Shown here piece after piece: positions 1 to 64,000 of a DNA stretch of 64,000 nt. The DNA comes from Rhizobium sp. CIAT894 (GTDB lineage Bacteria; Pseudomonadota; Alphaproteobacteria; Rhizobiales; Rhizobiaceae), in contig NZ_CP020950.1 of NCBI RefSeq assembly GCF_000172795.2, positions 124,001 to 188,000 of the forward strand. The letters run 5' to 3'. The translations under genes and the position numbers were made by a program. Every line of letters starts with the position of its first letter. Position 1 is the stretch's first letter. The notes under the pieces were generated by a model. It was not told where the DNA came from, did not search any database, and saw nothing but the letters and a program-made list of their open reading frames with translations.

Positions 1-78
1 CTTTTCGAGGAGATGAATGGGCCGTCCGGTGCGGTCGGCCGCCACCGCCAAGGCTTCGCGTCGGTTATCCTTTGACAA
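1..78 (-). CDS. AbiEii-like nucleotidyltransferase toxin, N-terminal fragment cut by window edge
   Basis: Only the first residues are visible, reading out of the window on the minus strand. They include DNRREALAVAADRTGRP followed by IHLLEK, which resembles the beginning of AbiEii (DUF1814) toxins of type IV toxin-antitoxin systems, where LEK precedes the nucleotidyltransferase core. No ATG lies in frame after the upstream TAG stop. A TTG at 78 is the most plausible start, with a non-standard start slightly upstream possible. It directly follows and nearly overlaps the antitoxin-like gene, as expected for an abiE operon. The assignment rests on a short stretch plus context. Confidence 0.5.
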   Translation of the reverse strand, partial: MSKDNRREALAVAADRTGRPIHLLEK

Positions 79-91
79 GGTCAGAAACAGA

Positions 92-680
92 TCAGCGATG
101 CGCAGCCTTTCCTACGCTTCTTGCAAGCCAGGTCGGAAACTGCGGAGCCGCCGCCACCAGCTCGCCGAACGCGTCTGGCGGCAGCTTTCGCTTGATCCGC
201 GACAGTGCTTCATCGACCCTCTCCGGCCCAAGCCATGCAAGTGCGCGGACCGCCACGCCAGCAGGCTGCCAAGGCCAATTGCCAGCGCGGCACGTGCTTG
301 AGCTCGACCGTCTGCTGTCCAAGGGTCATCGTCCGGCTACGGCCGGATGTCAGGTAGACGGAGCGGACCGGGACCTGGGAGGTCAGGCCCAGGGCATTTG
401 CCGCGGCGGCGCCATTCGAGACGATGACCTCACCGCGCTGCTGCGCCACCGCCTCTACGGCCTGTTCGACCGTCGGCGGCCGACTGCCAAAGCGACTTTT
501 GACGGGCCGCATATAGATACCACGGCCCGCCCGGACGAGCTCGCCACGCTCGGCCAGGCGCGACAGAGCCCGATCCAGGGCGGCTCGATTTCCGAGATGC
601 AAAAAGCTCTTTGCCGAAAGCGCGGATCCTTCCGGCAGTCGTTCAGCATGTCCCATGATTTGCGATGTCAGCTTTTGCAT
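92..680 (-). pseudogene. AbiEi-type antitoxin/transcriptional repressor (DUF6088-like), frameshifted
   Basis: The first ~135 residues (from 680) form a winged-helix region (SAKSFLHLGNRAALDRALSR, then LVRAGRGIYMRP) typical of AbiEi/DUF6088 antitoxins. The original frame then runs out of sense after WQLALA. The next frame continues the family-like C-terminus (AGVAVRALAWLGPERVDEAL, ending WLARSVGKAAHR) and stops at 92. A single indel near 275-283 therefore splits the gene. It is either a natural frameshift or a sequencing error. Family knowledge: AbiEi neutralises AbiEii and represses its own promoter. A matching inverted repeat lies at 693-718, and the toxin-like gene follows immediately. Confidence 0.6.
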
Positions 681-692
681 GGCATTTCTCTT

Positions 693-718
693 GTCAGAAA
701 TATATGCAAGTTTCTGAC
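693..718. promoter_or_regulatory. Inverted repeat upstream of abiEi-like gene (probable autoregulatory operator)
   Basis: GTCAGAAA (693-700) and TTTCTGAC (711-718) form a perfect 8-bp inverted repeat with a 10-bp spacer, 12 bp upstream of the antitoxin ATG. AbiEi antitoxins of studied systems repress their own operon through inverted repeats in this position. The repeat is seen directly; the operator role is inferred. Confidence 0.55.
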
Positions 719-801
719 AGTTTGCAATGAGAGGGGAAGACGGCGAGCCCGGACGGTGCTGACCAATTTTTATCGGTCAGTGACCCGCTGTCTCTTCACA
801 A

Positions 802-1011
802 TCACGATTCATCTATCAGGCCGTCAAACACTTCCACCATCGCATCGCTGATGGCCTTGCCTAGCGCGGCTGCAGCGTTTGCAAGCGCCTCGTCGTCCAT
901 ATCGCGAGCGGCCATCGCAAAAGCAGTTCCCTCGGACGTTACGATTTCCCGCGCCCGCTCAATTGCCCAAAGGCCGAAGTCGCTGCGGCTGCTGATTTCC
1001 ACGGTTTCCAT
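802..1011 (-). CDS. Small hypothetical protein (69 aa)
   Basis: A short acidic protein starting METVEISSRSDFGLWAIERA, with no signal peptide or membrane segment. An AGGAG ribosome-binding site lies 5 bp upstream of the ATG at 1011, which supports a real gene. I do not recognise the family. It lies between the toxin-antitoxin remnant and the first T3SS gene, transcribed away from the latter, so its link to secretion is unclear. Confidence 0.45.
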   Translation of the reverse strand: METVEISSRSDFGLWAIERAREIVTSEGTAFAMAARDMDDEALANAAAALGKAISDAMVEVFDGLIDES

Positions 1012-1334
1012 GTTGTCTCCTGATTTGTTCGAGAGGACGGCTTATACCGATTTGCCGGACAATGCAGTCTGAAAACCGAGCCCGAGGACCGACTTCGATC
1101 TGTCTCGTGAGCGCATTCCCTACGGGACCGTGCTCTATTGCGCCGCACCTTGGCGACTGCGGTGTCACCAGCATTTGTACTGCGGTATAATTTGGAAGCG
1201 CTATGTGGGGGTCAATGGTTCAATTTTGCCGCTCCGATAGCACCCATTTGTCATATCACTGAAAAACTTCTGACCTAACGAGGCTTTCCGGGCCTCCGTT
1301 CAGGGTGCGGCCGTCGATCAGGAGTGACGAAATC

Positions 1335-3944
1335 ATGTTGGAACGTGTTGGCAGCGGATCGAAAGAGGTCGAAACCCTGGTCGTGGACCTCGGCCAGAAA
1401 GACGTGACTGGCCGTTCTGCATCGACAAAAACCATCGACGCCGGCGAAATACGAAAGATCGCGCCGAGCGGTAACGGGCAGGCACTCGACATCTCCGCTG
1501 CGCGGGGCTTCGTCGGGTTTACCCAGAGCAAAAGCGGCGCCACCGCGATCCTGGTCGATGCAAAGGTGAGCACGCCCGAAACCGACCCGGGCAACGATCT
1601 CAAGATCGACCTGGACGGCTTGAAGAAGGTTGCCGCTTCCGAATTCGGCAGCACCGTGCCCAACAATATCACCCACCTGTTCAACCCGACCATCCAGGCG
1701 ATGGCCAACCAGCTTTACGGGGGAGACAGCCCCGAGGTGCGCGATCAGTTCAAGGCCGACGTCAAGGCGCTTCTCGGTCCGCTGCTCGACAAGGTCGGTG
1801 CCGGAGAGGTCAGTCAGGCTGATCTTGGCGGCCTTCTGGAGCGCCTGACGTCGCAGTTGGCGGCTCCCGGCGGCAAGGAAGTCTGGGGTTACCGCCACGC
1901 GGTGCAGACCGCGCTCGAAGGGCTCGTCATGGGCGCCAGCCTGGTCTCGAAGTTGCCGGCCAATGCCGAGTGGGACAAGAGCGTCTCGCCGCTGCCCTCC
2001 AACAATCTCGCCAGCTATTCGTTCAACGACGTCATGGCGGCGATCATGATCGGCACCGGGCTGGCCGGCAAGGGCATTGCCGCCAACGGCTCAGACGGCG
2101 GGCGCTTCTTCGCCGGCAGCGGCGGCGACGCCTGGATCGCCGAGCGCATGTTCGCCACCAAGGACAATGGCTGGAGCAAGACCATCCAAAGTCTCGATCT
2201 GCCCTATATCGACAGCGACTATCTGACATCCAGCCTCAAGAAGATGGACCTTGTCATGTCGGGCTCGGATGCCATCGAGCCGGTCGTGGAGCGCCCGATC
2301 GACGAGAACGACATCCTGGAAAGCAAGGTGCTGCGCGGCTACGCTCCGTCGACCGCCTATGAGCCGACGCTGAAGAAGCTCGACGAACTCAAATACGGCA
2401 TTCTCGGCGACGCCGTGAAGGACGTGAACCGGGATTTCGTCGCGCCCGACAACATGGACCACCTCGACCAGCTGACGCCGGAACAGAAGGCGACGCTGCT
2501 CTACGATCTCATCGAGATCAAACAGCAGTTCAATGGCTATATGAACCAGTATGGCGACAGCGTGCCCGATGGCGAGCGCGTCGGCAAGGACCTCGATGCG
2601 CGGATCGAAAAGCTGACGGCCGATCCGGCGACGCAGCAGCATCTCTCGGATATCTTCGCGAGCGGCATGAAGGAATATCTGCAGCGACCGGAGAATTCCG
2701 ATCTGCTCACCAACATCGAGGACGCCTATCTGATCGACATCGGCGGCGGCAAGGCGATCGACCGGGCGCTGAGCGCCGGCAAGAGCTTCGAAGATGCCCT
2801 GAAGGATTATTATTCCGAACTCAACACCCTCGTCGATCTCCTGCCCCAGGATTATATCGATGCGCATCTCGACGCCGCGAACGTCACCTTCGCCAATATC
2901 GTCAAGGAACATTATATCGGCGACGGCCAGGGTGTCGATCTCGAGCCGCTGCTGTCGGGGCCGGATGACACCTTCGAGCCCGGGGCGACGAATGACGCCA
3001 TCAGCCAGTTGGCAACTACGTTCGCCGGGGATTTCATCAGCAAAAACGGCCCGGCCGATGGCGGCGAAACGCTGAAACAGAACCTGGCGCAGGATATAGC
3101 GCGCGACGTCGACGGCGTTCTGCGGATGGTGCGCGGCGGTATGAAGCTCGACGATGCGCTCGCCTCCTTCAAGGATTCGCTCGATCTGCCGCGCCAGACC
3201 CGGACACCTGCCGGCATCGATGCCGAGGTGTACAAGGCCGGTCTGGTGCACGCCGTGCAGATGCTGACGATGTCGAGCGTGCTGGTGGCGCGCGGCCTCG
3301 GCGTCGGCGGCAAGTGGACGCCGGCCGATATCGCCGCCGCGGTCGGCTCGGCGACGCAGATCGTCGGCATGACGATGGAAGGTCTCGGCAAGAACCTCGA
3401 CGTTGCCGGCAAACCGTTCAGCGCCTTCGGCAATCAGCCTGGCAGCTGGGGCAAGGGGATCTCGATGAACTTCTCGCCGAAGACGATGGAAGCGGCAGGC
3501 AAGATCCTCGGCGCGGCCGGCGGCCTCGCCATGGCCGGCCTCGGCTTCTATTCGGCGTCGCGGTCGATGAAGGCCGGCGACCGCGCCAAGGGCGCGCTCG
3601 AAATAATCGGCGGCATTGCCGGTACCGGCAACGCGCTGATCGGTTTCTCCGAGGCGATGCTTTATCTGACCAATGCCATGTCCCGTGCCTTTTCCGGACT
3701 CGGAACGGTGGCGCCGGAAGTCGTGACCATCTTCAGCAGCGCCGCCAAAACCGGCCTTGCCGCGGCCGGACTGGTCACCGGCCTCGTTGCCTCGGCCGTC
3801 GGGCTGGCGCTTGGTCTGTGGGATATGGCCAATGGCGTGAAGAAGCTCGACAAAATGGAAAAGCAGCTGAACGAGAAGCTTGAACGCTACACCGGCGAGT
3901 CCGTGCATCTCGAATTTTGGCCAGACCCGTCATTCATCTGGTAG
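1335..3944 (+). CDS. HrpK/HrpF/NopX-like T3SS translocator candidate 1
   Basis: An 869-residue protein with no N-terminal signal peptide, as expected for a T3SS substrate. The ATG at 1335 is chosen over a GTG at 1305 because GGAG sits at 1321-1324. Order of parts: a short unique N-terminus (~1-85), a block shared almost identically with the next gene (~88-310), an all-alpha HrpK-like region containing LTPEQKATLLYDLIEIKQQF (~380-560), and a C-terminal half with Ala/Gly-rich hydrophobic segments (~700-850) that could insert in a host membrane. HrpK/HrpF/NopX proteins are translocon-associated T3SS substrates. The family call comes from general resemblance and gene context, so the role is probable rather than certain. 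Confidence 0.6.
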   Translation: MLERVGSGSKEVETLVVDLGQKDVTGRSASTKTIDAGEIRKIAPSGNGQALDISAARGFVGFTQSKSGATAILVDAKVSTPETDPGNDLKIDLDGLKKVAASEFGSTVPNNITHLFNPTIQAMANQLYGGDSPEVRDQFKADVKALLGPLLDKVGAGEVSQADLGGLLERLTSQLAAPGGKEVWGYRHAVQTALEGLVMGASLVSKLPANAEWDKSVSPLPSNNLASYSFNDVMAAIMIGTGLAGKGIAANGSDGGRFFAGSGGDAWIAERMFATKDNGWSKTIQSLDLPYIDSDYLTSSLKKMDLVMSGSDAIEPVVERPIDENDILESKVLRGYAPSTAYEPTLKKLDELKYGILGDAVKDVNRDFVAPDNMDHLDQLTPEQKATLLYDLIEIKQQFNGYMNQYGDSVPDGERVGKDLDARIEKLTADPATQQHLSDIFASGMKEYLQRPENSDLLTNIEDAYLIDIGGGKAIDRALSAGKSFEDALKDYYSELNTLVDLLPQDYIDAHLDAANVTFANIVKEHYIGDGQGVDLEPLLSGPDDTFEPGATNDAISQLATTFAGDFISKNGPADGGETLKQNLAQDIARDVDGVLRMVRGGMKLDDALASFKDSLDLPRQTRTPAGIDAEVYKAGLVHAVQMLTMSSVLVARGLGVGGKWTPADIAAAVGSATQIVGMTMEGLGKNLDVAGKPFSAFGNQPGSWGKGISMNFSPKTMEAAGKILGAAGGLAMAGLGFYSASRSMKAGDRAKGALEIIGGIAGTGNALIGFSEAMLYLTNAMSRAFSGLGTVAPEVVTIFSSAAKTGLAAAGLVTGLVASAVGLALGLWDMANGVKKLDKMEKQLNEKLERYTGESVHLEFWPDPSFIW
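1595..2264 (+). repeat. Direct repeat copy A (shared translocator block, ~670 bp)
   Basis: This segment aligns without gaps to 5236-5905 at a constant offset of 3641 bp. It begins at CGATCTCAAGATCGACCT. Identity is very high at both ends and lower near 1800-1890. The position differs relative to the surrounding domains in the two genes, pointing to duplication plus shuffling or gene conversion. Confidence 0.9.
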
Positions 3945-4165
3945 AGGCAGAGGGGCGGCAACGATGACCGCCACAGCCTGGGAAATACCCTGCGACCCCT
4001 CGGTAAAAATGTGATTTTTGATCTCCAGGCGCGAGGCCGCTGCATTTTATGCAACCGCGATGTCGCGATCGGGCTTGAATTATCACGCAAAGGTCGATCT
4101 TATGCCTAACGTAAGGTAAACGACGTCATCCGCGAAAAGCGGAAAAAGAAAATCAAAGGGAACGC

Positions 4166-7009
4166 ATGTCATCGATCGCACCAGCATCTTCGGATATCGA
4201 TACGGTTTCATTTCTCCGGCTAAACGCCAATTCCGATCCGAAGTCCGAAAATTCCACGAGCCAGGGCAAAACCACGAGCACCACGGTCAAGAAGGCATCG
4301 CCTTTTGCCTCTGACGGGACCACGACGGCAGCCCTGACGATTTTCTCCTCTATATCGGCGCAGACGAGCAGTCCGAAGTTCGTTTCGCTGGCCGCCACGT
4401 CGAATGGCACGTCCCGCCCTACCGCGCCGATCCAGCCGGTCATCGATCTCCTGTTCAATTCCGATTTCATGAGCGAGATCAATCAGGGCTTCATGGAAGG
4501 GCTGAAGGACAAGGACAAATCCTTCGAGAGCATCGACGTCGTCAAAAACCCTCACAATTACACTGCCGAGCAGAAACTGATCATGTATCTCGATCTGCTT
4601 CAGACCAAGGCGACCTTCGGCCAATACAAGGACAGCCTCGGCGACAACCAGCGCGGCATCTACAACGACCAGGAGATCCTGAAGGATCTCGACAAGTCAA
4701 TCGCCATCCTGGGCTCGGACCCCGACGTCAACTCGCTGATGACGGAGAAGGCGCTGAAGGCCTTCAAGCTGATCTTCTCCGGTTATCGCGTGGCGCCGGC
4801 CGATACGAACAAGGACGCTTCCGAGATCATCAACGACACGATAACGCGTGACGAGAAGATGAAGGACCTGCGTACGAAGGTCGAGGATGCCTTTGAGCGC
4901 GACATCGTCAATGGCGGCCTGCTGAATGACGGTCTCAAATCCGGCAAGGACGTCACCACCATTCTCAAGGAATATAATGCCGCCCTCGGCTTCTATTCCA
5001 TGGTGCTTCCCGACGATTTCGTAAAGCAGCGCTCGGCGATTGCCGACAAGACCTATGCCGAATTCTTCGACAAGAACGTGCTGCCGACGATCTCCGATCC
5101 GACGACGGCGCTCGATGGCCTGATCCGCATGGGACTGGCCGGCAACAAGACCGAGCGGGAACTGAAGGGGCTCGGCTCCATCCTGCCGGTTGTGGATTTC
5201 GACCAGTCGCTCGGGCTCGGCGGGAGCCTGTTCCCCGATCTCAAGATCGACCTCGACGGTTTGAAAAAGGTTGCCGCTTCCGAATTCGGCAGCACCGTGC
5301 CCAACAATATCACCCACCTGTTCAACCCGACCATCCAGGCGATGGCCAACCAGTTTTACGGGTCAGACAGCCCCGAGGTGCGCGATCAGTTCAAGGCCGA
5401 CGTCAAGGCGCTTCTCGGTCCGCTGCTCGACAAGGTAGGCGCCGGAGAAATCGGCATCGGCGATCTCGCCGGCAATCTGGAGCGCCTGACGTCGCGCCTG
5501 AGCGCACCCGGCGGCAAGGAGGTCTTGGGCTACCGCCATGCGGTGCAGACCGCGCTGGAAGGGCTCGTCATGGGCGCCAGCCTGGTCTCGAAGTTGCCGG
5601 CCAATGCCGAGTGGGACAAGAGCGTCTCGCCGCTGCCCTCCAGCAATCTCGCCAGCTATTCGTTCAACGACGTCATGGCGGCAATCATGATCGGCACCGG
5701 GCTGGCCGGCAAGGGCATTGCCGCCAACGGCTCAGACGGCGGGCGCTTCTTCGCCGGCAGCGGGGGCGACGCCTGGATCGCCGAGCGCATGTTCGCCACC
5801 AAGGACAATGGCTGGAGCAAGACCATCCAAAGTCTCGATCTGCCCTATATCGACAGCGAATATCTGACATCGAGCCTCAAGGACATGGGACTTTCCATGT
5901 CAGGCCTGATGAAGACGCTGATGCCCGGCACGGATGTGATCGATCCAATCATCGTCGACGGCAAGACCGCCGAAGAGGCGATCAAGAAGATCATCGCCCC
6001 GAGCCTCGACGCGCTGGCGGAAACCCTGTTCAAGGGCAATGCCGATGCCATGGCGCAATACAAGACCAATTTCACGACGATCTTCACCGCGCTTTGGGCG
6101 ACGATGCGACCGGGCGGCAGCGTCGAAACGATCAAGGCCGACCTTGCCAAGCTGATCGACAAGACCGCGACGGCGGCGCCGGCAGGGGTCGATCCTGTCA
6201 AATACAAGGCGGCGCTCTCTTCCGGCGTGATGTCGGTGCTTACCGCATCCCGCTCCATCTATGCCGGCCTCAACATGACGAGCCCGACCTGGGACAGCAT
6301 CGGCATCGTGGTTCTGCACGCCCTTGGCGCTCTCGCGCACATGGGCAGTGCGCTCGGCTCGGCGATCAAAGCCTCGAATTTTTCGCTGCTGGATGGGATC
6401 AGTTCACTCGTCGGCGTTTCCGACGAGCTGGCGCGGGCGCAGCGCAGCGTGCTCTCCGCCTTTTTCAAGAATGGTGCGACGACGGTTGGCGCCGTTGCCG
6501 GCGTCGCTTGGCTGCCGGTGGAATATTACCAGTTCCTGCAGGGGCTCACCAGTGGCAAGGGCGATCCGGTCGATCTCATCTTCATGGGTATCGGAACCGC
6601 GGCGGACACGGTCGGCGCGATCGAGGGCATCGCAGGCGTTGCCAATATGCTGGTGAATTCCACCTTCCTCGGGCGCACGGGCGCAACGGTAGCGCTCGTC
6701 TCCGGCGGCTTCTCGCTCGCCTTCGCGATCGCCGGCGCGGTGTCCTGGGCGGCCTGGGCGGGCTTTGCCATCTACCAGAGCATCAAGCAGGAAAAAGCCT
6801 TCCACAAGCAGACCGACATGATGAACGACATGCTTAAGCGCACTGTCAACGACACGGTCGGCATCTACGCCAAAACAGGTCAGCGCGTCGGCGCCAAGGG
6901 CGGCGTCGCCCCCGCGCCCCGCGACCCGGAACAGCGCGAGCTGACCCCTGAGAACTGGGACGCGATCATCGCCGATATCGAGAAGCGCCGCGGTACGGCG
7001 GTGGGCTGA
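4166..7009 (+). CDS. HrpK/HrpF/NopX-like T3SS translocator candidate 2
   Basis: A 947-residue paralogue of the preceding gene with no signal peptide. The N-terminal ~80 residues are rich in Ser and Thr, typical of a T3SS export signal. The HrpK-like alpha-helical region (NYTAEQKLIMYLDLLQTKAT) comes first (~125-340). The block shared with the other paralogue follows (~357-580). The C-terminal hydrophobic Gly/Ala segments (~770-890) come last. The order of the two central regions is thus reversed relative to candidate 1. AAAGGGA lies just upstream of the ATG. The likely role is pore formation or effector delivery at the host membrane, inferred from family and context. Confidence 0.6.
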   Translation: MSSIAPASSDIDTVSFLRLNANSDPKSENSTSQGKTTSTTVKKASPFASDGTTTAALTIFSSISAQTSSPKFVSLAATSNGTSRPTAPIQPVIDLLFNSDFMSEINQGFMEGLKDKDKSFESIDVVKNPHNYTAEQKLIMYLDLLQTKATFGQYKDSLGDNQRGIYNDQEILKDLDKSIAILGSDPDVNSLMTEKALKAFKLIFSGYRVAPADTNKDASEIINDTITRDEKMKDLRTKVEDAFERDIVNGGLLNDGLKSGKDVTTILKEYNAALGFYSMVLPDDFVKQRSAIADKTYAEFFDKNVLPTISDPTTALDGLIRMGLAGNKTERELKGLGSILPVVDFDQSLGLGGSLFPDLKIDLDGLKKVAASEFGSTVPNNITHLFNPTIQAMANQFYGSDSPEVRDQFKADVKALLGPLLDKVGAGEIGIGDLAGNLERLTSRLSAPGGKEVLGYRHAVQTALEGLVMGASLVSKLPANAEWDKSVSPLPSSNLASYSFNDVMAAIMIGTGLAGKGIAANGSDGGRFFAGSGGDAWIAERMFATKDNGWSKTIQSLDLPYIDSEYLTSSLKDMGLSMSGLMKTLMPGTDVIDPIIVDGKTAEEAIKKIIAPSLDALAETLFKGNADAMAQYKTNFTTIFTALWATMRPGGSVETIKADLAKLIDKTATAAPAGVDPVKYKAALSSGVMSVLTASRSIYAGLNMTSPTWDSIGIVVLHALGALAHMGSALGSAIKASNFSLLDGISSLVGVSDELARAQRSVLSAFFKNGATTVGAVAGVAWLPVEYYQFLQGLTSGKGDPVDLIFMGIGTAADTVGAIEGIAGVANMLVNSTFLGRTGATVALVSGGFSLAFAIAGAVSWAAWAGFAIYQSIKQEKAFHKQTDMMNDMLKRTVNDTVGIYAKTGQRVGAKGGVAPAPRDPEQRELTPENWDAIIADIEKRRGTAVG
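5236..5905 (+). repeat. Direct repeat copy B (shared translocator block)
   Basis: Second copy of the segment at 1595-2264, in the same orientation and without gaps between the copies. From about 5530 to 5880 only a handful of bases differ, which suggests recent gene conversion. Recombination between copies would delete ~3.6 kb and fuse the two genes. Confidence 0.9.
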
Positions 7010-7030
7010 TCCGGGACGCTTTCGCAACAC

Positions 7031-7091
7031 CAAATATCTGGGTACTCACAGGCCCGGTTGGCGTAGAGGCGGTCGGGCCTGTGAATATTTG
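7031..7091. terminator. Stem-loop terminator candidate after translocator gene 2
   Basis: TCACAGGCCCG (7046-7056) pairs perfectly with CGGGCCTGTGA (7074-7084). An outer CAAATAT/ATATTTG pair extends the stem. No clear U-run follows, so it may end transcription only partly or act by stabilising mRNA. Confidence 0.5.
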
Positions 7092-7242
7092 ATAGCAATA
7101 AATTTAAGTATGAATTTCATGCGCAATCTGGATATCTGCTGCGCTTTATGGATAAAAACGTTCAATTTTAATATAAAGGTCGAGAAAGTTGTCAAAGCCG
7201 ATTGTAATTTCCGAAAATTAACCATCGGTTAAGTTTAAACAA

Positions 7243-7271
7243 TTGACCGGCCGTTTTTTTATCCATATCAA
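7243..7271 (+). promoter_or_regulatory. Sigma-70-like promoter of the main T3SS operon
   Basis: TTGACC (7243-7248), a 17-bp spacer and TATCAA (7266-7271) lie in an AT-rich stretch about 40 bp before the first gene of the long secretion operon. The spacing is ideal. No tts-box assignment was attempted. Confidence 0.45.
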
Positions 7272-7313
7272 ATCATGCATTCATTTTGATAACTCCTTGA
7301 TGGAAGTGCTCAT

Positions 7314-7571
7314 ATGGCCGTAGATGCAGTGAATTCCGACCTGAACCTGGCGCCTGCAAACCCTGTCTCGGTGGAACTGACGATTGATAAGACAGGTTCC
7401 AAGGACACCACAGGCAGCACGACGAAAAAGGTCGATCCGAACAGCGAGAGCGAGATTCTCTCCGCTGCCGTGGACGCGTTTCTGCCAGGCATGATTTCCA
7501 ACACCCTGATGCTGAACAATTCGCTTTTCAATTTCGCCAAGGAGGCGATCGACGAAGGCAGCGACGAGTAG
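7314..7571 (+). CDS. Small T3SS-associated protein (85 aa), possible secreted component
   Basis: First gene of the long T3SS operon, 50 bp upstream of nolB, with GGAAG ahead of its ATG. The N-terminus is polar and rich in Thr, Ser and Asp. The C-terminal part (AAVDAFLPGMISNTLMLNNS) looks amphipathic and helical. There is no signal peptide. I do not recognise the family. Position and size suggest a small Nop-type secreted protein or an inner component of the apparatus. Confidence 0.5.
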   Translation: MAVDAVNSDLNLAPANPVSVELTIDKTGSKDTTGSTTKKVDPNSESEILSAAVDAFLPGMISNTLMLNNSLFNFAKEAIDEGSDE

Positions 7572-7620
7572 GTTCCCGTTCATCGTTTGCAGTTGACGTG
7601 TACCGAGTTGAGGAATTGCA

Positions 7621-8097
7621 ATGAGTGGAGAAGAACTTACCGGCCGCGCCTTTACGCCGCCCGTCGACGGCGTATCGACAGGCAATGTGCTGAAGACCTC
7701 GGAGATCGTGGCGGAGCGGATCGGGCTGCAGCCGGCGGATTTCGCCGGCCTTCGGCCAACCGAACTCACCTCCATTCCCAACATCCAGGGCCGCAAGATC
7801 GCGCCTGAGTCCGACGCCGTCCCGCCCTCCTATTCACCGGAAGGCAATACCAGGCCCTCCAGCATTCTCGACCGGCTGTCGGCATTCTTCATGCCGGTGG
7901 CCGGGAACGGCCAGCCGGAGACGCCGCTGGTGCGATTTGCCGCGGACAAGGATCACAGCGGCCCGAAGATCGAAGACATCACGACATCGATCGACCGGCT
8001 GGAGAAATCACAGCAATTCGCGACCGGCACGACGCTGCTGTCGTCGCTCACCCAGTCGGTGATGTCGTCGTCCAAACGGCTGACGCAGGGCCAGTGA
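7621..8097 (+). CDS. nolB: NolB/NopB-like protein (SctI-type inner rod candidate)
   Basis: 158 residues, directly upstream of and overlapping rhcJ, exactly where nolB/nopB lies in other rhizobial T3SS clusters. The C-terminal helix (ATGTTLLSSLTQSVMSSSKR) resembles the polymerising C-terminus of inner-rod proteins. The N-terminal two-thirds is Pro-rich and variable. TTGAGGA before the ATG is a fair ribosome-binding site. The role as inner rod or extracellular appendage protein is inferred from synteny and this C-terminal helix. Confidence 0.6.
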   Translation: MSGEELTGRAFTPPVDGVSTGNVLKTSEIVAERIGLQPADFAGLRPTELTSIPNIQGRKIAPESDAVPPSYSPEGNTRPSSILDRLSAFFMPVAGNGQPETPLVRFAADKDHSGPKIEDITTSIDRLEKSQQFATGTTLLSSLTQSVMSSSKRLTQGQ

Positions 8098-8900
8098 ATA
8101 TCATGATCACATCGGCCCTTGCGAGATCACCGATCACTTCGCCCGCGCGCAAAGTCCTTCCGAAGGCCGCCATGCTCGCCCTCTGCCTGTTCCTCGCCGC
8201 CTGCAGCCAGGACGTGCTGACGGGACTCGATCAGCGCGATGCGCTGGATGCTCAGGTCCTGCTCGAACGCGCCGGCATCTCCGTCACCATGAAGAGCGAA
8301 AAGGGCGGGACCTATGCGATCGCCGCTGAAACAGCCGATCATGCCCGGGCGATCGAGTTGCTGGCGGGCGCCGGTCTGCCGCGTCAGTCGTTCGGAAATG
8401 TCGCCGAACTCTTTCCCGGCAACGGCTTCCTTGTGACGCCTTACGAACAAAAAGCCCGGATGAGCTACGCCATCGAGCAGCAGCTTGCCGAAACGCTTTC
8501 GGGGCTTGACGGCGTGGCGACGGCGCGCGTCCATGTGGTGCTGCCGGAGGAAAACGGCCGCGGGCTCATCAAGGAAAAGGCGAGGGCGGCGGCCGTGCTG
8601 CAATATCGCCCCGGCGCCAATCTCAACGAGATCGACATGAAGAGCCGATCCGTTCTGGTCAACAGCATCCGCGACCTCTCATATGAAGATGTTTCGGTGG
8701 TGGTCAGCCCCTGGTCGGAGGTCGGCGCGCCGGCGGCCCCGGCGGCAACCGTGACGCCGGCACCCGCCGCAGCGCCATTCTCGATGGTGCAAAGCGCTCT
8801 CTCGGCTTTCAAGGCCCCCAATCTGGCCATGATCGGCGCAATTATCCTCGCCATCGGGGCATGCCTGCTGCTGCTGTTGCCGCAGCGGAAGGAGCGCTGA
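8094..8900 (+). CDS. rhcJ: RhcJ / SctJ, inner-membrane ring lipoprotein
   Basis: 268-residue YscJ/PrgK/FliF-family lipoprotein that forms an inner-membrane ring of the basal body. A signal peptide ends in the lipobox LAAC with the lipidated Cys near residue 37. The periplasmic ring-building domain (ISVTMKSEKGGTYAIAAE, then MSYAIEQQLAETLSGLDGV, then ARVHVVLPEE) follows. A C-terminal transmembrane segment (~245-262) ends in a basic tail. The GTG at 8094 overlaps the nolB stop; an ATG at 8103 is an alternative. Known as nolT in older rhizobial naming. Confidence 0.92.
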   Translation: MNIMITSALARSPITSPARKVLPKAAMLALCLFLAACSQDVLTGLDQRDALDAQVLLERAGISVTMKSEKGGTYAIAAETADHARAIELLAGAGLPRQSFGNVAELFPGNGFLVTPYEQKARMSYAIEQQLAETLSGLDGVATARVHVVLPEENGRGLIKEKARAAAVLQYRPGANLNEIDMKSRSVLVNSIRDLSYEDVSVVVSPWSEVGAPAAPAATVTPAPAAAPFSMVQSALSAFKAPNLAMIGAIILAIGACLLLLLPQRKER

Positions 8901-8902
8901 GC

Positions 8903-9532
8903 ATGCGCACGCCGCGTTCGGACGGCGAGGCGATCTCGGATGCGGCGAGGATCCGCAAGGCAGCGCTGCTTTCCGCGGATATGCTGACGGCCGCCCGATG
9001 GGATGGGACCGCGCCGCTCCTTGCCGATGGGTCTACCCTGTCGTCGCGGCTGCACCGGCGGCTTTTCACGGAGATCGCAGAAGCCCATGGCGACCCCGCC
9101 ACATTTGCCGACGGCGCGCGCCGCCTGATTTCCATGGACGCGGACGGACTCGCAAAGGCCGCGCTCCGGGCGGGCTTCGCCTATCATCTCGCAGCCTTCT
9201 GCCCCGCGGTCGATCGCCCGACCCTTGCGAGGCTCAGGGCCGCCTACGGCGAGGAAGCGGTCGCATTCGCTCTCGGCCACATCAATCTTTCCGCGGCAAC
9301 GCCGCCGCTCGATCTGTTGAGCGAGCAGGCAAGGCATGTCGTTGAGGCCGACGGCTGGTCGATGCTGGCGCTTCTGGCAGACGAATACCGGATCTCTGCG
9401 GCATGGCGGTGGGCGGGCTGGCGCGACATGGCCGAAAACGGCTCGGCTTCCCTCTTGAAGAGCCCAGCGCTCGCCCTGGCGACGGCCGCCGTCGACGAGG
9501 TCGCCTCCACACAGGAAGGCGCCGGACGATGA
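8903..9532 (+). CDS. nolU: NolU, SctK-type sorting-platform protein
   Basis: 209 residues located between rhcJ and rhcL, the conserved site of nolU/sctK. The sequence is alpha-helical without membrane segments. It contains the segment WSMLALLADEYRISAAWRW near the C-terminus, like the SctK cores that link the cytoplasmic sorting platform to the basal body. The ATG at 8903 comes two bases after the rhcJ stop. The last codons overlap rhcL by four bases, implying translational coupling. Sequence conservation in this family is low, so synteny carries much of the call. Confidence 0.75.
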   Translation: MRTPRSDGEAISDAARIRKAALLSADMLTAARWDGTAPLLADGSTLSSRLHRRLFTEIAEAHGDPATFADGARRLISMDADGLAKAALRAGFAYHLAAFCPAVDRPTLARLRAAYGEEAVAFALGHINLSAATPPLDLLSEQARHVVEADGWSMLALLADEYRISAAWRWAGWRDMAENGSASLLKSPALALATAAVDEVASTQEGAGR

Positions 9533-10092
9533 GCTCCGGATTTGCACGCCACGACCGCATCATTCCGGCGGAGAGTTTCGGCCAGATCAGAGAGGCGGCG
9601 CAAATTCTGGAGGCTGCCCGCCACGACGCCGCCCAATCGCAGGCGACACTTGCCGCCGCCAGCGAGCAGGCCGCCCAAAACGGCTATCGCGACGGGTTCG
9701 AACAGGGCGTTCGCGATGCCGCCGCACGGCTTGCCGCCTCACTCGGAAAAGCCGAACAGGAAATTGCCAATCTCGACAGCTGGGTCGAGGCGGTGGTTCT
9801 GAAATCGGTCGGATTGATCCTCGGATCGATGGAGGCCGACGAGCGCACGAGGCGATTGGTCCGCCACGCCATATCCCAGACCGCTGAGGCCCAGGAGATC
9901 GCCCTGCATGTCGCCCCCGACGATGCCGCCATGATCGCCCGGGCAATTGCGGATATCGATCACCGCATCACTATCGCGACGGATCCGCTGATGTCTGCCG
10001 GCGAGATCATTCTGGAGACGTCGGCGGGACGCAGCCAGATCGGCTTGAAAGACCAGCTCGCCACCGTGATCGAGGCCCTCGTCCATGGTTGA
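9529..10092 (+). CDS. rhcL: RhcL / SctL, stator of the T3SS ATPase
   Basis: 187 residues of the HrpE/YscL/FliH family, which binds the ATPase and anchors it to the cytoplasmic ring. A central coiled coil (AQSQATLAAASEQAAQNGY, then RDGFEQGVRDAAARLAAS) is followed by a globular C-terminal domain similar to V-ATPase E/delta subunits. The ATG at 9529 overlaps the nolU stop as ATGA, and the 3' end overlaps rhcN by 8 bases. Named nolV in older literature. Confidence 0.85.
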   Translation: MSSGFARHDRIIPAESFGQIREAAQILEAARHDAAQSQATLAAASEQAAQNGYRDGFEQGVRDAAARLAASLGKAEQEIANLDSWVEAVVLKSVGLILGSMEADERTRRLVRHAISQTAEAQEIALHVAPDDAAMIARAIADIDHRITIATDPLMSAGEIILETSAGRSQIGLKDQLATVIEALVHG

Positions 10093-11404
10093 CGCGTTGC
10101 TTCGGATGGAGCGGAGACTCGAACAAACGGACGTGCGGCGGCAGAGCGGCCGCGTAAAGAGTGTTTCGGGCCTGCTGGTGCGGGCGCTCATCCCCTCGGT
10201 CAGGATCGGCGAGCTTTGTGAACTGCATGAGCCGGGCCGAGGTCGCATCGGCCTTGCCGATGTCGTCGGCATCGACGGCGAGACGGCGCTTCTCTCGCTT
10301 CACGGCGAAACCCGCGGCATCTCCCAGCGCACGGAAATCGTCCCGACCGGCCGGGAACCGGCCGTCTCCGTCGGCAATTTCCTGCTCGGCGCGATCGTCG
10401 ACGCACACGGCAATATCCTGCGTCCCTCCGCCAACCCCGCCGGCGAGGACGCGCGTTTCCTGCAACCGCTCTATGGCCAGCCGGTCGATCCTCTGTCGCG
10501 GCGCCCCATCCGCCAGCCGTTTACCTCGGGGATTGCCGCCCTGGACGGATTGCTGACCTGCGGCCAGGGCCAGCGCATCGGTATTTTCGGCGCGCCTGGC
10601 GCCGGCAAGTCGACGCTGGTGTCCCAGATCGTCGCCAACAACAAGGCCGATGTGATCGTCTGCGCCCTGGTGGGCGAACGCGGACGCGAGGTCGGCGAAT
10701 TCGTTGCCGGCAACATGCCGGAAGGCGTCCCCTCGAATGTGGCGCTGGTTGTCGCCACATCCGATCGCCCGGCGCTGGAGCGGTTCAAGGCGGTGATGAC
10801 GGCAACGGCGATCGCCGAATATTTTCGCGAGCAGGGAAAACACGTGCTGCTCGTCATCGACAGCGTCACCCGCATGGCCCGCGCCTTGCGCGAAGTCGGG
10901 CTTGCCGCCGGTGAACCGCCGGTGCGGCGCGGCTTTCCGCCTTCCGTATTCGCCGTCCTGCCGCAAATCTTCGAGCGCGCCGGCAACAGCGCAAACGGCA
11001 TGATGACGGCTTTCTATACGGTGCTCGTCGAAGGCGAAGAGCAAGACGATCCGATTGCCGAAGAAACCAGATCGCTGCTGGACGGCCATATCGTGCTCTC
11101 CGACAAGATTGCCAGGGCGGGCAATTTTCCGGCGATCGATGTGCTGGCCAGCCGAAGCCGGACGATGAGCGCAGTGGTGAGCGAGAGCCATCGCCAGGCA
11201 GCCGACAGGCTGCGCGCCCTGCTGGCCCTCTATGACGAAGTGGAACTGCTGATCCGCGTCGGCGAATATCGCCAGGGGCGCGATGCCGCCGTCGACGAGG
11301 CCGTCGCCAAACACGGGCTCATCCAGCGCTTCTTGTTTGACGGCCAGCGCAAGCCGCAGCCATTCGGCGCGATCGTCGAAGCGCTCGAGGAGCTTGTCCG
11401 ATGA
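10085..11404 (+). CDS. rhcN: RhcN / SctN, T3SS ATPase
   Basis: 439 residues of the F1-ATPase-like T3SS ATPases, which unfold substrates and release chaperones at the base of the machine. The N-terminal beta-barrel is followed by Walker A GAPGAGKST (~169-177), ALVGERGREVGEF, and a Walker B region HVLLVIDSVTRMARA. A late LASRSRTMSAV segment and a C-terminal helical domain complete the protein. Length and all nucleotide-binding motifs are normal. It overlaps rhcL and rhcQ. Confidence 0.96.
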   Translation: MVDALLRMERRLEQTDVRRQSGRVKSVSGLLVRALIPSVRIGELCELHEPGRGRIGLADVVGIDGETALLSLHGETRGISQRTEIVPTGREPAVSVGNFLLGAIVDAHGNILRPSANPAGEDARFLQPLYGQPVDPLSRRPIRQPFTSGIAALDGLLTCGQGQRIGIFGAPGAGKSTLVSQIVANNKADVIVCALVGERGREVGEFVAGNMPEGVPSNVALVVATSDRPALERFKAVMTATAIAEYFREQGKHVLLVIDSVTRMARALREVGLAAGEPPVRRGFPPSVFAVLPQIFERAGNSANGMMTAFYTVLVEGEEQDDPIAEETRSLLDGHIVLSDKIARAGNFPAIDVLASRSRTMSAVVSESHRQAADRLRALLALYDEVELLIRVGEYRQGRDAAVDEAVAKHGLIQRFLFDGQRKPQPFGAIVEALEELVR

Positions 11405-12420
11405 ACATCGCCGCGCCCGCATGGCCCCGCTCATCGATGGCCGAGAGCTTCTTTTCCCGTTCCGGCACGACGATGCGCGCCGCCTGGCAAGTTCTGGTCC
11501 GGGAGCAGACGCTTTCCGTTCGCCCGCTGTCCCCCGATATCGCAGCTGCGCGGATCGCCGATCCGGTCGGTCTTCTCTGCCGCGTCGGCGAGCGGGATCA
11601 GATGCTGATTGCTTCGGCCGGAGCATTGCGGTTGCTGGCCGAAAGGCTTGAACCGCTGATCCTCTGGGAAAAACTGTCGCCGCATGAACAGGCGGCGGTG
11701 GTCGAACATCAGTTCACCGAGGCCTTCGAGGCAATCGAGAACAAGATCGGCATCAGCCTGTCGCTGCTGCAGATCGGTGCAGAGCCGCAGCCGGATTTCA
11801 GCGGCAATTTCGGCTTCGAAATCGGCTGGAGCGGCATGAGCCTGCCCTTGAGCGGCCATTTCGATGAAACCTTCCTTGCCGGCCTCGTCGGCTGGGCAAG
11901 CCGCCTGCCGCGCCGCACGCTCAATGCCCTGACGACGACCGTTAGCATCCGGCGCGGTTATGCCGTGCTGTCGGTCGGTGAGATCCAATCCCTGCGATTG
12001 GGGGACGGCATCGTCATCGATGGGGGGACGCCGGAAACCGTGATCGCGATCACGGGTGAACGTTACCTTGCAACCTGCATGCGCTCGGACAAAGGCGCGG
12101 TCCTCACCGAGCCGCTCCTGTCGACGCCAACCGGACCAATGAGGCATTTCATGACGAATGACACCGTCGATCAGGAATTGCAGGGCGAGCCGCGTCCATC
12201 GCCTGTCGACAGCATCCCGATCAAGCTGGTCTTCGATGCCGGACGGCTGGAGTTGCCGCTGCGCACACTCGAGACGATCGGCGAGGGCTATGTGTTCAAC
12301 CTCGACAGGCCATTGTCGGACGCCGTCGATATCATCGCCCAGGGTCGCATTATCGGACGGGGCGAAATCATTTCCGTGGATGGGTGGAGCGCCGTTCGCG
12401 TCACGGCGCTGCACGACTGA
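11401..12420 (+). CDS. rhcQ: RhcQ / SctQ, cytoplasmic ring protein
   Basis: 339 residues with a C-terminal SpoA/FliN-like domain (IPIKLVFDAGRLELPLRTLE, then YVFNLDRPLSDAVDIIAQGR, then IGRGEIISVDGWSAVRVT) and a weaker internal SpoA copy near 175-235. SctQ builds the pods of the sorting platform under the export gate. In many rhizobia a small SctO-like gene sits between rhcN and rhcQ. Here the two overlap directly, and the sctO-like gene is elsewhere (20013-20426). Confidence 0.9.
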   Translation: MNIAAPAWPRSSMAESFFSRSGTTMRAAWQVLVREQTLSVRPLSPDIAAARIADPVGLLCRVGERDQMLIASAGALRLLAERLEPLILWEKLSPHEQAAVVEHQFTEAFEAIENKIGISLSLLQIGAEPQPDFSGNFGFEIGWSGMSLPLSGHFDETFLAGLVGWASRLPRRTLNALTTTVSIRRGYAVLSVGEIQSLRLGDGIVIDGGTPETVIAITGERYLATCMRSDKGAVLTEPLLSTPTGPMRHFMTNDTVDQELQGEPRPSPVDSIPIKLVFDAGRLELPLRTLETIGEGYVFNLDRPLSDAVDIIAQGRIIGRGEIISVDGWSAVRVTALHD

Positions 12421-13073
12421 TGGAACAGAGCTTTCCTCTTGCCCAGAGCCTCGCGGCAATGGCGGCGATCTCGATGCTGCCGGTCATTGCCGTGATCGCA
12501 ACCTCCTTCACCAAGATTTCAGTCGTCCTGCTGATCGTGCGCAATGCGATCGGCATCCAGCAGACGCCGCCGAATCTCCTGGTCTTTGCGATTGCCATCG
12601 TGCTCTCGGCCTTCGTGATGAACCCGGTGCTGCAAAACAGCTGGCAATTGCTGCTCGCCCATAGCGGCGATTTCGGCACGGTCAGTGGCATGGCGGACGG
12701 CATGATCAAAGTGGCGGCGCCGCTGAAGGATTTCATGCTGAAATTTTCCGACGCCGAGGTGCGCGACTTTTTCGTGCAGGCGTCGCAGAAGATCTGGGCA
12801 AACGCGCCGGCAACTCCCATTGCCTCCGACGACATAACCGTGCTGACGCCGAGCTTCCTCGTTTCGGAACTGACGCGGGCCTTTGAAATCGGATTTCTGA
12901 TCTATCTGCCCTTCCTGATGATCGACTTCGCCGTCTCCGCCATTCTGGTGGCGCTCGGCATGCAGATGATGTCCCCGACCGTGGTGTCGACACCGCTGAA
13001 GCTGCTGCTGTTCGTCTCGATCGACGGCTGGCGGCGATTGCTGGAAGGTCTGGTGCTGTCCTATGCGCAGTGA
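12420..13073 (+). CDS. rhcR: RhcR / SctR, export gate protein
   Basis: 217 residues of the FliP/SctR family, which forms the helical export-gate core with SctS and SctT. Several hydrophobic segments are visible, starting with MLPVIAVIATSFTKISVVLL, the diagnostic N-terminal FliP motif. Later come SFLVSELTRAFEIGFLIYLP and the C-terminal LKLLLFVSIDGWRRLLEGL, both highly conserved. The ATG at 12420 overlaps the rhcQ stop as TGATG. Length is normal. Confidence 0.95.
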   Translation: MEQSFPLAQSLAAMAAISMLPVIAVIATSFTKISVVLLIVRNAIGIQQTPPNLLVFAIAIVLSAFVMNPVLQNSWQLLLAHSGDFGTVSGMADGMIKVAAPLKDFMLKFSDAEVRDFFVQASQKIWANAPATPIASDDITVLTPSFLVSELTRAFEIGFLIYLPFLMIDFAVSAILVALGMQMMSPTVVSTPLKLLLFVSIDGWRRLLEGLVLSYAQ

Positions 13074-13138
13074 GCATCGCGCCTTCACGAAAGCCCCGGT
13101 TCGAGCGCCTGCCGCGCCCACGCGAAAGGCCTGCCGTC

Positions 13139-13408
13139 ATGGGTGAAGACCAGGTCGCAGCCGAAATCGGCATGTCCGTCATGGCGACCTTCGCCTTGGC
13201 CGGCCCCATTCTGGGCCTGGCCGCGCTTCTCGGGCTGATCATCGCCATTTTCCAGGCGGCAACGCAAATCCAGGAGCAGACCATCGCGCAGATCGTCAAG
13301 ATTTTCGTGATCTCCATCACCCTGCTGCTGTTCGGCCGGGTGCTGGCAACGCCGCTGATCGAACATTCCGTTCATATCCTCAACGACTTCCCGACCATGG
13401 TTCAGTGA
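13139..13408 (+). CDS. rhcS: RhcS / SctS, export gate protein
   Basis: 89 residues with two transmembrane helices separated by the polar segment QAATQIQEQTIAQIVK, the signature of FliQ/SctS proteins. The ATG at 13139 gives the usual family length. A GTG at 13070 that overlaps the rhcR stop would add 23 basic residues and cannot be excluded. The gene lies between rhcR and rhcT in standard order. Confidence 0.92.
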   Translation: MGEDQVAAEIGMSVMATFALAGPILGLAALLGLIIAIFQAATQIQEQTIAQIVKIFVISITLLLFGRVLATPLIEHSVHILNDFPTMVQ

Positions 13409-13418
13409 GGCGGGGCGG

Positions 13419-14228
13419 ATGGGGCCGGATCATCTTCCGCTCGTCGGCATCGAGGTCGCGGCACCGGCCGCGGCGATGCTCGGCGCCGCCCGCGCGCTCG
13501 GGATCCTGCTGATCTTCCCGATCTTCTCGCTGTTCAGCATCGTCGGTATCTTACGTTTCGGCCTGGCAATCGGCCTTTCGGCGCCCTCCGTCGCCTTCGC
13601 CTATTCGGTGCTGGCTATCGGAGATACGTCCTGGTTCGATCTGGCCGCCCTTTCGATGAAGGAACTTTGCTTCGGGGCGCTCATCGGCATGGGGCTCGGC
13701 ATTCCCTTCTGGGCGGCCCAGGCGGCGGGTGATATGACCGATGTCTATCGCGGCGCCAATGCCGCCAATCTCTTCGACCAGATCAACGCGCTGGAAACCG
13801 CGCCGCTCGGCTCGCTGATGATGTCGATCGCCCTGGTGATTTTCGTCAGCGCCGGCGGCATCATCGATCTGGTCGCGATTTTCTACAAGTCGTTCGAGTT
13901 CTGGCCGCTCTTCAAGCTCATGCCCGCCATGCCCGACGATCCGCTCGACATGATCCTCGGTGTATTCGGCCGGCTGTTCAAAGCGGCCGGATTGCTTGCC
14001 GCCCCGTTCATGATCGTCACCTGCGCGCTCGAATTGTCGCTGGCCTTCGTTGGCCGCTCGTCGAAACAATTCCCGCTGAACGATAGCCTGCCGGCCATCA
14101 AGAACTTCGCGGTCGTGGTCATTCTCGTCATCTACACGGCCTTCATCTCCAGCTATTTCCACGATCTCTGGATCGATGGATTCAACGAGGTGAAAGCCAT
14201 GCTGGAGGTGACCCATGGCCAAAAATGA
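13419..14228 (+). CDS. rhcT: RhcT / SctT, export gate protein
   Basis: 269 residues of the FliR/SctT family with about six hydrophobic helices and conserved segments such as ALIGMGLGIPFWAAQAAGD and FIVST-type positions (ALVIFVSAGGIIDLVAIFYK). It closes the SctR5S4T1 gate. It starts 10 bp after rhcS and overlaps rhcU by 14 bp. Confidence 0.93.
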   Translation: MGPDHLPLVGIEVAAPAAAMLGAARALGILLIFPIFSLFSIVGILRFGLAIGLSAPSVAFAYSVLAIGDTSWFDLAALSMKELCFGALIGMGLGIPFWAAQAAGDMTDVYRGANAANLFDQINALETAPLGSLMMSIALVIFVSAGGIIDLVAIFYKSFEFWPLFKLMPAMPDDPLDMILGVFGRLFKAAGLLAAPFMIVTCALELSLAFVGRSSKQFPLNDSLPAIKNFAVVVILVIYTAFISSYFHDLWIDGFNEVKAMLEVTHGQK

Positions 14229-15012
14229 CGATACCGAGGAAAAAACCCTGCCGCCGAGCCGGGTGAAGCTCGATCGGCTCCGGCGCGAGGGCCAGGTTCC
14301 CCGCTCGAAGGAAATCCCGGTTGCGATCTCCGTTCTTGCCATCGCCGTCTACGTCACCTGGGGCTTGCCTGATATCCTCGAGGATTTCACCCGCAGTTTC
14401 GATAGCGGCCTGCAGTCCGCCGCGCGGGCCGACCTCTCCGACGCCGTCACTGTCGGCTTGAGCGAAACCGGCGTGGCGCTGCTCGATCTCATCTGGCTGC
14501 CGCTTGCCATGGGTCTTGCCGCGACCATCCTGGTGTCGATCCTCGACGGGCAGGGGTTTCCCGTATCGTTCAAACATATGAGCTTCGATTTCACCCGGCT
14601 CAATCCGTTCGAGGGCATCAAGAGGCTTTTTTCGCTCGCGAGCATCGCCGAGTTCGTCAAGGGGCTCGTCAAGTTTGTCCTGCTCGCCACCGCCGGCGGC
14701 GGTGCGATCCTCTATTTCCTCAACAGCATCTTCTGGTCGCCTCTTTGCGGAGAAGCATGCACGCTCTCCACGACAGCCCATCTCCTCGGCTCGATCCTCG
14801 TCATTGCCGCCGGCATCATGGTGGCGGCGGCGTTTTTCGATATCCGCATTTCGCGCGCGTTGTTCAGGCACGAACACCGCATGACCAAGACCGAGGCGCG
14901 GCGCGAATACAAGGATACCCAGGGCGATCCGAAGCTGAAATCGGCGCGCCGGCAAATCGGCGCGGAAATGCGCAGCAGCCCGCCGCGCAGGCAAGGACCA
15001 GGCCGGCGATGA
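14215..15012 (+). CDS. rhcU: RhcU / SctU, truncated before the autocleavage domain
   Basis: 265 residues of the FlhB/SctU family, the export switch that normally changes substrate specificity. The N-terminal SRVKLDRLRREGQVPRSKEI and four membrane helices are intact, as is the linker HRMTKTEARREYKDTQGDPK. The frame then ends at PPRRQGPGRR. The cytoplasmic domain with the autocleaving NPTH motif (family length ~345-360) is missing. No frame up to 15073 supplies NPTH, so it was lost rather than simply frameshifted. Either the apparatus is inactive or switching is done without this domain. Confidence 0.9.
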   Translation: MAKNDDTEEKTLPPSRVKLDRLRREGQVPRSKEIPVAISVLAIAVYVTWGLPDILEDFTRSFDSGLQSAARADLSDAVTVGLSETGVALLDLIWLPLAMGLAATILVSILDGQGFPVSFKHMSFDFTRLNPFEGIKRLFSLASIAEFVKGLVKFVLLATAGGGAILYFLNSIFWSPLCGEACTLSTTAHLLGSILVIAAGIMVAAAFFDIRISRALFRHEHRMTKTEARREYKDTQGDPKLKSARRQIGAEMRSSPPRRQGPGRR

Positions 15013-15063
15013 AAAGCGGGAGCCTAAGCCGCCCGCTTGATCTTCGCTTTGCGGTTCCGGTGG

Positions 15064-15084
15064 TCGGGCGTCTCAGACGCCCGA
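15064..15084. terminator. Bidirectional hairpin between convergent rhcU and hrpW
   Basis: TCGGGCGTCT and AGACGCCCGA form a 10-bp perfect palindrome around one central base, which closes as a shorter hairpin in RNA. It spans the hrpW stop codon and follows rhcU by ~50 bp. It could end both operons. Confidence 0.5.
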
Positions 15085-15996
15085 TTGGTTGTCACCTACA
15101 CGCGTCCAGTTCTTCACATCGTCCAGCGTGATATCGGAGAGGAACGTCACGCTGGCAAGTGAGCTATCGGTGCGGAAGACGTTGCTGCCGTGGGAGAACG
15201 CCCCGCCATCGATGGTGACGTCGGCGTCGATCTGCTTGCCGCCGTTGGTGCGCACGAGCGTGGTAAAGCCGTCAGCGACGAAATCCTTCAGATAGAACCT
15301 CGTGTCGGCATTGATCTGGAAGATCTTGTCGGTCGCGCCCTTGGCGGAGCCACCGATAATAGTGACGTCGCCGGCGCTTTTTACCGTCAGCGCATCCTCG
15401 CCGACATTCTGCCAATTGACGTTTTCGAGCGTCGCGCCGCCATAGACGTGGATTCCGTCGGCGCCATTCTCGCCGAGATTGACATTCTTGAGCGTCGCGC
15501 CGTTCTTGAGAATGAACAGCGGCGATTGGGTTTCGGACTGGCCGCCATCGCCGAGCTTGGAAGAGGCCGTATAGGTCGCCCCCTTGCCGTCGAACACGCC
15601 GCCATCCACGACGATCGGCTCGTTGACGACGATGACGCTGCCCTCTTTCGAGAGGTCGGGTTTTTCCGTCGTGGTCTGCAAAGTCGTGGCCTGTTTCTCG
15701 TCGGATGGATCCACCTTCTTGGAGTCGGATTGCCAGTTGATGTGCTTGCGCAGCAGATCCTTGGGGTCGGAATCCATGCCGTTTTCCGACGTTTCCCGCG
15801 ACTTCGGCACATAGGAGGTCAGCGTCGGCGGGTTGCCGGAGAAATCTTCGAAGGGCGAGACCTTGCGGGTTCGGATGGCGGTGAAATCCGTGTCGGCACT
15901 ATTGCTGCCGCCAAGGCAACCGGACTCAAGGTCGAAACGGGAGGTTCTGTCGAAGTCTATGGGCCTTTGTCCATCTACGCCACACATTGCATTCAT
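15073..15996 (-). CDS. hrpW: HrpW-like harpin/pectate lyase, T3SS-secreted
   Basis: 307 residues. The polar N-terminus (~1-110) lacks a signal peptide and likely carries the T3SS export signal. Residues ~115-300 form a right-handed beta-helix of polysaccharide lyase family 3 (VVDGGVFDGKGATYTASSKL, FILKNGATLKNVNLGENGAD and later NGGKQIDADVTIDGGAFSHG). HrpW of R. etli has been described as a pectin-degrading enzyme with substitutions at otherwise crucial residues. It acts outside the bacterium on plant cell-wall pectate. It ends the sctF-sctD-rhcV-hrpW operon, 33 bp after rhcV. The classic Gly-rich harpin half is reduced. Confidence 0.88.
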   Translation of the reverse strand: MNAMCGVDGQRPIDFDRTSRFDLESGCLGGSNSADTDFTAIRTRKVSPFEDFSGNPPTLTSYVPKSRETSENGMDSDPKDLLRKHINWQSDSKKVDPSDEKQATTLQTTTEKPDLSKEGSVIVVNEPIVVDGGVFDGKGATYTASSKLGDGGQSETQSPLFILKNGATLKNVNLGENGADGIHVYGGATLENVNWQNVGEDALTVKSAGDVTIIGGSAKGATDKIFQINADTRFYLKDFVADGFTTLVRTNGGKQIDADVTIDGGAFSHGSNVFRTDSSLASVTFLSDITLDDVKNWTRVGDNQSGV

Positions 15997-16029
15997 CCCC
16001 AGTTGGTCTCGTCTACTTCACTTGCTCTA

Positions 16030-17961
16030 TTAGCCCGGCCTCTGTTTGGAGCCGGCAGCGTTCCGGATTTGCCCGATCTCTCCGATGGTTTCGATCGTTA
16101 TGTCCCTGTCGATCTCCTCCGCCGCCAGCACCGGAATGCGGCAGTTGTGGTGGATCATCAGCGTCTGGGTGAGCAGGCGCCATTCGCCCGGCACGATGAT
16201 GACGGGATCGTATCCCCGCTCGTTGGCATCCTCGAGAGCCTGTCTGGCTTTCTCGGCCAGCAGGCGCAGTCTTTCGGCTATTTCGATCTTCTCGGTCGCT
16301 CCAGCGGCGTCATAGGACCGGATGAAGTGGTTCCATTCGGCGGGAAGCACCAGCGCCGGCAGCAATCCGCGCCGGTCGAGAAGCCCGAAGGCGATCTGCT
16401 TGACCAGCGCGGCGCGCGCCATTTCGGCCAGAGTATCCGGCGCGTGATCGGTGCCGGCGTGCAGCATCACTTCCAGCAGTCCGCGCGGCTGGGAAAGCGT
16501 CACGCCGGAATCCAGCAGGCGTCTGACGACCGCGACCGTCAGCATCAGCGGCACCTGGCTGGCGACGTCGATCGCCAGTTTGCCGAGACGCGGTTCAAGG
16601 CTGCCCAGCCATTGTGCCGCGTCGTCGACGCTGAACAGGGCGCCGATATGGCGGCGGACGATGCGCACGATGTCGTCGGCAATCTGTTCGGCCGTCCGTT
16701 CAGGATCGCAGCTGACGAGACCGGCGGGCACGTTTTCGACCTGAAGATGGATCAGATCCTCGGCCATGCGGGGATCGGCGTTGAACGTCGGCACCGTCAC
16801 GGAGACGCCGACGGCGCGCGCCGCCATGCGGATCCGCCCGTCCAGCATTTCGCCGAGCCGCATCGCCTCAAGCCGCGCCAGCGTTTCCACCGCGACGGTG
16901 GCGATGACGGGATCGCCATATTTCGTCCTGTCGAGCGGATAGGAATTGGCGCCTTCCACGGCATTCGCCGATCCGGCCGCGGCCGGGCCGGCGCGCCGGC
17001 GATGCACCATGAAGGCAAGGCCCGCCAGACACAGGCCGATCGCGCCGAGCACGCCTGTGGGAAATCCCGGCACGAAGCCCGCGCAGATCGTCAGCGCCGC
17101 CGCAATCGCCAATGCACGGGGCTCCCGGAAGAGTTCGCGGCCGATATCGCTGCCGAGACTGCCGTTGCCGTCATCGGACACGCGGGTCACGACGATACCG
17201 GCCGAGACTGCCATCAGAATGGACGGAATCTGCGACACCAGACCGTCGCCGATCGACAGCAGCGTATAGAGATGGGCGGCCTCGGCAAAGCTCAGGCCCT
17301 TCTGGAAGATACCGATCGCCAGGCCGCCGATGAGATTGACGGCGACGATCACCAATCCTGCGACCGCATCGCCCTTGACGAAGCGCATCGCGCCGTCCAT
17401 CGCCCCGAAGAACTGGCTCTCCTGTTCGAGGCGCGACCGGCGCTTCTGCGCGGCTTCCGTGGTGATATGGCCGTTACGCAGGTCGCTGTCGATGGCGAGC
17501 TGCTTGCCCGGCATGGCGTCGAGCGTGAAACGGGCGCCGACCTCGGCGATGCGCTCGGCGCCCTTCGTCACCACGATGAACTGCACCAGCGCCACGATCA
17601 GGAAAATGATCAGCCCGACGACGACATTTCCCGCAACGACGAAATCGCCGAAGGCCATGATGATCTCGCCGGCATCGGCGTCCGCCAGCACGAGCCGGGT
17701 CGAGGAAATCGTCAAGGCCAGGCGGAACAGCGTGCCGATCAGAATGACCGCGGGAAAGGTCGAGATTTCAAGCACGCTCTTCAGATAGGTCGTGGTGATC
17801 AGCACCACGAAAGCGAAGGAGAGATTGAAAGCGATCAGCACGTCCAGAACGATTGTCGGAAGCGGCAGCACCAGCATCGTCACGACGGAGGCGAAAAACA
17901 CCGCAAGCAGCATATCGGTGCGTTGCGCAAGCATGGCGATGGCGGATGACCTTACCTTCAT
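16030..17961 (-). CDS. rhcV: RhcV / SctV, major export apparatus protein
   Basis: 643 residues of the FlhA/SctV family. About eight N-terminal membrane helices are visible, with the FHIPEP-region equivalent GARFTLDAMPGKQLAIDSDL intact. The large cytoplasmic domain from ~residue 330 forms the nonameric substrate-docking ring. The protein is somewhat shorter than many RhcV proteins. It lies 23 bp after sctD. A very long open frame on the opposite strand is a shadow caused by high GC. Confidence 0.95.
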   Translation of the reverse strand: MKVRSSAIAMLAQRTDMLLAVFFASVVTMLVLPLPTIVLDVLIAFNLSFAFVVLITTTYLKSVLEISTFPAVILIGTLFRLALTISSTRLVLADADAGEIIMAFGDFVVAGNVVVGLIIFLIVALVQFIVVTKGAERIAEVGARFTLDAMPGKQLAIDSDLRNGHITTEAAQKRRSRLEQESQFFGAMDGAMRFVKGDAVAGLVIVAVNLIGGLAIGIFQKGLSFAEAAHLYTLLSIGDGLVSQIPSILMAVSAGIVVTRVSDDGNGSLGSDIGRELFREPRALAIAAALTICAGFVPGFPTGVLGAIGLCLAGLAFMVHRRRAGPAAAGSANAVEGANSYPLDRTKYGDPVIATVAVETLARLEAMRLGEMLDGRIRMAARAVGVSVTVPTFNADPRMAEDLIHLQVENVPAGLVSCDPERTAEQIADDIVRIVRRHIGALFSVDDAAQWLGSLEPRLGKLAIDVASQVPLMLTVAVVRRLLDSGVTLSQPRGLLEVMLHAGTDHAPDTLAEMARAALVKQIAFGLLDRRGLLPALVLPAEWNHFIRSYDAAGATEKIEIAERLRLLAEKARQALEDANERGYDPVIIVPGEWRLLTQTLMIHHNCRIPVLAAEEIDRDITIETIGEIGQIRNAAGSKQRPG

Positions 17962-17984
17962 GATCCGGCTTCCGACGCCATCGC

Positions 17985-18953
17985 CTATTCTTGTTCGCTG
18001 CTGGAAATTTCGGCGAGCTTCGGCTCGGCACTGCCGGCGGGGGCGAAATTGACCGTATCGTCCTCATTGTCGCGGGAAACGGTCATCTGGTCTTTGCCGA
18101 TCTCCTTGATCCGCCAGCCGCTCGAAACGACATCGCCTTCCTCGTAGCGGCGGCCGTCGGAGCCGATGATGAATCTGACGGGCGTATAGCCGGCGGCGGC
18201 GACGAAGCCGTCGAGACCGGAAGAGAGGGCGGTGAGATCGACGATGGAAACGGAACCGCGCCGGCTCATCGAGGCGATGATGCTGCGCAGCTTGGCCTTG
18301 TCGGGCAGGCCGAGAGGGCGCGATCCTTCGCCGATGCGAATTTCGTCGGCGGTGGCGACGATGCTCAGATCTTGGGGAAGCTGAGCCATACGAATGACCT
18401 GGCGGATTTCGGCAGCAATTGCCGCCGATGACGGCGCCGGTTCCGGCGCGGCGGAAACCCTGACGAGCGGGGCTTCGTGAGCCGGCGCATCGCTGTTGTA
18501 AAGCCCGGCCAGCAAAAGCAACGCCGCCAGCCCGAGAAGGCCGGCAGCCGCAATCCGGCGTGGCGCGAACCGCACGCGCCCGGCGCCGAGAGCTTCGAGT
18601 TCGCAGGCCGTGCCGTCGAAGGAGATGGTCTGCCTCTTCGTAAGGCTCATCGTCCGATCGCGTGGGATGGAACGACCGTCGATCACGACGTCATCCCGCA
18701 GCGCGGTCAACGACACCGTGTCGGAGCCGCGGGAGCGCTGCAAACTGATGGCAAAGGCGGGTTCTGGTTTGGCGCCGAGGATGATCAGGTCGCAATCGGC
18801 GCTGCCGCCGACCACCTGCCGCTCCGCCGTCAACGGCAGAACGGAGCTGCGCCCGGCACGCGTGATGCGCAAGACCGGTCCGCCGCTGCCTGACGCAGCG
18901 TTGCCGGCGTTACCTCTGAATGTCGGCGAAGAGGAATCTAGATCCATAACCAT
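17985..18953 (-). CDS. SctD-like inner-membrane ring protein (Y4yQ-type)
   Basis: 322 residues: a cytoplasmic FHA-like N-terminus (LPLTAERQVVGGSADCDLII, then VVIDGRSIPR), one transmembrane helix (IAAAGLLGLAALLLLAGL, ~135-152) and a periplasmic part with BON-like repeats ending in a short domain (YEEGDVVSSGWRIKEIGKDQ). This is the YscD/PrgH plan that forms the outer of the two inner-membrane rings. Position upstream of rhcV matches the Y4yQ gene of other rhizobia. The start ATG at 18953 could be two codons downstream. Confidence 0.8.
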   Translation of the reverse strand: MVMDLDSSSPTFRGNAGNAASGSGGPVLRITRAGRSSVLPLTAERQVVGGSADCDLIILGAKPEPAFAISLQRSRGSDTVSLTALRDDVVIDGRSIPRDRTMSLTKRQTISFDGTACELEALGAGRVRFAPRRIAAAGLLGLAALLLLAGLYNSDAPAHEAPLVRVSAAPEPAPSSAAIAAEIRQVIRMAQLPQDLSIVATADEIRIGEGSRPLGLPDKAKLRSIIASMSRRGSVSIVDLTALSSGLDGFVAAAGYTPVRFIIGSDGRRYEEGDVVSSGWRIKEIGKDQMTVSRDNEDDTVNFAPAGSAEPKLAEISSSEQE

Positions 18954-19006
18954 CTTGTTCCCGAACCGTCCGTCGAGCGGCTTTTATTGTCTTCGAGAGC
19001 GGGGAA

Positions 19007-19030
19007 GCGAGACGGGCGAACCCGTCTCGC
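19007..19030 (-). terminator. UUCG-tetraloop hairpin between needle gene and sctD
   Basis: On the transcribed strand GCGAGACGGG, a TTCG loop and CCCGTCTCGC form a perfect 10-bp stem with the most stable tetraloop known. It lies 12 bp after the needle-gene stop and is not followed by a U-run. It could shield the 3' end of the needle message or partly attenuate reading into sctD. Confidence 0.6.
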
Positions 19031-19041
19031 CATTGTTTCAA

Positions 19042-19200
19042 TCAGCCTGGGCCGATCTTCTTGATGGCGTTTGCGACGCCGTTGATCTTGGTGATTTCGG
19101 TTGCAACCTTCAGGCTCTGCTCGGTCGCTTCGTTCTGGGCCGACTTGAAGGCGGAAATCGCCGAGCCGATGCCCGCATCAAGTGTCGAAGTACTAGCCAT
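19042..19200 (-). CDS. Needle-subunit-sized protein (52 aa), SctF/NopA candidate
   Basis: A very short gene encoding MASTSTLDAGIGSAISAFKS followed by a helical, Gln/Glu/Lys-rich tail ending INGVANAIKKIGPG. AAGGAG lies 9 bp upstream of the ATG at 19200. The size, helix-turn-helix pattern, absence of a signal peptide and place ahead of sctD-rhcV fit a T3SS needle or pilin subunit. No direct sequence match can be claimed. High expression is suggested by the strong ribosome-binding site and the stable hairpin just downstream. Confidence 0.6.
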   Translation of the reverse strand: MASTSTLDAGIGSAISAFKSAQNEATEQSLKVATEITKINGVANAIKKIGPG

Positions 19201-19286
19201 GTCTTGAACTCCTTGCATGGTTTTGGCGGCCAGAGCCTTGCAGAATTCAAGATCGAATTCAATAGCTTATGTTAAAAAGTTATTAA

Positions 19287-19314
19287 TTCGCGATATGTAC
19301 AACAAATGCGCGAA
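19287..19314. promoter_or_regulatory. Inverted repeat in the divergent needle/rhcC1 intergenic region
   Basis: TTCGCG (19287-19292) and CGCGAA (19309-19314) with a 16-bp spacer lie in an AT-rich 254-bp region between divergent operons. The region must hold two promoters, and this repeat is the only clear symmetry. A regulator cannot be named. Confidence 0.3.
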
Positions 19315-19454
19315 ATGGATATCCGTCCTGTTCCCAGCGGACCGATGATCTGCAACAGTAGATCAGATAATTATTAATAGATTGGATTTCGCAGCCCCTG
19401 CCTTCATTCGTTCATTAGTTGTCGGGCGATATCCGGATCGTGAGGTAAACTCAG

Positions 19455-20003
19455 ATGTTTGCGCGTTTTGTTTACATGGCCGCTATCGGACTGCTGGCCT
19501 CCTTTCCTCCACCGGCCGGCGCCAGCGAGCGGGAGGTGCGCCTGGATGTCGTCTCCCTGCCGCTTGGCGATGTCGTCCAGACGCTGTCCTTCATGTCCGG
19601 CATCCCGGTCACGACAGTCGGGACGCTGAGCGGCAAGGTCGAGCATTGGTCCGTCCGGGAAAGCGGAGCCAAGGCCTTTGTCAAGCTTGGCGATGCCAGC
19701 AATCTCTTCGTCGCCTATGACGGCAGCCGCATCATCATCGCGCCGAAGCAGGAGGTCTCCACCGTTGTCCTCGATCGCGGCGGCCGCAGCTGGAAGACCG
19801 AGCAAAACGCCATTCGCGCGCTGTTCCCGCTGCTGCCGGACGATGCGCTGCGTGAAGATCCCGCCAGCGGCTTGGTGCTGGTGCGCGGGCCCGCCGTCTT
19901 CACCAAGGCCGTCGAAGACGTGCTGAGCCGGCAGCAAGCCGACAGCATCAAGGTCATCAAGGGCGGCCAGCTGGAAATCCTGACGACGAACAACGGTGCC
20001 TGA
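19455..20003 (+). CDS. rhcC1: RhcC1, N-terminal secretin fragment (split SctC)
   Basis: 182 residues with a signal peptide (cleavage after AGA, ~24) and the N0/N1 periplasmic domains of a T3SS secretin (VRLDVVSLPLGDVVQTLSFM, then FVAYDGSRIIIAPK, then LVLVRGPAVFTKAVEDVL). The outer-membrane pore domain is absent. Rhizobial systems often split the secretin into RhcC1 and RhcC2, and no RhcC2 is seen in this window. It lies 9 bp ahead of the sctO-like gene. Confidence 0.85.
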   Translation: MFARFVYMAAIGLLASFPPPAGASEREVRLDVVSLPLGDVVQTLSFMSGIPVTTVGTLSGKVEHWSVRESGAKAFVKLGDASNLFVAYDGSRIIIAPKQEVSTVVLDRGGRSWKTEQNAIRALFPLLPDDALREDPASGLVLVRGPAVFTKAVEDVLSRQQADSIKVIKGGQLEILTTNNGA

Positions 20004-20012
20004 GCGGCTGAT

Positions 20013-20426
20013 ATGAAGGCGTTGAAATCTCTCAGGCAGTTGCTGCAGATCCGCAGCCTGCGGGCGGACAATCTTTCCCGCAGCCTCTCCGAGGCGCGGG
20101 CGGATGCCGAAAGCGCGCGGGAGCGGGAAACGAAAGCCTCCGAAGCGCTCGACATCGCGGCAAGCCGGGCCGCCGGCAATCCTGTCGTCGACGTATTACG
20201 CGAGAGTGGTGTCATCGCCGCCGCCGAGCTTCAGGACGCGCTGATGCGACAATCCGTATTGCGCAGCCATGAAGCCGATGCCGGCCTATCGCTTGCGCAA
20301 CACAAAGCCGCCCGGCGCGCCGCGCAAGAGCGGGCAGAACACGTCGCCGCCGATTTTTCGCGAGCACAGAAGGCGGTATTGCGCGTCGAATTTTCGCTGG
20401 AAGCAGCGGAGAAAATCGACCGGTAG
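20013..20426 (+). CDS. Coiled-coil protein, SctO/RhcZ-like stalk candidate
   Basis: 137 residues, almost entirely charged helix with Ala/Arg/Glu heptads (SLSEARADAESARERETKAS, then AARRAAQERAEHVAADFSRA). This is the build of YscO/FliJ proteins that sit in the ATPase ring and link it to SctV. Such a gene is otherwise missing between rhcN and rhcQ, where rhizobia usually keep it. Coiled coils match loosely, so the call rests on size, pattern and the vacancy in the cluster. Confidence 0.55.
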   Translation: MKALKSLRQLLQIRSLRADNLSRSLSEARADAESARERETKASEALDIAASRAAGNPVVDVLRESGVIAAAELQDALMRQSVLRSHEADAGLSLAQHKAARRAAQERAEHVAADFSRAQKAVLRVEFSLEAAEKIDR

Positions 20427-20430
20427 GGAG

Positions 20431-20928
20431 CTAAGAACCAGCAGATGAACCAACCGGCTTCTGTTCTTCCATCTCTTCATCGACAATCGAGCTGACGAGG
20501 GCAACGACCCGGCTGCGCACACGCGGAGAAAGGAGCAAAACGTCGTCTATCAGACGCCGTCCCTCCGCCGTGGAAATGTAGGCAATCTTCTCATCGATCT
20601 CTGTTATGATTTGCTGGCCCTGAGTGGTTTCGGGATCTGGAAGACCTTCGAAAAACCTCGAAACAGGGATCTTGAGGCAATTGGCAAGCTCGTAGAGCAT
20701 CGAAGCGCTGACGCGGTTCTTACCGCTTTCATATTTTTGTACCTGCTGCAAACTGACCCCGATGCCGGCGCCGAGATCCCCTAGGGATACATTCGACTGC
20801 ATTCGGCGCATACGGATTTGCTGTCCGACATGCCGATCAACTGGATGCACCAACTCGCGCGCTACATTCGACTGTTCGGCTTGCGCAGGCCTCGAAGTCC
20901 GGACCTGTGCTGCTGCATAGCGCTTCAT
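20431..20928 (-). CDS. XRE-family HTH transcriptional regulator
   Basis: 165 residues. The helix-turn-helix at ~38-90 (IRMRRMQSNVSLGDLGAGIG, then SLQQVQKYESGKNRVSASML) is a classic XRE/Cro fold, followed by ELANCLKIPVSRFFEGLP. The C-terminal helical part may oligomerise. Similar rhizobial proteins are common on plasmids and in the chromosome. The ATG at 20928 is chosen because upstream in-frame sequence lacks coding character. It converges on the sctO-like gene with 4 bp between stops, so it could be the local T3SS regulator or a mobile passenger. Confidence 0.75.
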   Translation of the reverse strand: MKRYAAAQVRTSRPAQAEQSNVARELVHPVDRHVGQQIRMRRMQSNVSLGDLGAGIGVSLQQVQKYESGKNRVSASMLYELANCLKIPVSRFFEGLPDPETTQGQQIITEIDEKIAYISTAEGRRLIDDVLLLSPRVRSRVVALVSSIVDEEMEEQKPVGSSAGS

Positions 20929-21279
20929 GGTGGACACCCCGATGGAGAGTTTCACGCGGTGCGCCCCCGCTGAAAACTCGCTAAACCCACTGATCGGGGA
21001 GTTGGAAACCGTACACGACGGTCCTGTGGCCTTTAGTTCCGAGGAACCTGGACATACGCCACAGGCTCCTCGACCGAAGGTCAAGGAGTGTGATGCCGTT
21101 ACGGCCGGCATCAACCACGTGTAGGGGTTTCCACACCCCAGGGCAGCGCGTACTGCCCTATCGAAAAAGATAGCGGGAATCCGCCTGCTGCGCAACCGAA
21201 TTCTTTACAAGATTCAATAGCTTCGCTTTACGCTCGGACACTTGCCTCAAAAGCGAGAGGTCACGCTTCGGGCGGTAAA
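20929..21279. other. Intergenic stretch, nothing assignable
   Basis: 351 bp upstream of the XRE gene without a convincing coding frame. It should hold the XRE promoter, but no clear motif was found. Confidence 0.4.
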
Positions 21280-21771
21280 GTGGTCAGAAAACCAAAGGAG
21301 GTGCGATCAGCGGAACGCCCATTGCGAGGATTGTCTGCCCACTCTCCCGGAAGAGATGACGATGACACCTTGGAGAGCGCGGACGTCGTGGCGATCGAGG
21401 AGACGGACGATACCGTCACCGTACTTCTCTGGCATCTGAAATACTCGCAGGCAGTAATGGGGCGCCGGGCGGACGATCTTTACCTCGTTTGCGGTCAAGC
21501 ACAGAAGGGGGTGAAGGGGACATGGAGCTTGAAGAACCTCATCAACCACCTGACCGTGAGAGAAACATCGCATCTTAAGGGCCGGGCCCGTTTCATTCGA
21601 GGCAGCCTGAATGACTTGGCCACGCTTCGAAAGGCTGCCCGACGCAAGTTCATCGAGTACCGGATCGGGATTGTACAGCCGGGTCTTAACGGTGAAAACA
21701 TACCCGCAGAACATCTTGCGCTTCTGGGAGCGACTGCCACTTCATACTGTCTGTCACCGGGTGTCCCCTAA
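21280..21771 (+). pseudogene. Possible C-terminal remnant of a larger protein
   Basis: An open frame whose last ~110 residues look protein-like (VVAIEETDDTVTVLLWHLKY, then RRKFIEYRIGIVQPGL, then LALLGATATSYC). The pattern recalls the C-terminal end of large bacterial helicase- or nuclease-like proteins, but I cannot name the family. There is no credible start or ribosome-binding site, so a decayed fragment is most likely. The opposite strand also has an open frame, which lowers confidence. Confidence 0.3.
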
Positions 21772-22025
21772 TGACTGTCGCGAACCGCACCGATCCAGCT
21801 TAGCTGCCGGCCACCGTCTCCAGCGGCGCTACTTTCCATGACGGCAGGGCCGCCGCGAACTGTCACGGCCTTCTTGGGGCTTTCGATATCGAACTTGACG
21901 TTGTAGCGGTTCCACTCTGTAACAGCGGCAGAGCCGCCGACAAAATCAGGGGTAGGAATGCTCGATGCCTTGCCGATTGTTGCGGCGGGTGCATAGCTGC
22001 AGTGCAACATAGACGCTGGCTTCAT
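21768..22025 (-). CDS. Small hypothetical protein (85 aa)
   Basis: An unrecognised short protein containing SIPTPDFVGGSAAVTEWNRY and VTVRGGPAVMESSAAGDGG. The composition looks like a real protein rather than a shadow frame. There is no signal peptide. It is transcribed away from the sRNA and could be a fragment. Confidence 0.3.
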   Translation of the reverse strand: MKPASMLHCSYAPAATIGKASSIPTPDFVGGSAAVTEWNRYNVKFDIESPKKAVTVRGGPAVMESSAAGDGGRQLSWIGAVRDSH

Positions 22026-22050
22026 GGCGCTGGCCCGAGTATTGCTATTT
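22021..22050 (+). promoter_or_regulatory. Candidate promoter of the anti-SD sRNA
   Basis: TTCATG (22021-22026), an 18-bp spacer and CTATTT (22045-22050) resemble the rhizobial sigma-70 consensus. They place a transcription start near 22057, at the first hairpin. Confidence 0.35.
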
Positions 22051-22054
22051 TCAT

Positions 22055-22212
22055 CGAAGCGATGCTCCCTCCCGCAACGCTTCGAAGTTTAGACGGCCCA
22101 CTCCTCCTCCCAAAGGGACGTCTGTGGGAACAGCGGCACTCCTCCTCCCAGGTCGCCGTTCGGTTCTTTTAGGAAAGCCTGCCGCACCTCCTCCCGCGGC
22201 AGGCTTTTCTAT
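22055..22212 (+). ncRNA. Trans-acting sRNA with CUCCUCC anti-Shine-Dalgarno loops (alpha-r14/NfeR1-like)
   Basis: Four hairpins in a row. H1: CGAAGCG/CGCTTCG (22055-22084). H2: AGACG/CGTCT (22091-22123). H3: AACAGCGGC/GTCGCCGTT (22129-22160). H4: GCCTGCCGC/GCGGCAGGC (22177-22204), followed by TTTTCTATTT as an intrinsic terminator. Every loop exposes CTCCTCC or CTCCCTCC, complementary to ribosome-binding sites. Alpha-proteobacterial sRNAs of the alpha-r14/alpha-r15 families carry such ultraconserved loops and repress many mRNAs at their start; NfeR1 of Sinorhizobium is one. The extra 5' hairpin H1 may or may not belong to the transcript. The exact family is inferred from architecture. Confidence 0.75.
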
Positions 22213-22328
22213 TTCGGGGCGATGGGCCGTCAGAGCCCGAGATCAAGTTGGGACTGGGGTCGTGCATTGCCGATCGGAGGTCGTCAGCGTTGAAAGCGTG
22301 ACGCCGAGCAGCCGCACTGGCCGCTTGA

Positions 22329-22832
22329 ATGGATAGACAGTCGCCAATCGACGGGGCATCGTTCGATGGTGTGCTCGAAGATCTTGGCTGGTTCGGCAAA
22401 CGGTTCACGCCGGACATGCGCGCCGATGTGCTGCTGTTTCGAGCGGGAGACCGGCGGCTGGTTGCCGTGGATCCCAAATGGATCCCGCTTCGGCTAACGT
22501 TGCGTTTTTATAAGATCGACAGGACGCGTTTGGCAAGCAACCAAGTTTTCCTATCTCCAGCGCCGGCTGCGGGCGAGGGCCCGGTCGCGTCTTTGAAGGC
22601 CATGATGTTCGGCTGCGTCAAGAGCGCGGCCATGGTCTATGACGATCAACCCATCGTCGACCATTTCCGGCGGATCGACGCCGAGAGGATCATGGGCGCG
22701 AAATTTCGCTCTGCGCAAGTAAGGCACGAACCGTCGAGACGGCAGTTCCTAATGAGCTCATCGAAAGGTCATATCATGCTGAAATACAAGCGTAACCGGT
22801 GTGCCGCTCCCACGTTGTCCTCGCCGCATTGA
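22329..22832 (+). pseudogene. GXWXG/DUF4334-family protein, truncated
   Basis: FDGVLEDLGWFGKRF is the end of a GXWXG domain. SAAMVYDDQPIVDHFRRIDA followed by RIMGAKF is the conserved core of DUF4334. These two domains occur together in small bacterial proteins of unknown function. The N-terminal GXWXG motif itself is lost. After ~residue 130 the sequence leaves the family and becomes Arg/Ser-rich. The gene is therefore probably a decayed copy. Confidence 0.55.
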
Positions 22833-22874
22833 TCTGTGATCGCCTTACCATGGACGAGCAACGGGAGTTTCTCC

Positions 22875-22964
22875 ATGGAGAATACATTGGAGGTTCTCAC
22901 GACCAGGAAGTCTGGCCGTGAGGTTCACCGGCACTGGCCGGACGAGGTAAAAGCGCAGATTTGA
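22875..22964 (+). pseudogene. IS66-family TnpA (OrfA) N-terminal fragment
   Basis: 29 codons encoding MENTLEVLTTRKSGREVHRH and then WPDEVKAQI match the typical start of IS66 OrfA proteins. The element is cut off at a stop directly afterwards. The rest of the IS is absent. Confidence 0.6.
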
Positions 22965-23173
22965 ACGCACCAAATCCCCTTGCTTGGGGATTGTAGGGCG
23001 GGTTTGCCGCATCGTGGGCAGACAGTGGCAATGGAGCCAGTCCTGTAGGTCATTGCGCACCCCTTACCGCGACAAGAAAATTATTCGCCTACCCAATGCA
23101 TACAGCATTGTGCCTGCCTTCTCCATTGGTCACGGAGAACTAAGTGGCCAGGAAAGCGGCCTTCGCCGGATGC

Positions 23174-23352
23174 TTACGATTTTTCTCCCCAGCTCAGAGC
23201 TAGAGCGGGCTGCAGCGAGAAGCGGCCGGGGTCCTCGAGCCAGGCACGATCATACTCAAACACGATTGTTTCGGCACCACGGGCGCGATTGCTCCGGGCC
23301 AGATGGGACGTGTGCGGCCGTGAGGGTCGAGATGAACTTCGAAATCAGCCAT
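23174..23352 (-). pseudogene. HipA toxin fragment, frameshifted and truncated
   Basis: Starts with MADFEVHLDPHGRTRP at 23352, overlapping the HipB-like stop by eight bases as in intact hipBA operons. The family-like sequence then changes frame (FEYDRAWLEDPGRFSLQPAL) and ends at 23174. About 85 percent of a HipA kinase is missing, so no toxin can be made. Confidence 0.6.
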
Positions 23353-23650
23353 CGCGTGACGATCCCGGTGATCGCCTTGGGTGAGCGTGCTTGGGCAACT
23401 CTGCATTGGCCAGAGACTGGCCGACGCTGTCGTTACCGATGTCGGCGACTTGGCTCAGCCCATCTAGCAGGCCGAGTGCCTGGAGGACGCCTGCATAGAT
23501 GCCGATGCTGACATTGGTGTCGCCGGCCTCGATCTTTTGAAGCGTTGAGCGTGAGGTGAAGGCACGTTCGGCTACTACCGCCATAGGCAGGCGGCGACGT
23601 CGACGTGCGTCGTGGATGTCTGCGCCCAGTTTGCGCAGCGCGCGCCGCAC
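23345..23650 (-). CDS. HipB-like XRE antitoxin (orphan)
   Basis: 101 residues with an XRE helix-turn-helix (MAVVAERAFTSRSTLQKIEA, then GDTNVSIGIYAGVLQALGLL) and the C-terminal pattern DSVGQSLANAELPKHA found in HipB-type partners of HipA. A GTG at 23650 is used; no ATG precedes it. Its toxin partner is only a fragment, so the surviving repressor is an orphan. Confidence 0.6.
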   Translation of the reverse strand: MRRALRKLGADIHDARRRRRLPMAVVAERAFTSRSTLQKIEAGDTNVSIGIYAGVLQALGLLDGLSQVADIGNDSVGQSLANAELPKHAHPRRSPGSSRDG

Positions 23651-23652
23651 AG

Positions 23653-24190
23653 CGGCCGGAGGGTTGTGAGGTGTCGGAATTTGTCACCTTCGCACTACAG
23701 ATTGCCCTAGATATGTAGCACGAAGGTTACAATTTTTCAAGAGAGATGGTCAGAGAGAAAAGTGGTTAGAATGGGAATTGCGGGAGCGATAGCGCAAGTA
23801 CGAGCCAGGCTGGCAGGCGAAGAAAGATGGCGGATCTTGAGGCGCTCAAGATCGATGCCGCCTCCGGACTGGAGGCGCGATCGGAACCACTATCGTCTGC
23901 TGATGCGGCTTTTGCCGATTGCCAAGCTGCACCCGGCCCTTAGTCGAACGGGTGCTCCTGGAAGATGCGGTGGTGTCGGTGACCGTGGACACCTCGTCGA
24001 TCAGGGTCGCAACCGTGGCTGGTTTTGAGAAATCGGCGGGCGGACATTGTCGGCCATCAGGACACCAATTGAACTAGGCCATTTGGACTAGAATTTCCAC
24101 TTATGGCGCGCCAACCGATCGGTTCCTCATGGATCGGGAAGCCGACCTCTACACAGCGGGCTCAATCCTCGAGAATAGTTGCTAATGACC
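23653..24190. other. Non-coding or decayed stretch
   Basis: About 540 bp with short open frames but no recognisable gene. It marks the boundary between the T3SS side and the catabolic island. Confidence 0.4.
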
Positions 24191-24194
24191 GCTC

Positions 24195-24209
24195 ATCAGA
24201 CAATCTGAT
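24195..24209. promoter_or_regulatory. GntR-type operator O1 (gntR1 promoter)
   Basis: ATCAGA-CAA-TCTGAT, a perfect 6-3-6 inverted repeat, lies 67 bp upstream of the first GntR gene. It is the most symmetrical copy of the island motif and suggests autoregulation. Confidence 0.65.
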
Positions 24210-24276
24210 TGAAAGTTCCCCGCGAAGCAGCCATATATTTAGCTCAAATTCATTAGTGCTACGTAGGACATTGATC

Positions 24277-24957
24277 ATGGTAGATGTGGAGCTGCAGGTC
24301 GCTCGGCAAAATGCCTCTCTTCGAGTGCAAGTCGAAGAAAGGCTCAGACAGGCTATTGCGACGGGCAAGTTCAAGCCGGGGCAAAGGCTCGTCGAGCGCG
24401 AGCTTTGCGAAATGATCGGCGTGGGTCGCACGTCCGTCCGTGAAGCGCTTCGGCAGCTTGAGGCAGAGGGATTGATCACAAGCTTCCCCCACAAGGGTCC
24501 AGTTGTCAGTATCATAACCTATGAGGAGGCCGCTCAGCTCTACACCGTCCGCGCGCTGCTCGAGGGGTTTGCTGGTCAGCAGTTCGCCGAAAATGGAACG
24601 GCGGAAGATATTGCCACTTTGCAAGATGCCGTTAGAGAATTCGAAGCGTCGGCGGAAAGCGGCGTGGGACACAGGCTCATCGCTGCCAAAAACGCCTTCT
24701 ATGACTGCTTGATGGATGGCAGCAAAAACGTCTTCGTCAGGCAAATGCTAACATCGCTGCACAACCGGATCAATCTTCTGCGCATGACTTCGATGACACA
24801 ACCGGGGCGCCTCAAACATAGCATTGCAGAAATCAAAGAGATTGCCGAAGCGATCCAAAATCGCAACGGACCCAGGGCTGCGGCCGCTTGTAAGCACCAC
24901 ATTGATATGGCTGCGAAAGTCGCACTCGAGTACCTGCGCAACAACACCTCAGGCTGA
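24277..24957 (+). CDS. GntR/FadR-family (FCD) transcriptional regulator 1
   Basis: 226 residues. The N-terminal winged helix (LVERELCEMIGVGRTSVREA, then LRQLEAEGLIT, ~45-78) is followed by an all-helical FCD ligand-binding domain (~95-220). The ATG at 24277 aligns with its paralogue at 53163, with which it shares the QNASLR start and most of the DNA-binding helix. FCD regulators usually bind short palindromes and release DNA when they bind an organic acid. Twelve copies of such a palindrome lie in this island, one just upstream. Near-identical recognition helices imply the two paralogues share operators. Confidence 0.9.
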   Translation: MVDVELQVARQNASLRVQVEERLRQAIATGKFKPGQRLVERELCEMIGVGRTSVREALRQLEAEGLITSFPHKGPVVSIITYEEAAQLYTVRALLEGFAGQQFAENGTAEDIATLQDAVREFEASAESGVGHRLIAAKNAFYDCLMDGSKNVFVRQMLTSLHNRINLLRMTSMTQPGRLKHSIAEIKEIAEAIQNRNGPRAAAACKHHIDMAAKVALEYLRNNTSG

Positions 24958-24978
24958 TGCCATAAGATTTTCCGAAAA

Positions 24979-24995
24979 TTGACAGATTGTCTGAT
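24979..24995 (+). promoter_or_regulatory. Operator O2 downstream of gntR1
   Basis: TTGACAGATTGTCTGAT about 20 bp after the gntR1 stop. It and O3 share the preceding TTTTCCGA context, which suggests a local duplication. It is about 290 bp from the next start, so its use is unclear. Confidence 0.55.
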
Positions 24996-25185
24996 GCTGT
25001 AGGTGGCCGGGTGTAATCAAATCCTTCCGGCACGGTGCTTTTGACAACGCAACAACCTCTCTGGTGTCCATCGGACGATAAGATGGGTGCTGCTTGCACG
25101 GTCATTTTAAGTGAGGTGATTGAAGAAGCGACAGCAAAATTGGCGTCGTAGCGAGGGCGCGCCGGCCCAAGCATGAATTTTCCGA

Positions 25186-25214
25186 TTGACAGATTGTCTG
25201 ATAGGTCGTTAACT
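25186..25214 (+). promoter_or_regulatory. Operator O3 and promoter of the left catabolic operon
   Basis: TTGACAGATTGTCTGAT, with TTGACA as -35 (25186-25191) and TAACTA (25210-25215) as a possible -10 about 18 bp later. A repressor bound to the palindrome would block RNA polymerase. Confidence 0.6.
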
Positions 25215-25270
25215 ACTCCTCACTAACGGAGGTAGCTGATTGTGCTTGCCTCACATTCGGGAGCGGGACG

Positions 25271-26155
25271 TTGTCACCACGAAAAAATCTGCGCGTCGCC
25301 TTTATTGGTCTCGGCGCAATGGGCGGGCCGATGGCACAACATCTGTTGTCGGCTCAATTCGAAGTCACTGGCTTTGATCTATCGGCCGAGGCTAGGGAAA
25401 GGTTCGCGGCCGTCGGCGGCGTTCCGGCAGAGACGGTAGCGGAAGCATTCAATGGCGCCGATGTTGCGGTTACCATGCTTCCCAACGGCAAGATTGTTCA
25501 AGACGCGCTCTTCAAGGATGGGGCCTGGCAATCCCTGAGTGCTGACGCGCTTGTCATCGACATGAGCTCATCGGCGCCCAATGATACTCGTGAGCTCGCA
25601 GAGCGCTTGCATCAGAAGGGCTTGCGGCTGGTCGATGCTCCCGTGTCAGGCGGAGTGAAGCGAGCCGTCGAAGGCTCTCTTACTATCATGGCAGGCGGTG
25701 CTTCTGACGATATCGATCAAGCTGATCCCATCCTGTGCGCCATGGGCGGCCAGATTTTTAGGACAGGCCCGATCGGCTCAGGGCACGCCATGAAAGCCAT
25801 CAACAATTTCGTATCGGGAGCCGGGGTTCTGGCAGCTATCGAAGGCGTTCTTCTTGGCCGAACGTTTGGTCTCGATCCTAGAACGATCGTCGATATTCTC
25901 AACTCGTCGTCTGGCAAGAACAACGCAACAGAAGTGAAGATGAAGCAGTTCATCCTCTCGGAGACTTTTGGCTCTGGTTTTGCTTTGGGGCTTATGGCGA
26001 AAGACATTAGGATTGCAGCGGACTTGTCGAAGGCGCTCAATCTCCATCTGCCGACATTGGCCGGTACCGCTGATGCCTGGGATGCTGCTCGGCATGCTTT
26101 AGGCCCCGATGTCGACCATACGAAAATTGCGCAGTTCGTGAAAGATCAGGCCTGA
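25271..26155 (+). CDS. Beta-hydroxyacid dehydrogenase (3-hydroxyisobutyrate dehydrogenase/GarR family)
   Basis: 294 residues. N-terminal Rossmann motif IGLGAMGGPMAQHL (~12-25), substrate-binding DAPVSGGVKRAVEGSLTIM and the catalytic-lysine region GSGHAMKAINNFVS define the family. It reversibly oxidises a beta-hydroxy acid to a semialdehyde with NAD(P). A TTG start at 25271 is preceded by GGGAGCGGG. It is the first gene of a nine-gene row ending with a semialdehyde dehydrogenase, so the pair could handle a hydroxyacid-semialdehyde-acid sequence. The substrate cannot be read from sequence. Confidence 0.85.
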   Translation: MSPRKNLRVAFIGLGAMGGPMAQHLLSAQFEVTGFDLSAEARERFAAVGGVPAETVAEAFNGADVAVTMLPNGKIVQDALFKDGAWQSLSADALVIDMSSSAPNDTRELAERLHQKGLRLVDAPVSGGVKRAVEGSLTIMAGGASDDIDQADPILCAMGGQIFRTGPIGSGHAMKAINNFVSGAGVLAAIEGVLLGRTFGLDPRTIVDILNSSSGKNNATEVKMKQFILSETFGSGFALGLMAKDIRIAADLSKALNLHLPTLAGTADAWDAARHALGPDVDHTKIAQFVKDQA

Positions 26156-26188
26156 CCGCGAAAAACTACGCCAAACTGACAGTTGAAA

Positions 26189-26208
26189 ATTGTCTGATAA
26201 TCTGTCAA
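26189..26208 (-). promoter_or_regulatory. Operator O4 between dehydrogenase and CMD-like gene
   Basis: Read on the minus strand, TTGACAGATTATCAGACAA. It is a variant of the island motif in reverse orientation. It lies 25 bp before the next start, giving the CMD-SCP2-hydrolase-transporter row its own control point. Confidence 0.55.
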
Positions 26209-26232
26209 ATATGATGAAGGGAGCGAAACCCA

Positions 26233-26661
26233 ATGGCCACTTTGGACAGGAAAGATAAGGGGTCTAAGGCCGGCGAGCGAACAGCTCCATCGGAGCAGTT
26301 CAAGCGCGGACTTGCTACTCGTCGGCAGGTGATGGGGGACGCTTACGTTGATGCGGCCCTCGGAAAGGCGACCGACTTCACCTGGCCGATGCAGGAACTC
26401 GTCACCGAGTATTGTTGGGACAATATCTGGAACCGACCTGGCCTCGACCGTCGCGCTCGATCGATCCTCAACCTTGGAATGATAGCGGTTTTAAACCGAC
26501 CGCACGAGCTCAGAGGCCACATCCGCGGCGCCATCAACAACGGTGTTACGAAACAGGAGATCCAGGAGATCTTCCTTCAGGTGGCTATCTACGTTGGTGT
26601 GCCAGCAGGCATCGACAGTTTCAGGCATGCCCAGGAAGTATTCACCGAAATGGGCATTTGA
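26233..26661 (+). CDS. Carboxymuconolactone decarboxylase-like protein 1
   Basis: 142 residues of the CMD/AhpD fold (WNRPGLDRRARSILNLGMIA, then VAIYVGVPAGIDSFR), closer to PcaC-type proteins than to AhpD since no CxxC pair is present. PcaC decarboxylates a butenolide lactone in protocatechuate breakdown. Here no other pca genes occur, so the family fold is established while the substrate is not. AAGGGAG precedes the ATG. A close paralogue is at 58238 next to the flavin monooxygenase. Confidence 0.82.
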   Translation: MATLDRKDKGSKAGERTAPSEQFKRGLATRRQVMGDAYVDAALGKATDFTWPMQELVTEYCWDNIWNRPGLDRRARSILNLGMIAVLNRPHELRGHIRGAINNGVTKQEIQEIFLQVAIYVGVPAGIDSFRHAQEVFTEMGI

Positions 26662-26738
26662 GAATGTGCTGTCCCGTGAGGGGGCATGTACAACATGCGC
26701 GGAGTTCTCAGCGCTTATCAACAAGGGAGGAGCCTAAA

Positions 26739-27122
26739 ATGGCGATAGATCTCAAGAAATTCATAGAATTCGTGCGGGAGGATTTCGAGTTCAAGCGCGA
26801 AACTCGTTATCTTAACGGTATATTAAAATGCGATTTCCCTACCCGCAGTGTAGCGCTTCATTTCGAGGACGGTACGCTGCTAAAGGTGGAAGAGGCCGAA
26901 TACGACGACGACAAGTGCACTATCGTCATACGCGGGACCGGTTCACAGTGGGAGGCGCTGCTTCAGCACAAACCCTTGCCGTTTTATCAGTGCTTGCAGT
27001 CATCAAACATCAAGCATGGCCTCTACCTTAGCAGTAACAACGAAACCTTCGCGTATCTGCCTGCTCTCAACCGCATGACCACCCTGATGCGCAATGCCCG
27101 TTCTGAAGGAGCAGCAGCATGA
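26739..27122 (+). CDS. SCP2-like small protein
   Basis: 127 residues starting MAIDLKKFIEFVREDFEFKR, with a predicted mixed alpha-beta fold (VALHFEDGTLLKVEEAEYDD, then CTIVIRGTGSQWEALLQH) like SCP2 sterol-carrier-type domains. AAGGGAGGAG precedes the ATG. The 3' end overlaps the hydrolase gene by four bases. At 53982 a similar domain is fused to the N-terminus of a homologous hydrolase, so the two products very probably act together. The fold call is a judgement from pattern and from that fusion. Confidence 0.6.
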   Translation: MAIDLKKFIEFVREDFEFKRETRYLNGILKCDFPTRSVALHFEDGTLLKVEEAEYDDDKCTIVIRGTGSQWEALLQHKPLPFYQCLQSSNIKHGLYLSSNNETFAYLPALNRMTTLMRNARSEGAAA

Positions 27123-28015
27123 CCAAGTTTGACCCCATTATCGGCCGTTATCTCTATCTCACCGTAGAAGGTATCGAGTACCGCGTCTATTACGAAGAAG
27201 CGGGCCAGGGGATTCCGCTTCTCGTCGGTCATACGGCAGGGTCCGACGGTCGCCAATACCGTCATATGCTTTGCGATTCCGACGTGACGAAAAATTTTCG
27301 CGTCATCGCGTTCGATCTGCCGTATCACGGCAAGTCCCTTCCCCCCTACGGCGTTCGCTGGTGGGAGAAAGAATACAACATGACCAAGAAGTTCATGATG
27401 GACTTCCAGCTCGAACTCTCAAAAGCGCTCGACCTAGACCGCCCCGTTTATTTGGGCAGCTCCATGGGCGGCCATCTCGCGATCGACCTGGCATCGAACT
27501 ATCCGGACAACTTCCGCGCCACGATCTCGGTCGAAGGTGCGTTGCGCTCGGCGGCGGAGTACGTCGACGTCGGTATGGCTGGCATCCGCAGGGAGTTCGA
27601 CAATCCGAACGTCAATCGCACCTCCATCGGTGCGGCGATGATGCTGAATATCTCACCGTACTCGCCAGAAGCGAATGTCCGTGAAATCCAGTGGGAATAC
27701 AGCTGCGGTGGACCGGGAATCTTCGCGGGTGATCTTTATTACTACTACTACGACCACGATGTGTCGCCAGAAGAAGCCAGCAAAATCGATACGTCGAAAT
27801 GTATGCTATACTTCCTCACGGGCGAATACGATCCAAACACGTCCCCGGCCGATACCAAGATTGCTGCAGACCTGGTCAAAGGCTCCAAGTTTTGGACAAT
27901 GGAAAAGCTCGGACATTTTCCCGTTACTGAGGACTATAGCGAGTTCCGGAAGTATCTGTTGCCGATTCTTGAGGAGATCCAGCAGTCATCAGCAGCCCGG
28001 TCTAAGGTTGCCTGA
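27119..28015 (+). CDS. Alpha/beta-hydrolase 1
   Basis: 298 residues. Nucleophile elbow GSSMGG (~116-121), oxyanion region VGHTAGSDGRQYRH, catalytic acid near GEYDPNTSPADT and histidine in KLGHFPVTE. This is a complete catalytic triad for ester, lactone, amide or C-C hydrolysis in the cytoplasm. It overlaps the SCP2-like gene. It shares the TAGADGRQF/TAGSDGRQY signature and GHFP with the fusion protein at 53982, so both likely act on related substrates. Confidence 0.88.
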   Translation: MTKFDPIIGRYLYLTVEGIEYRVYYEEAGQGIPLLVGHTAGSDGRQYRHMLCDSDVTKNFRVIAFDLPYHGKSLPPYGVRWWEKEYNMTKKFMMDFQLELSKALDLDRPVYLGSSMGGHLAIDLASNYPDNFRATISVEGALRSAAEYVDVGMAGIRREFDNPNVNRTSIGAAMMLNISPYSPEANVREIQWEYSCGGPGIFAGDLYYYYYDHDVSPEEASKIDTSKCMLYFLTGEYDPNTSPADTKIAADLVKGSKFWTMEKLGHFPVTEDYSEFRKYLLPILEEIQQSSAARSKVA

Positions 28016-28040
28016 TCCTTTTCTCGGGAGGAGAACTTCA

Positions 28041-29207
28041 ATGAGGTGCATTCTGAATGTCACACTTGGGGCGCTGATCTCGGTTAGCGCCCTGGCGACA
28101 ACCGCTTACGCGGATGGTGTCGATCAGCTACCGGCTACAGAAAAGAAGATCTATGAAACTGTAGATCCGCAGATTCCATTGGGGGCGAGCGCCTACAAAG
28201 ACTTCAAGCCCAAAAAGCTTCCTCCGTGGAAGATCGGCTATGCAAGCAGCTACGCTGGCAACACCTGGCGAGCCGCAGCTCTCGATGCGGTCATGAGCGA
28301 TCTTTTACCGCGATCAAAGGCTGCGGGCCTGGTGTCTGATGTCGTGGTCACCCAGTCGGATCTTAAAGACGCCGTTCAGATCCAGCAGATGCGTCAGATG
28401 GTGGACGAAGGCGTCGATGCAATCATCATCTGCTGCTCGAACGTCACGGCTCTTAATCAGACGATCGAATATGCCTACAAAGCCGGTGTGCCGGTGTTCT
28501 CATTTTCGGGCTACGTGACGTCGCCATACGCCATCAATGGCGCGGCCAATCACGCGCAGGGCGGCGCCGAGATGGCGACGTGGCTGGCGGAAAAAATAGG
28601 AAAGAAGGGCAATATCCTTCTCGTTTCTGGTATTCCCGGTTTCGCTTCTTCGGACAGCTTTGACAAAGCGGCTAAGGAAGCACTTGCTAAGTACCCAGAC
28701 ATAAAGATCGTCGGTGAAGTTGCAGGGAAGTGGACCGACCAGGTGGCCCAGGTCGAAGTTCAGAAGTTTCTTGCGACGAACCCGACGAAGATTGATGGGA
28801 TCCTCACGCAGGGGGCCCAAGAGAACGGCGTTCTCAACGCAATGCTGCAGTCAGGTCGAGACATGATCCCGATTACTCTCGGGGGGGAAGCTTCCGCCGC
28901 GTGCTACTGGCGCAAGAACCCCGAGTTTGTGGACAGGAGTTTCCATATTTGGCCGCCGCGTCGCGAGATGCAACAGATGTGGGAGATCATGCTCCGCACA
29001 TTGGAGGGACAAGGCCCTAAGGTTCAGTCCTTCCTTCGACCCGTCTTGCCTTACACCATCGATGAAGTCCGCGCGGCAATACCAGAAGATTGCGACTTGA
29101 ACTCGACAGACTTCGTGGAGCCCAAGGCGGACGGGTGGTTTCCTGCTGCGATTGCTGCAGACTACTTCGAACGCCCGGCTGATCCCTGGAAGCCTGTGTC
29201 GAAGTGA
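28041..29207 (+). CDS. Periplasmic solute-binding protein 1 (ribose/TorT-like class)
   Basis: 388 residues with a signal peptide cleaved near AYA-DG (~25). It belongs to the type 1 periplasmic binding fold of sugar-class transporters (WKIGYASSYAGNTWRAAAL, then MRQMVDEGVDAIIICCSNVT, then ILLVSGIPGFASSD). The ATG at 28041 has GGGAGGAG upstream. It is followed by the ATPase and two permeases. Two further copies exist at 45682 and 59960 without their own permeases. The Trp- and Cys-rich ligand region (CCSN, GGEASAACYWR) is shared by all three. Confidence 0.9.
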   Translation: MRCILNVTLGALISVSALATTAYADGVDQLPATEKKIYETVDPQIPLGASAYKDFKPKKLPPWKIGYASSYAGNTWRAAALDAVMSDLLPRSKAAGLVSDVVVTQSDLKDAVQIQQMRQMVDEGVDAIIICCSNVTALNQTIEYAYKAGVPVFSFSGYVTSPYAINGAANHAQGGAEMATWLAEKIGKKGNILLVSGIPGFASSDSFDKAAKEALAKYPDIKIVGEVAGKWTDQVAQVEVQKFLATNPTKIDGILTQGAQENGVLNAMLQSGRDMIPITLGGEASAACYWRKNPEFVDRSFHIWPPRREMQQMWEIMLRTLEGQGPKVQSFLRPVLPYTIDEVRAAIPEDCDLNSTDFVEPKADGWFPAAIAADYFERPADPWKPVSK

Positions 29208-29298
29208 AACTGTTCTGCCCGGTGGGTCTTGCCACCGGACAGAAGTTTCTCTTGTGGGAGGACCGCCTCGCGCGGCCGTTGGGATTAGAGGATCTCCG

Positions 29299-30852
29299 AT
29301 GCAAAACCAAACTACGATCAAGTTGATCAATGTTGCCAAGTCTTTCGGCGAGACTAAGGCCTTAAAGAAGTGTGATTTTGAAGCCCGGGCCGGAGAAGTG
29401 CACGCCATCGTCGGAGAGAATGGAAGTGGCAAAAGCACGATGGCGAAGATCATGTCTGGAGTGTTGCACCCAGATTCCGGGAGCGTTTCGGTCCTTGGAG
29501 AAGAGATTTCGACTCCGACTGACGCCAAGCGCATCGGGCTGACAACGATCTTCCAGGAAGTGCTGGTGGCCGACGAGGCCAGTGTATTGGAAAACCTGTA
29601 TGTCGGGCGCGACGGCATCTTCCGCTCGCAGGGCGGCAGTGGTCGGCGTACCGAGGCTGAGGAGATCCTGAAACGCCTCGTCGGCAAGCCCGTGGATCTC
29701 GATCAGAACGTTGGGGCATTGCCTCTGAGCGTCAAGCAATGGATAGTTATTGCGCGAGCGGTCTTGCGCAGGCCGAAGGTCCTCATCCTCGATGAATCGT
29801 CTGCGGCATTAGACCTCGATTCCACGATCCGCCTCCACGAGGAAATTGATCGTCTCCGTAGGGAAGGTGCGACCGTGCTGATCGTAACGCATCGGATCGC
29901 TGAACTTGTCCGCATCGCCGATCGAGCCACGATCCTTCGCGACGGCGTCACCATTGGTACGCTCGAGAAGCATGAAATAACTGAAGAGAACCTGCTTTCA
30001 ATGATGACGCCCGCGGACCGAAACGCAAGCGACGCGAAGGCGTACGAATCAAAGCAAGTAGGCGCCGCCGCGCCGGCCGTGGTAGCGGTAAGAGACCTCG
30101 TTACTCACAGCGCGGCAGCGCCCTTCGATTTCGATCTACCGAAAGGAGCGATCATCGGTGTTGCAGGACTCGACGGGCAGGGGCAGGACGCTTTCGTACG
30201 CGCCGTTGCGGGTATCATCCAGCCTTTTGGTGGTAATGTCCAAGTCTGGTCATCCAGCACCGAGAGAATGAAAAAGGTCGCATCGCTCGAAGACGCTGCC
30301 AAAGCAGGAATCTCGTATATTTCCGGCGACCGCAAGCGTGAAGGTATCTTCCCTCAGCAGAGCATCTTCGAAAATCTTGCCATCGGCGTCTATCGCAAGA
30401 ACCTCGGTCCTCTTGGTATAATCAATAAGGCCGGCCTCAAACCCATGTTCAAACGCGAGGTGGATCGGCTCCGGATTAAGATTGGAAGTCCGGCGAACAA
30501 GATCACCTCACTGTCGGGCGGAAATCAGCAAAAAGTTTTGATCGGCCGTGCCTTTGCAAACGAACCGTCCGTCATCGTCCTTAACGATCCCGCTCGCGGT
30601 GTCGACCTCGGAACGAAGCGCGATCTCTACCGCGAACTGCGCCTGTTCACGGAGAAGGGTGGCAGCGTGATTTATCTATCAAGCGAAATCGAAGAGTTCA
30701 TCGGCTTTGCGGACCGCGTCGACGTCTTCTTTGCTGGAAGGCTTTTCCGGTCGCTAGCGGGCGAGGACATAGCGGAAGAGCCAATCTTGGCCGCAATGTT
30801 TGGAAAATCGCCAAACGCCTCCATCGAGTTCGATCTGGAAAGGACTGCATGA
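29299..30852 (+). CDS. ABC transporter ATPase, RbsA-type double-domain
   Basis: 517 residues with two ABC domains. The first has Walker A GENGSGKST (39-47) and Walker B VLILDESSAALD. The second has the degenerate Walker A GLDGQGQDAF and a strong signature LSGGNQQK, as in RbsA/MglA importers. The ATG at 29299 is chosen since homology begins there. Its stop overlaps the first permease. It energises uptake for one or more of the three binding proteins. Confidence 0.92.
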   Translation: MQNQTTIKLINVAKSFGETKALKKCDFEARAGEVHAIVGENGSGKSTMAKIMSGVLHPDSGSVSVLGEEISTPTDAKRIGLTTIFQEVLVADEASVLENLYVGRDGIFRSQGGSGRRTEAEEILKRLVGKPVDLDQNVGALPLSVKQWIVIARAVLRRPKVLILDESSAALDLDSTIRLHEEIDRLRREGATVLIVTHRIAELVRIADRATILRDGVTIGTLEKHEITEENLLSMMTPADRNASDAKAYESKQVGAAAPAVVAVRDLVTHSAAAPFDFDLPKGAIIGVAGLDGQGQDAFVRAVAGIIQPFGGNVQVWSSSTERMKKVASLEDAAKAGISYISGDRKREGIFPQQSIFENLAIGVYRKNLGPLGIINKAGLKPMFKREVDRLRIKIGSPANKITSLSGGNQQKVLIGRAFANEPSVIVLNDPARGVDLGTKRDLYRELRLFTEKGGSVIYLSSEIEEFIGFADRVDVFFAGRLFRSLAGEDIAEEPILAAMFGKSPNASIEFDLERTA

Positions 30853-31823
30853 TGTCTGGAATCGCATTCCGTCAAATCACCCAGGACCGTTCCCTCTTCG
30901 TGCCGGCCGGCCTCTTCATTGTCCTTTTGGTCGCCGTTGCCCTACGCGGACACGGGCTATTCACGAACAACGGCCTCGCAGGTGCAATCCTTGTCGCCAC
31001 GCCCTTGATTCTAACGGCGCTTGCCCTCACCCCCATTGTCATGGCGGGTCGTGGAGCAGTGGACCTTTCAGTTGGCCCCTTGATGGGGTTCATCAACGTT
31101 ACCCTTATTACCTGGCTTGTGGGTAACGGAATTACCAACCCTATCGCAGTGATAGTATGGGCAGTCGGCCTGGGAGCGGCATTCCAGCTACTCCAGGCGC
31201 TGGTTATCATTTATGTGCGTGTCGCTCCGATAATCGTTACGCTGTCGGGTTTTCTTGTCCTCTCCGGGTTGAACCTGATGGTGATGTCCCGACCGGGTGG
31301 AGTCGCGCCCGACTGGATGCTTAGCTGGGGGGCGGGGACCGACATCATGTCACCTGTTTTGCTGTTGCTGGTTGCAGCGTATGCATTATGGCTCCTTCTC
31401 AGGGGGACTATGTTTTACCGCAACCTTCGCATGACGGGTGCGGATGAGCGCATGGCGTATACGAGCGGCGTTCGAGTGGACGCAGTCCGCATCATCGCCC
31501 ACGTTGTTGGTGGAGCATTCGCTGGACTTGCCGCCCTCAGCTACACGGCGCTGATCTCCTCTGGTGATCCGACGCAGGGCAGCACCTACACCCTTCAGGC
31601 TGTTACGGCCCTGGTTCTCGGAGGTGCGAGCCTCTCCGGTGGTCGTGGTGGAGCACTTGGATCTACGCTTGGCGCGATCAACATGTTCCTCATCTCCTAT
31701 CTCCTCTCCACCTTCAACTTCGGCACGGTTTCGGGGTTCGTTACCCAGATGGCATTCGGCTTAATCCTCGTCGGATCACTTCTCGTGAACGTCTTTGTCA
31801 TCAGTCGCCGCGCGGTTGTGTAA
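30849..31823 (+). CDS. ABC transporter permease 1, RbsC-type
   Basis: 324 residues with about nine hydrophobic segments. Conserved RbsC features include VMAGRGAVDLSVGPLMGFIN and VTALVLGGASLSGGRGGALG. The latter contains the EAA-like coupling region that contacts the ATPase. It pairs with the next gene to form a heterodimeric channel in the inner membrane. Confidence 0.9.
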   Translation: MMSGIAFRQITQDRSLFVPAGLFIVLLVAVALRGHGLFTNNGLAGAILVATPLILTALALTPIVMAGRGAVDLSVGPLMGFINVTLITWLVGNGITNPIAVIVWAVGLGAAFQLLQALVIIYVRVAPIIVTLSGFLVLSGLNLMVMSRPGGVAPDWMLSWGAGTDIMSPVLLLLVAAYALWLLLRGTMFYRNLRMTGADERMAYTSGVRVDAVRIIAHVVGGAFAGLAALSYTALISSGDPTQGSTYTLQAVTALVLGGASLSGGRGGALGSTLGAINMFLISYLLSTFNFGTVSGFVTQMAFGLILVGSLLVNVFVISRRAVV

Positions 31824-31834
31824 GGAGCAAGATA

Positions 31835-32854
31835 ATGGTCGCGACAGTTATGAATTCCGAAATCAAATCGGCTCAGAAGTCTAACCCGCTCAAGGCTCAT
31901 CGGAGCATCGTCATTGGCTTTGTTCTTCTGGCCTCTCTCTTAGCACTCGGTGCATTGCTGGTCCCCGGCTTCGTATCATCCCAAAACGCGCGTTCAATCC
32001 TTCTTCTCGCAGCGTTTCTGGGGCTTGCCTCCATTGGCCAGACGCTGTGCGCTCTGGTCGGTGCGCTCGATCTTTCGATACCATATATTATTGGAGGCGC
32101 GAACATCCTCCTTCCCAGCCTTATGGTCGCAGGTATTCCCGCTCCCCTCGCGATGCTGGTTGTCATGCTCCTCGGTGCGCTTGTCGGGGCCGCCAATGGC
32201 GCCCTGAGCTTCCGTCTCCAAGGGCAAGCGCTGATCATGTCGCTCGGAGTTGGCTTCGCGGCCGTCGGTGCGGTCCAGATCTACACCTCACTCGGCTCGG
32301 CGTTTGGTGGTACAGTGTTTGCTCCGGTACCCGAATGGCTGAGGAACATTTCGGCGTTCAACGGAAAGTTTTTCGGCCTGTCGCTGCCTCCGGTCATCGT
32401 GATCTGGGCTATCGTCGCCATCGCGCTTGGATGGTTCATGTACAACACCTGGTTTGGCCGCAGCATTTACGCCGTCGGCGGAAGCCGGACGGCGGCCGCC
32501 CGCCTCGGGATCTCCGAGTTCAAGGTCTGGACCGTCATCCATAGCGTCAGCGGTGCCATGTCTGCAATCACGGGCATGCTGCTACTAGGGTTTTCCGGTG
32601 GTGGCTTCGTCGGCGTGGGCGACCCTTATCTTTTCACCACCGTAGCAGCGGTGGTGATTGGAGGGACGTCGCTTCTTGGTGGGGCGGGCGGCTATGGCGC
32701 GACAGTGCTCGGTGTTCTTGTCCTGACTGTACTGACCTCGCTTCTAGTTGGCCTCGGACTGAACTTTCCGGCGCAGCAGGCTGTCGTCGGTCTGCTCATC
32801 GTTCCGATGGTAGCGATATACGCACGGTCACCACACATTCGAAATCAGATATGA
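31835..32854 (+). CDS. ABC transporter permease 2, RbsC-type
   Basis: 339 residues with a charged N-terminal extension followed by about nine membrane segments. The motifs GALDLSIPYIIGGANILLPS and VAAVVIGGTSLLGGAGGYGA are typical of the family. It starts 11 bp after permease 1. Both permeases are homologous but not near-identical, indicating a true heterodimer rather than a recent copy. Confidence 0.9.
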   Translation: MVATVMNSEIKSAQKSNPLKAHRSIVIGFVLLASLLALGALLVPGFVSSQNARSILLLAAFLGLASIGQTLCALVGALDLSIPYIIGGANILLPSLMVAGIPAPLAMLVVMLLGALVGAANGALSFRLQGQALIMSLGVGFAAVGAVQIYTSLGSAFGGTVFAPVPEWLRNISAFNGKFFGLSLPPVIVIWAIVAIALGWFMYNTWFGRSIYAVGGSRTAAARLGISEFKVWTVIHSVSGAMSAITGMLLLGFSGGGFVGVGDPYLFTTVAAVVIGGTSLLGGAGGYGATVLGVLVLTVLTSLLVGLGLNFPAQQAVVGLLIVPMVAIYARSPHIRNQI

Positions 32855-32877
32855 TCAATGCATAGAAAGGAAGATCC

Positions 32878-34365
32878 ATGGCAATCTCCAGCACCCTGCT
32901 AGGCCGTTTAAAGGACCAGACTCTCGTTCGCGAGCAGATGCTGGTTGGAGGAAAGTGGTCGAGCGAAGGGGTAAACGGCACACGCATCAACGTGCTAAAC
33001 CCCTCCACGATGGACGTCCTTGCCTCTCTGCCTAGCGCTGGCCTTGCTGAAGTGCGAGCCTCTATCGATGCTGCAAAGGCTGCACAGAAGAAGTGGGCTA
33101 AGGTTTCGGCGAAGGAACGCTCGCTGATCATGCGGAAGTTCTACGAAGAGGTGGTAGCTAACGCTGAAGACCTGGCCGTAATTCTGACATCGGAAATGGG
33201 CAAGCCACTGGCGGAAGCGCGTGGCGAGATTGCTTACGGCGCTTCCTACATCGAATGGTTCGGTGAGGAAGCCAAGCGTGTCTATGGTGACACCATTCCA
33301 GGTCACCAGGCCGACAAGCGACTGCTTGTCATCAAGCAGCCGGTTGGCGTTGTGGCCGCCATCGCTCCTTGGAACTTTCCGTCGGCGATGGTGTGCCGCA
33401 AGATCGCGCCGGCGCTCGCGTCCGGCTGCGCGATCGTATTCAAGCCTGCTGCCGAGACTCCGTTATCGGCGCTTGCATTGGCGATCCTCGCGGAGCGTGC
33501 CGGAATACCCGATGGCTTGTTCAGCGTCCTCCCGACGGATAATGCAAGAATGTTTGGCGAGGAGGTCTGCTCCAACCCGGTCGTCAAGAAACTGACCTTC
33601 ACCGGTTCGACCGAAGTTGGCCGTATCTTGATGGCGCAAGGCGCCCAGAAGATCATGAAGCTGAGCTTGGAACTCGGCGGCAATGCGCCGTTTATCGTTT
33701 TCGACGATGCAGATCTCGACCAGGCGGTCGAGGGGGCTATGCTTTCTAAGTTTCGTAACGCGGGTCAGACCTGCGTGTGCGCGAACCGTATTTACGTACA
33801 GAGCGGGATCCATGACAGGTTCGTCGAGAAGCTGGCAATGCGCGTGAGTGCCTTGCAGGTTCTTGACGGGTTTGAGAGCGGGGCGACGATCGGCCCGTTG
33901 ATCAACGATGAAGCGGTAGCAAAGCTCTATGGTCATATCGATGACGCTGTGACCAAGGGTGCGACTGTCGTGGTTGGTGGTGACCGCGATGCTCGCGGAG
34001 GCACGTTCGTTCAACCAACGCTTCTCTCGGGTGCGACAAAGGATATGAAGGTTGCGCGTGAGGAAACCTTCGCGCCTCTAGCTCCGGTGTTCAAGTTCGA
34101 TACTGTCGAGGAAGTCATCGAACTCGCGAACGATACGGAATTCGGCTTGGCAGCCTACTTTTTCGCCAACGACCTCAGGAACGTTTGGAAGGTCACAGAG
34201 GCGCTGGAATACGGCATGGTTGGCGTGAACACGGGTCTGATTTCCACCGAATTAGCGCCATTCGGCGGCGTCAAGCAATCCGGCTTCGGCCGAGAGGGCT
34301 CAAAGTACGGAATGGATGACTTCTTATCCATGAAATACGTCTGCATGGGCGGGATCGGCGCATAG
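32878..34365 (+). CDS. NAD(P)-dependent aldehyde dehydrogenase, succinate-semialdehyde dehydrogenase-like
   Basis: 495 residues, normal for the family. Motifs: APWNFPSAMVCRKIAPALAS, KPAAETPLSAL, FTGSTEVGR, general base in LELGGNAP (~263), catalytic Cys in NAGQTCVCANR (~301). Closest in style to GabD/AttK enzymes that oxidise succinate semialdehyde to succinate. As the last gene of the left operon it would feed the pathway product into the TCA cycle. Exact aldehyde preference is inferred. Confidence 0.85.
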   Translation: MAISSTLLGRLKDQTLVREQMLVGGKWSSEGVNGTRINVLNPSTMDVLASLPSAGLAEVRASIDAAKAAQKKWAKVSAKERSLIMRKFYEEVVANAEDLAVILTSEMGKPLAEARGEIAYGASYIEWFGEEAKRVYGDTIPGHQADKRLLVIKQPVGVVAAIAPWNFPSAMVCRKIAPALASGCAIVFKPAAETPLSALALAILAERAGIPDGLFSVLPTDNARMFGEEVCSNPVVKKLTFTGSTEVGRILMAQGAQKIMKLSLELGGNAPFIVFDDADLDQAVEGAMLSKFRNAGQTCVCANRIYVQSGIHDRFVEKLAMRVSALQVLDGFESGATIGPLINDEAVAKLYGHIDDAVTKGATVVVGGDRDARGGTFVQPTLLSGATKDMKVAREETFAPLAPVFKFDTVEEVIELANDTEFGLAAYFFANDLRNVWKVTEALEYGMVGVNTGLISTELAPFGGVKQSGFGREGSKYGMDDFLSMKYVCMGGIGA

Positions 34366-34900
34366 CGATCGCCCAAGGGTCGCTCGCCGACTGAACTTAA
34401 AGGGGGAGAGGTCTGTTGAATAGAGGCAGGACAGCAACATCCTCTCCGCCGGTTGCGAGGTCCCAAAAGGCTGGACTTTTCTAGAGGTTTCGCGGGAGCT
34501 GTCCTACGGATCTTCCCTTCCGACCCCTTCTGGGGCCGGCCTTGCAGACGAGATTTCTGCCTGTCTTTTCGATTGTCGATCCTTCCGCCAATGCCCTACA
34601 AGGTAAGTCTTTCCCAGATAGCTTGTAGCCTTCGAAGAGGTAACACGACATGAACGAGCTGTTGCACCGTGGCGTTGTCGTTTCAACGTATCAAAGTCCT
34701 GAGCAGGAGCATGATCACCACCCGATCGATGCACGCGTTCGTCCTGAAATCGATCAGGCCGACGATGCTGCACGTGCGAGCGTGGAGGGTCAAGCGAAAG
34801 CCATTCGCGTCAACCAGCGACGCGTCAAGGTGTAGTTGTCGGCGGCCGCACCCTCAGTGTCGGTTTGACGTAGCCGCCGATCTTCGCCGGCGCCAGGCCT
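34366..34900. other. Junction region with decayed mobile DNA
   Basis: About 535 bp. GGAGAGG (34405-34411) and CCTCTCC (34441-34447) could form a weak terminator after the dehydrogenase. The rest contains broken open frames that I cannot assign. It ends where the truncated group II intron begins. Confidence 0.35.
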
Positions 34901-35575
34901 TTATGGTAGATCCGGATGCGTCCGGGTCATCCAGACGTCAAACGCGTAATGCAGGAAGAGATTCGATAGGATCGGGCTGACCACGCCCCCTTGCGGGGTA
35001 CCACGCGTCCGCTCAATGACTTCTCCGTTCTTTTCCATAGGCGCGGTCAACCATCTTTCGATGTAGAGCAGAGCCCAGTTGCATTTGACGTCTTTTTTGA
35101 CCGCCTTCAGCAAGAGATCATGCGGAAGATTGTCGAACAGCCCTTTGATGTCGAATTCCAGAACCCAATCGTACTTCCAGCACCGCTGACGCGTTACCCC
35201 AACGGCATCCAACGCCGACTTCATCGGCCTGTAGCCATAGGAGTCTGGCAAGAAGAGCGGCTCTAAATCCGGCTCAATCATCTGCTTGACCACCATCTGC
35301 GCGATCCGATCACTGACCGTCGGCACACCCAAAACCCTTTCGCCTCCAGTCTTCTTTGGAATGGAGACGGCGCGCACCGGCGGCGGAAAGTAAGCCCCAG
35401 AAGACATCCGATTCCAGATCTTGTAGAGATTTCTCGCAAGGTCTTTGTCAAACATCTCCAGGGTCTCACCGTCCACCCCGGCTGCACCACGGTTGGCTTT
35501 GACCGCTTTGTAAGCTTCGTACACTTGCCGCTTCTCAATCCGAAACGGCTTGTCTGTCGTACCTATCGAAGTCAT
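34901..35575 (-). pseudogene. Group II intron reverse transcriptase/maturase, truncated
   Basis: The intron-encoded protein starts at 35575 (MTSIGTTDKPFRIEKRQVYE). It keeps RT blocks 0-4: KKTGGERVLGVPTVSDRIAQ, DSYGYRPMKSALDAV, the first catalytic Asp in LEFDIKGLFD, and RGTPQGGVVSPILSNLFLHY. It ends after HPDLP, immediately before the expected YADD active site. Half of the RT and the whole maturase domain are lost, so the intron cannot move on its own. It resembles the RmInt1 class of rhizobial introns. Confidence 0.85.
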
Positions 35576-36126
35576 CCTGTTTCCAGTTGTTCCAAACAAT
35601 ACGACCACCTGATCCCTTTGCTCCGGCCCCATTACAGGGCCCTCAACGCTCATACGGATCGGTCCGCTCTCGCCTTACGGTTTCTCCGCTTGGGCTTCTC
35701 CCTTGGCATCAGGAGCCTGGTTCCTGCAGTTCCGCGTGAAAGCCTGTGTCCAACTCACGCCCCTCTACGCCGGTCGCCGCCCGCCCAATCATCAGGCACC
35801 CGGCGGACTTGTCCCAGGATGACGAAGCAGTCCTGGTTTCGACGACGCTTATATTCATAACGGCGCGTCTTCGGAGGGTTCACTTTCGTTCGTCTTTCGG
35901 ACACGCACCTGCTCGGATCTCGTCCGAACTTTTCATCCGACGCGCACCACCACGGCTCTTTGCCGCAGCAGCTCGGACTGGTTTGAGACCCGCTGACCTG
36001 CCACTGAATTTTCATCCGACTGCGATTAGAGCCTCGGCGGGTTTTGAACCGCTCCTGAAAGCCGATCCCGGAGGGCCATCCTCCATCATTCACGCAGCTT
36101 CACGTTACGGGGTTAGCTCATACTGA
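34901..36126 (-). mobile_element. Group II intron remnant (5' RNA domains plus truncated RT)
   Basis: Upstream of the reverse transcriptase on the minus strand lies ~550 bp of structured, non-coding sequence typical of intron domains I-III. GTGCG at 35908 could be the 5' splice end, but intron-like sequence may continue to about 36126, where the IS630 reading frame breaks off. The 3' half of the intron is missing. Confidence 0.65.
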
Positions 36127-36660
36127 ACTCCTTCCGTGCCTCTGCAGCACACTTTCGTCGATGAAGATCAGTTTCTCCGGATCGAGATCCAGTTGGCCGT
36201 CGAACCAGGCGCGCCGGCGCTTCAGGACGTCCGGTCGGTCCTGCTCCAGTGCGTGTGCGGTCTTTTTTTAAAGGTCCACCCACGGCCTCGGAGCCAGGCG
36301 CCAAGTGCGCTGCGGCTGATCTTCACCTGCCGCTCGACGGACAAGCGCTCAACCATCTCATCGAGCGTCACATCCCTACGCTCGTTGATCAACGCGACAC
36401 GAATTCCTCGTGTGCATCCACTGCCGAAGGTCGTCTCCAGCCCTGTGGCCGAGCAGTTAACTCACCCTCTTTCGCTCTTGCAATCCAGCGGATCGCCGTC
36501 GAAATCCCAACTCCGAACCGAGCTGCGGCCTGTCGAGCCGACATGCCCGCCGCAGACGCTTTCAAAACCCGTATTCCAAGATCATCGCTCAGTGCTTGTC
36601 CCATCATCCACCTCTTCTCTGTGGATGTTGAATCAGCTTCGATGGACGCCGTCACATCAC
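36127..36660 (-). mobile_element. IS630-family element remnant carrying the intron insertion
   Basis: The minus strand encodes an IS630 transposase N-terminus (MGQALSDDLGIRVLKASAAG, then MSARQAAARFGVGISTAIRW). After a frameshift near 36390 come DVTLDEMVERLSVERQVKIS and ALGAWLRGRGWTFKKRPHTH. It breaks off just after the first catalytic Asp region (LIFIDES). RmInt1-type introns home into IS630-like elements, which matches this nesting. The element is dead. Confidence 0.75.
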
Positions 36661-37003
36661 AATCGATTCATCGATCGCAGGACTTGCTCTAGGGGGCTCG
36701 TGGCGGGGCGAAACTCGGTTGCTGAAAACGATGATGCTCTTCGAACGGCGCCAAATGAAAATTTGCCGGCTGCATCCTCCTTGTAAGCGCGGACGATCCA
36801 TTGGACGCCTGACTATCCTTAAAACGTCGTCTTTTTGCATTCGAGACGGGCAGGAAAGGCTTCATTAACCAACGCAACCAATAGGTATTCTCAGCTATGT
36901 CACAGACCCACAAGATTGATCTGCCGTTCGAATGAATGAAACGGCAATTGGAAGATTTGAGTAGACAAGTCGATCGTCCACCTCACCTAAAAGGTTTGCC
37001 TTT
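36661..37003. other. Upstream region of chemoreceptor 1
   Basis: 343 bp without a credible gene. It should hold the chemoreceptor promoter; no island operator is present. Confidence 0.35.
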
Positions 37004-39013
37004 ATGCCCAAGTCCATTAGACTCGCTTTATCTTTGATATTTGTTCTACTCTCTCTTCTCGCGGCGGGCCAGGGCATCGTGAGTATCGTCAAGCTGCTGT
37101 CCATTAGGAGCAATATATCCGAAGTTGCCAGCAACTGGCTGCCATCGATCGATGTGATAAATCGGATCAATACGATCACCGGGGACTACCGCATCCTGCA
37201 GTTCAGGCTGGTGACAAAATCATCAGATTCGACGAGCCTTGCGCATAATATCACCACCTTCCGCCAGAAGATGGAGGATCTGGCGAATGCCCGTGGTGAA
37301 TATGAGCCGATGGTGACATCCGGCGAGGAGCGTCAGGCCTATGACGCGTTCTCCGCTTTGTGGACGCAATATCAGGAGGATGGCGAGCGGATTGTTAAAC
37401 TAATGCAGGCAGGCAAGAAGGATGAAGCATTTGCTCTTCTAACGAGTGACGCCACGACGAAACTGTATAATGATAGTGGAGCGCTCCTTGACCAGGATGT
37501 CGCAGTTAACAAGCGTGGTGGAGTTGCGGCCGTCGGAAACACGATGGGCGCCGTTTCATCGACGGTTTTGGTCACCATTCTTGCCATGGCGCTGGCAACT
37601 ACGACGGGCATTATAGCCCTGCTTTACTGCATCCGGAAGATTACCGATCCGATCTCGCGGTTGACTACCACGATGGGCGTACTGGCAGATGGTAATCTCG
37701 ACACTGAGGTTCCTTTCGCAATGCGCGCCGACGAAATCGGCAAGATGTCGAGAGCCGTTGAGGTATTCAAGAAAAACAGCATCAAGGCCCGCGATCTGAA
37801 CGCGCAGGAGGCCGCGTTGCAGGCCAAGAGCGCCGACTTGCAGTCGAGCATTGCCGAGGTGGTGTCAGCCGCCGTAGCCGGTGACTTCACCCATCGCATC
37901 ACCAAGAAATACGGCGATGCGGCTCTCGACCGTTTTGCAGGAAGCGTCAACGAGCTGGTCACCTCTGTTGACCGGGGCATCGCCGAAACTCGCCGAGTTA
38001 TCTCAGCGCTTGCCGATGGGGATCTGACGGAAAACATGTGCGGCGAGTTTCAGGGAGCCTTTGGTGAACTGAAGAGTAATGTCAACGCCACCATGGCAGC
38101 CCTTCGATCCGTATTAGGCGAGGTTCGCTCCGCCGTCGACACGATCAACGGCGGAGCCGGCGAGATGCGCATCGCCTCAGGCGACCTTTCAAAGCGCACG
38201 GAACAGCAAGCCGCGGCTCTGGAGGAGACCTCTTCGGCGCTTGAGGAAATCACGGTGGCGGTAAAAAGCTCGACAGAAAGAGCCACGGAAGCCAGCCATA
38301 TGGTCGATGAGGCACGCAGAAGCACCGAGCAGTCGAGCGCGGTTGTCAAAGACGCGGTCGCCGCCATGGGCCGCATCGAGCAGGCCTCGGATGAAATCGG
38401 CCAGATCATTAACGTCATTGACGAGATCGCCTTCCAGACCAATCTTTTGGCCCTTAACGCCGGCGTCGAGGCGGCGCGTGCGGGTGACGCTGGAAAGGGT
38501 TTCGCCGTTGTGGCTCAGGAGGTGCGTGAACTGGCACAGCGCTCCGCCACTGCCGCCAAGGATATCAAGGCGCTGATCAACCGGTCCGGCGACGAGGTCA
38601 AAACTGGGGTCAGGCTGGTAACGGCCACAGGCGATGCCCTTGGTCTAATCCGAGGCCACGTGATCAAGGTGAACGAGCACGTTCATACGATCTCGACAGC
38701 GGCTCGAGAGCAATCGACCGGGCTGGCGGAAGTCAGCACTGCGGTCAACCAGATGGATCAGACAACCCAGCAGAATGCGGCGATGGTGGAAGAATCGACG
38801 GCGGCCACCAACCGGTTGGCGGATGAGGCTTCCAATCTGGCGCGGCTTATTGCGCGCTTCAGGCTCGACGGTTCGACTTCTGTACGGCGTGTTGCCCACC
38901 AGAACGGTAAGCCGGCCGCCTCGCCAGCGCGTGCCCTCTCCCAGAAGCTTGCCGGCGCCTTCGGCGGACGTACTACAGCCGCTGTCGCGACTAAGGAATG
39001 GGAAGAGTTTTAA
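37004..39013 (+). CDS. Methyl-accepting chemotaxis protein 1 with CheR-tether pentapeptide
   Basis: 669 residues. Two membrane helices (~7-29 and ~188-210) flank a four-helix-bundle periplasmic sensor. A HAMP domain and a second HAMP-like segment follow (~210-390). The signalling hairpin [20 protein letters not shown] is intact. The protein ends in EWEEF, matching the xWxxF tail that binds CheR/CheB, so it can recruit its own adaptation enzymes. A cheW fragment lies just downstream. The ligand is unknown; its site inside the catabolic island suggests sensing of the island's substrate. Confidence 0.92.
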
Positions 39014-39076
39014 TGAATTATGTCATAATTCACCGCAGGATATTATCGGTTTCCATCTGGCAGCCAGCAGTTCTGC

Positions 39077-39340
39077 ATGAAGACGACGTTGATCCCGGAA
39101 ATCCGGGGGTTAGCAGAGGCGACGCCGCTGCCCCTAACGCATGTTCTCGGTTCAGGGATCTGCCGGTTCTGTCATTCCGGTGATAGAGCTTGCTGCCGAG
39201 ATAACCAATGCCATCGGTCTAGCCACAGCGCCATTGTCGTCGTTGAGGTAGCAGATGGTATCATCGGCCCGGTCGTCGATCAGGTCTCTGGCATTCTATC
39301 GATCAACGGCGATCGGATCCAACCGGTTCGGACTTAGGCG
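39077..39340 (+). pseudogene. cheW fragment, frameshifted
   Basis: The frame starting at 39077 gives IPEIRGLAEATPLP and later IVVVEVADGIIGPVVDQVSG followed by ILSINGDRIQPV, both CheW landmarks. Between them the family sequence (SVIPVIELAAEITNAIG) lies in the next frame. Two compensating indels thus disrupt the middle, and the N- and C-termini are missing. CheW couples receptors to CheA; this copy cannot. Confidence 0.7.
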
Positions 39341-39534
39341 CGACGTCGACCCAACCTTCAGCTACGAAATCACTGCGCTTGAACAAGGGATGGAATGCTT
39401 CCTTAGTTTTGAGCAAAGGTTTGGCACCAATCAGGACGCATCGCAGCTGCCTAGCAGACTTTTGCTTTTTCACCTTCCGCGACTGTCTTCCTTCAAGACG
39501 CGGAGTATTAACGAAATTCAAGGAGAGTTCGAAG

Positions 39535-39720
39535 ATGTCCAAAGTTATCGCAATCAATTTCGGGCAACAGGCTAAGACAGATACCCACTTAGAAAGCCAC
39601 GAAGATGCACAGTCGCAGCGCCTGGAGCAAGAGCGGCTGCAAATGATCCAAATCACCAATCACCTTGAAGCACTGTACGCTCGGCTGCTGACCGTCTGTG
39701 GCGACAGACCGAAAAATTAA
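39535..39720 (+). CDS. Small hypothetical protein (61 aa)
   Basis: Begins MSKVIAINFGQQAKTDTHLE and continues as a charged helix (QSQRLEQERLQMIQITNHLE). AAGGAGAG 8 bp ahead of the ATG at 39535 is a strong ribosome-binding site. No family is recognised. It has no signal peptide and could be a small regulator or structural protein. It lies between the chemoreceptor locus and the AraC gene. Confidence 0.5.
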   Translation: MSKVIAINFGQQAKTDTHLESHEDAQSQRLEQERLQMIQITNHLEALYARLLTVCGDRPKN

Positions 39721-39790
39721 GGGCGCAGCGATGGTATAGCCCGGTGGAGCGCTGCGAACCACAGCGCCATCGCGAAGGGCTATTTCCGGG

Positions 39791-40825
39791 TCAGCTTTCG
39801 GGCGGAGAGGCCTGCGAAGCACACATAGATCGCCTAAGCGGCAGAACATCGCTCATATGCACTGTTTTAGATGGCAGTTCGCCGTAACGTCTCTTGTACT
39901 CTGCAGCAAAACGGCCGAGGTGTGTGAAGCCCCACTTAAGCGCTATTTCCGAAACGCTGATTTTAGCGCCGTTTTGCAGCAGTTCCTGTCGAGCTGCGCA
40001 CATACGCAAGTCTCGGAGGTGCATTGTGGGGCTGGTATTGCGAAATTGTCGGAAGCCGTGCTGCAAAGTCCGCACGCTGACCTTGGCCGCAGCGGCGATA
40101 TCGTTAAGGGAAATGGGTTGAGCCATATGCTCTTCCATAAACTCCATTGCCCGTTTCACGTGGCGAGGCGTGGGAGACGGAGCCGGACGACGAAGTTCAT
40201 CGGTATAGCGATGCATACAGCTTTCGATCAAAAGGTACTCTATCGCGTCGAGGAGCGAGCTATAGGCCGACGGGCATTGTCGCAGAGCCCCCCCGGCACT
40301 GAGGCCGCGATGGGCAGACAGGGCTAGTTCTCGCATGAGCGTTCCCGCGCTCGATGCAAGATCAAGGGTCGGCTGAATTTGCAGATTTCCGCTGATCGTC
40401 CGATCGAGCATGCGAGAAAGCTTGTCACGCAAGGATTGCGTATCGATCGTCAATGACAGTTGAGATCTTATGCCATCTTGTCGGGCATTCAGCGGAGCAT
40501 TTGCAACATGCGGCGACTCTACCTGTTGCCCAGACCAATGAAAGACTGCATTCCCGGACGCCGGCAGGAAGACCGTTACGACGTCAACTGGGGAATCTAT
40601 CATGACCGAGAACGCCTCTTCATGATGGGCATCCGCAACGCCAAAACCATCAAGGGAAATTCGACTGCAGCGAGAGTTAAGCGATCTACTGTCGTGTTGA
40701 GCAAGGTCAGAGGACGCCAGGGGCGATGATATCAAAGGCAAAAGACGTTCGGGATCGGAGCCCTCGATAAAGCTGTCTTTCACTAAGGTCCCTTCATCGG
40801 GCTTGCTGAACAAACTTTCGGTCAT
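39791..40825 (-). CDS. AraC-family transcriptional regulator
   Basis: 344 residues. An N-terminal AraC-binding-like domain (~30-210) precedes a C-terminal double helix-turn-helix (HVKRAMEFMEEHMAQPISLN, DIAAAAKVSVRTLQHGFRQF, then SVSEIALKWGFTHLGRFAAE). Similar regulators control catabolic genes or respond to small aromatic or quorum-like ligands. It is transcribed away from the right-hand genes and has no island operator, so its target is not apparent. Confidence 0.88.
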   Translation of the reverse strand: MTESLFSKPDEGTLVKDSFIEGSDPERLLPLISSPLASSDLAQHDSRSLNSRCSRISLDGFGVADAHHEEAFSVMIDSPVDVVTVFLPASGNAVFHWSGQQVESPHVANAPLNARQDGIRSQLSLTIDTQSLRDKLSRMLDRTISGNLQIQPTLDLASSAGTLMRELALSAHRGLSAGGALRQCPSAYSSLLDAIEYLLIESCMHRYTDELRRPAPSPTPRHVKRAMEFMEEHMAQPISLNDIAAAAKVSVRTLQHGFRQFRNTSPTMHLRDLRMCAARQELLQNGAKISVSEIALKWGFTHLGRFAAEYKRRYGELPSKTVHMSDVLPLRRSMCASQASPPES

Positions 40826-41116
40826 CCAATATAAACCTATCTATGAACACCAACTCGCACATGCCGGGACTAGTTTTCCAAACATTCAAAGCTCGAGACC
40901 GGATGGCGTGCGAGCGATTTTGATCGCGTACATGACCGATTCGGACCTTTGTGGAGGCCGGTTGAATCTCTCATTCCCTAGGCTTTCGTGATGGCGGATC
41001 ATCACCAGCACCGACATCCACGTTCTCCCGCTCGAGATGGCCTCCTAGTTTTTCAGCGCTGCAGTTGGGAAGCCTCTAATGTTGCGATGACTGGCTTTCA
41101 CAAGCCCCCGAACAGA
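40826..41116. other. Intergenic region upstream of the orphan operator
   Basis: No gene recognised. It should include the araC promoter. Confidence 0.35.
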
Positions 41117-41145
41117 TTGACAGATTGTCTGATATACGTTAATGC
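41117..41145 (+). promoter_or_regulatory. Operator O5 with near-ideal promoter, no gene downstream
   Basis: TTGACA (41117-41122), 17 bp and TAATGC (41140-41145). The spacer holds the full TTGACAGATTGTCTGAT motif. The next credible start is almost 1 kb away, past a second operator, so it may drive a short RNA. Confidence 0.55.
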
Positions 41146-41149
41146 TATT

Positions 41150-41280
41150 CCTGATCAAAGGCAAGGCAGCATCAGGGAAATCTGCCACGGTTCTAGTGGA
41201 GTTCCCGCACGGGAAATCAATCTAAAGATGCCTCCCAAGGCGAGGGGTGACGGGCTGCTTTCGATCGCAGCCCGTCACGG
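41150..41280 (+). ncRNA. Candidate short regulated transcript ending in a strong hairpin
   Basis: Downstream of O5, TTCCC-GCAC-GGGAA forms a small hairpin. GTGACGGGCTGC (41247-41258) pairs perfectly with GCAGCCCGTCAC (41267-41278). No coding frame with a ribosome-binding site is present. There is no U-run after the large stem, so the 3' end is uncertain. It may instead be the leader left by a deleted gene. Confidence 0.3.
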
Positions 41281-41868
41281 GAAGGGTGGGAGTGCTATGA
41301 GTGGGAGAGAACCTACGCCAACCGACCTTGGAGGCCGTTGAGTCGACACGGAGAAAAATGATTGTGCTGTAGGATGGCCCCACGATTTCGCCACACGCTG
41401 GTCCTCTTAACCTGCGCATCAGCATACTTCGGTTATGGCGTATAATAGAGGCACGCTCCAGGCTCAACACTCGGAGACGCAAAGACGTCGACGAGTTCTT
41501 TTGGCCTACTAAGCGAGGCGGTCGCGGCAAATATCAATGCGTAAGCCGCGCCTCGTCGCATTGAGTTGACTTTAGGCTCTTCTTAGCGGGTACGCACTCC
41601 GGGCGATCTGATTGGGCAAAAGAAGAGCTTAAGGACGAAACCTGATGATGGTCAAACAGCTTGTGCTGCCATAGGCGTGCTGTTGTCTGTGCCGCGCGAA
41701 CGCGAAAAGCGCGATCAAATCGGAACGTGGCGGCGGGAGAAAACTAACAGGAAAGACCACATCAAACTCAACCGGGTGTCGGAATACCGATGCTTACGGC
41801 ATTGCGGGCATGAGGCCTCAAAATGACGCCGGTCTCGACATGTGTCCGCCGAAAATCGCAAAAAGGAA
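41281..41868. other. Non-coding stretch
   Basis: Short open frames only; nothing recognised. Confidence 0.35.
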
Positions 41869-41899
41869 TTGACAGATTGTCGGACAAAAATTTTACTAT
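41869..41899 (+). promoter_or_regulatory. Operator O6 and promoter of the degenerate SDR gene
   Basis: TTGACAGATTGTCGGACAA, one base off the motif, with TACTAT (41894-41899) as a possible -10. It precedes the SDR-like gene by ~130-200 bp. Confidence 0.5.
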
Positions 41900-42103
41900 A
41901 TCGCCCGCGCATTGCTTGTTCGCGGGAGACGCAGCGACGGACCGGGAGTTATAAGTGCTAAACTTGGCCAAAAATGCACAAATTGTCGACCTTCTTAATC
42001 TGCCGGAAGCGGCGACCGGCGCGTGATACAAGCGTCTCTGACTCACAAGGCGTGTCATACTCCATCGACCGAGGTATTGGTTGAACGTGACAGTGACGCC
42101 AAC

Positions 42104-42772
42104 ATGTCTCCTGGGGAAAAAGTCTGTGTCTTGATAGGCGCGTCAAATCCTGTTGGTCTTTGTTTGGCGCGCTCATTTATAGAAAAAGGCTATCGGGTCG
42201 CCGTAGGCGACGCCAATCCCGCCGACTTCGCCTCCCTGGCTGAAGGCCAGGGAAACAATTTTTTACCGGTCAAAGTCAACCCGAACAGAGACGTTTACGT
42301 CAACTCAATGGCTGACCAGGTGTATTTGCGCTGGAGACGGGTCGACGTTCTGGTGAACATAGTTTTCCGCAGAAATGAAACAACCCAAACTGTAACGGGA
42401 TCACTATCCAGCGCGAATCTGGGGCTTGATGCCGTATCCAATCTAATCAGAGTTACAGGTGCCTTTAGCTCTCGACTTCAGGGCGCGGAGCTTGCCGTAG
42501 TGGACGTCGCATGGTTCGAAGAGACGACCTCGCTGGAAGCAGAAGCCGTCCTTCAAGCGGCGTTGCGCACTACTACCTCCGCAATTGCTAGGCAATATTT
42601 CGGTTCCGGGCTGAGGATAAATGCTGTACACGCCAGCGATGTGAACTCTACGTCTTCAAGCGAAAATGACGTGCTTCGAACAGTGATCCACGCCGTGCAA
42701 TTCCTGGCGAATTCGCAACTGTCCGGAAAGCTGACAGGGAACGTGCTGGAGATCGATCCTCGGTGCAGATAG
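42104..42772 (+). CDS. SDR-like protein lacking the catalytic YxxxK (probable pseudoenzyme)
   Basis: 222 residues from the ATG at 42104; a GTG at 42023 is an alternative. The Rossmann start VLIGASNPVGLCLARSFIEK and the late INAVHASDVNS segment mark a short-chain dehydrogenase. The NNAG motif is replaced by NIVFR, and the expected Tyr-x-x-x-Lys is absent where ALRTTTSAIARQYF lies. It is thus unlikely to be an active reductase, unless it is decayed or re-used for binding. It is under an island operator. Confidence 0.6.
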   Translation: MSPGEKVCVLIGASNPVGLCLARSFIEKGYRVAVGDANPADFASLAEGQGNNFLPVKVNPNRDVYVNSMADQVYLRWRRVDVLVNIVFRRNETTQTVTGSLSSANLGLDAVSNLIRVTGAFSSRLQGAELAVVDVAWFEETTSLEAEAVLQAALRTTTSAIARQYFGSGLRINAVHASDVNSTSSSENDVLRTVIHAVQFLANSQLSGKLTGNVLEIDPRCR

Positions 42773-42983
42773 ATCCACTCCCACGTTCTGATCCGGCAAA
42801 TCTGCAGGTATTAACCTTCCGTTAAGTTTCTCGAAAGACGCAATGGGTAAGAGGTCAAATCCTAACAACACGTAAAAGAGTTTCGATTGTTTTAGTGAAA
42901 CTCTTATCCATGTTCGTTCAGGCTCAAACATTACTATTCCAAAAGCGAGGCCCCAGCACCGTTTGAGCCCTTTGGAGGTAAGT

Positions 42984-45497
42984 ATGTTCGTCGATCGCCT
43001 GTTGTCCACCTTTACCATAAGAGCAAAGGTGTTATTGGTACTTGTACCCTTGATCCTGATATTGGCGGCAGTTGGTGGGGTCGGCTTAAAAGCAACTGGC
43101 TTGCTTCAGTCTCGTCTTCGGCTTTCAAATGAGGTTCTTCAGACCTTGAGCGGGTTTCGAAGTGTCGCGGAAAGCATGAACCGCTTTTTGGCGCAAAGCT
43201 CAACGGAGTACCGAGATGAGGCGCTGACAAGTTTAAACGGGCAGAGCGCAACCATGCAGTCGCTCCAGGAAGCGGCGGCAGGTAGCGGGAGCGAAACTGG
43301 TGCGCTCGAAAACAGTGTATCGGCAATGTCCGTTATCTCGGGCAGCATCGGCCGCATGTGGTCTTTGCATAATGACGAGGAATCCGTTCGCAGCGACATT
43401 GTTTCCAACTTGTCCAAGATCAAGGAGGTCGGAGGCGCCCTTAAATTGGCTGCGGTTGATGTGCGCTCACAAGTACGCAATCAGGAGAACTCCGGGAAAA
43501 CCATGCTCCGGGAGGCTACCCGCTCACTCGATACGGCATCAGTTATGCAACACATGGCGCAAGACTTGGTGAGCTTGCCGGACGGAGCGAAGCAGCCTCC
43601 GACTGTCGCCCAGCAAGGGCTTGTGATCAAAAAGTCGCTAAAAACAGTAAAGCGGGTAGTCTCGACTGCTGACGAGCAGGCCGTTACTAAAATTGAGAGG
43701 ACTATCGCCAAGCTAATCGCCAACCCCGAATTTGTCGACCCTTCCACACGGCTTGCCGGCTCTGACCTACAGAGCTTTGCGACGAACCTGCGAGTGGATG
43801 CGATCCAGCACATGATTGAAGGAACAAATGCGATCCGGGCGTTGGATAAAGCGTTGACGGATTCCGAAATGCTTGTTGCGACGGCGACAACGATCGGGCA
43901 GGACGCCGATTCGATCGAAATCGAAATCAATAACCTGTTCCGTACAGCCAACGCAGAGAATCAGCAGCGCCTCGTTGAGCAACTTACAAAATTGGCGCGT
44001 GACACCGTTGCAGTTGGAGGCGTTGCCAGCTCGATATCTGGCTTCGATAAAATGCAGGAAGATCTATTCGCCCAGGTGGATTCTATCCAAGAGAACACAG
44101 AGAAGCTGGTCAAGATAGCGGAAGCCCGCCAAGCGCAATATTCTGAGGCGGACAAAACCGGCCAGGAGATCTGGAAAAACCTCGTAACCTTTGCAGCAAC
44201 TCAGGAAAACGATGCTCGCAATGAAAGCAATCTTGCCCGCTTGCTGTCAACTATCGCCACAGTGTCCGGCGTCTTGGTAGCCTTGGCGGCTGGCGCCGGC
44301 CTGATGGCGACGCTTCGCGCCCCGATCGAACGGATCGCGAAGCGCATGCAAGAGCTTGCAAAGGGCGATCTTCGATCGCAGATTGTCGGGCGTGACCGGA
44401 GAGACGAAATAGGTGAAATGGCTCGCGCACTCGAGGTTTTCCGTGAAAATGCTGTCTCGAAGATGGACATCGAGACACGAACGGAAGCCGATAGGAAAAC
44501 CGTTGAACAGGAGCGGATGGATCGTGAACGCGAACGCGCTCAGATGGAGGAGGAGGTCGCAACTGCCGTCACCATTCTAGGAGAGGCGTTATCTCGATTG
44601 GCGCGTGGCGACATCTCTCAAGAAATTGACCGCCAATTCCATCCCAATCTTGAGCCGCTGAGGCGCGATTTCAATCACTCGCTTTCGATCCTGAGAGAGA
44701 CAGTGTCTCATATCGACGAGAATACCAATCAAATTCAATGGGGAACCAGCGAGCTTTTCAAAGCCTCAGATGATCTGTCGCGGCGAACTGAATTGCAAGC
44801 CGCCTCACTGGAGGAGGCTGCGGCCGCCGTCGAACAGGTGACGGTCACGGTCAGAAAATCATCCGAAAATGCCTATGAAACCCAGGCTTTCGTGTCTGTT
44901 GTTAAAGAACACGCCGAGGGTGCGGCAACCATTGTGACCGATGCGATCAACGCAATGGGCAGAATAGAAGACGCGTCCCACAAGATCGGCCAAATCATTG
45001 GTTTGATCGATACGATTGCGTTCCAGACGAATCTTTTGGCACTAAATGCTGGTGTCGAGGCGGCTCGTGCTGGAGATGCCGGAAAGGGTTTTGCAGTCGT
45101 AGCCCAGGAAGTGCGCGAACTTGCCCAGAAATCATCAGCTGCAGCCCGCGAGATTCGCCACCTGATTTCGGAATCCTCTTCGGAGGTGGCGATCGGCTCA
45201 GATTACGTGGGGAAAGCAGGTGAGGCGTTACACAACATAACGGCGTCGATCTTGAAGATTTCCGATCGGATTGATCAAATCGTCAATTCGAGCCGCGAGC
45301 AAGCGGCGTCCCTCGCCGAGATCAACAATAACGTCAATGTACTTGACCAGGGAACACAACAAAACGCTGCCATGGCCGAGCAGACAAATGCCGCGGCAAA
45401 GACTCTCTCGGATCAGACTAACGAACTCAGCGAGCGGCTCGCTTCATTCAAATTGACCGAAGATAAGTCGACGCGTCGGGTTAGGTTAGTGGCGTAA
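42984..45497 (+). CDS. Methyl-accepting chemotaxis protein 2 (large sensor domain)
   Basis: 837 residues. The first membrane helix (~15-38) and second (~425-447) enclose an unusually large, mostly helical periplasmic domain of ~385 residues, the size of HBM-type (helical bimodular) sensors. HAMP and the conserved hairpin [20 protein letters not shown] follow. The C-terminus (RRVRLVA) lacks a CheR-binding pentapeptide, so adaptation would rely on other receptors. GGAGGTAAGT precedes the ATG. It lies 185 bp upstream of solute-binding protein 2, a possible ligand presenter. Confidence 0.92.
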   Translation: MFVDRLLSTFTIRAKVLLVLVPLILILAAVGGVGLKATGLLQSRLRLSNEVLQTLSGFRSVAESMNRFLAQSSTEYRDEALTSLNGQSATMQSLQEAAAGSGSETGALENSVSAMSVISGSIGRMWSLHNDEESVRSDIVSNLSKIKEVGGALKLAAVDVRSQVRNQENSGKTMLREATRSLDTASVMQHMAQDLVSLPDGAKQPPTVAQQGLVIKKSLKTVKRVVSTADEQAVTKIERTIAKLIANPEFVDPSTRLAGSDLQSFATNLRVDAIQHMIEGTNAIRALDKALTDSEMLVATATTIGQDADSIEIEINNLFRTANAENQQRLVEQLTKLARDTVAVGGVASSISGFDKMQEDLFAQVDSIQENTEKLVKIAEARQAQYSEADKTGQEIWKNLVTFAATQENDARNESNLARLLSTIATVSGVLVALAAGAGLMATLRAPIERIAKRMQELAKGDLRSQIVGRDRRDEIGEMARALEVFRENAVSKMDIETRTEADRKTVEQERMDRERERAQMEEEVATAVTILGEALSRLARGDISQEIDRQFHPNLEPLRRDFNHSLSILRETVSHIDENTNQIQWGTSELFKASDDLSRRTELQAASLEEAAAAVEQVTVTVRKSSENAYETQAFVSVVKEHAEGAATIVTDAINAMGRIEDASHKIGQIIGLIDTIAFQTNLLALNAGVEAARAGDAGKGFAVVAQEVRELAQKSSAAAREIRHLISESSSEVAIGSDYVGKAGEALHNITASILKISDRIDQIVNSSREQAASLAEINNNVNVLDQGTQQNAAMAEQTNAAAKTLSDQTNELSERLASFKLTEDKSTRRVRLVA

Positions 45498-45681
45498 GCT
45501 GCGCATCGAACGAGACTGCCACGCGTCGGATGGCCACTGTGATAGCGGCGTTCTACTGAAGGGAAATCCGCTTACGGAAGCGAAATCCGGCCTTAGGCGC
45601 TTGGTCTCCCTTTCGCCGCCCGTCTGACTGTAAAAAACCCACTTAGAGCCGATCAACCTTCAAGAGATCAACTGCTTTGCA

Positions 45682-46881
45682 ATGCTCAGAGACACGAGAG
45701 GTATCAAATCCGTGCGCATACGTGAAATTACAAGAGCCATTATTCTAATCACCGGCTTGGTGATCCCTTCTGTAGCGGCCGCCGGTGGCCTTACGGAATT
45801 GCCGCGGGAGGAACGAAAAACCTACGAGTTGCTCGATCCAAAGTTGCCTACAGGTGAATCTGTCTTCCGCACGTTTAAGGCACAGCGAGCACCGCCGTGG
45901 AAAATTGGGTACGCATCGACATATGCTGACAATTCTTGGCGTGCGAGTATTCTTGATGAGTTCACAAACAAGATTGTTCCAGCTTTCAAGAAAGCGGGGC
46001 TAGTCTCCGAGTTCATCGTCACCCAGTCAAATCTTGAAGACGCTGTCCAGATCAGGCAGATGCGGCAGATGGTAGACGACGGCGTCGATGCAATTATTAT
46101 CTGCTGTTCGAATCTCACGGCGCTTAATCCTACGATAGAGTATGCGTATTCAAAAGGAGTGCCTGTGTTCTCGTACTCTGGTTACGTAACATCGCCGTTC
46201 GCCGTCAACGCAACTGAGAACAACATGCAAGGCGGGTTTGAGGCGGCGAAGTGGCTCGCTGAAGAAATCGAAGGAAGTGGCAATGTGCTTCTCGTTTCGG
46301 GGATCTCCGGCTTTGCCTCCTCGGACAGCTTTGACGTCGGCGCAAAGAAGGCTCTGGAGTATTATCCCGAGATAAAGATCGTAGGTCATGTCGACGGGAA
46401 ATGGACAGACAAGGTCGCGCAGGCCGAGGTGCAAAAATTCCTTGCAGCGAATCCCGGTCGAATTGATGGTATTATCGTTCAGTCGGGAGCTGAGAATGGT
46501 GTTATCAACGCGGTGCGCCAGTCCGGGCGCGACATGATCCCAATCGTTCTAGGGGGCGAAGCTTCGGCAGCCTGTTACTGGCGACGGAACCCCGACTTCG
46601 TAAGCAAGAGTTTTCATTTCTGGCCGCCGCGCTCTGAGGCGGGTTTCGTATGGGACGTAATGATGCGAACTCTTGAGGGACAGGGCCCCAAAATTCAGAC
46701 AATCCTGCGGCCAGCAATTCCCAGTACCATAGAGGATGTAATGGCGGATTTGCCAGCTGATTGCGATCCTAACTCTGAGGATTGGATCGAGCCGAAGAAT
46801 ACAGCTTGGTGGTCTGCCAGCGCTGCTGCTAAATATTTCGATAACCCAGCGGATCCGCTCTCCTGGAAGCCGGCCGATTGA
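45682..46881 (+). CDS. Periplasmic solute-binding protein 2 (stand-alone)
   Basis: 399 residues. A signal peptide (AIILITGLVIPSVAAAGG, ~20-38) precedes the same fold as binding proteins 1 and 3, with shared KIGYAS, IICCSN and GGEASAACYW segments. No permease or ATPase is adjacent and no island operator was found upstream. It could use the transporter at 29.3-32.9 kb or present ligand to chemoreceptor 2 directly upstream. A GTG at 45712 is an alternative start. Confidence 0.85.
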   Translation: MLRDTRGIKSVRIREITRAIILITGLVIPSVAAAGGLTELPREERKTYELLDPKLPTGESVFRTFKAQRAPPWKIGYASTYADNSWRASILDEFTNKIVPAFKKAGLVSEFIVTQSNLEDAVQIRQMRQMVDDGVDAIIICCSNLTALNPTIEYAYSKGVPVFSYSGYVTSPFAVNATENNMQGGFEAAKWLAEEIEGSGNVLLVSGISGFASSDSFDVGAKKALEYYPEIKIVGHVDGKWTDKVAQAEVQKFLAANPGRIDGIIVQSGAENGVINAVRQSGRDMIPIVLGGEASAACYWRRNPDFVSKSFHFWPPRSEAGFVWDVMMRTLEGQGPKIQTILRPAIPSTIEDVMADLPADCDPNSEDWIEPKNTAWWSASAAAKYFDNPADPLSWKPAD

Positions 46882-47313
46882 AGATCGCATGCGGGGTCTG
46901 TGTGGAATGCGGTGCCTTCATGATCGGCTCTCGTGCAAGGTAGGCTGCGCTAAGGAATGACAGTTCAAATTGGGAAGTGCCCGGGTCGCCTCAGGAGACA
47001 TGAGACAAGCGATCCGGTTCCAACGAACATATTTGCTCCGCGGTAGCATTCTTCCTCCGGCCCTCCTCTCGCCAAACGGGACAACATACTCATTGCGCCA
47101 ATCAATCTACGTGCTGCCGCGAAGGTTGTTGCTTCGAATGTGAAAGCAAAGTTCATTTCCGACCGCACTATCCGGCTCAGGCCGACGCGCGGTTCGACGC
47201 CTTACTGACATATCTGCATCAATTTGTTGCTCGAATGATTTGGGTGGCGTTCCCGGAATTCCTGATCGGATGGATGATGCATCCTGTCTTGGCCCTCGGT
47301 AAGGAGCTTCACG
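46882..47313. other. Intergenic region, nothing assignable
   Basis: 432 bp without a recognisable gene, operator or terminator. Confidence 0.35.
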
Positions 47314-49872
47314 ATGAATTCGACTTTACAACCGCTTTGGCAACGCTCCTTTTTTCAGAAAAGGCGCAATCGCCGGAGAGACGAAGCGCTGCATCATGAT
47401 ACCTCAGCCGACCGAGGAGCGCTGCTTGAAGCATTGATCGGCGTGTTGCCCCTCCCAATTTTCTTCAAAGATCTGCGCGGTCGCTATGTCGGTTGCAACA
47501 AGGTTTTCGAAGATCTCCTCGGTCGCTCGCGCGACGAGATCATCGGGAATACAGATTTTGATCTCAGTTCAACGCAACTGGCGGAAATTTATTCTATTGA
47601 AGAGAAAGGCCTTCTTGAAAGGGGTGGAGCCCAAGTCTCCGAGCGTAAGATCGCTCTCGCAAACGGCGCCATCCTGGATGTTGTCTGCAACAAGGCAGTT
47701 TTCAGAGGTCACGACGACGAGCCCGCGGGTCTGATTGGCGTTATCATCGACATAACCGAACACAAGTTGGCGGAGCAGGAACTCAAAAACGCTCTCGAAC
47801 TAGCCCAAGGGATCGTCACCGCTATTCCAGACGTTCTGTTTGAGGTCGACGAGGATGGGCGATATCTTCAGGTCTGGACCAGAAATCCCGAACTACTAGC
47901 CCAGCAGCGGGAAATGCTACTGGGTAGGACGGTCGACCAAGTTCTTGCGCCTGATCAAGCGGCTATTGCAATGGAGGCGCTTCGAACTGCAAGCAGTGAA
48001 GGAGTTGCCTACGGTCGATGCATTAGCGTATCCTTGCCAAACGGCGAGACCCGATGGTTCGAGTTGTCGGTGGCTAGACGACCAAGCGCCGATCCTGACG
48101 CCGCCACCACGCTCCTGGCATTTTCGCGTGATGTCACGGAACGAAGGCAGGCGGAAGACGCCATCAACTCCGTGCGGACGCAATTGCTAAGTGTGCTGCA
48201 AACCATTCCTGACATGGTTTGGGTAAAGAATGTGGATGGCGTACACCTGTTGTGCAATCACGCATTTGAGCGGCTGACCGGGAAATCGGAGGCGGAGGTC
48301 GTTGGAAAAACGGACCTTGAATTGTTCGGGGCTGAGAGAGCTCACATTTCCGGAAAATCTGATGAGGCCACGATCGAAGCCGGTGGCATACTTATCGACG
48401 AGAATTGGGTGGTTTCCCCGGAGAACGGTCAGTCCATTCTTCTCGAAACACGTAAACTTGCGGTCCTCGGCGCCGGGGGAGAGGTTACAGGAGTCCTCGG
48501 GGTCTCTCGCGATGTCACGGAACTGAACGCCTCGCGGGAAAAAATCAGGCAAATGGCCTTTTACGATCCGGTGACTTCTTTGCCGAACCGCTTGCTGTTT
48601 AACGAGCGATTGCAACAGGTCGTCAGTGACGCGTCGTCTCAACGTCGGCGGACAGGGGTAATGCTGATTGACATCGACCATTTCAAAGTCGTGAACGATA
48701 CGATGGGTCACCCTGTGGGTGATCAACTACTCTGCCAGGTCGCTATCCGGCTTAAGAAATCTGTCCGCGATCTCGACACGGTTGCGCGTCTCGGCGGCGA
48801 CGAGTTCGCGATTCTGTTGCCGGAAATCCAGACAACCGACGATCTCGATTGGGTTGCGTGCTCGATCCTCGAGAGATTCAAGGAATCTTTCCTATTGGAT
48901 AGCAAGGAAGTCTACGTGTCATGCAGTGTAGGCATCGCGATCTCGCCCGACGACAGCACAGATGTCAACGATCTGGTGAAATACGCCGACTCTGCGATGT
49001 ATCTTGCCAAACGCTCGGGGAGAAACAGTTTTCGCTTTTATTCGAAGGATTTGACTGTTGGCGTGGAGGAGCGCATGCAGTTGGAATCTGAATTGCGCCG
49101 CGCTATCGAGCGCGAAGAATTGGAGCTGCACTACCAGCCCAAGGTGCTTCTGGACAGCGGCGTTATGATAGGATCGGAAGCGTTGTTGAGATGGCCTCAT
49201 CCCGAGATGGGCATGATTCCGCCGGTTCGATTCATTCCGGTCGCTGAGGATACCGGGCTGATCGTTGAACTCGGGCGATGGGTGCTGCGTGAAGCGTGCA
49301 AGACGGCGAAGGAGCTGAACGCCGATTGCCACCACCTGCACAAGATTGCAGTCAACCTTTCGGGTAAGCAATTCCAATGCTCACGGTTGGTAAACGAGAT
49401 CGCTGAAATCCTCGGTGAAACCGGTTGCCGCGCGGAATGGATCGAAATCGAAATCACGGAGAGTCTGCTTCTCGATCGGAAGGGCGAGACCCTGCAGACG
49501 CTTCTTAAGCTGCGTCAAATGGGATTTTCGATTGCTATCGATGATTTTGGCACCGGTTACTCGGCGCTCAACTATCTAGCCCGCTTCCCGATCGACACGC
49601 TGAAGATCGATCGGTCATTCATAAATAGCTCGGACAAAAGGAACGAAGAATTGGTCAAAGCGATTCTGTCCATTGCACAATGTCTTGGACAGGACGTGGT
49701 GGCGGAAGGTGTTGAGACCGCCGAGCAGGCAGCATTTCTCGCAGCGAACGGATGCGGTTCGGCGCAAGGCTTCTTTTACAGCAAGGCCCTGCCGAAGATG
49801 GAATTGATCGCTCTTTGGGTGCGCGCGTCCGCCACCGGCTTCGTTTCAGATCGTTACGCCGCTTCGCGATGA
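47314..49872 (+). CDS. PAS-PAS-PAS-GGDEF-EAL c-di-GMP signalling protein
   Basis: 852 residues with no membrane helix. Three PAS domains lie at ~30-150, ~160-280 and ~285-410. The GGDEF domain (~420-580) has an intact RLGGDEF active site and an RxxD inhibitory site five residues before it. The EAL domain (~600-845) has EALLRW and IDDFGTGYSALNYL. Both synthesis and breakdown of cyclic di-GMP are therefore possible. TAAGGAG precedes the ATG. Its place among chemoreceptors and catabolic genes suggests it links the sensed compound to the motile-sessile switch; this is inference. Confidence 0.93.
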   Translation: MNSTLQPLWQRSFFQKRRNRRRDEALHHDTSADRGALLEALIGVLPLPIFFKDLRGRYVGCNKVFEDLLGRSRDEIIGNTDFDLSSTQLAEIYSIEEKGLLERGGAQVSERKIALANGAILDVVCNKAVFRGHDDEPAGLIGVIIDITEHKLAEQELKNALELAQGIVTAIPDVLFEVDEDGRYLQVWTRNPELLAQQREMLLGRTVDQVLAPDQAAIAMEALRTASSEGVAYGRCISVSLPNGETRWFELSVARRPSADPDAATTLLAFSRDVTERRQAEDAINSVRTQLLSVLQTIPDMVWVKNVDGVHLLCNHAFERLTGKSEAEVVGKTDLELFGAERAHISGKSDEATIEAGGILIDENWVVSPENGQSILLETRKLAVLGAGGEVTGVLGVSRDVTELNASREKIRQMAFYDPVTSLPNRLLFNERLQQVVSDASSQRRRTGVMLIDIDHFKVVNDTMGHPVGDQLLCQVAIRLKKSVRDLDTVARLGGDEFAILLPEIQTTDDLDWVACSILERFKESFLLDSKEVYVSCSVGIAISPDDSTDVNDLVKYADSAMYLAKRSGRNSFRFYSKDLTVGVEERMQLESELRRAIEREELELHYQPKVLLDSGVMIGSEALLRWPHPEMGMIPPVRFIPVAEDTGLIVELGRWVLREACKTAKELNADCHHLHKIAVNLSGKQFQCSRLVNEIAEILGETGCRAEWIEIEITESLLLDRKGETLQTLLKLRQMGFSIAIDDFGTGYSALNYLARFPIDTLKIDRSFINSSDKRNEELVKAILSIAQCLGQDVVAEGVETAEQAAFLAANGCGSAQGFFYSKALPKMELIALWVRASATGFVSDRYAASR

Positions 49873-50150
49873 TGAGCGCGAATAAGGGAAAATGCACCTG
49901 TCTGATGGACGGTGATGCGGTGCGCGCTGTGAGACAACGCAACTTGAGCCTCGTCAATCTCTGAATGTCTGCGGTTTTTCGCGGAACAGGGGGCAACGCT
50001 GGGTCAACGACCATGCGTTGTGCGGCCCCGCGAGCCGCATTCTCGAATGCTCTGCTCCTACTGCGCGGCATTCGGTAGGCCGCGGAAAACGCGGTACACC
50101 GGCTCCTAAAGCAAGGCAGTCGTTCTCGATATGGCTTTCTTCAAAAATAT
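49873..50150. other. Intergenic region between the c-di-GMP gene and operator O7
   Basis: No gene recognised. Contains GC-rich fragments that look like decayed DNA. Confidence 0.3.
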
Positions 50151-50173
50151 TTGACAGATTATCATACAATCTG
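50151..50173 (+). promoter_or_regulatory. Operator O7 of the MBL-ADH-MBL operon
   Basis: TTGACAGATTATCATACAAT followed by CTG: a full TTGACAGAT half and a second ACAATCTG half. It lies 39 bp upstream of the chosen start of the first hydrolase. Confidence 0.6.
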
Positions 50174-50211
50174 CCAAAAATGTCGCCAAGCACCTGATGG
50201 GAGGAAAATCA

Positions 50212-51108
50212 GTGTCTCTTAGTATGCATCACCTGGCCAAGCTTCCGTATTTTTATCCGTTCGAATTTGGCGATGGAAAAATCACGGTACTGTCCGACGG
50301 GCCGTTAGAGCTAGGAGATCCTCGCCTGAACTTCTTGGGGGTAGAGCCACGCACGGTCAGCCTGATGCTAGAGGACAATTTCCTGCCAACGAACAAAGTT
50401 GTACTCGAGCAAAACGTGCCGCTTGTTGAGATAAATGGAAGAACAATTCTATTTGATACCGGGATGGGGTCTTCAAAAGCTTTCGGGCCCACCACAGGTC
50501 GACTCCTAGCCAGCCTGAGAGAGGCAGGTCGAGATCCGACGGAGATCGATGCGGTGGTTCTGTCGCACGCCCATATCGATCATATCGGCGGTCTGTGCGA
50601 TGCCAATGGAAGGTTAAATTTCCCGAACGCCGACATCTTCATCAGTGAGCGAGACTTCACGGACTGGACGGACGGGTCGTCGATCGATTCTTCATTTCAA
50701 TTTCAAATCGATAACGCTCGGCGAAACCTGCTTCCCCACAAGGATCGGACCTTCTTTTTCAAAGACGGCGAGGAGTTCTTGCCGGGCGTTCACGCGATTT
50801 CGGCCCCCGGCCACACGCTCGGTCATCATTGTTTTATGCTGCAGTCGGGAAACGATCGCCTCTGTTTTCTCGGCGACCTTACGCATCATCATATCCTGTT
50901 GATGGAGAGGCCGATGATGGAATTCCGATACGACACGGACCCGAAGCTGTCAGCTAGATCCCGCACGCGCGTGCTTGATATGCTGGCGACAGATCGCATT
51001 GCGGTAATGTCCTATCACTTCGCATGGCCAGGTGCCGGGCATGTGGTGCGAAACGGAGACGGATTCCGCTACATCCCCGCTCCAATGCAGTTGCTTGCAC
51101 ATCGATAA
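50212..51108 (+). CDS. Metallo-beta-lactamase-fold hydrolase 1
   Basis: 298 residues from a GTG at 50212. GGGAGG lies 8 bp upstream of it and partly inside the frame of an ATG at 50197. The zinc motif HAHIDHIGG (~110) and later metal ligands in SAPGHTLGHH and LGDLTHHH are present. The fold covers lactonases, thiolesterases and related enzymes. It leads a three-gene operon with an alcohol dehydrogenase and a second hydrolase of this fold. It is probably cytoplasmic, with the substrate unknown. Confidence 0.82.
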   Translation: MSLSMHHLAKLPYFYPFEFGDGKITVLSDGPLELGDPRLNFLGVEPRTVSLMLEDNFLPTNKVVLEQNVPLVEINGRTILFDTGMGSSKAFGPTTGRLLASLREAGRDPTEIDAVVLSHAHIDHIGGLCDANGRLNFPNADIFISERDFTDWTDGSSIDSSFQFQIDNARRNLLPHKDRTFFFKDGEEFLPGVHAISAPGHTLGHHCFMLQSGNDRLCFLGDLTHHHILLMERPMMEFRYDTDPKLSARSRTRVLDMLATDRIAVMSYHFAWPGAGHVVRNGDGFRYIPAPMQLLAHR

Positions 51109-51120
51109 GGAATTTCAAAG

Positions 51121-52248
51121 ATGCAGATACGTTCGGTAATCCTCAGGGAGTCGGGTCTGCCGAAGCCCTATTCAAATTCGAAACCTCTTAAGATTGAGCT
51201 TGTGGAACTGACGCCGCCTGGCCCCATGGAGGTGTTGGTCAAGATCAAGGCTGCCGGTGTCTGTCACTCTGACCTGTCCGCAATCAATGGGGACAGACCG
51301 CGCCCGCTTCCAGTCGCTCTAGGCCATGAGGCATCTGGCGTCGTCGCAGCCATCGGACCGAGTGTCGAGAAGGTTGAGGTTGGTGACCATGTAGTCATGT
51401 CATTTCTGCCGGTTTGTGGCCATTGCTCATATTGCGCTGAAGGCCGCGCCAGCCTCTGCGAACCGGGCTACCAGGCCAATGCTGCAGGAACGCTTCTATC
51501 CGGCGGCAAGCACATCCGTTTGAGAGGATACGAAATTAACCACCATAGCGGCGTTTCTGCGTTTTCCGAATATGCTGTCGTGTCGGCGAGCTCGGTAGTC
51601 AAAGTGACCAAAGATATCGATTTGGCGACAGCTGCTCTCTTCGGCTGTGCCGTTATGACCGGCGTTGGTGCTGTGATGAACACGTGTGGGGTCCGCCCAG
51701 GCCGTAGTGTGGCGGTAATCGGGCTCGGCGGCGTAGGCCTTTCGGCGATACTTGGCGCTGTTGCGAGCGGTGCAAGCGATATCGTGGCGATCGACCTAAT
51801 CCAAGCGAAGCTGGATCTTGCCAAGGAGCTGGGAGCGACGAAGACTTTTTTGGCCACCTCGCCGGATATTGTTGCCCAAGTAAAAGGCGCGACAAGCGGC
51901 GGGGTAGACTACGCGATAGAGATGGCTGGATCCAAAAAGGCATTCGAGCTTGCATATGAGATTACCCGGCGCGGAGGGATGACCGCTACGGCCGGACTGG
52001 CCAGCGCAAATTCCCGTTTCGAGGTTTCGCCCTTGCCGTTGGTCGGAGAGGAGAGAACGATCAAGGGCAGCTATATGGGTTCCTGCGTGCCATCGCGCGA
52101 CATACCCCGCTATATCGACCTTTACCTCAAAGGTAAGCTGCCAGTGGACAAATTGCTGTCGAGCACTGGCCCCCTTGATGAGATCAATGAGGTTTTCGAC
52201 CGTCTTGACAGGGCCGAGATCAATCGACACCTAGTCTTGATGGACTGA
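51121..52248 (+). CDS. Zinc-dependent alcohol dehydrogenase (MDR family)
   Basis: 375 residues. Catalytic-zinc ligands GVCHSD and GHEASGVV, structural-zinc cysteines in CGHCSYCAEGRASLC, and the NAD-binding turn GLGGVGLS are all present. The protein oxidises an alcohol to an aldehyde. In the AttKLM lactone pathway an alcohol dehydrogenase works between a lactonase and a succinate-semialdehyde dehydrogenase. This gene is flanked by two hydrolases of the lactonase fold, one overlapping its stop. The stop overlaps the next ATG by one base. Confidence 0.9.
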   Translation: MQIRSVILRESGLPKPYSNSKPLKIELVELTPPGPMEVLVKIKAAGVCHSDLSAINGDRPRPLPVALGHEASGVVAAIGPSVEKVEVGDHVVMSFLPVCGHCSYCAEGRASLCEPGYQANAAGTLLSGGKHIRLRGYEINHHSGVSAFSEYAVVSASSVVKVTKDIDLATAALFGCAVMTGVGAVMNTCGVRPGRSVAVIGLGGVGLSAILGAVASGASDIVAIDLIQAKLDLAKELGATKTFLATSPDIVAQVKGATSGGVDYAIEMAGSKKAFELAYEITRRGGMTATAGLASANSRFEVSPLPLVGEERTIKGSYMGSCVPSRDIPRYIDLYLKGKLPVDKLLSSTGPLDEINEVFDRLDRAEINRHLVLMD

Positions 52249-53042
52249 TGGCGGGGAGAATTCTCTTGAACGAGTGGACAGTGCTCGCCATCCATTACGG
52301 CACCGCGCAAAGACCAGTAAGTGACCTGATACTAGAGACGGATGACATTCATGATCGTCCATCACAAATCGACTACTTCGTGTGGCTGATCCGTCTCGAG
52401 GACCGATTAATTCTTGTTGACACTGGTTTCGAAGCCGGAGAGGGCGCGGCCAGAGGGCGGACCCTCTTGATCCATCCGGTGGCAGCACTGAGCAGCCTTG
52501 GCATCAAATCCAGCGATATTACTGATGTCGTTGTGACACACCTGCACTACGATCACGCCGGAAACCTCCCGGCCTTTCCTAACGCCACTTTTCACATTCA
52601 GGATCGGGAGATGGCGTATGGAACGGGGCGGTGTATGTGCCATGAGCGAATGCGTCGGCCTTTTGCTACAGAAGGTGTCGTCGACGCGGTCCGGCTCGTT
52701 TTTCAGTCACGGGTACGGTTCCATGATGGGGATGGGGAAATTGTTCCTGGATGCAGGGTGCATCTGGTTGGCGGTCACTCGAAAGGTTTGCAAGTTGTTA
52801 CGGTGGCAACAGGCGGCGCTTTGCTGGTTATCGCTTCCGACGCGCTTCATTTCCAGCACTATCTTGAAAATAACGGCGCGTTTCCCCTGTTTGCAGATTA
52901 CCTAGAGGTCATCGAGGGTTACAAAAAGCTCCGCGTCCTTGCCGGATCAAACGGACTCATCATTCCGGGTCATGACCCTGAGGTGCTACAGAAATTTTCT
53001 CCCCTTGCGCCAGACCTCCAGTTCGCTAGAGTTCTCCTGTGA
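52248..53042 (+). CDS. Metallo-beta-lactamase-fold hydrolase 2, AttM/AiiB-type lactonase-like
   Basis: 264 residues with the AHL-lactonase style motif HLHYDHAGN (~98-106), a later HSKGLQ ligand region, an Asp in SDALHFQHYL and the final PGHDPEV. Such enzymes open gamma-butyrolactone or N-acyl-homoserine lactone rings. Translationally coupled to the alcohol dehydrogenase. A dedicated quorum-quenching role is possible, but the catabolic setting favours an intermediate lactone. Confidence 0.82.
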   Translation: MAGRILLNEWTVLAIHYGTAQRPVSDLILETDDIHDRPSQIDYFVWLIRLEDRLILVDTGFEAGEGAARGRTLLIHPVAALSSLGIKSSDITDVVVTHLHYDHAGNLPAFPNATFHIQDREMAYGTGRCMCHERMRRPFATEGVVDAVRLVFQSRVRFHDGDGEIVPGCRVHLVGGHSKGLQVVTVATGGALLVIASDALHFQHYLENNGAFPLFADYLEVIEGYKKLRVLAGSNGLIIPGHDPEVLQKFSPLAPDLQFARVLL

Positions 53043-53077
53043 CCCACAATAAACCGATTGAAATTTTTTGCTGTTTG

Positions 53078-53094
53078 CAGACAATCGGGTTGTC
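53078..53094. promoter_or_regulatory. Operator O8 of gntR2
   Basis: CAGACAATCGGGTTGTC holds GACAA-N5-TTGTC, a variant of the island motif, 68 bp upstream of the second GntR start. It suggests auto- or cross-regulation. Confidence 0.45.
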
Positions 53095-53162
53095 CTACGA
53101 AACGCTCCGGCAGTATATTGATTCTGTGCGTCACTAGAAATTTCATCGAAGGTTTGTTGTGA

Positions 53163-53852
53163 ATGGGAACGATCGACCTCCAGATTACACGTCAAAACGC
53201 CTCCCTTCGAATCCTTGTTGAGGATAAGCTCCGGCAGGCTATTTCAAGTGGCCGTTTCAAGCCCGGGCAGCGGCTGGTGGAGCGCGAGTTGTGCGAACTC
53301 ATCGGGGTTGGCCGAACTTCAGTTCGCGAGGCGCTACGCCAGTTAGAAGCTGAAGGGCTTATTACTAGCTATCCGCATCGGGGGCCGGTTGTCAGCACTA
53401 TCAGCTACGAGGAGGCTAGGCAGCTTTATAGTGTACGCGCGCTGCTTGAAAGCTTTGCCGGGCAGGAGTTCGCCGAGAACGGTTCGAATGAAGAGATCGT
53501 TGCTCTCCTCGAGACCGTGGAAGCGTTCGAAGCCGCAGCCAAGAGCGGTTCCGGAACGCGGATCATCGAAGCCAAGACCGCTTTTTACGATTGTTTGATG
53601 ACCGGCAGCAAGAACGTGTTTGTGAAGCAAATGCTCACGTCGTTGCACAACCGGGTCACATTGTTGCGGATGACATCGATGACCCAGCCAGGGCGGCTGC
53701 AGAACAGCGTTTTCGAGATAAGAGAGATTGCGGCCGCTATTGCGTTGCGTGATGGCGACAGGGCAGCCGCACTTTGCAAGCGCCATATCGAAATCGCGGC
53801 TAAGGTGGCGTTGGACTACTTGAGCAAGAACCCCGTCGAAACCTCCGAGTAG
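53163..53852 (+). CDS. GntR/FadR-family (FCD) transcriptional regulator 2
   Basis: 229 residues, close paralogue of the regulator at 24277. The DNA-binding segment LVERELCELIGVGRTSVREA differs in one residue from the other copy, while the FCD domain is more divergent. Same operator recognition with different ligand sensing is therefore likely. Located between the hydrolase operon and the fused hydrolase gene. The ATG at 53163 is preceded by only a weak ribosome-binding site. Confidence 0.9.
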   Translation: MGTIDLQITRQNASLRILVEDKLRQAISSGRFKPGQRLVERELCELIGVGRTSVREALRQLEAEGLITSYPHRGPVVSTISYEEARQLYSVRALLESFAGQEFAENGSNEEIVALLETVEAFEAAAKSGSGTRIIEAKTAFYDCLMTGSKNVFVKQMLTSLHNRVTLLRMTSMTQPGRLQNSVFEIREIAAAIALRDGDRAAALCKRHIEIAAKVALDYLSKNPVETSE

Positions 53853-53885
53853 TTCCACAAAACCAAGTTCAGGTGACGGCTAAGG

Positions 53886-53915
53886 TTGACAGATTGTCTG
53901 AAAATCTGCTTACCT
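53886..53915 (+). promoter_or_regulatory. Operator O9 and promoter of the fused hydrolase
   Basis: TTGACAGATTGTCTGAAAAT with TTGACA as -35 (53886-53891) and TTACCT 18 bp later as -10. About 70-95 bp upstream of the start at 53982. Confidence 0.65.
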
Positions 53916-53981
53916 CTTTTATGGGAGGTGAGACACACGAAGTGCGGCTTCCCAACAACATCATTTTGTTAGGGAGGACGT

Positions 53982-55211
53982 ATGGGCGCCCATGCCGAGC
54001 TGATTAAACGCGTAACCCTGGCGATCGAAGATCCGGAGCTACCGCGACTGACCCCAGGTCTTACAACACGGATCTCGTTGCAAGTTGGACCAGAAAAGTC
54101 ATCACTTGCTGTGGGAGGCGGGATAGTCGCACTGGATGGCGCGGACGAAAATGCTGACGTCATACTGAGTGCCCCAGAAGGAGCTTGGGAAAAGGTTATG
54201 CAGGTGCCGCCGCCGGCAACCTACCATTCGTTCACCGCCTTTCAACTCGCTAACCCTGAGTTCACGTTATCTGGTTCGCCCGTAGCAATCGCTCAAGCGC
54301 GTCCCGCTCTGGAGCGACTGTTCGAGATCGTCGTAGCGTCTCCGCCCCTAGTTGCGCCGAAGGTCGATCGAAATATTGAACAGGTCACCGGACGCTATAA
54401 GCGGGTAGAGGTCGGCGGCGTAGAACACGATATCTTTTACGAGGAAGCCGGTGCAGGAACTCCTATCCTTTTCCTCCATACGGCTGGCGCAGACGGCCGT
54501 CAGTTTCTACCGCAACTCTCCGACACTGGGTTTGCGCGTACGAACCGATTGATCTCAGTTGATCTGCCGTTTCACGGACGTTCGATGCCTCCTTTAACTT
54601 GGGACGGCTCGCCCTATCAACTCACAACGGATCTCTACCTGACCTGGTGCACGGCGATACTCGACCAGCTCGTCGGAGACAGAGCTATCGTCGTTGGAGG
54701 ATCTATGGGCGCGGCGATGTCCATGGTGCTGGCGGCGGAGCGACCGGAACGTCTAATGGGTGTAATTGCGGTCGAGCCGCCGTTGAAGTCAAAGGGCCGT
54801 CGCAACCCCTTTCAACACAACGTCAACGTTCATGGGTCGCTTCATAACTCAGCCTATGTCCGCGGAATCATGAGCCCGCTCAGCCCGCAAGAAGAGCGAC
54901 GCCGCGCCAGTTGGATCTACTCGCAGGGTGCTCCGGGAGTTTATCCCGGCGATCTTTCGTTCTACAGCGACGAGTTCGACGGTGCCGTCGTCGGTCCGAA
55001 GATTGATGCCAAGCGAACACCGACCGTTCTTCTCTCCGGGACCTATGACTACTCTGCGACGCCTGCAGACGGAGCAGCGCTAGCGGCCCTCATTCCCGGC
55101 AGCCGTCATGTCGTTATGGAGGGGCTTGGGCACTTTCCGATGTGCGAAAATCCTGACTATTTCCGGAGCTTCTTGCAAGACGCGATTCGGTTCGTCGAAG
55201 ATAACGGCTGA
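53982..55211 (+). CDS. SCP2-like domain fused to alpha/beta-hydrolase 2
   Basis: 409 residues. Residues ~1-125 form a small domain (PELPRLTPGLTTRISLQVGP, then ADVILSAPEGAWEKVMQ) like SCP2-type proteins. Residues ~140-405 form an alpha/beta hydrolase with nucleophile GGSMGAAM, acid near GTYDYSATPAD and His in GLGHFP. The left arm encodes the same two parts as separate, overlapping genes (26739 and 27119). AGGGAGG lies ahead of the ATG at 53982. The SCP2 part may bind or present a hydrophobic substrate to the hydrolase. Confidence 0.8.
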   Translation: MGAHAELIKRVTLAIEDPELPRLTPGLTTRISLQVGPEKSSLAVGGGIVALDGADENADVILSAPEGAWEKVMQVPPPATYHSFTAFQLANPEFTLSGSPVAIAQARPALERLFEIVVASPPLVAPKVDRNIEQVTGRYKRVEVGGVEHDIFYEEAGAGTPILFLHTAGADGRQFLPQLSDTGFARTNRLISVDLPFHGRSMPPLTWDGSPYQLTTDLYLTWCTAILDQLVGDRAIVVGGSMGAAMSMVLAAERPERLMGVIAVEPPLKSKGRRNPFQHNVNVHGSLHNSAYVRGIMSPLSPQEERRRASWIYSQGAPGVYPGDLSFYSDEFDGAVVGPKIDAKRTPTVLLSGTYDYSATPADGAALAALIPGSRHVVMEGLGHFPMCENPDYFRSFLQDAIRFVEDNG

Positions 55212-55401
55212 TCACAAAGCAACCGCGTTGGCCAGTCTACCGATCGTGTCCCAGCACCTGGTGTAGCTGACGGGAGGTAGCAAAGCCGAGTGCCCACGCG
55301 CTTCTCGCTGCGCTGTAGCGGGTGATCGGCTTTGCGGGCGGCCATCAGTGTTTTCCGCTAGGGTCGGGTTGTTCAAGACCAACCTGACGGAAAGATCACC
55401 G

Positions 55402-56281
55402 ATGACCAATGACATGATGAACGTGCGCTCCCTTGTTGAGAAGAGTGCCGATGCAGATTTATTGCGTGAGATGATTGGCTTTGCCGCCGAGCGGCTGATG
55501 GAGTTGGAGGTCGGCTCGGCTACGGGTGCAGACTTCGGTGTGAAGAACTCGATGCGGCTCGCACAACGCAATGGCTACCGTGACCGCGATTGGGAGACGC
55601 GAGCTGGAACGGTCGAGCTTCGCATTCCGAAGCTGCGCACAGGCAGCTACTTTCCGAGCTTCTTTGCACCGCGCCGACGGTCGGCGCGAGGTCCCGGGTA
55701 TGGAAGTTGGCACCTCGGAGGCCGAACCGATCTGGGCGGAATTCCTTCGCAGGCTAACGCGCCGCGGTCTACGCGGGGTGAAGTTGGTTGTCTCTGATGC
55801 ACATGAGGGCATCAAGGCTGCCGTTTCCAAGGTTCTCAATGCCACTTGGCAAAGGTTCGGGTTCACTTCATGAGGAACGTGCTCGCGCATGCTGGAAAGA
55901 GCGGCAGGCGGGTCGTATCCGCCTTCATCGCGACGGCCTTTGCCCAGGAGACCCCGGAGGCAGCAAGCCGCACAATGGCGCAGTGTCGCCGATCAAATCA
56001 GGCCGAAAGTGCCGAAGCTTGCCACCATCATGGACGACGCTGAAGAGGACGTGCTCGCCTACATGACCTTCCCGAAAGAGCACCGGGCAAAGCTGCACTC
56101 GACGAATCCAATTGAGCGTCTCAACGGCGAAATCAAGCGACGCACCGAGGTCGTCGGCATCTTTCCGAACGACGAAGCCATCGTCCGTCTCGTCGGCGCA
56201 CTGCTGCTCGAACAGAATGACGAATGGGCCGTCCAGCGTGCCAGGTATCTGACACTTGAGACCATGGCCCAAATGAGATGA
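55402..56281 (+). pseudogene. IS256/Mutator-family transposase, internally deleted and frameshifted
   Basis: Three transposase pieces occur in order but in different frames: [20 protein letters not shown] with [20 protein letters not shown], then [20 protein letters not shown], then HSTNPIERLNGEIKRRTEVV with GIFPNDEAIVRLVGALLLEQ. An internal deletion near 55680 removes the first catalytic region. No clear terminal inverted repeats were identified. It splits the right arm of the island and is inactive. Confidence 0.8.
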
Positions 56282-56762
56282 TCCCCAAATCAGCCTGCCC
56301 GCTGTGGCACGCTGATATCCCCTCCGACCCATGTCGGGAAAGCACGGCCATCAGCCGCGACCTACACCACCTCCCGGGACACGATCGTATCACCTTGTAT
56401 TCCGGACTAAACTTATGCCGACAGCGTTGCGATAGAGGGCATTCGGAACCAGCATGCGGCTATTCCGGAAGGTCGGCACTCGCATGACGTCATCTGACCG
56501 ACATCGTGGGGTTATTCGACAAAAATTGCGAATTGTCCTTGATCCAGTTTCCGCTGTTAGATCTAGTTGTCGCCGGCAGTCCTTCTCCTTCTCTATCATA
56601 TTTGCTGGAGCGTGCCGCAAGTCCGACAAGAGCTGCGCCTAGGCCAACAGCTCTGTGCTGTCATTGACGGGTTGCGAACACGTCAATGATCAACGAGGCT
56701 GGAGCCTTATACCCGGTGTTCCTGCCTCAAATGTAAGGGCATGACGAGTGCCGCCCTTTCCT
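56282..56762. other. Non-coding stretch after the IS256 remnant
   Basis: No recognisable gene, possibly decayed IS or flanking DNA, up to the stop of the SDR gene. Confidence 0.35.
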
Positions 56763-57530
56763 TCACTTGACCAGGTGGTTTCCGATCGAGGAGCCGCCAT
56801 CGACCGTCAGAATGCTACCGGTCGCGAACCTCGAACGATCGGACGCAAGAAAAAGCATTGCTTCAGCAATCTCTTCAGCTGTCCCCATCCGATCCATGAC
56901 GGCACGGGCGTTGAAATCGCTGCGAAGCTTCGCGGGGTCCTTCGCTTCGGCGAAGATTTTCGTGAAGTAAGGAGAGTCGATGGTCCCTGGAGCGACCGCG
57001 TTGACACGAATTCCCTCTTTCGCATGATCCATGGCCATCGCGCGCGTCAGCGAAGATATTGCTCCTTTCGATGCTACGTAGGCAGTCCTGTCCGCGATTG
57101 CTGAGGTTGCGGTGTAGGAAGTCGTATTGATGATCGAACCTCCGCCGTTCCGTCGCATAACAGGAATGACGTACTTTGAGCAAAGGAAGATCCCTTTGAC
57201 GTTTACGGACATAATCCGGTCCCAAGTTTCTTCAGGAATGGTCACCACATTCCCCGTCGTTCCGAACCCGGCATTATTGACGAGCACGTCGACCCGGCCC
57301 CACTTTGCGGTCGTCTTCTCAACCATGCTTTCCGCGTCCTTGGCGGACGAGACGTCGACGCGAACACCGAAAGCCTTCGAGCCGATCTCGTTCGCCACAC
57401 GAATCGCGGCGTCTTCATTGACATCAGCAACAACCACATAGGCGCCGTTCTTTGCGAAAAGCTCGGCGGTCGCACGACCAATGCCGCTGCCGCCCCCTGT
57501 GACGATACAAACCCTTTGATCCAGATCCAT
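56763..57530 (-). CDS. Short-chain dehydrogenase/reductase, complete active site
   Basis: 255 residues from the ATG at 57530, which has GGAG upstream; longer in-frame starts lack one. Cofactor motif TGGGSGIGRA, NNAG, catalytic Ser in NTTSYTATSA and YVASK, and the C-terminal TVDGGSS are all canonical. The acidic ADVN after beta-2 points to NAD over NADP. It diverges from the flavin-reductase operon and shares its double-operator intergenic region. Confidence 0.92.
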   Translation of the reverse strand: MDLDQRVCIVTGGGSGIGRATAELFAKNGAYVVVADVNEDAAIRVANEIGSKAFGVRVDVSSAKDAESMVEKTTAKWGRVDVLVNNAGFGTTGNVVTIPEETWDRIMSVNVKGIFLCSKYVIPVMRRNGGGSIINTTSYTATSAIADRTAYVASKGAISSLTRAMAMDHAKEGIRVNAVAPGTIDSPYFTKIFAEAKDPAKLRSDFNARAVMDRMGTAEEIAEAMLFLASDRSRFATGSILTVDGGSSIGNHLVK

Positions 57531-57572
57531 CGACCATCTCCTCATTTTTGGGTGCCTTAGAAGACATTTTAG

Positions 57573-57587
57573 CAGACAATCTGTCAA
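57573..57587 (-). promoter_or_regulatory. Operator O10 (SDR promoter side)
   Basis: CAGACAATCTGTCAA on the plus strand, i.e. TTGACAGATTGTCTG reading toward the SDR gene. Placed 19 bp from O11, so one repressor complex could silence both divergent promoters. Confidence 0.65.
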
Positions 57588-57601
57588 TTGTGAAAATCCG
57601 G

Positions 57602-57632
57602 TTGACAGATTGTCTGCTGATCTGTTTATCTA
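57602..57632 (+). promoter_or_regulatory. Operator O11 and promoter of the flavin monooxygenase operon
   Basis: TTGACA (57602-57607) within TTGACAGATTGTCTGCTGAT and TATCTA (57627-57632) 19 bp later. The gene start is 33 bp further on. Confidence 0.65.
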
Positions 57633-57664
57633 AGCTCGATCGAATTTGGCCGTGGGAGGACAAT

Positions 57665-58174
57665 ATGGCCGATACCAGCACTGAGGCGCAGTTGGCTTTT
57701 AAGGCAGCTATGCGTCGGTTCACATCAACCATCTGCTTGATCACGACCGAACTCAACGGGGTCCGTCATGGCATGGCCGCCACCGCGGTCCAGTCGGTTA
57801 CCGCGGACCCACCAACTGTTCTTGTCTGCATCAACCAATCGGCTTCGGTGAATCAGCCTTTGAAGATCTCCGGGAAGTTCGCCGTGAACATGCTGCATCT
57901 TTCACATGCCGGTCTTGTGCCGCTGTTCAGTGGGCAATTGAAGGGTGAAGAGCGCTTTCATTACGGCGAGTGGCTGTCTCTCGACGGCATGCCGGTCCTG
58001 TCCGATGCGCAGGCGGCGTTTGTCTGCAAGCTAAAAGATGTCGTTCACGTTGGAACGCATGATGTTGTGCTCGGAGAAGTGCTCGAAGCACGGTTCATCG
58101 AGTCAATCGCGCCGCTTCTCTACGAAAACGGTCAACTCGTCAGGTCGTCGTCCATCAGTGGATCGGCCGCATAG
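57665..58174 (+). CDS. Flavin reductase (HpaC/RutF-type), partner of the monooxygenase
   Basis: 169 residues of the flavin-reductase-like fold (FTSTICLITTELNGVRHGMA, TAVQSVTADPPTVLVCINQS, then KFAVNMLHLSH). These proteins reduce FMN or FAD with NAD(P)H and pass the free reduced flavin to a two-component monooxygenase. That monooxygenase is encoded two genes downstream. GGGAGGA precedes the ATG. Confidence 0.88.
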   Translation: MADTSTEAQLAFKAAMRRFTSTICLITTELNGVRHGMAATAVQSVTADPPTVLVCINQSASVNQPLKISGKFAVNMLHLSHAGLVPLFSGQLKGEERFHYGEWLSLDGMPVLSDAQAAFVCKLKDVVHVGTHDVVLGEVLEARFIESIAPLLYENGQLVRSSSISGSAA

Positions 58175-58237
58175 TAGGTGGCTTTAACCACCAATCACAT
58201 CACTCATCGAAAGCCCAAGGGCGGCAAGGAGAAAAGC

Positions 58238-58654
58238 GTGAGCAATATGGCACCCGCAAGAGAAATTCATGGACGTGAAGTCACAGAGCGCTTTGAGCGC
58301 GGACTAAAGACCCGGCGCGAAGTCTTGGGGGGGGCCTATGTTGATGCGTCGGTCAGCAAAGCCACCGACTTCAATTGGCCGATGCAAACCCTCGTCACGG
58401 AATACTGCTGGGACGCGATTTGGAATCGGCCGGGCCTGGAGCGCAAGCAGCGCAGCATCCTCAATCTCGGGATGATTTCGGCCCTCAATCGTCCGCATGA
58501 GCTGAAACTGCATGTTCGCGGAGCAATCAACAACGGTCTTACCAAAGAGGAAATTCGGGAGGTTTTCCTCCAGGTTTCGATTTACTGCGGTGTTCCTGCG
58601 GCCATCGACAGCTTCCGCGTGGCAGCGGAAGTTTTCGACGAGATGGGCATCTAG
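58238..58654 (+). CDS. Carboxymuconolactone decarboxylase-like protein 2
   Basis: 138 residues from a GTG at 58238 with AAGGAG just upstream. It shares most of its sequence with the copy at 26233 (YCWDAIWNRPGLERKQRSIL, then GVPAAIDSFR). No CxxC pair. Sitting between the flavin reductase and the monooxygenase, it likely acts on an intermediate of the same pathway. The two copies lie in the two arms of the island. Confidence 0.82.
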   Translation: MSNMAPAREIHGREVTERFERGLKTRREVLGGAYVDASVSKATDFNWPMQTLVTEYCWDAIWNRPGLERKQRSILNLGMISALNRPHELKLHVRGAINNGLTKEEIREVFLQVSIYCGVPAAIDSFRVAAEVFDEMGI

Positions 58655-58714
58655 TTATTCAACGCATTTGAGTGGGCTGAGCATCATCCGTTGCCAGCCC
58701 GAGGAGGGACTACA

Positions 58715-59836
58715 GTGACCGCACAAGACGATTTCCGCGCTGCCGGAAACCCAATGTTCAATGATAACAAGCTCAAGCTCGGCGTATTTGGCACGAATTG
58801 CTCGAATGCATGCGCGATTACGCTCGCTGAGACAACGTTCGAACCTACCTTCGACCACAACGTCGAGATTGCAAAGAAGCTTGAGGCAGCCGGTTGGGAA
58901 TGCATGGTGCCGATTGCACGCTGGCGTGGTTTTGGCGGTCCTTCAAACTTCAATGGCGTGAACATGGATACGTTCACCTGGGCGGCCGCTCTCGCGGCGG
59001 TCACCACGAAGCTCCAGTTCTTCTCAACGACCCACATTCCGACGCTAAACCCGATTGTTGCAACCAAGATGGCGACAACAATCGATCACATCTCGAAGGG
59101 TCGATACGGCCTCAATCTCGTTACCGGCTGGTTCACTCCCGAAATGGAAATGTTCGGAGTTCCTATGATGGAGCACGACACCCGCTATGAATACGCCACC
59201 GAATGGATGGATATCGTCGAGACGCTCTGGAAACGCAATGGCGTTACCTTCGAAGGCGAGTTCCTCAAAGTCAAAGACGCCTTCAGTGAACCCAAACCCT
59301 ACAACAAGGCGGGTCGCCCGCTCCTGATCTGCGCCGGCGCCTCGGGCAAGGGACTGCATTTCACCGCCAAGTTCTGCGACTTCAACTTCGGCTTCATGCA
59401 AGACATGGAATCCGGCGCTGCCTGGGTCAAAAAGGTGAAGGACCTGGCGCGTACTGAATATAACCGTGATCTTGGCACATTCACAGCTTGCCCCGTTATC
59501 GTTCGCGAAACGGAGAAGGAAGCAAAGGAATACTACGACTACTACGTCAACCAGAAGGGTGACTGGGAGGCATGCGAGAACATCTGTGAAGTTCTGCAGG
59601 TGCAATCTCAAAACCATTCTGCCGAAATGTATCAAAAATTCAAGGAACGCTTCGTCGCTGGCTGGGGTGGATACCCGATCGTCGGCAATCCAGAACAAGT
59701 CGCCGACAAGCTCGTGGATCTCAGCAATACAGGCGTCAACGGCGCCTTGCTGACAATGGTCGATTACAACGAGGAACTTCCCTTCTTTAACGACCGTGTC
59801 ATGCCGCTGCTCAAGCAAGCCGGTCTGCGCAACTGA
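58715..59836 (+). CDS. Luciferase-type flavin-dependent monooxygenase, RutA/RcaE-like
   Basis: 373 residues of the bacterial-luciferase (TIM-barrel) family. The N-terminal NPMFNDNKLKLGVFGTNCSN, FFSTTHIPTLNPIVATKMAT and NLVTGWFTPEMEMFGV are typical of the RutA branch. RutA opens uracil using a flavin N5-oxide and RcaE degrades riboflavin; related two-component enzymes act in pyridine-type breakdown. The GTG at 58715 follows GAGGAGG. It depends on FMNH2 from the reductase in the same operon. The likely job is the committing oxygenation of the imported compound; the substrate is not known. Confidence 0.85.
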   Translation: MTAQDDFRAAGNPMFNDNKLKLGVFGTNCSNACAITLAETTFEPTFDHNVEIAKKLEAAGWECMVPIARWRGFGGPSNFNGVNMDTFTWAAALAAVTTKLQFFSTTHIPTLNPIVATKMATTIDHISKGRYGLNLVTGWFTPEMEMFGVPMMEHDTRYEYATEWMDIVETLWKRNGVTFEGEFLKVKDAFSEPKPYNKAGRPLLICAGASGKGLHFTAKFCDFNFGFMQDMESGAAWVKKVKDLARTEYNRDLGTFTACPVIVRETEKEAKEYYDYYVNQKGDWEACENICEVLQVQSQNHSAEMYQKFKERFVAGWGGYPIVGNPEQVADKLVDLSNTGVNGALLTMVDYNEELPFFNDRVMPLLKQAGLRN

Positions 59837-59959
59837 ACCAGTCCTCGGGACGGCGATTGCCGTCCCGACACGAACTCTGCCAGATTCTGGCAGGATTTTC
59901 GCGGCTGGCGGCCAAAGGGGCCGGCGGTTGAGCGGAACCACAAGGGGAGGAGGCCCTGA

Positions 59960-61129
59960 ATGCTGAAGAAAATCGTTGCAGCGCTTTTTACGCTGTCGAG
60001 CCTTTATCACATGAACGGCGTGGCGAAGGCTGACGGCCTCGATTCGTTGCCGCCGGACCAAAAGGCGCTTTACGAGAATATCGATCCCGCCATTCCGCTC
60101 GGGGGGACGGTGTACAAGGATTTTGTTCCAAAACGTCCACCGCCGTGGAAAATTGGTTATGCATCCACATATGCCGGTAATACCTGGCGCGCGAACATCC
60201 TGGACGAATTCACCAACGTATTGCTTCCGAAATATAAGGAAGCAGGCCTAGTCTCTGATCTTATCGTCACGCAGTCTGACCTCAAAGACGCTGTCCAAAT
60301 CCAGCAGATGCGGCAGATGGTTGACGACGGTGTTGATGCGATCGTCATTTGCTGCTCGAACATTACCGCACTTAACAAGACCATAGAGTATGCTCATTCG
60401 AAAGGCGTGCCAGTCTTCTCAGTCTCGGGCTATGTCACATCACCCTACGCAATCAATGCCACAGAGAATAACACCGACGGTGGCTACAAGGCTGCTGAAT
60501 GGCTTGCCAAGGAAATCGGTGAAAAAGGCAACGTCCTGATGGTATCGGGCATCCCCGGTTTCGCATCATCGGACAGCTTCGACATCGGCGCGAAGAACGC
60601 GTTCGATAAATTCCCCGGTATCAAAATTGTAGGCACGATAGCTGGCAAATGGACCGACCAGGTCGCCCAGGTTGAGGTTCAGAAGTTTCTTGCCACCAAT
60701 CTTGCTGAGGTTAATGGCATTCTCGTTCAGTCCGCTTCAGAAAACGGTGTCGTGAACGCAGTACAGCAATCCGGCCGCGACATGATGCCTATCGTGCTCG
60801 GGGGTGAGGCTTCCGCAGCCTGCTACTGGCGTAAGAACCCTGATTTCATAAGCAAGAGCTTCCATTTCTGGCCGCCGCGGTCTGATGCCCGCCTTGTGTG
60901 GGACGTCATGATGCGAACGCTCGAAGGCCAGGGACCAAAGATCCAGTCGATTCTTCGTCCTGCGCTTCCTTACACCATTGATGACGTGAAGGAAGTGCTG
61001 AAGGAAGATTGCGATCCCAATTCTACGGATTGGATCGAGCCGAAGAACAACGGCTGGTGGCCTGCAGACGTCGCTGCAAACTACTTCGAACGTCCTGAAG
61101 ATCCGTTAGCTTGGCGGCCGAAGAAGTAA
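59960..61129 (+). CDS. Periplasmic solute-binding protein 3
   Basis: 389 residues with a signal peptide ending near AKA-DG (~24). It is closely similar to binding protein 1, including WKIGYASTYAGNTWRANILD, ICCSNITALN and EWLAKEIGEKGNVLMVSGIP. It ends the reductase-monooxygenase operon but has no permeases of its own. AGGGGAGGAGG lies ahead of the ATG. It probably feeds the transporter at 29.3-32.9 kb, tying the two arms together. Confidence 0.9.
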   Translation: MLKKIVAALFTLSSLYHMNGVAKADGLDSLPPDQKALYENIDPAIPLGGTVYKDFVPKRPPPWKIGYASTYAGNTWRANILDEFTNVLLPKYKEAGLVSDLIVTQSDLKDAVQIQQMRQMVDDGVDAIVICCSNITALNKTIEYAHSKGVPVFSVSGYVTSPYAINATENNTDGGYKAAEWLAKEIGEKGNVLMVSGIPGFASSDSFDIGAKNAFDKFPGIKIVGTIAGKWTDQVAQVEVQKFLATNLAEVNGILVQSASENGVVNAVQQSGRDMMPIVLGGEASAACYWRKNPDFISKSFHFWPPRSDARLVWDVMMRTLEGQGPKIQSILRPALPYTIDDVKEVLKEDCDPNSTDWIEPKNNGWWPADVAANYFERPEDPLAWRPKK

Positions 61130-61158
61130 TGAATGTTCTCCGGAAGGAGACCTCCCAG

Positions 61159-61193
61159 CCTCCCGCGTCGGTTTCTATAATCGGCGCGGGAGG
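61159..61193 (+). terminator. Stem-loop after solute-binding protein 3
   Basis: CCTCCCGCG (61159-61167) and CGCGGGAGG (61185-61193) form a 9-bp stem with a 17-nt loop, 30 bp after the stop. No long U-run. It separates the operon from the aminotransferase. Confidence 0.45.
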
Positions 61194-61218
61194 TATCTGC
61201 GATTTGATTGGAAATAGT

Positions 61219-62424
61219 GTGCTGGACTTTCATAGAATTCAACGTTTGCCGCCTTATGTTTTCGAACAGGTCAACCGTTTGAAAGCAAGCGCGCGAGCGG
61301 GCGGCGCCGATATCATCGATCTCGGCATGGGAAACCCCGACCTTCCCACTCCCCAGTCGATCGTCGACAAGCTGTGCGAGGTCGTCCAGGATCCGCGCAC
61401 CCACCGTTATTCCTCCTCCAAGGGCATTCCGGGGCTGCGCCGCGCCCAGGCCGCCTATTATGCCCGCCGTTTCGGCGTCAAGCTCAACCCGGATACCCAG
61501 GTGGTCGCCACCTTGGGCTCCAAGGAAGGCTTTGCCAACATGGCGCAGGCAATCACCGCGCCCGGCGACGTCATCCTCTGCCCGAACCCGACCTATCCGA
61601 TCCACGCCTTCGGTTTCCTGATGGCGGGCGGCGTGATCCGCTCGATGTCGGTGGAGCCGGACGAAAGCTTTTTCCCGCCGCTTGAGCGGGCGGTCCGGCA
61701 TTCGATCCCGAAGCCCCTGGCGCTGATCCTCAACTACCCCTCGAACCCGACGGCCCTTGTCGCGACGCTCGATTTCTACAAGGACGTCATTGCCTTCGCC
61801 AAGAAGCACGACATCATCGTGCTTTCCGACCTTGCCTATTCGGAAATCTATTTCGACGGCGCCCCGCCGCCGTCGGTTCTCGAAGTGCCCGGCGCAATCG
61901 ACGTGACGGTCGAGTTCACCTCGATGTCGAAGACCTTCTCCATGCCCGGCTGGCGCATGGGTTTTGCCGTCGGCAACGAGCGGCTGATCGCGGCGCTCAC
62001 CCGCGTCAAGTCCTACCTCGATTACGGTGCTTTCACGCCGATCCAGGTGGCGGCGACGCATGCGCTGAACGGCGACGGCTCCGACATTGCTGAGGTTCGC
62101 AACGTCTATAAACGCCGCCGCGACGTCATGGTCGAAAGCTTCGGCAAGGCCGGCTTCGATGTGCCGCCGCCGGCTGCGACGATGTTCGCCTGGGCGAAGA
62201 TCCCTGAAAAGTTCCGTCATCTCGGTTCGCTTGAGTTTTCCAAGCTCTTGGTCGAGAAGGCCGACGTCGCCGTTGCACCGGGTATCGGCTTCGGCGAAAT
62301 GGGCGACGACTACGTCCGTCTGGCGCTCGTCGAGAACGAACACCGCATCCGCCAGGCTGCGCGCAACATCAAACGCTGGCTTAGCGGCGACGAGAAATTT
62401 GAAATCAACGTAATGAATCAGTGA
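61219..62424 (+). CDS. Class I/II aminotransferase, AlaC-like
   Basis: 401 residues from a GTG at 61219, where family similarity starts (DFHRIQRLPPYVFEQVNRLK). PLP-lysine region in TSMSKTFSMPGWRMGF, NYPSNPTA and the final arginine region are intact. Similar proteins are chromosomal alanine/aspartate-type aminotransferases in rhizobia. Codon use is much more GC-rich and uniform than in the neighbours. The gene follows a stem-loop without an obvious promoter, so it looks like a copy of a core gene moved here. It may supply amino transfer to the pathway or be a passenger. Confidence 0.8.
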   Translation: MLDFHRIQRLPPYVFEQVNRLKASARAGGADIIDLGMGNPDLPTPQSIVDKLCEVVQDPRTHRYSSSKGIPGLRRAQAAYYARRFGVKLNPDTQVVATLGSKEGFANMAQAITAPGDVILCPNPTYPIHAFGFLMAGGVIRSMSVEPDESFFPPLERAVRHSIPKPLALILNYPSNPTALVATLDFYKDVIAFAKKHDIIVLSDLAYSEIYFDGAPPPSVLEVPGAIDVTVEFTSMSKTFSMPGWRMGFAVGNERLIAALTRVKSYLDYGAFTPIQVAATHALNGDGSDIAEVRNVYKRRRDVMVESFGKAGFDVPPPAATMFAWAKIPEKFRHLGSLEFSKLLVEKADVAVAPGIGFGEMGDDYVRLALVENEHRIRQAARNIKRWLSGDEKFEINVMNQ

Positions 62425-62435
62425 AAGGATACCCG

Positions 62436-62834
62436 ATGCCAATCTTCGGATCATGCCAATGCAAAGCCGTTACGTACCAGGTTCAGGAAATTGATGGACC
62501 CATGTGGAATTGCTTCTGTCAAACATGCCGGAAGTCACACGCCGCTGATCACAATACCGCTGCGAAGGTGAAAAGCGAGCACTTCAAGATCCTTACAGGC
62601 CAAGATACGCTTCATAGCTTCGAATCGACGCCTGGAAAGCTGCGGTGGTTTTGTTCGGTATGTGGCTCGCACGTTTATGCGGAGCGGCCGGCCAGCCCGG
62701 AGCTCAAAGTCGTTAGAGCCGGCACGTTCGATACCGATCCTGGAAGTGTGCCGATGTCAAACGTATGGGTATCGCATGCGAAACCTTGGCTCGCCCATGA
62801 TCCATCGAAGGCAAGCTCACCAGAGTTCCCGTAA
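62436..62834 (+). CDS. GFA/CENP-V domain zinc protein
   Basis: 132 residues with the zinc ligands of the GFA family: GSCQCKAVTYQV, CFCQTCRKSH and WFCSVCGSHVY. The founding member binds glutathione and is linked to formaldehyde, while most members have no proven role. AAAGGA precedes the ATG at 62436, 12 bp after the aminotransferase stop. If the pathway releases a one-carbon aldehyde, this protein could help detoxify it; this is speculation. Confidence 0.82.
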   Translation: MPIFGSCQCKAVTYQVQEIDGPMWNCFCQTCRKSHAADHNTAAKVKSEHFKILTGQDTLHSFESTPGKLRWFCSVCGSHVYAERPASPELKVVRAGTFDTDPGSVPMSNVWVSHAKPWLAHDPSKASSPEFP

Positions 62835-63155
62835 GTGACCGGGATACTACCTGTCGTAACTGAGGTGGAGCCACGGCGACCGTATATCAAGCGGCAACGC
62901 CTCATTCCGTGTCCAGGAGGTTCTAACGCAAACGTGCTGGGTCGGTAAAAGCGGCAGGGATTGCAGACAATAGGTTCGCTTGCACGGCGAGCCCACCCAT
63001 TGAGAGAATAAAGTCGTACGAGACAGAAGACTTCTGCGAAGCAATCCAGCCTTCGAGGTTCGGAAATTACGGGTTGTGAAGGCTCAGGACACCGCAGGAC
63101 TATTTTTGCCCCCACGGGTCCTCAACGACCTCCATTGCGATGTGAGTGAAAATTG
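62835..63155. other. Intergenic region, no FMN riboswitch seen
   Basis: About 320 bp without a recognisable gene. I looked for the conserved RFN elements upstream of the flavin genes and found none. Confidence 0.4.
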
Positions 63156-63168
63156 TAAGATTGTCTTA
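63156..63168 (+). promoter_or_regulatory. Degenerate operator O12 upstream of the flavin-supply genes
   Basis: TAAGA-TTG-TCTTA, a perfect 5-3-5 repeat that keeps the AGATTGTCT core of the island motif, 26 bp before the FMN reductase start. Confidence 0.45.
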
Positions 63169-63194
63169 TGCGAGAATGTTGGGAGTCCTGCGAC

Positions 63195-63713
63195 ATGAAA
63201 GTTGTTGTAATAACGGGGAATTTATCGCGCCCCTCGAAAACCCGGGCCGTAGCAGACTTCATGGTGGATCGGGTGCGCGCGTCCGGCAACGAAGCAAGCT
63301 GCTGGGACCTTGTCGACCTTCATCCGCACCTTGGGGCAACAGTGTTGCCCTCCAGCGCCGCTGAGATTGTTAAAGCGGCACTCAACGATATTTTGGCTAG
63401 TGACGTGCTAGTTGTTGGTAGTCCGGTTTACAAAGCATCTTACACTGGGTTGCTGAAGCATTTATTCGACCTTGTCGACATGAAAGCGCTTAAGGGCCGC
63501 TATGTGATCCCTTTTGCAACCGGTAAAGCATCGAGTCACAAGCCGCTCGTCGAAGCCTCGATGGAAGCCTTATTCGACTTTTTCGAAGCGCAAATACATA
63601 GCCGTTTCATTTTCGCTCTCGATGAAGATTTTCAGAACGGTGCTCTTTCTGAGAACCTGCGCGCGCTTGTCGACAGAGAGCTCGATGCCGCGCGTCGCGC
63701 CGTCAGCCCATAA
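63195..63713 (+). CDS. NAD(P)H-dependent FMN reductase (SsuE/MsuE-like)
   Basis: 172 residues of the flavodoxin-like NADPH:FMN reductase family ([20 protein letters not shown], then [20 protein letters not shown]). GSPVYK is the FMN-phosphate-near signature of SsuE/MsuE. Such enzymes supply FMNH2 to luciferase-type monooxygenases. This is the second flavin reductase of the island and of a different fold from the one at 57665. GGGAG precedes the ATG, and ribB follows after 16 bp. Confidence 0.87.
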
Positions 63714-63729
63714 TAAGGAGGAGGATTCC

Positions 63730-64000
63730 ATGTCTTTTTCGAGCATAGATGAGGCGATCGAGGCGATCGAAGCGGGCGAGATGGTTATCGTGGTCGACGA
63801 CGAAAACCGGGAGAATGAAGGCGACCTAGTCGTTGCTGCCGAAAAAATAACAGCTGAGCACATCGCTTTCATGATGAAATATGCGAGAGGCCTTATCTGC
63901 GTGCCACTTCCAGCCGAACGTCTCGACAAACTCGAGATCCCCCTGATGGTCACACGTAATTCGGACTCACTGCAGACGGCATTTACCGTTTCCGTCGATT
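63730..64000 (+). CDS. ribB: RibB, 3,4-dihydroxy-2-butanone 4-phosphate synthase (cut by window end)
   Basis: The first 90 residues contain the metal-binding active-site segment [16 protein letters not shown] and [13 protein letters not shown], diagnostic of DHBP synthase. It makes the four-carbon precursor of riboflavin from ribulose 5-phosphate. Whether a GTP cyclohydrolase II (RibA) domain follows cannot be seen. GGAGGAGG precedes the ATG. A plasmid copy in one operon with an FMN reductase suggests raised flavin supply for the monooxygenase. Confidence 0.93.

Follow-up and report, generated by a model that had tools for sequence, protein, structure and literature searches.

A shared palindromic operator before dispersed operons of a bean symbiotic plasmid, putatively read by two paralogous FCD-type GntR regulators

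Genes and operator sites of the island

The window, the whole 64-kb stretch analysed here, belongs to C4, the bean symbiotic plasmid of Rhizobium sp. CIAT894. Its left part holds type III secretion (T3SS) genes, as judged from the annotation of the matching stretch in CIAT 652 pB, and is followed by gntR1 (24277..24957, + strand), which encodes an FCD-type GntR regulator of 226 aa (Pfam GntR 1.7e-20, FCD 7.8e-26). Its start was taken from the CFN 42 annotation and an alignment, and the 284-aa ORF opening at 24103 is over-extended. A putative, probably autoregulatory operator (24196..24211, - strand), with the core CAGACAATC kept in relatives, is centred 79 bp upstream of the start codon. The gene behind, assigned by Pfam to the 3-hydroxyisobutyrate-dehydrogenase-like enzymes (HIBADH; 25271..26155, +; best solved match 2-hydroxymethyl glutarate dehydrogenase), has a distal site (24979..24994, +; a pattern and matrix match) and an operator over its -35 box TTGACA (25186..25206, +) that is found in all eight replicons having the gene. 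A near-perfect ATTGTCTGATAAT (26182..26208, -), seen in 7/7 replicons, stands ahead of CMD1 and of the genes for a hypothetical protein, an alpha/beta hydrolase, a CUT2-type ABC importer and a succinate-semialdehyde dehydrogenase (SSADH; together 26233..34365, +; from Pfam and orthologous-plasmid annotation). Further along, an AraC-family regulator (39791-40825) has a matrix site 305 bp off that points away from it; this site (41117..41137, +) is a good match, lies about 0.9 kb before an SDR ORF and has no conserved gene directly behind it. The next operator (41869..41889, +), a pattern match, precedes the SDR gene, MCP2 and a binding-protein gene, and a similar site stands before the corresponding SDR gene of A. 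salinitolerans (L067:47727), with none scoring at least 10 on the matrix in R744 or GR64.

Two overlapping matches of one palindrome (50151..50177, +), present in 6/6 replicons, precede MBL hydrolase, Zn-alcohol dehydrogenase and MBL lactonase-like genes (50197..53042, +; Pfam), whose matches to NCBIfam lactonase models all fell short of the model cut-offs. The paralogous FCD-type regulator gene gntR2 (53163..53852, +; Pfam) follows a variant operator, CAGACAATCGGGTTGTC (53078..53094, +). Although this site reaches no matrix score of 10, we retained it as an operator because CAGACAATCGGGTTGTC is preserved letter for letter upstream of gntR2 in four other replicons (L064, L067, L069 and L072); its dismissal on matrix score was rejected, since the alignment of gntR2 upstream regions shows conservation. 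An alpha/beta hydrolase with an N-terminal extension (53982..55211, +; Pfam) is preceded by an operator (53886..53906, +) in 6/6 replicons. Two operators then lie between divergent genes, their centres 41 bp apart: one (57566..57587, -) faces an SDR oxidoreductase (56763..57530, -; Pfam) in 5/6 replicons, the one miss being a gene cut at the locus edge with the site present (L063:49312), and the other (57602..57623, +; 6/6 replicons) faces genes for flavin reductase, CMD2, a RutA-like LLM monooxygenase, a binding protein, an aminotransferase and a GFA protein (57665..62834, +; Pfam and annotation; RutA is the best solved match of the monooxygenase). A weaker operator (63153..63173, +), which has a positional counterpart in S. 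fredii NXT3 (L072:17964), precedes an annotated NAD(P)H FMN reductase (63195..63713, +) and ribBA (Pfam), which runs past the window.

All 12 sites claimed in the initial annotation are present, within a few bases of where it placed them. The 9-base core AGATTGTCT occurs exactly eight times in the window against a shuffle mean of 0.38, with eight or more in none of 100 shuffles, and TTGACAGATTGTCTGA with up to three mismatches gave 11 matches against 0.44 expected, a number that none of 100 shuffles reached. The statement that most sites read TTGACAGATTGTCTGA was a little strong, as four of the 12 are exact (24979, 25186, 41117, 53886) and three more differ at one base (41869, 57573, 57602). 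In 24001-64000, a weight matrix built from these very window sites gave scores of at least 15 at 13 places when both strands were counted, representing 11 distinct sites; 60 dinucleotide shuffles averaged 0.07. Over 1-24000 the matrix found none at 15 and one of at least 10 (15400, score 11.5; shuffle mean 0.28), and the claim that the T3SS half is free of sites thus holds at the threshold of 15. The list of sites, while real throughout, was incomplete, with equivalent sites just beyond the window at C4:190405, 191394, 191474 and 115390. The claim that the motif unites the whole island proved too wide at the level of genes, as the 500 bp upstream of MCP1, MCP2, SBP2 and EAL contain no matrix site, and too narrow at the level of the regulon, as teu, Zn-alcohol dehydrogenase and GH3 genes outside the interval carry the operator.

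Operator architecture and promoter overlap

Comparison with relatives defines the operator as an odd palindrome of about 21 bp, ACAGATTRTC-W-GAYAATCTGT. The 16-mer first reported comprises the left arm of this palindrome plus a -35 box, and the axis of symmetry lies 4 bp rightward of the one implied by the core then quoted (AGA..TCT). By its letters the operator is of the FCD/FadR type with the core TTGTC-n-GACAA: it agrees with the TKGT/ACMA boxes of FadR-subfamily operators and their 3-nt spacing of GT and AC, as given in passages of PMC4494728, with the second half often ATAA and a second axis scoring close. Strong conservation is limited to the TTGTC half-site: where ACAA would complete the palindrome, most sites have ATAA, and the share of sites pairing at position +/-3 is 7% at home (14 sites) and 16% in relatives (38 sites).

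The second axis, CAGA-nnn-TCTG, lies 4 bp away and scores 0.53 against 0.51 for TTGTC-n-GACAA in the 14 home sites, whereas in relatives TTGTC-n-GACAA is higher (0.65 against 0.58). Exact-match counts in distant homologues also favour the latter, and CAGA-nnn-TCTG is therefore disfavoured as the dimer axis. Among 27 loci whose GntR is less than 60% identical, exact TTGTCnGACAA occurs in five, against at most one for each of 19 permuted half-sites. Restricted to the 300 bp before gntR and allowing up to one mismatch, the count is likewise 5/27 against at most one for permuted half-sites, while with one mismatch allowed anywhere TTGTC (15) ranks second behind one control half-site (16). The palindrome core is exact in some distant loci, Paraburkholderia included, and absent in its exact form from all five of the distant loci L132-L136; the longer core becomes rare at such distances, 3/22 loci (L137-L158) containing CAGATTGTCTG when one mismatch is allowed.

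Among the 13 non-regulator sites examined, 10 begin with TTGACA or TTGACT and 12 are oriented with the gene, bearing out the earlier observation that many copies include a plausible -35 box. Predicted -10 boxes, called without a control, are weak, with some best spacers of 15 or 19. Placement of the operator over the promoter is thus supported comparatively, and a bound regulator could block RNA polymerase there.

Conservation, confinement and linkage to GntR genes

The pairing of sites with genes was followed in eight other replicons, which are not independent since R744, GR64 and CIAT 899 resemble each other closely. Of the 50 gene-by-replicon cases for ten lead genes, 49 showed a matrix site in the 500 bp upstream, against 1/103 for twenty other island genes; addition of the home plasmid, seven sites of which had trained the matrix, gave 59/60 and 1/123. 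Genes were classed as lead or other by us, according to gene order, except for CMD1, which was counted as lead because of its site (52/53 without it, home included), and the AraC gene (1/1, by the site at 305 bp) and two gntR rows were left out of both counts. Distances from site to gene are near-constant, at 69-72 bp for HIBADH in seven replicons (41 in Shinella), 107-123 bp for teuB and 332-350 bp for GH3. The operator is old, as judged from this pairing kept in eight other replicons, and the comparison bears out the claim of one operator common to dispersed operons.

Linkage to the regulator extends further. With up to one mismatch, CAGATTGTCTGA was found in 58/58 fetched loci with a GntR 60-100% identical, with 201 matches against one in a single shuffle of each locus; many of these loci are near-identical, and sampling kept the best 80 of 203. 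Such linkage supports a GntR repressor as the likely reader of the operator. Shinella PSBB067 and A. tumefaciens CFBP6626 carry one GntR of this kind per record (one place at E 1e-30) and the same operator. Elsewhere in the family, 24/394 genomes carry one or two matches with up to one mismatch (25 in all; reversed control 2). For 23 of these 24 genomes, the roughly 1.5 kb on either side of the fetched match is free of GntR1/GntR2 homologues, a weak check on pieces of only 3 kb, as L051, L056 and L058, from genomes with site clusters, likewise showed no GntR.

Within the 6.66-Mb home genome, a pattern search (rather than the matrix) placed 9/9 matches with up to one mismatch and 13/14 with up to two within 76 kb of C4 (C4:115390-191489), and the motif is thus not found at similar density elsewhere in the genome. 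At three mismatches the patterns become unspecific, with 20/22 places outside the C4 block in one search and 12/18 in another. The operator also precedes a GH3 gene to the left of the window, and the teu genes and a Zn-alcohol dehydrogenase gene to its right. Rosenblueth 1998 is reportedly, through citing papers, the source of the teuBAC1C2 bean-exudate uptake operon, which is present here from about C4:191603 with an operator 116 bp upstream of teuB, as one member of a larger regulon. The genes teuB, teuA, teuC1 and teuC2 are annotated in this order in CIAT 652 pB and the home locus (L031) has the same domain order, the home teuB product being identical to that of CIAT 652 over 372 residues. 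According to excerpts of the respective papers, teu genes are induced by bean exudate (PMC3557214) and serve exudate uptake required for nodulation competitiveness (PMC4125696), and an RNA-seq study reports higher levels, in bean exudate, of ABC genes whose induction had earlier been noted in R. tropici (PMC8581550). Our literature search found no paper linking teu to a regulator of the GntR kind. The island LLM gene (at least 90% identity) occurs on 49 plasmid records, and among the matches listed (22 of the 49), 20 name Phaseolus as their host or source; the two remaining, CFN 42 and A. salinitolerans, bear no label.

The two regulators and the proposed circuit

GntR1 and GntR2 both combine an N-terminal GntR winged helix-turn-helix with a C-terminal FCD domain, scoring 72.9/91.4 and 71.4/94.5 bits for GntR/FCD against gathering scores of 27 and 24.3. 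They are 72% identical and differ at four of residues 31-77, none in the recognition helix. PDB 6z74, which we take to be Atu1419, matches the GntR profile at 8.6e-14. The CAGACAATC core stands 77-88 bp upstream of gntR1 in seven other replicons and 72-95 bp upstream of gntR genes in all nine, so that the regulator genes themselves carry the operator core, whereas full matrix matches upstream of gntR are confined to the home plasmid (gntR1) and A. tumefaciens CFBP6626. Both gntR genes are probably autoregulated. The tree, which omits the NXT3 row because a wrong start had truncated it, does not resolve the GntR2 rows as a single clade.

Most likely, two sister repressors bind one short operator before most operons of the island, and the initial reading of a shared operator, dispersed operons and a GntR reader was right in essence, the binding being predicted from sequence. 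Sole reading of the operator by GntR1, with GntR2 drifted to a ligand-sensing or anti-repressor role, is possible but rather unlikely: the single GntRs of Shinella and A. tumefaciens CFBP6626 fall inside the GntR1 clade (support 100/99), but GntR2 keeps an identical recognition helix and its gene a conserved upstream site, and the second GntRs of R744 and CIAT 899 show conservative changes against the first in this region. Ownership of the operator by the AraC-family regulator or an unseen global factor, the gntR genes being mere targets, would fit the AraC gene within the island, the nearby 41117 site and the sites upstream of both gntR genes. We consider it improbable, as the core agrees with the FCD consensus and tblastn (E 1e-12) found no homologue of this AraC protein in L065, L068 and L132-L136, all with the core, in stretches of 6 to 50 kb beyond which a homologue may lie; moreover, AraC proteins usually bind direct repeats. 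Spread of the repeats by copying, through IS ends, small mobile repeats or module duplication, might be suggested by reverse-transcriptase debris in the island, IS elements annotated in the CFN 42 counterpart and paralogous pairs (gntR, CMD, abhydrolase, binding proteins), yet it is very improbable indeed, given that in nine replicons lead genes have their sites at almost fixed distances and other island genes have nearly none, and that loci of distant relatives, Paraburkholderia included, contain the exact core.

Regulation of the FCD/FadR type is already known in kind. The regulons described in passages of PMC4494728 share GntR and FCD domains, an A/T-rich palindrome, TKGT/ACMA boxes 3 nt apart and extra half-site boxes beside it; unlike those, two paralogues here appear to share an operator whose copies are spread along some 76 kb of plasmid, interspersed with T3SS genes and mobile debris, and the two half-sites consistently differ in strength, one being the weaker. 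Atu1419 (VanR group, FCD; PMC7797058), which represses the hydroxycinnamate island of A. fabrum, is similar as an FCD repressor of a plant-compound catabolic island with palindromes over the -10 or between -35 and -10 and paired sites about 190 bp apart. However, its palindrome is ATGTATACAT rather than TTGTC-n-GACAA, its island is another and the likeness in sequence is distant.

The RutA/RutF and trigonelline (Trg) LLM-flavin reductase pathways resemble the island in their LLM monooxygenase, flavin reductase and hydrolase, and the Trg pathway also has an SSADH, as here, whereas the island adds CMD, lactonase-like, HIBADH and GH3 genes. The island LLM protein scores 196 bits against the RutA equivalog cut-off of 498 of NCBIfam, and only the SSADH exceeds a substrate-naming cut-off (TIGR01780). 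Trigonelline, pyridoxine-glucoside and uracil were rejected as assigned substrates, the domain set being suggestive but no other enzyme reaching such a cut-off and the nearest solved relatives being distant. The set hinting at such compounds comprises LLM, flavin reductase, hydrolase and SSADH, with GMC and lactonase-like genes in Shinella.

We consider it highly probable that the sites form the operator of a dispersed catabolic regulon under two paralogous FCD GntR repressors, derepressed by a bean-exudate compound or metabolite; the sequence comparisons show the operator with its map, conservation and GntR linkage, and we infer the binding, repression, ligand and enzyme roles, and the action of both paralogues on the same sites. 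Dimers of GntR1 and GntR2 would each bind the 21-bp palindrome where it overlaps the -35 box and the -35/-10 spacer, excluding RNA polymerase from the operons and placing both gntR genes under autoregulation. A compound of bean root exudate, or its metabolite, would bind the FCD domains and release the repressors, switching on uptake through teu and the second, CUT2-type importer, deglycosylation by GH3, the oxidation of alcohols, flavin-dependent monooxygenation that has an FMN supply of its own, and hydrolysis of lactones and esters, with flow to succinate via succinate-semialdehyde dehydrogenase.

A more tentative reading, which we hold as somewhat doubtful, sees in the regulon a host-specific sensing circuit for common bean, in which the same DNA-reading surface and diverged FCD domains would integrate two signals on one operator language, for example a glycoside from the exudate and a lactone or amide arising later as an intermediate. 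If true, such a two-signal circuit would keep a split, horizontally moving island coherent despite its interruption by T3SS genes and IS elements and its movement between symbiotic and accessory plasmids. The operator provides a candidate regulator pair, a list of pathway genes and a reporter site for finding the bean compound, and a shared switch before the breakdown-island operons and teu is a likely handle on host sensing by bean-nodulating bacteria.

Confinement of the operator

All twelve operator sites listed in the initial annotation were found in the sequence, and the motif was enriched in the window, AGATTGTCT occurring in eight exact copies against 0.38 expected and TTGACAGATTGTCTGA giving 11 matches with up to three mismatches against 0.44 expected. 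The quoted 16-mer was exact in 4 of the 12 sites and differed by one base in three more. Because the sites scored with our weight matrix were also those used to make it, leave-one-out scores were taken; these ranged from 14 to 36 for the 12 training rows, which included both arms of 50151 and left out 53078. At a score of at least 15 the matrix gave 13 matches, corresponding to 11 distinct sites, in 24-64 kb (shuffle mean 0.07) and none in 1-24 kb (shuffle mean 0.03), so that no site reached this score in the T3SS half. The T3SS content of this left half was taken from the annotation of the matching stretch of CIAT 652 pB, which carries hrcN, hrcQ, hrcR, hrcT and hrcU.

Pattern searches of the home genome (6.66 Mb; window at C4:124001-188000) placed inside C4:115390-191489, a block of about 1% of the genome, all nine matches carrying no more than one mismatch; when up to two were allowed, 13 of 14 fell there. 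A similar density elsewhere in the genome, which by the initial annotation would have refuted the shared regulon, was therefore not seen in these pattern searches. With three mismatches, 2 of 22 further places lay inside the block. Searched with a full-palindrome pattern, the genome showed three one-mismatch places, all within the island. Of two places with two mismatches, one was in the island and the other at C3:247485; of 18 with three, six lay within the block. The C3:247485 site, which reads AGAATGTCAAACAATCT, was the sole palindrome match with up to two mismatches outside C4. Among 394 family genomes, 30 contained the motif with no more than one mismatch; six of these, home included, had 7 to 9 matches and the remaining 24 one or two, while a reversed control pattern gave two matches in total.

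Genes carrying the operator and their replicons

Site positions were compared in nine replicons (the home symbiotic plasmid, R744, GR64, CIAT 899, A. salinitolerans, CCGE531, NXT3, A. tumefaciens CFBP6626 and Shinella PSBB067). For ten lead genes, 59 of 60 cases (home 10/10, others 49/50) showed a matrix match in the 500 bp upstream, against 1 of 123 for twenty other island genes (home 0/20, others 1/103), and the site-to-gene distance was nearly constant, gene by gene, across replicons. MCP1, MCP2, SBP2 and EAL had no matrix site of their own within this distance. The site at 41117 lies 305 bp from the AraC gene; it is a strong operator with no conserved gene directly behind it, and CFN42 has an IS66 insertion about 45 bp downstream of this site. 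At its N-terminus the alpha/beta hydrolase at 53982-55211 is extended by roughly 150 residues with no Pfam match at E 0.001.

Outside the window, sites precede a Zn-alcohol dehydrogenase gene (C4:190405) and teuBAC1C2 (C4:191474, centred 116 bp before teuB) to the right, and a GH3 glycosidase-family gene (C4:115390, 340 bp before the start) to the left. In the five replicons showing both GH3 and its operator, the distance from the site to the start codon was 332-350 bp (for example L032:9390-9743), which suggests a long conserved leader. The site precedes teuB by 120 bp in R. tropici CIAT 899. Of the 13 matches with up to two mismatches in R. leucaenae USDA 9039, 12 fell within a single 40-kb block that also contains teuB, and one of the 12 lies directly before that gene. 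We take USDA 9039 to be the same strain as CFN 299. The latter is given as the teu strain in a table of PMC8416774. The teu genes encode an ABC transporter described as induced by bean and Macroptilium root exudates (PMC3557214) and required for competitiveness (PMC4125696), and, according to an RNA-seq study, bean exudate raises ABC genes whose induction had been seen before in R. tropici (PMC8581550).

The stretch 24103-34365 was 99.7-100% identical in 15 plasmid records among the matches listed, nearly all from bean-nodule Rhizobium, and p42d of R. etli CFN 42 carries the same genes; the window replicon is therefore a symbiotic plasmid of the p42d type. R744, GR64 and CIAT 899 keep the cluster in one piece; A. 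salinitolerans and CCGE531 have parts of it at widely separated places on the plasmid, and on the home plasmid about 33 kb separate GH3 from gntR1. With LLM (a RutA-like flavin monooxygenase) at a minimum of 90% identity as its marker, the island was traced to symbiotic as well as other plasmids of Rhizobium and Sinorhizobium bean isolates, and to an Agrobacterium plasmid. A reverse-transcriptase fragment (RVT_1, 2.4e-26) between the SSADH and MCP1 genes (34901-35653, minus strand) is probably group II intron debris.

The two candidate regulators and the form of the operator

GntR1 (24277-24957) and GntR2 (53163-53852) are both FCD-type GntR proteins (Pfam) with 72% overall identity. Only four differences fall in residues 31-77, none of them in the recognition helix GVGRTSVREALRQLEAEG, and identity is 84% in residues 14-77 against 70% in the remainder; the ligand domains have therefore drifted more. 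The long gntR1 open reading frame over-extends the gene at 24103-24276, the start annotated in CFN 42 corresponding to 24277, and the 24196 operator thus lies upstream of gntR1 and not within it. The core CAGACAATC stood 72-95 bp before the gntR gene in nine of nine replicons, and the gntR2 form of the site was identical in five, home included.

Among the best 80 loci kept from a GntR-alignment search, 58 (L079-L136, many near-identical) had a GntR at least 60% identical, and all 58 contained CAGATTGTCTGA with at most one mismatch, with 201 matches against one in shuffled loci; below 60% identity the core was present in 3 of 22. The Shinella PSBB067 and A. tumefaciens CFBP6626 records each held one such GntR place at E 1e-30; both proteins belong to the GntR1 clade (support 100/99), and both replicons have the same operator as home. 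In A. rubi pW2_73_1 an operator (position 7813 of locus L073) lies near a GntR 53% identical to GntR1, which adjoins a branched-chain-type ABC importer, a flavin reductase and an amidase; this may be another catabolic regulon that uses the same operator.

The right arm is more distinct in the relatives, where the element takes the form ACAGATTRTC-W-GAYAATCTGT. Arm pairing in 38 chosen relative sites was 65% about the central W against 58% about an axis 4 bp to the left; at the 14 home sites the two axes could not be told apart (0.51 against 0.53). Exact TTGTCnGACAA occurred in five of the 27 loci whose GntR is below 60% identity, and none of 19 permuted half-sites was found in more than one locus; when one mismatch was allowed, TTGTCnGACAA lay within 300 bp upstream of gntR in five of the 27, against a control maximum of one. 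With one mismatch anywhere in these loci it was not special (15 matches, one control reaching 16), and loci L132-L136 had no exact copy. On balance, this points to the arrangement described for FadR-subfamily palindromes, TKGT/ACMA boxes with 3-nt spacing (PMC4494728). That paper also describes weaker additional half-site boxes next to such palindromes, to which the outer TGACA boxes here may correspond. At base 3 from the axis, G stands on one side in more than 90% of sites and the other side is usually not complementary, so that the two bases pair in 7% of the home sites and 16% of those in relatives; one half-site is therefore systematically weak.

A model for control of the island

Of the 13 non-regulator sites examined, 10 begin with TTGACA or TTGACT and 12 are oriented toward their gene. 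This hexamer would serve as the -35 box with the palindrome filling the -35/-10 spacer, and a bound GntR dimer is predicted to block RNA polymerase. The centres of the divergent sites at 57.6 kb are 41 bp apart at home and 41-43 bp apart in R744, A. salinitolerans and NXT3; four helical turns would suit cooperative binding. The two sites of HIBADH, a 3-hydroxyisobutyrate-dehydrogenase-like gene, are 207 bp apart, a spacing like that of the 190-bp loop demonstrated for Atu1419 (PMC7797058).

An FCD regulon of a catabolic island is of a known kind, and this would be a new case. Among the matches listed in the literature on teu, GntR and R. etli regulons, no paper links teu with a GntR protein, and the matching parts of R. 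etli transcriptional-network papers had no passage on teu or a p42d GntR. Because of teu, a bean-derived ligand would be expected to induce the regulon. The genes present point to a beta-glucoside as candidate substrate: its aglycone would be oxidised, monooxygenated by an LLM enzyme that depends on FMNH2 and has a dedicated FMN supply, opened in lactonase and hydrolase steps, and finally channelled to succinate.
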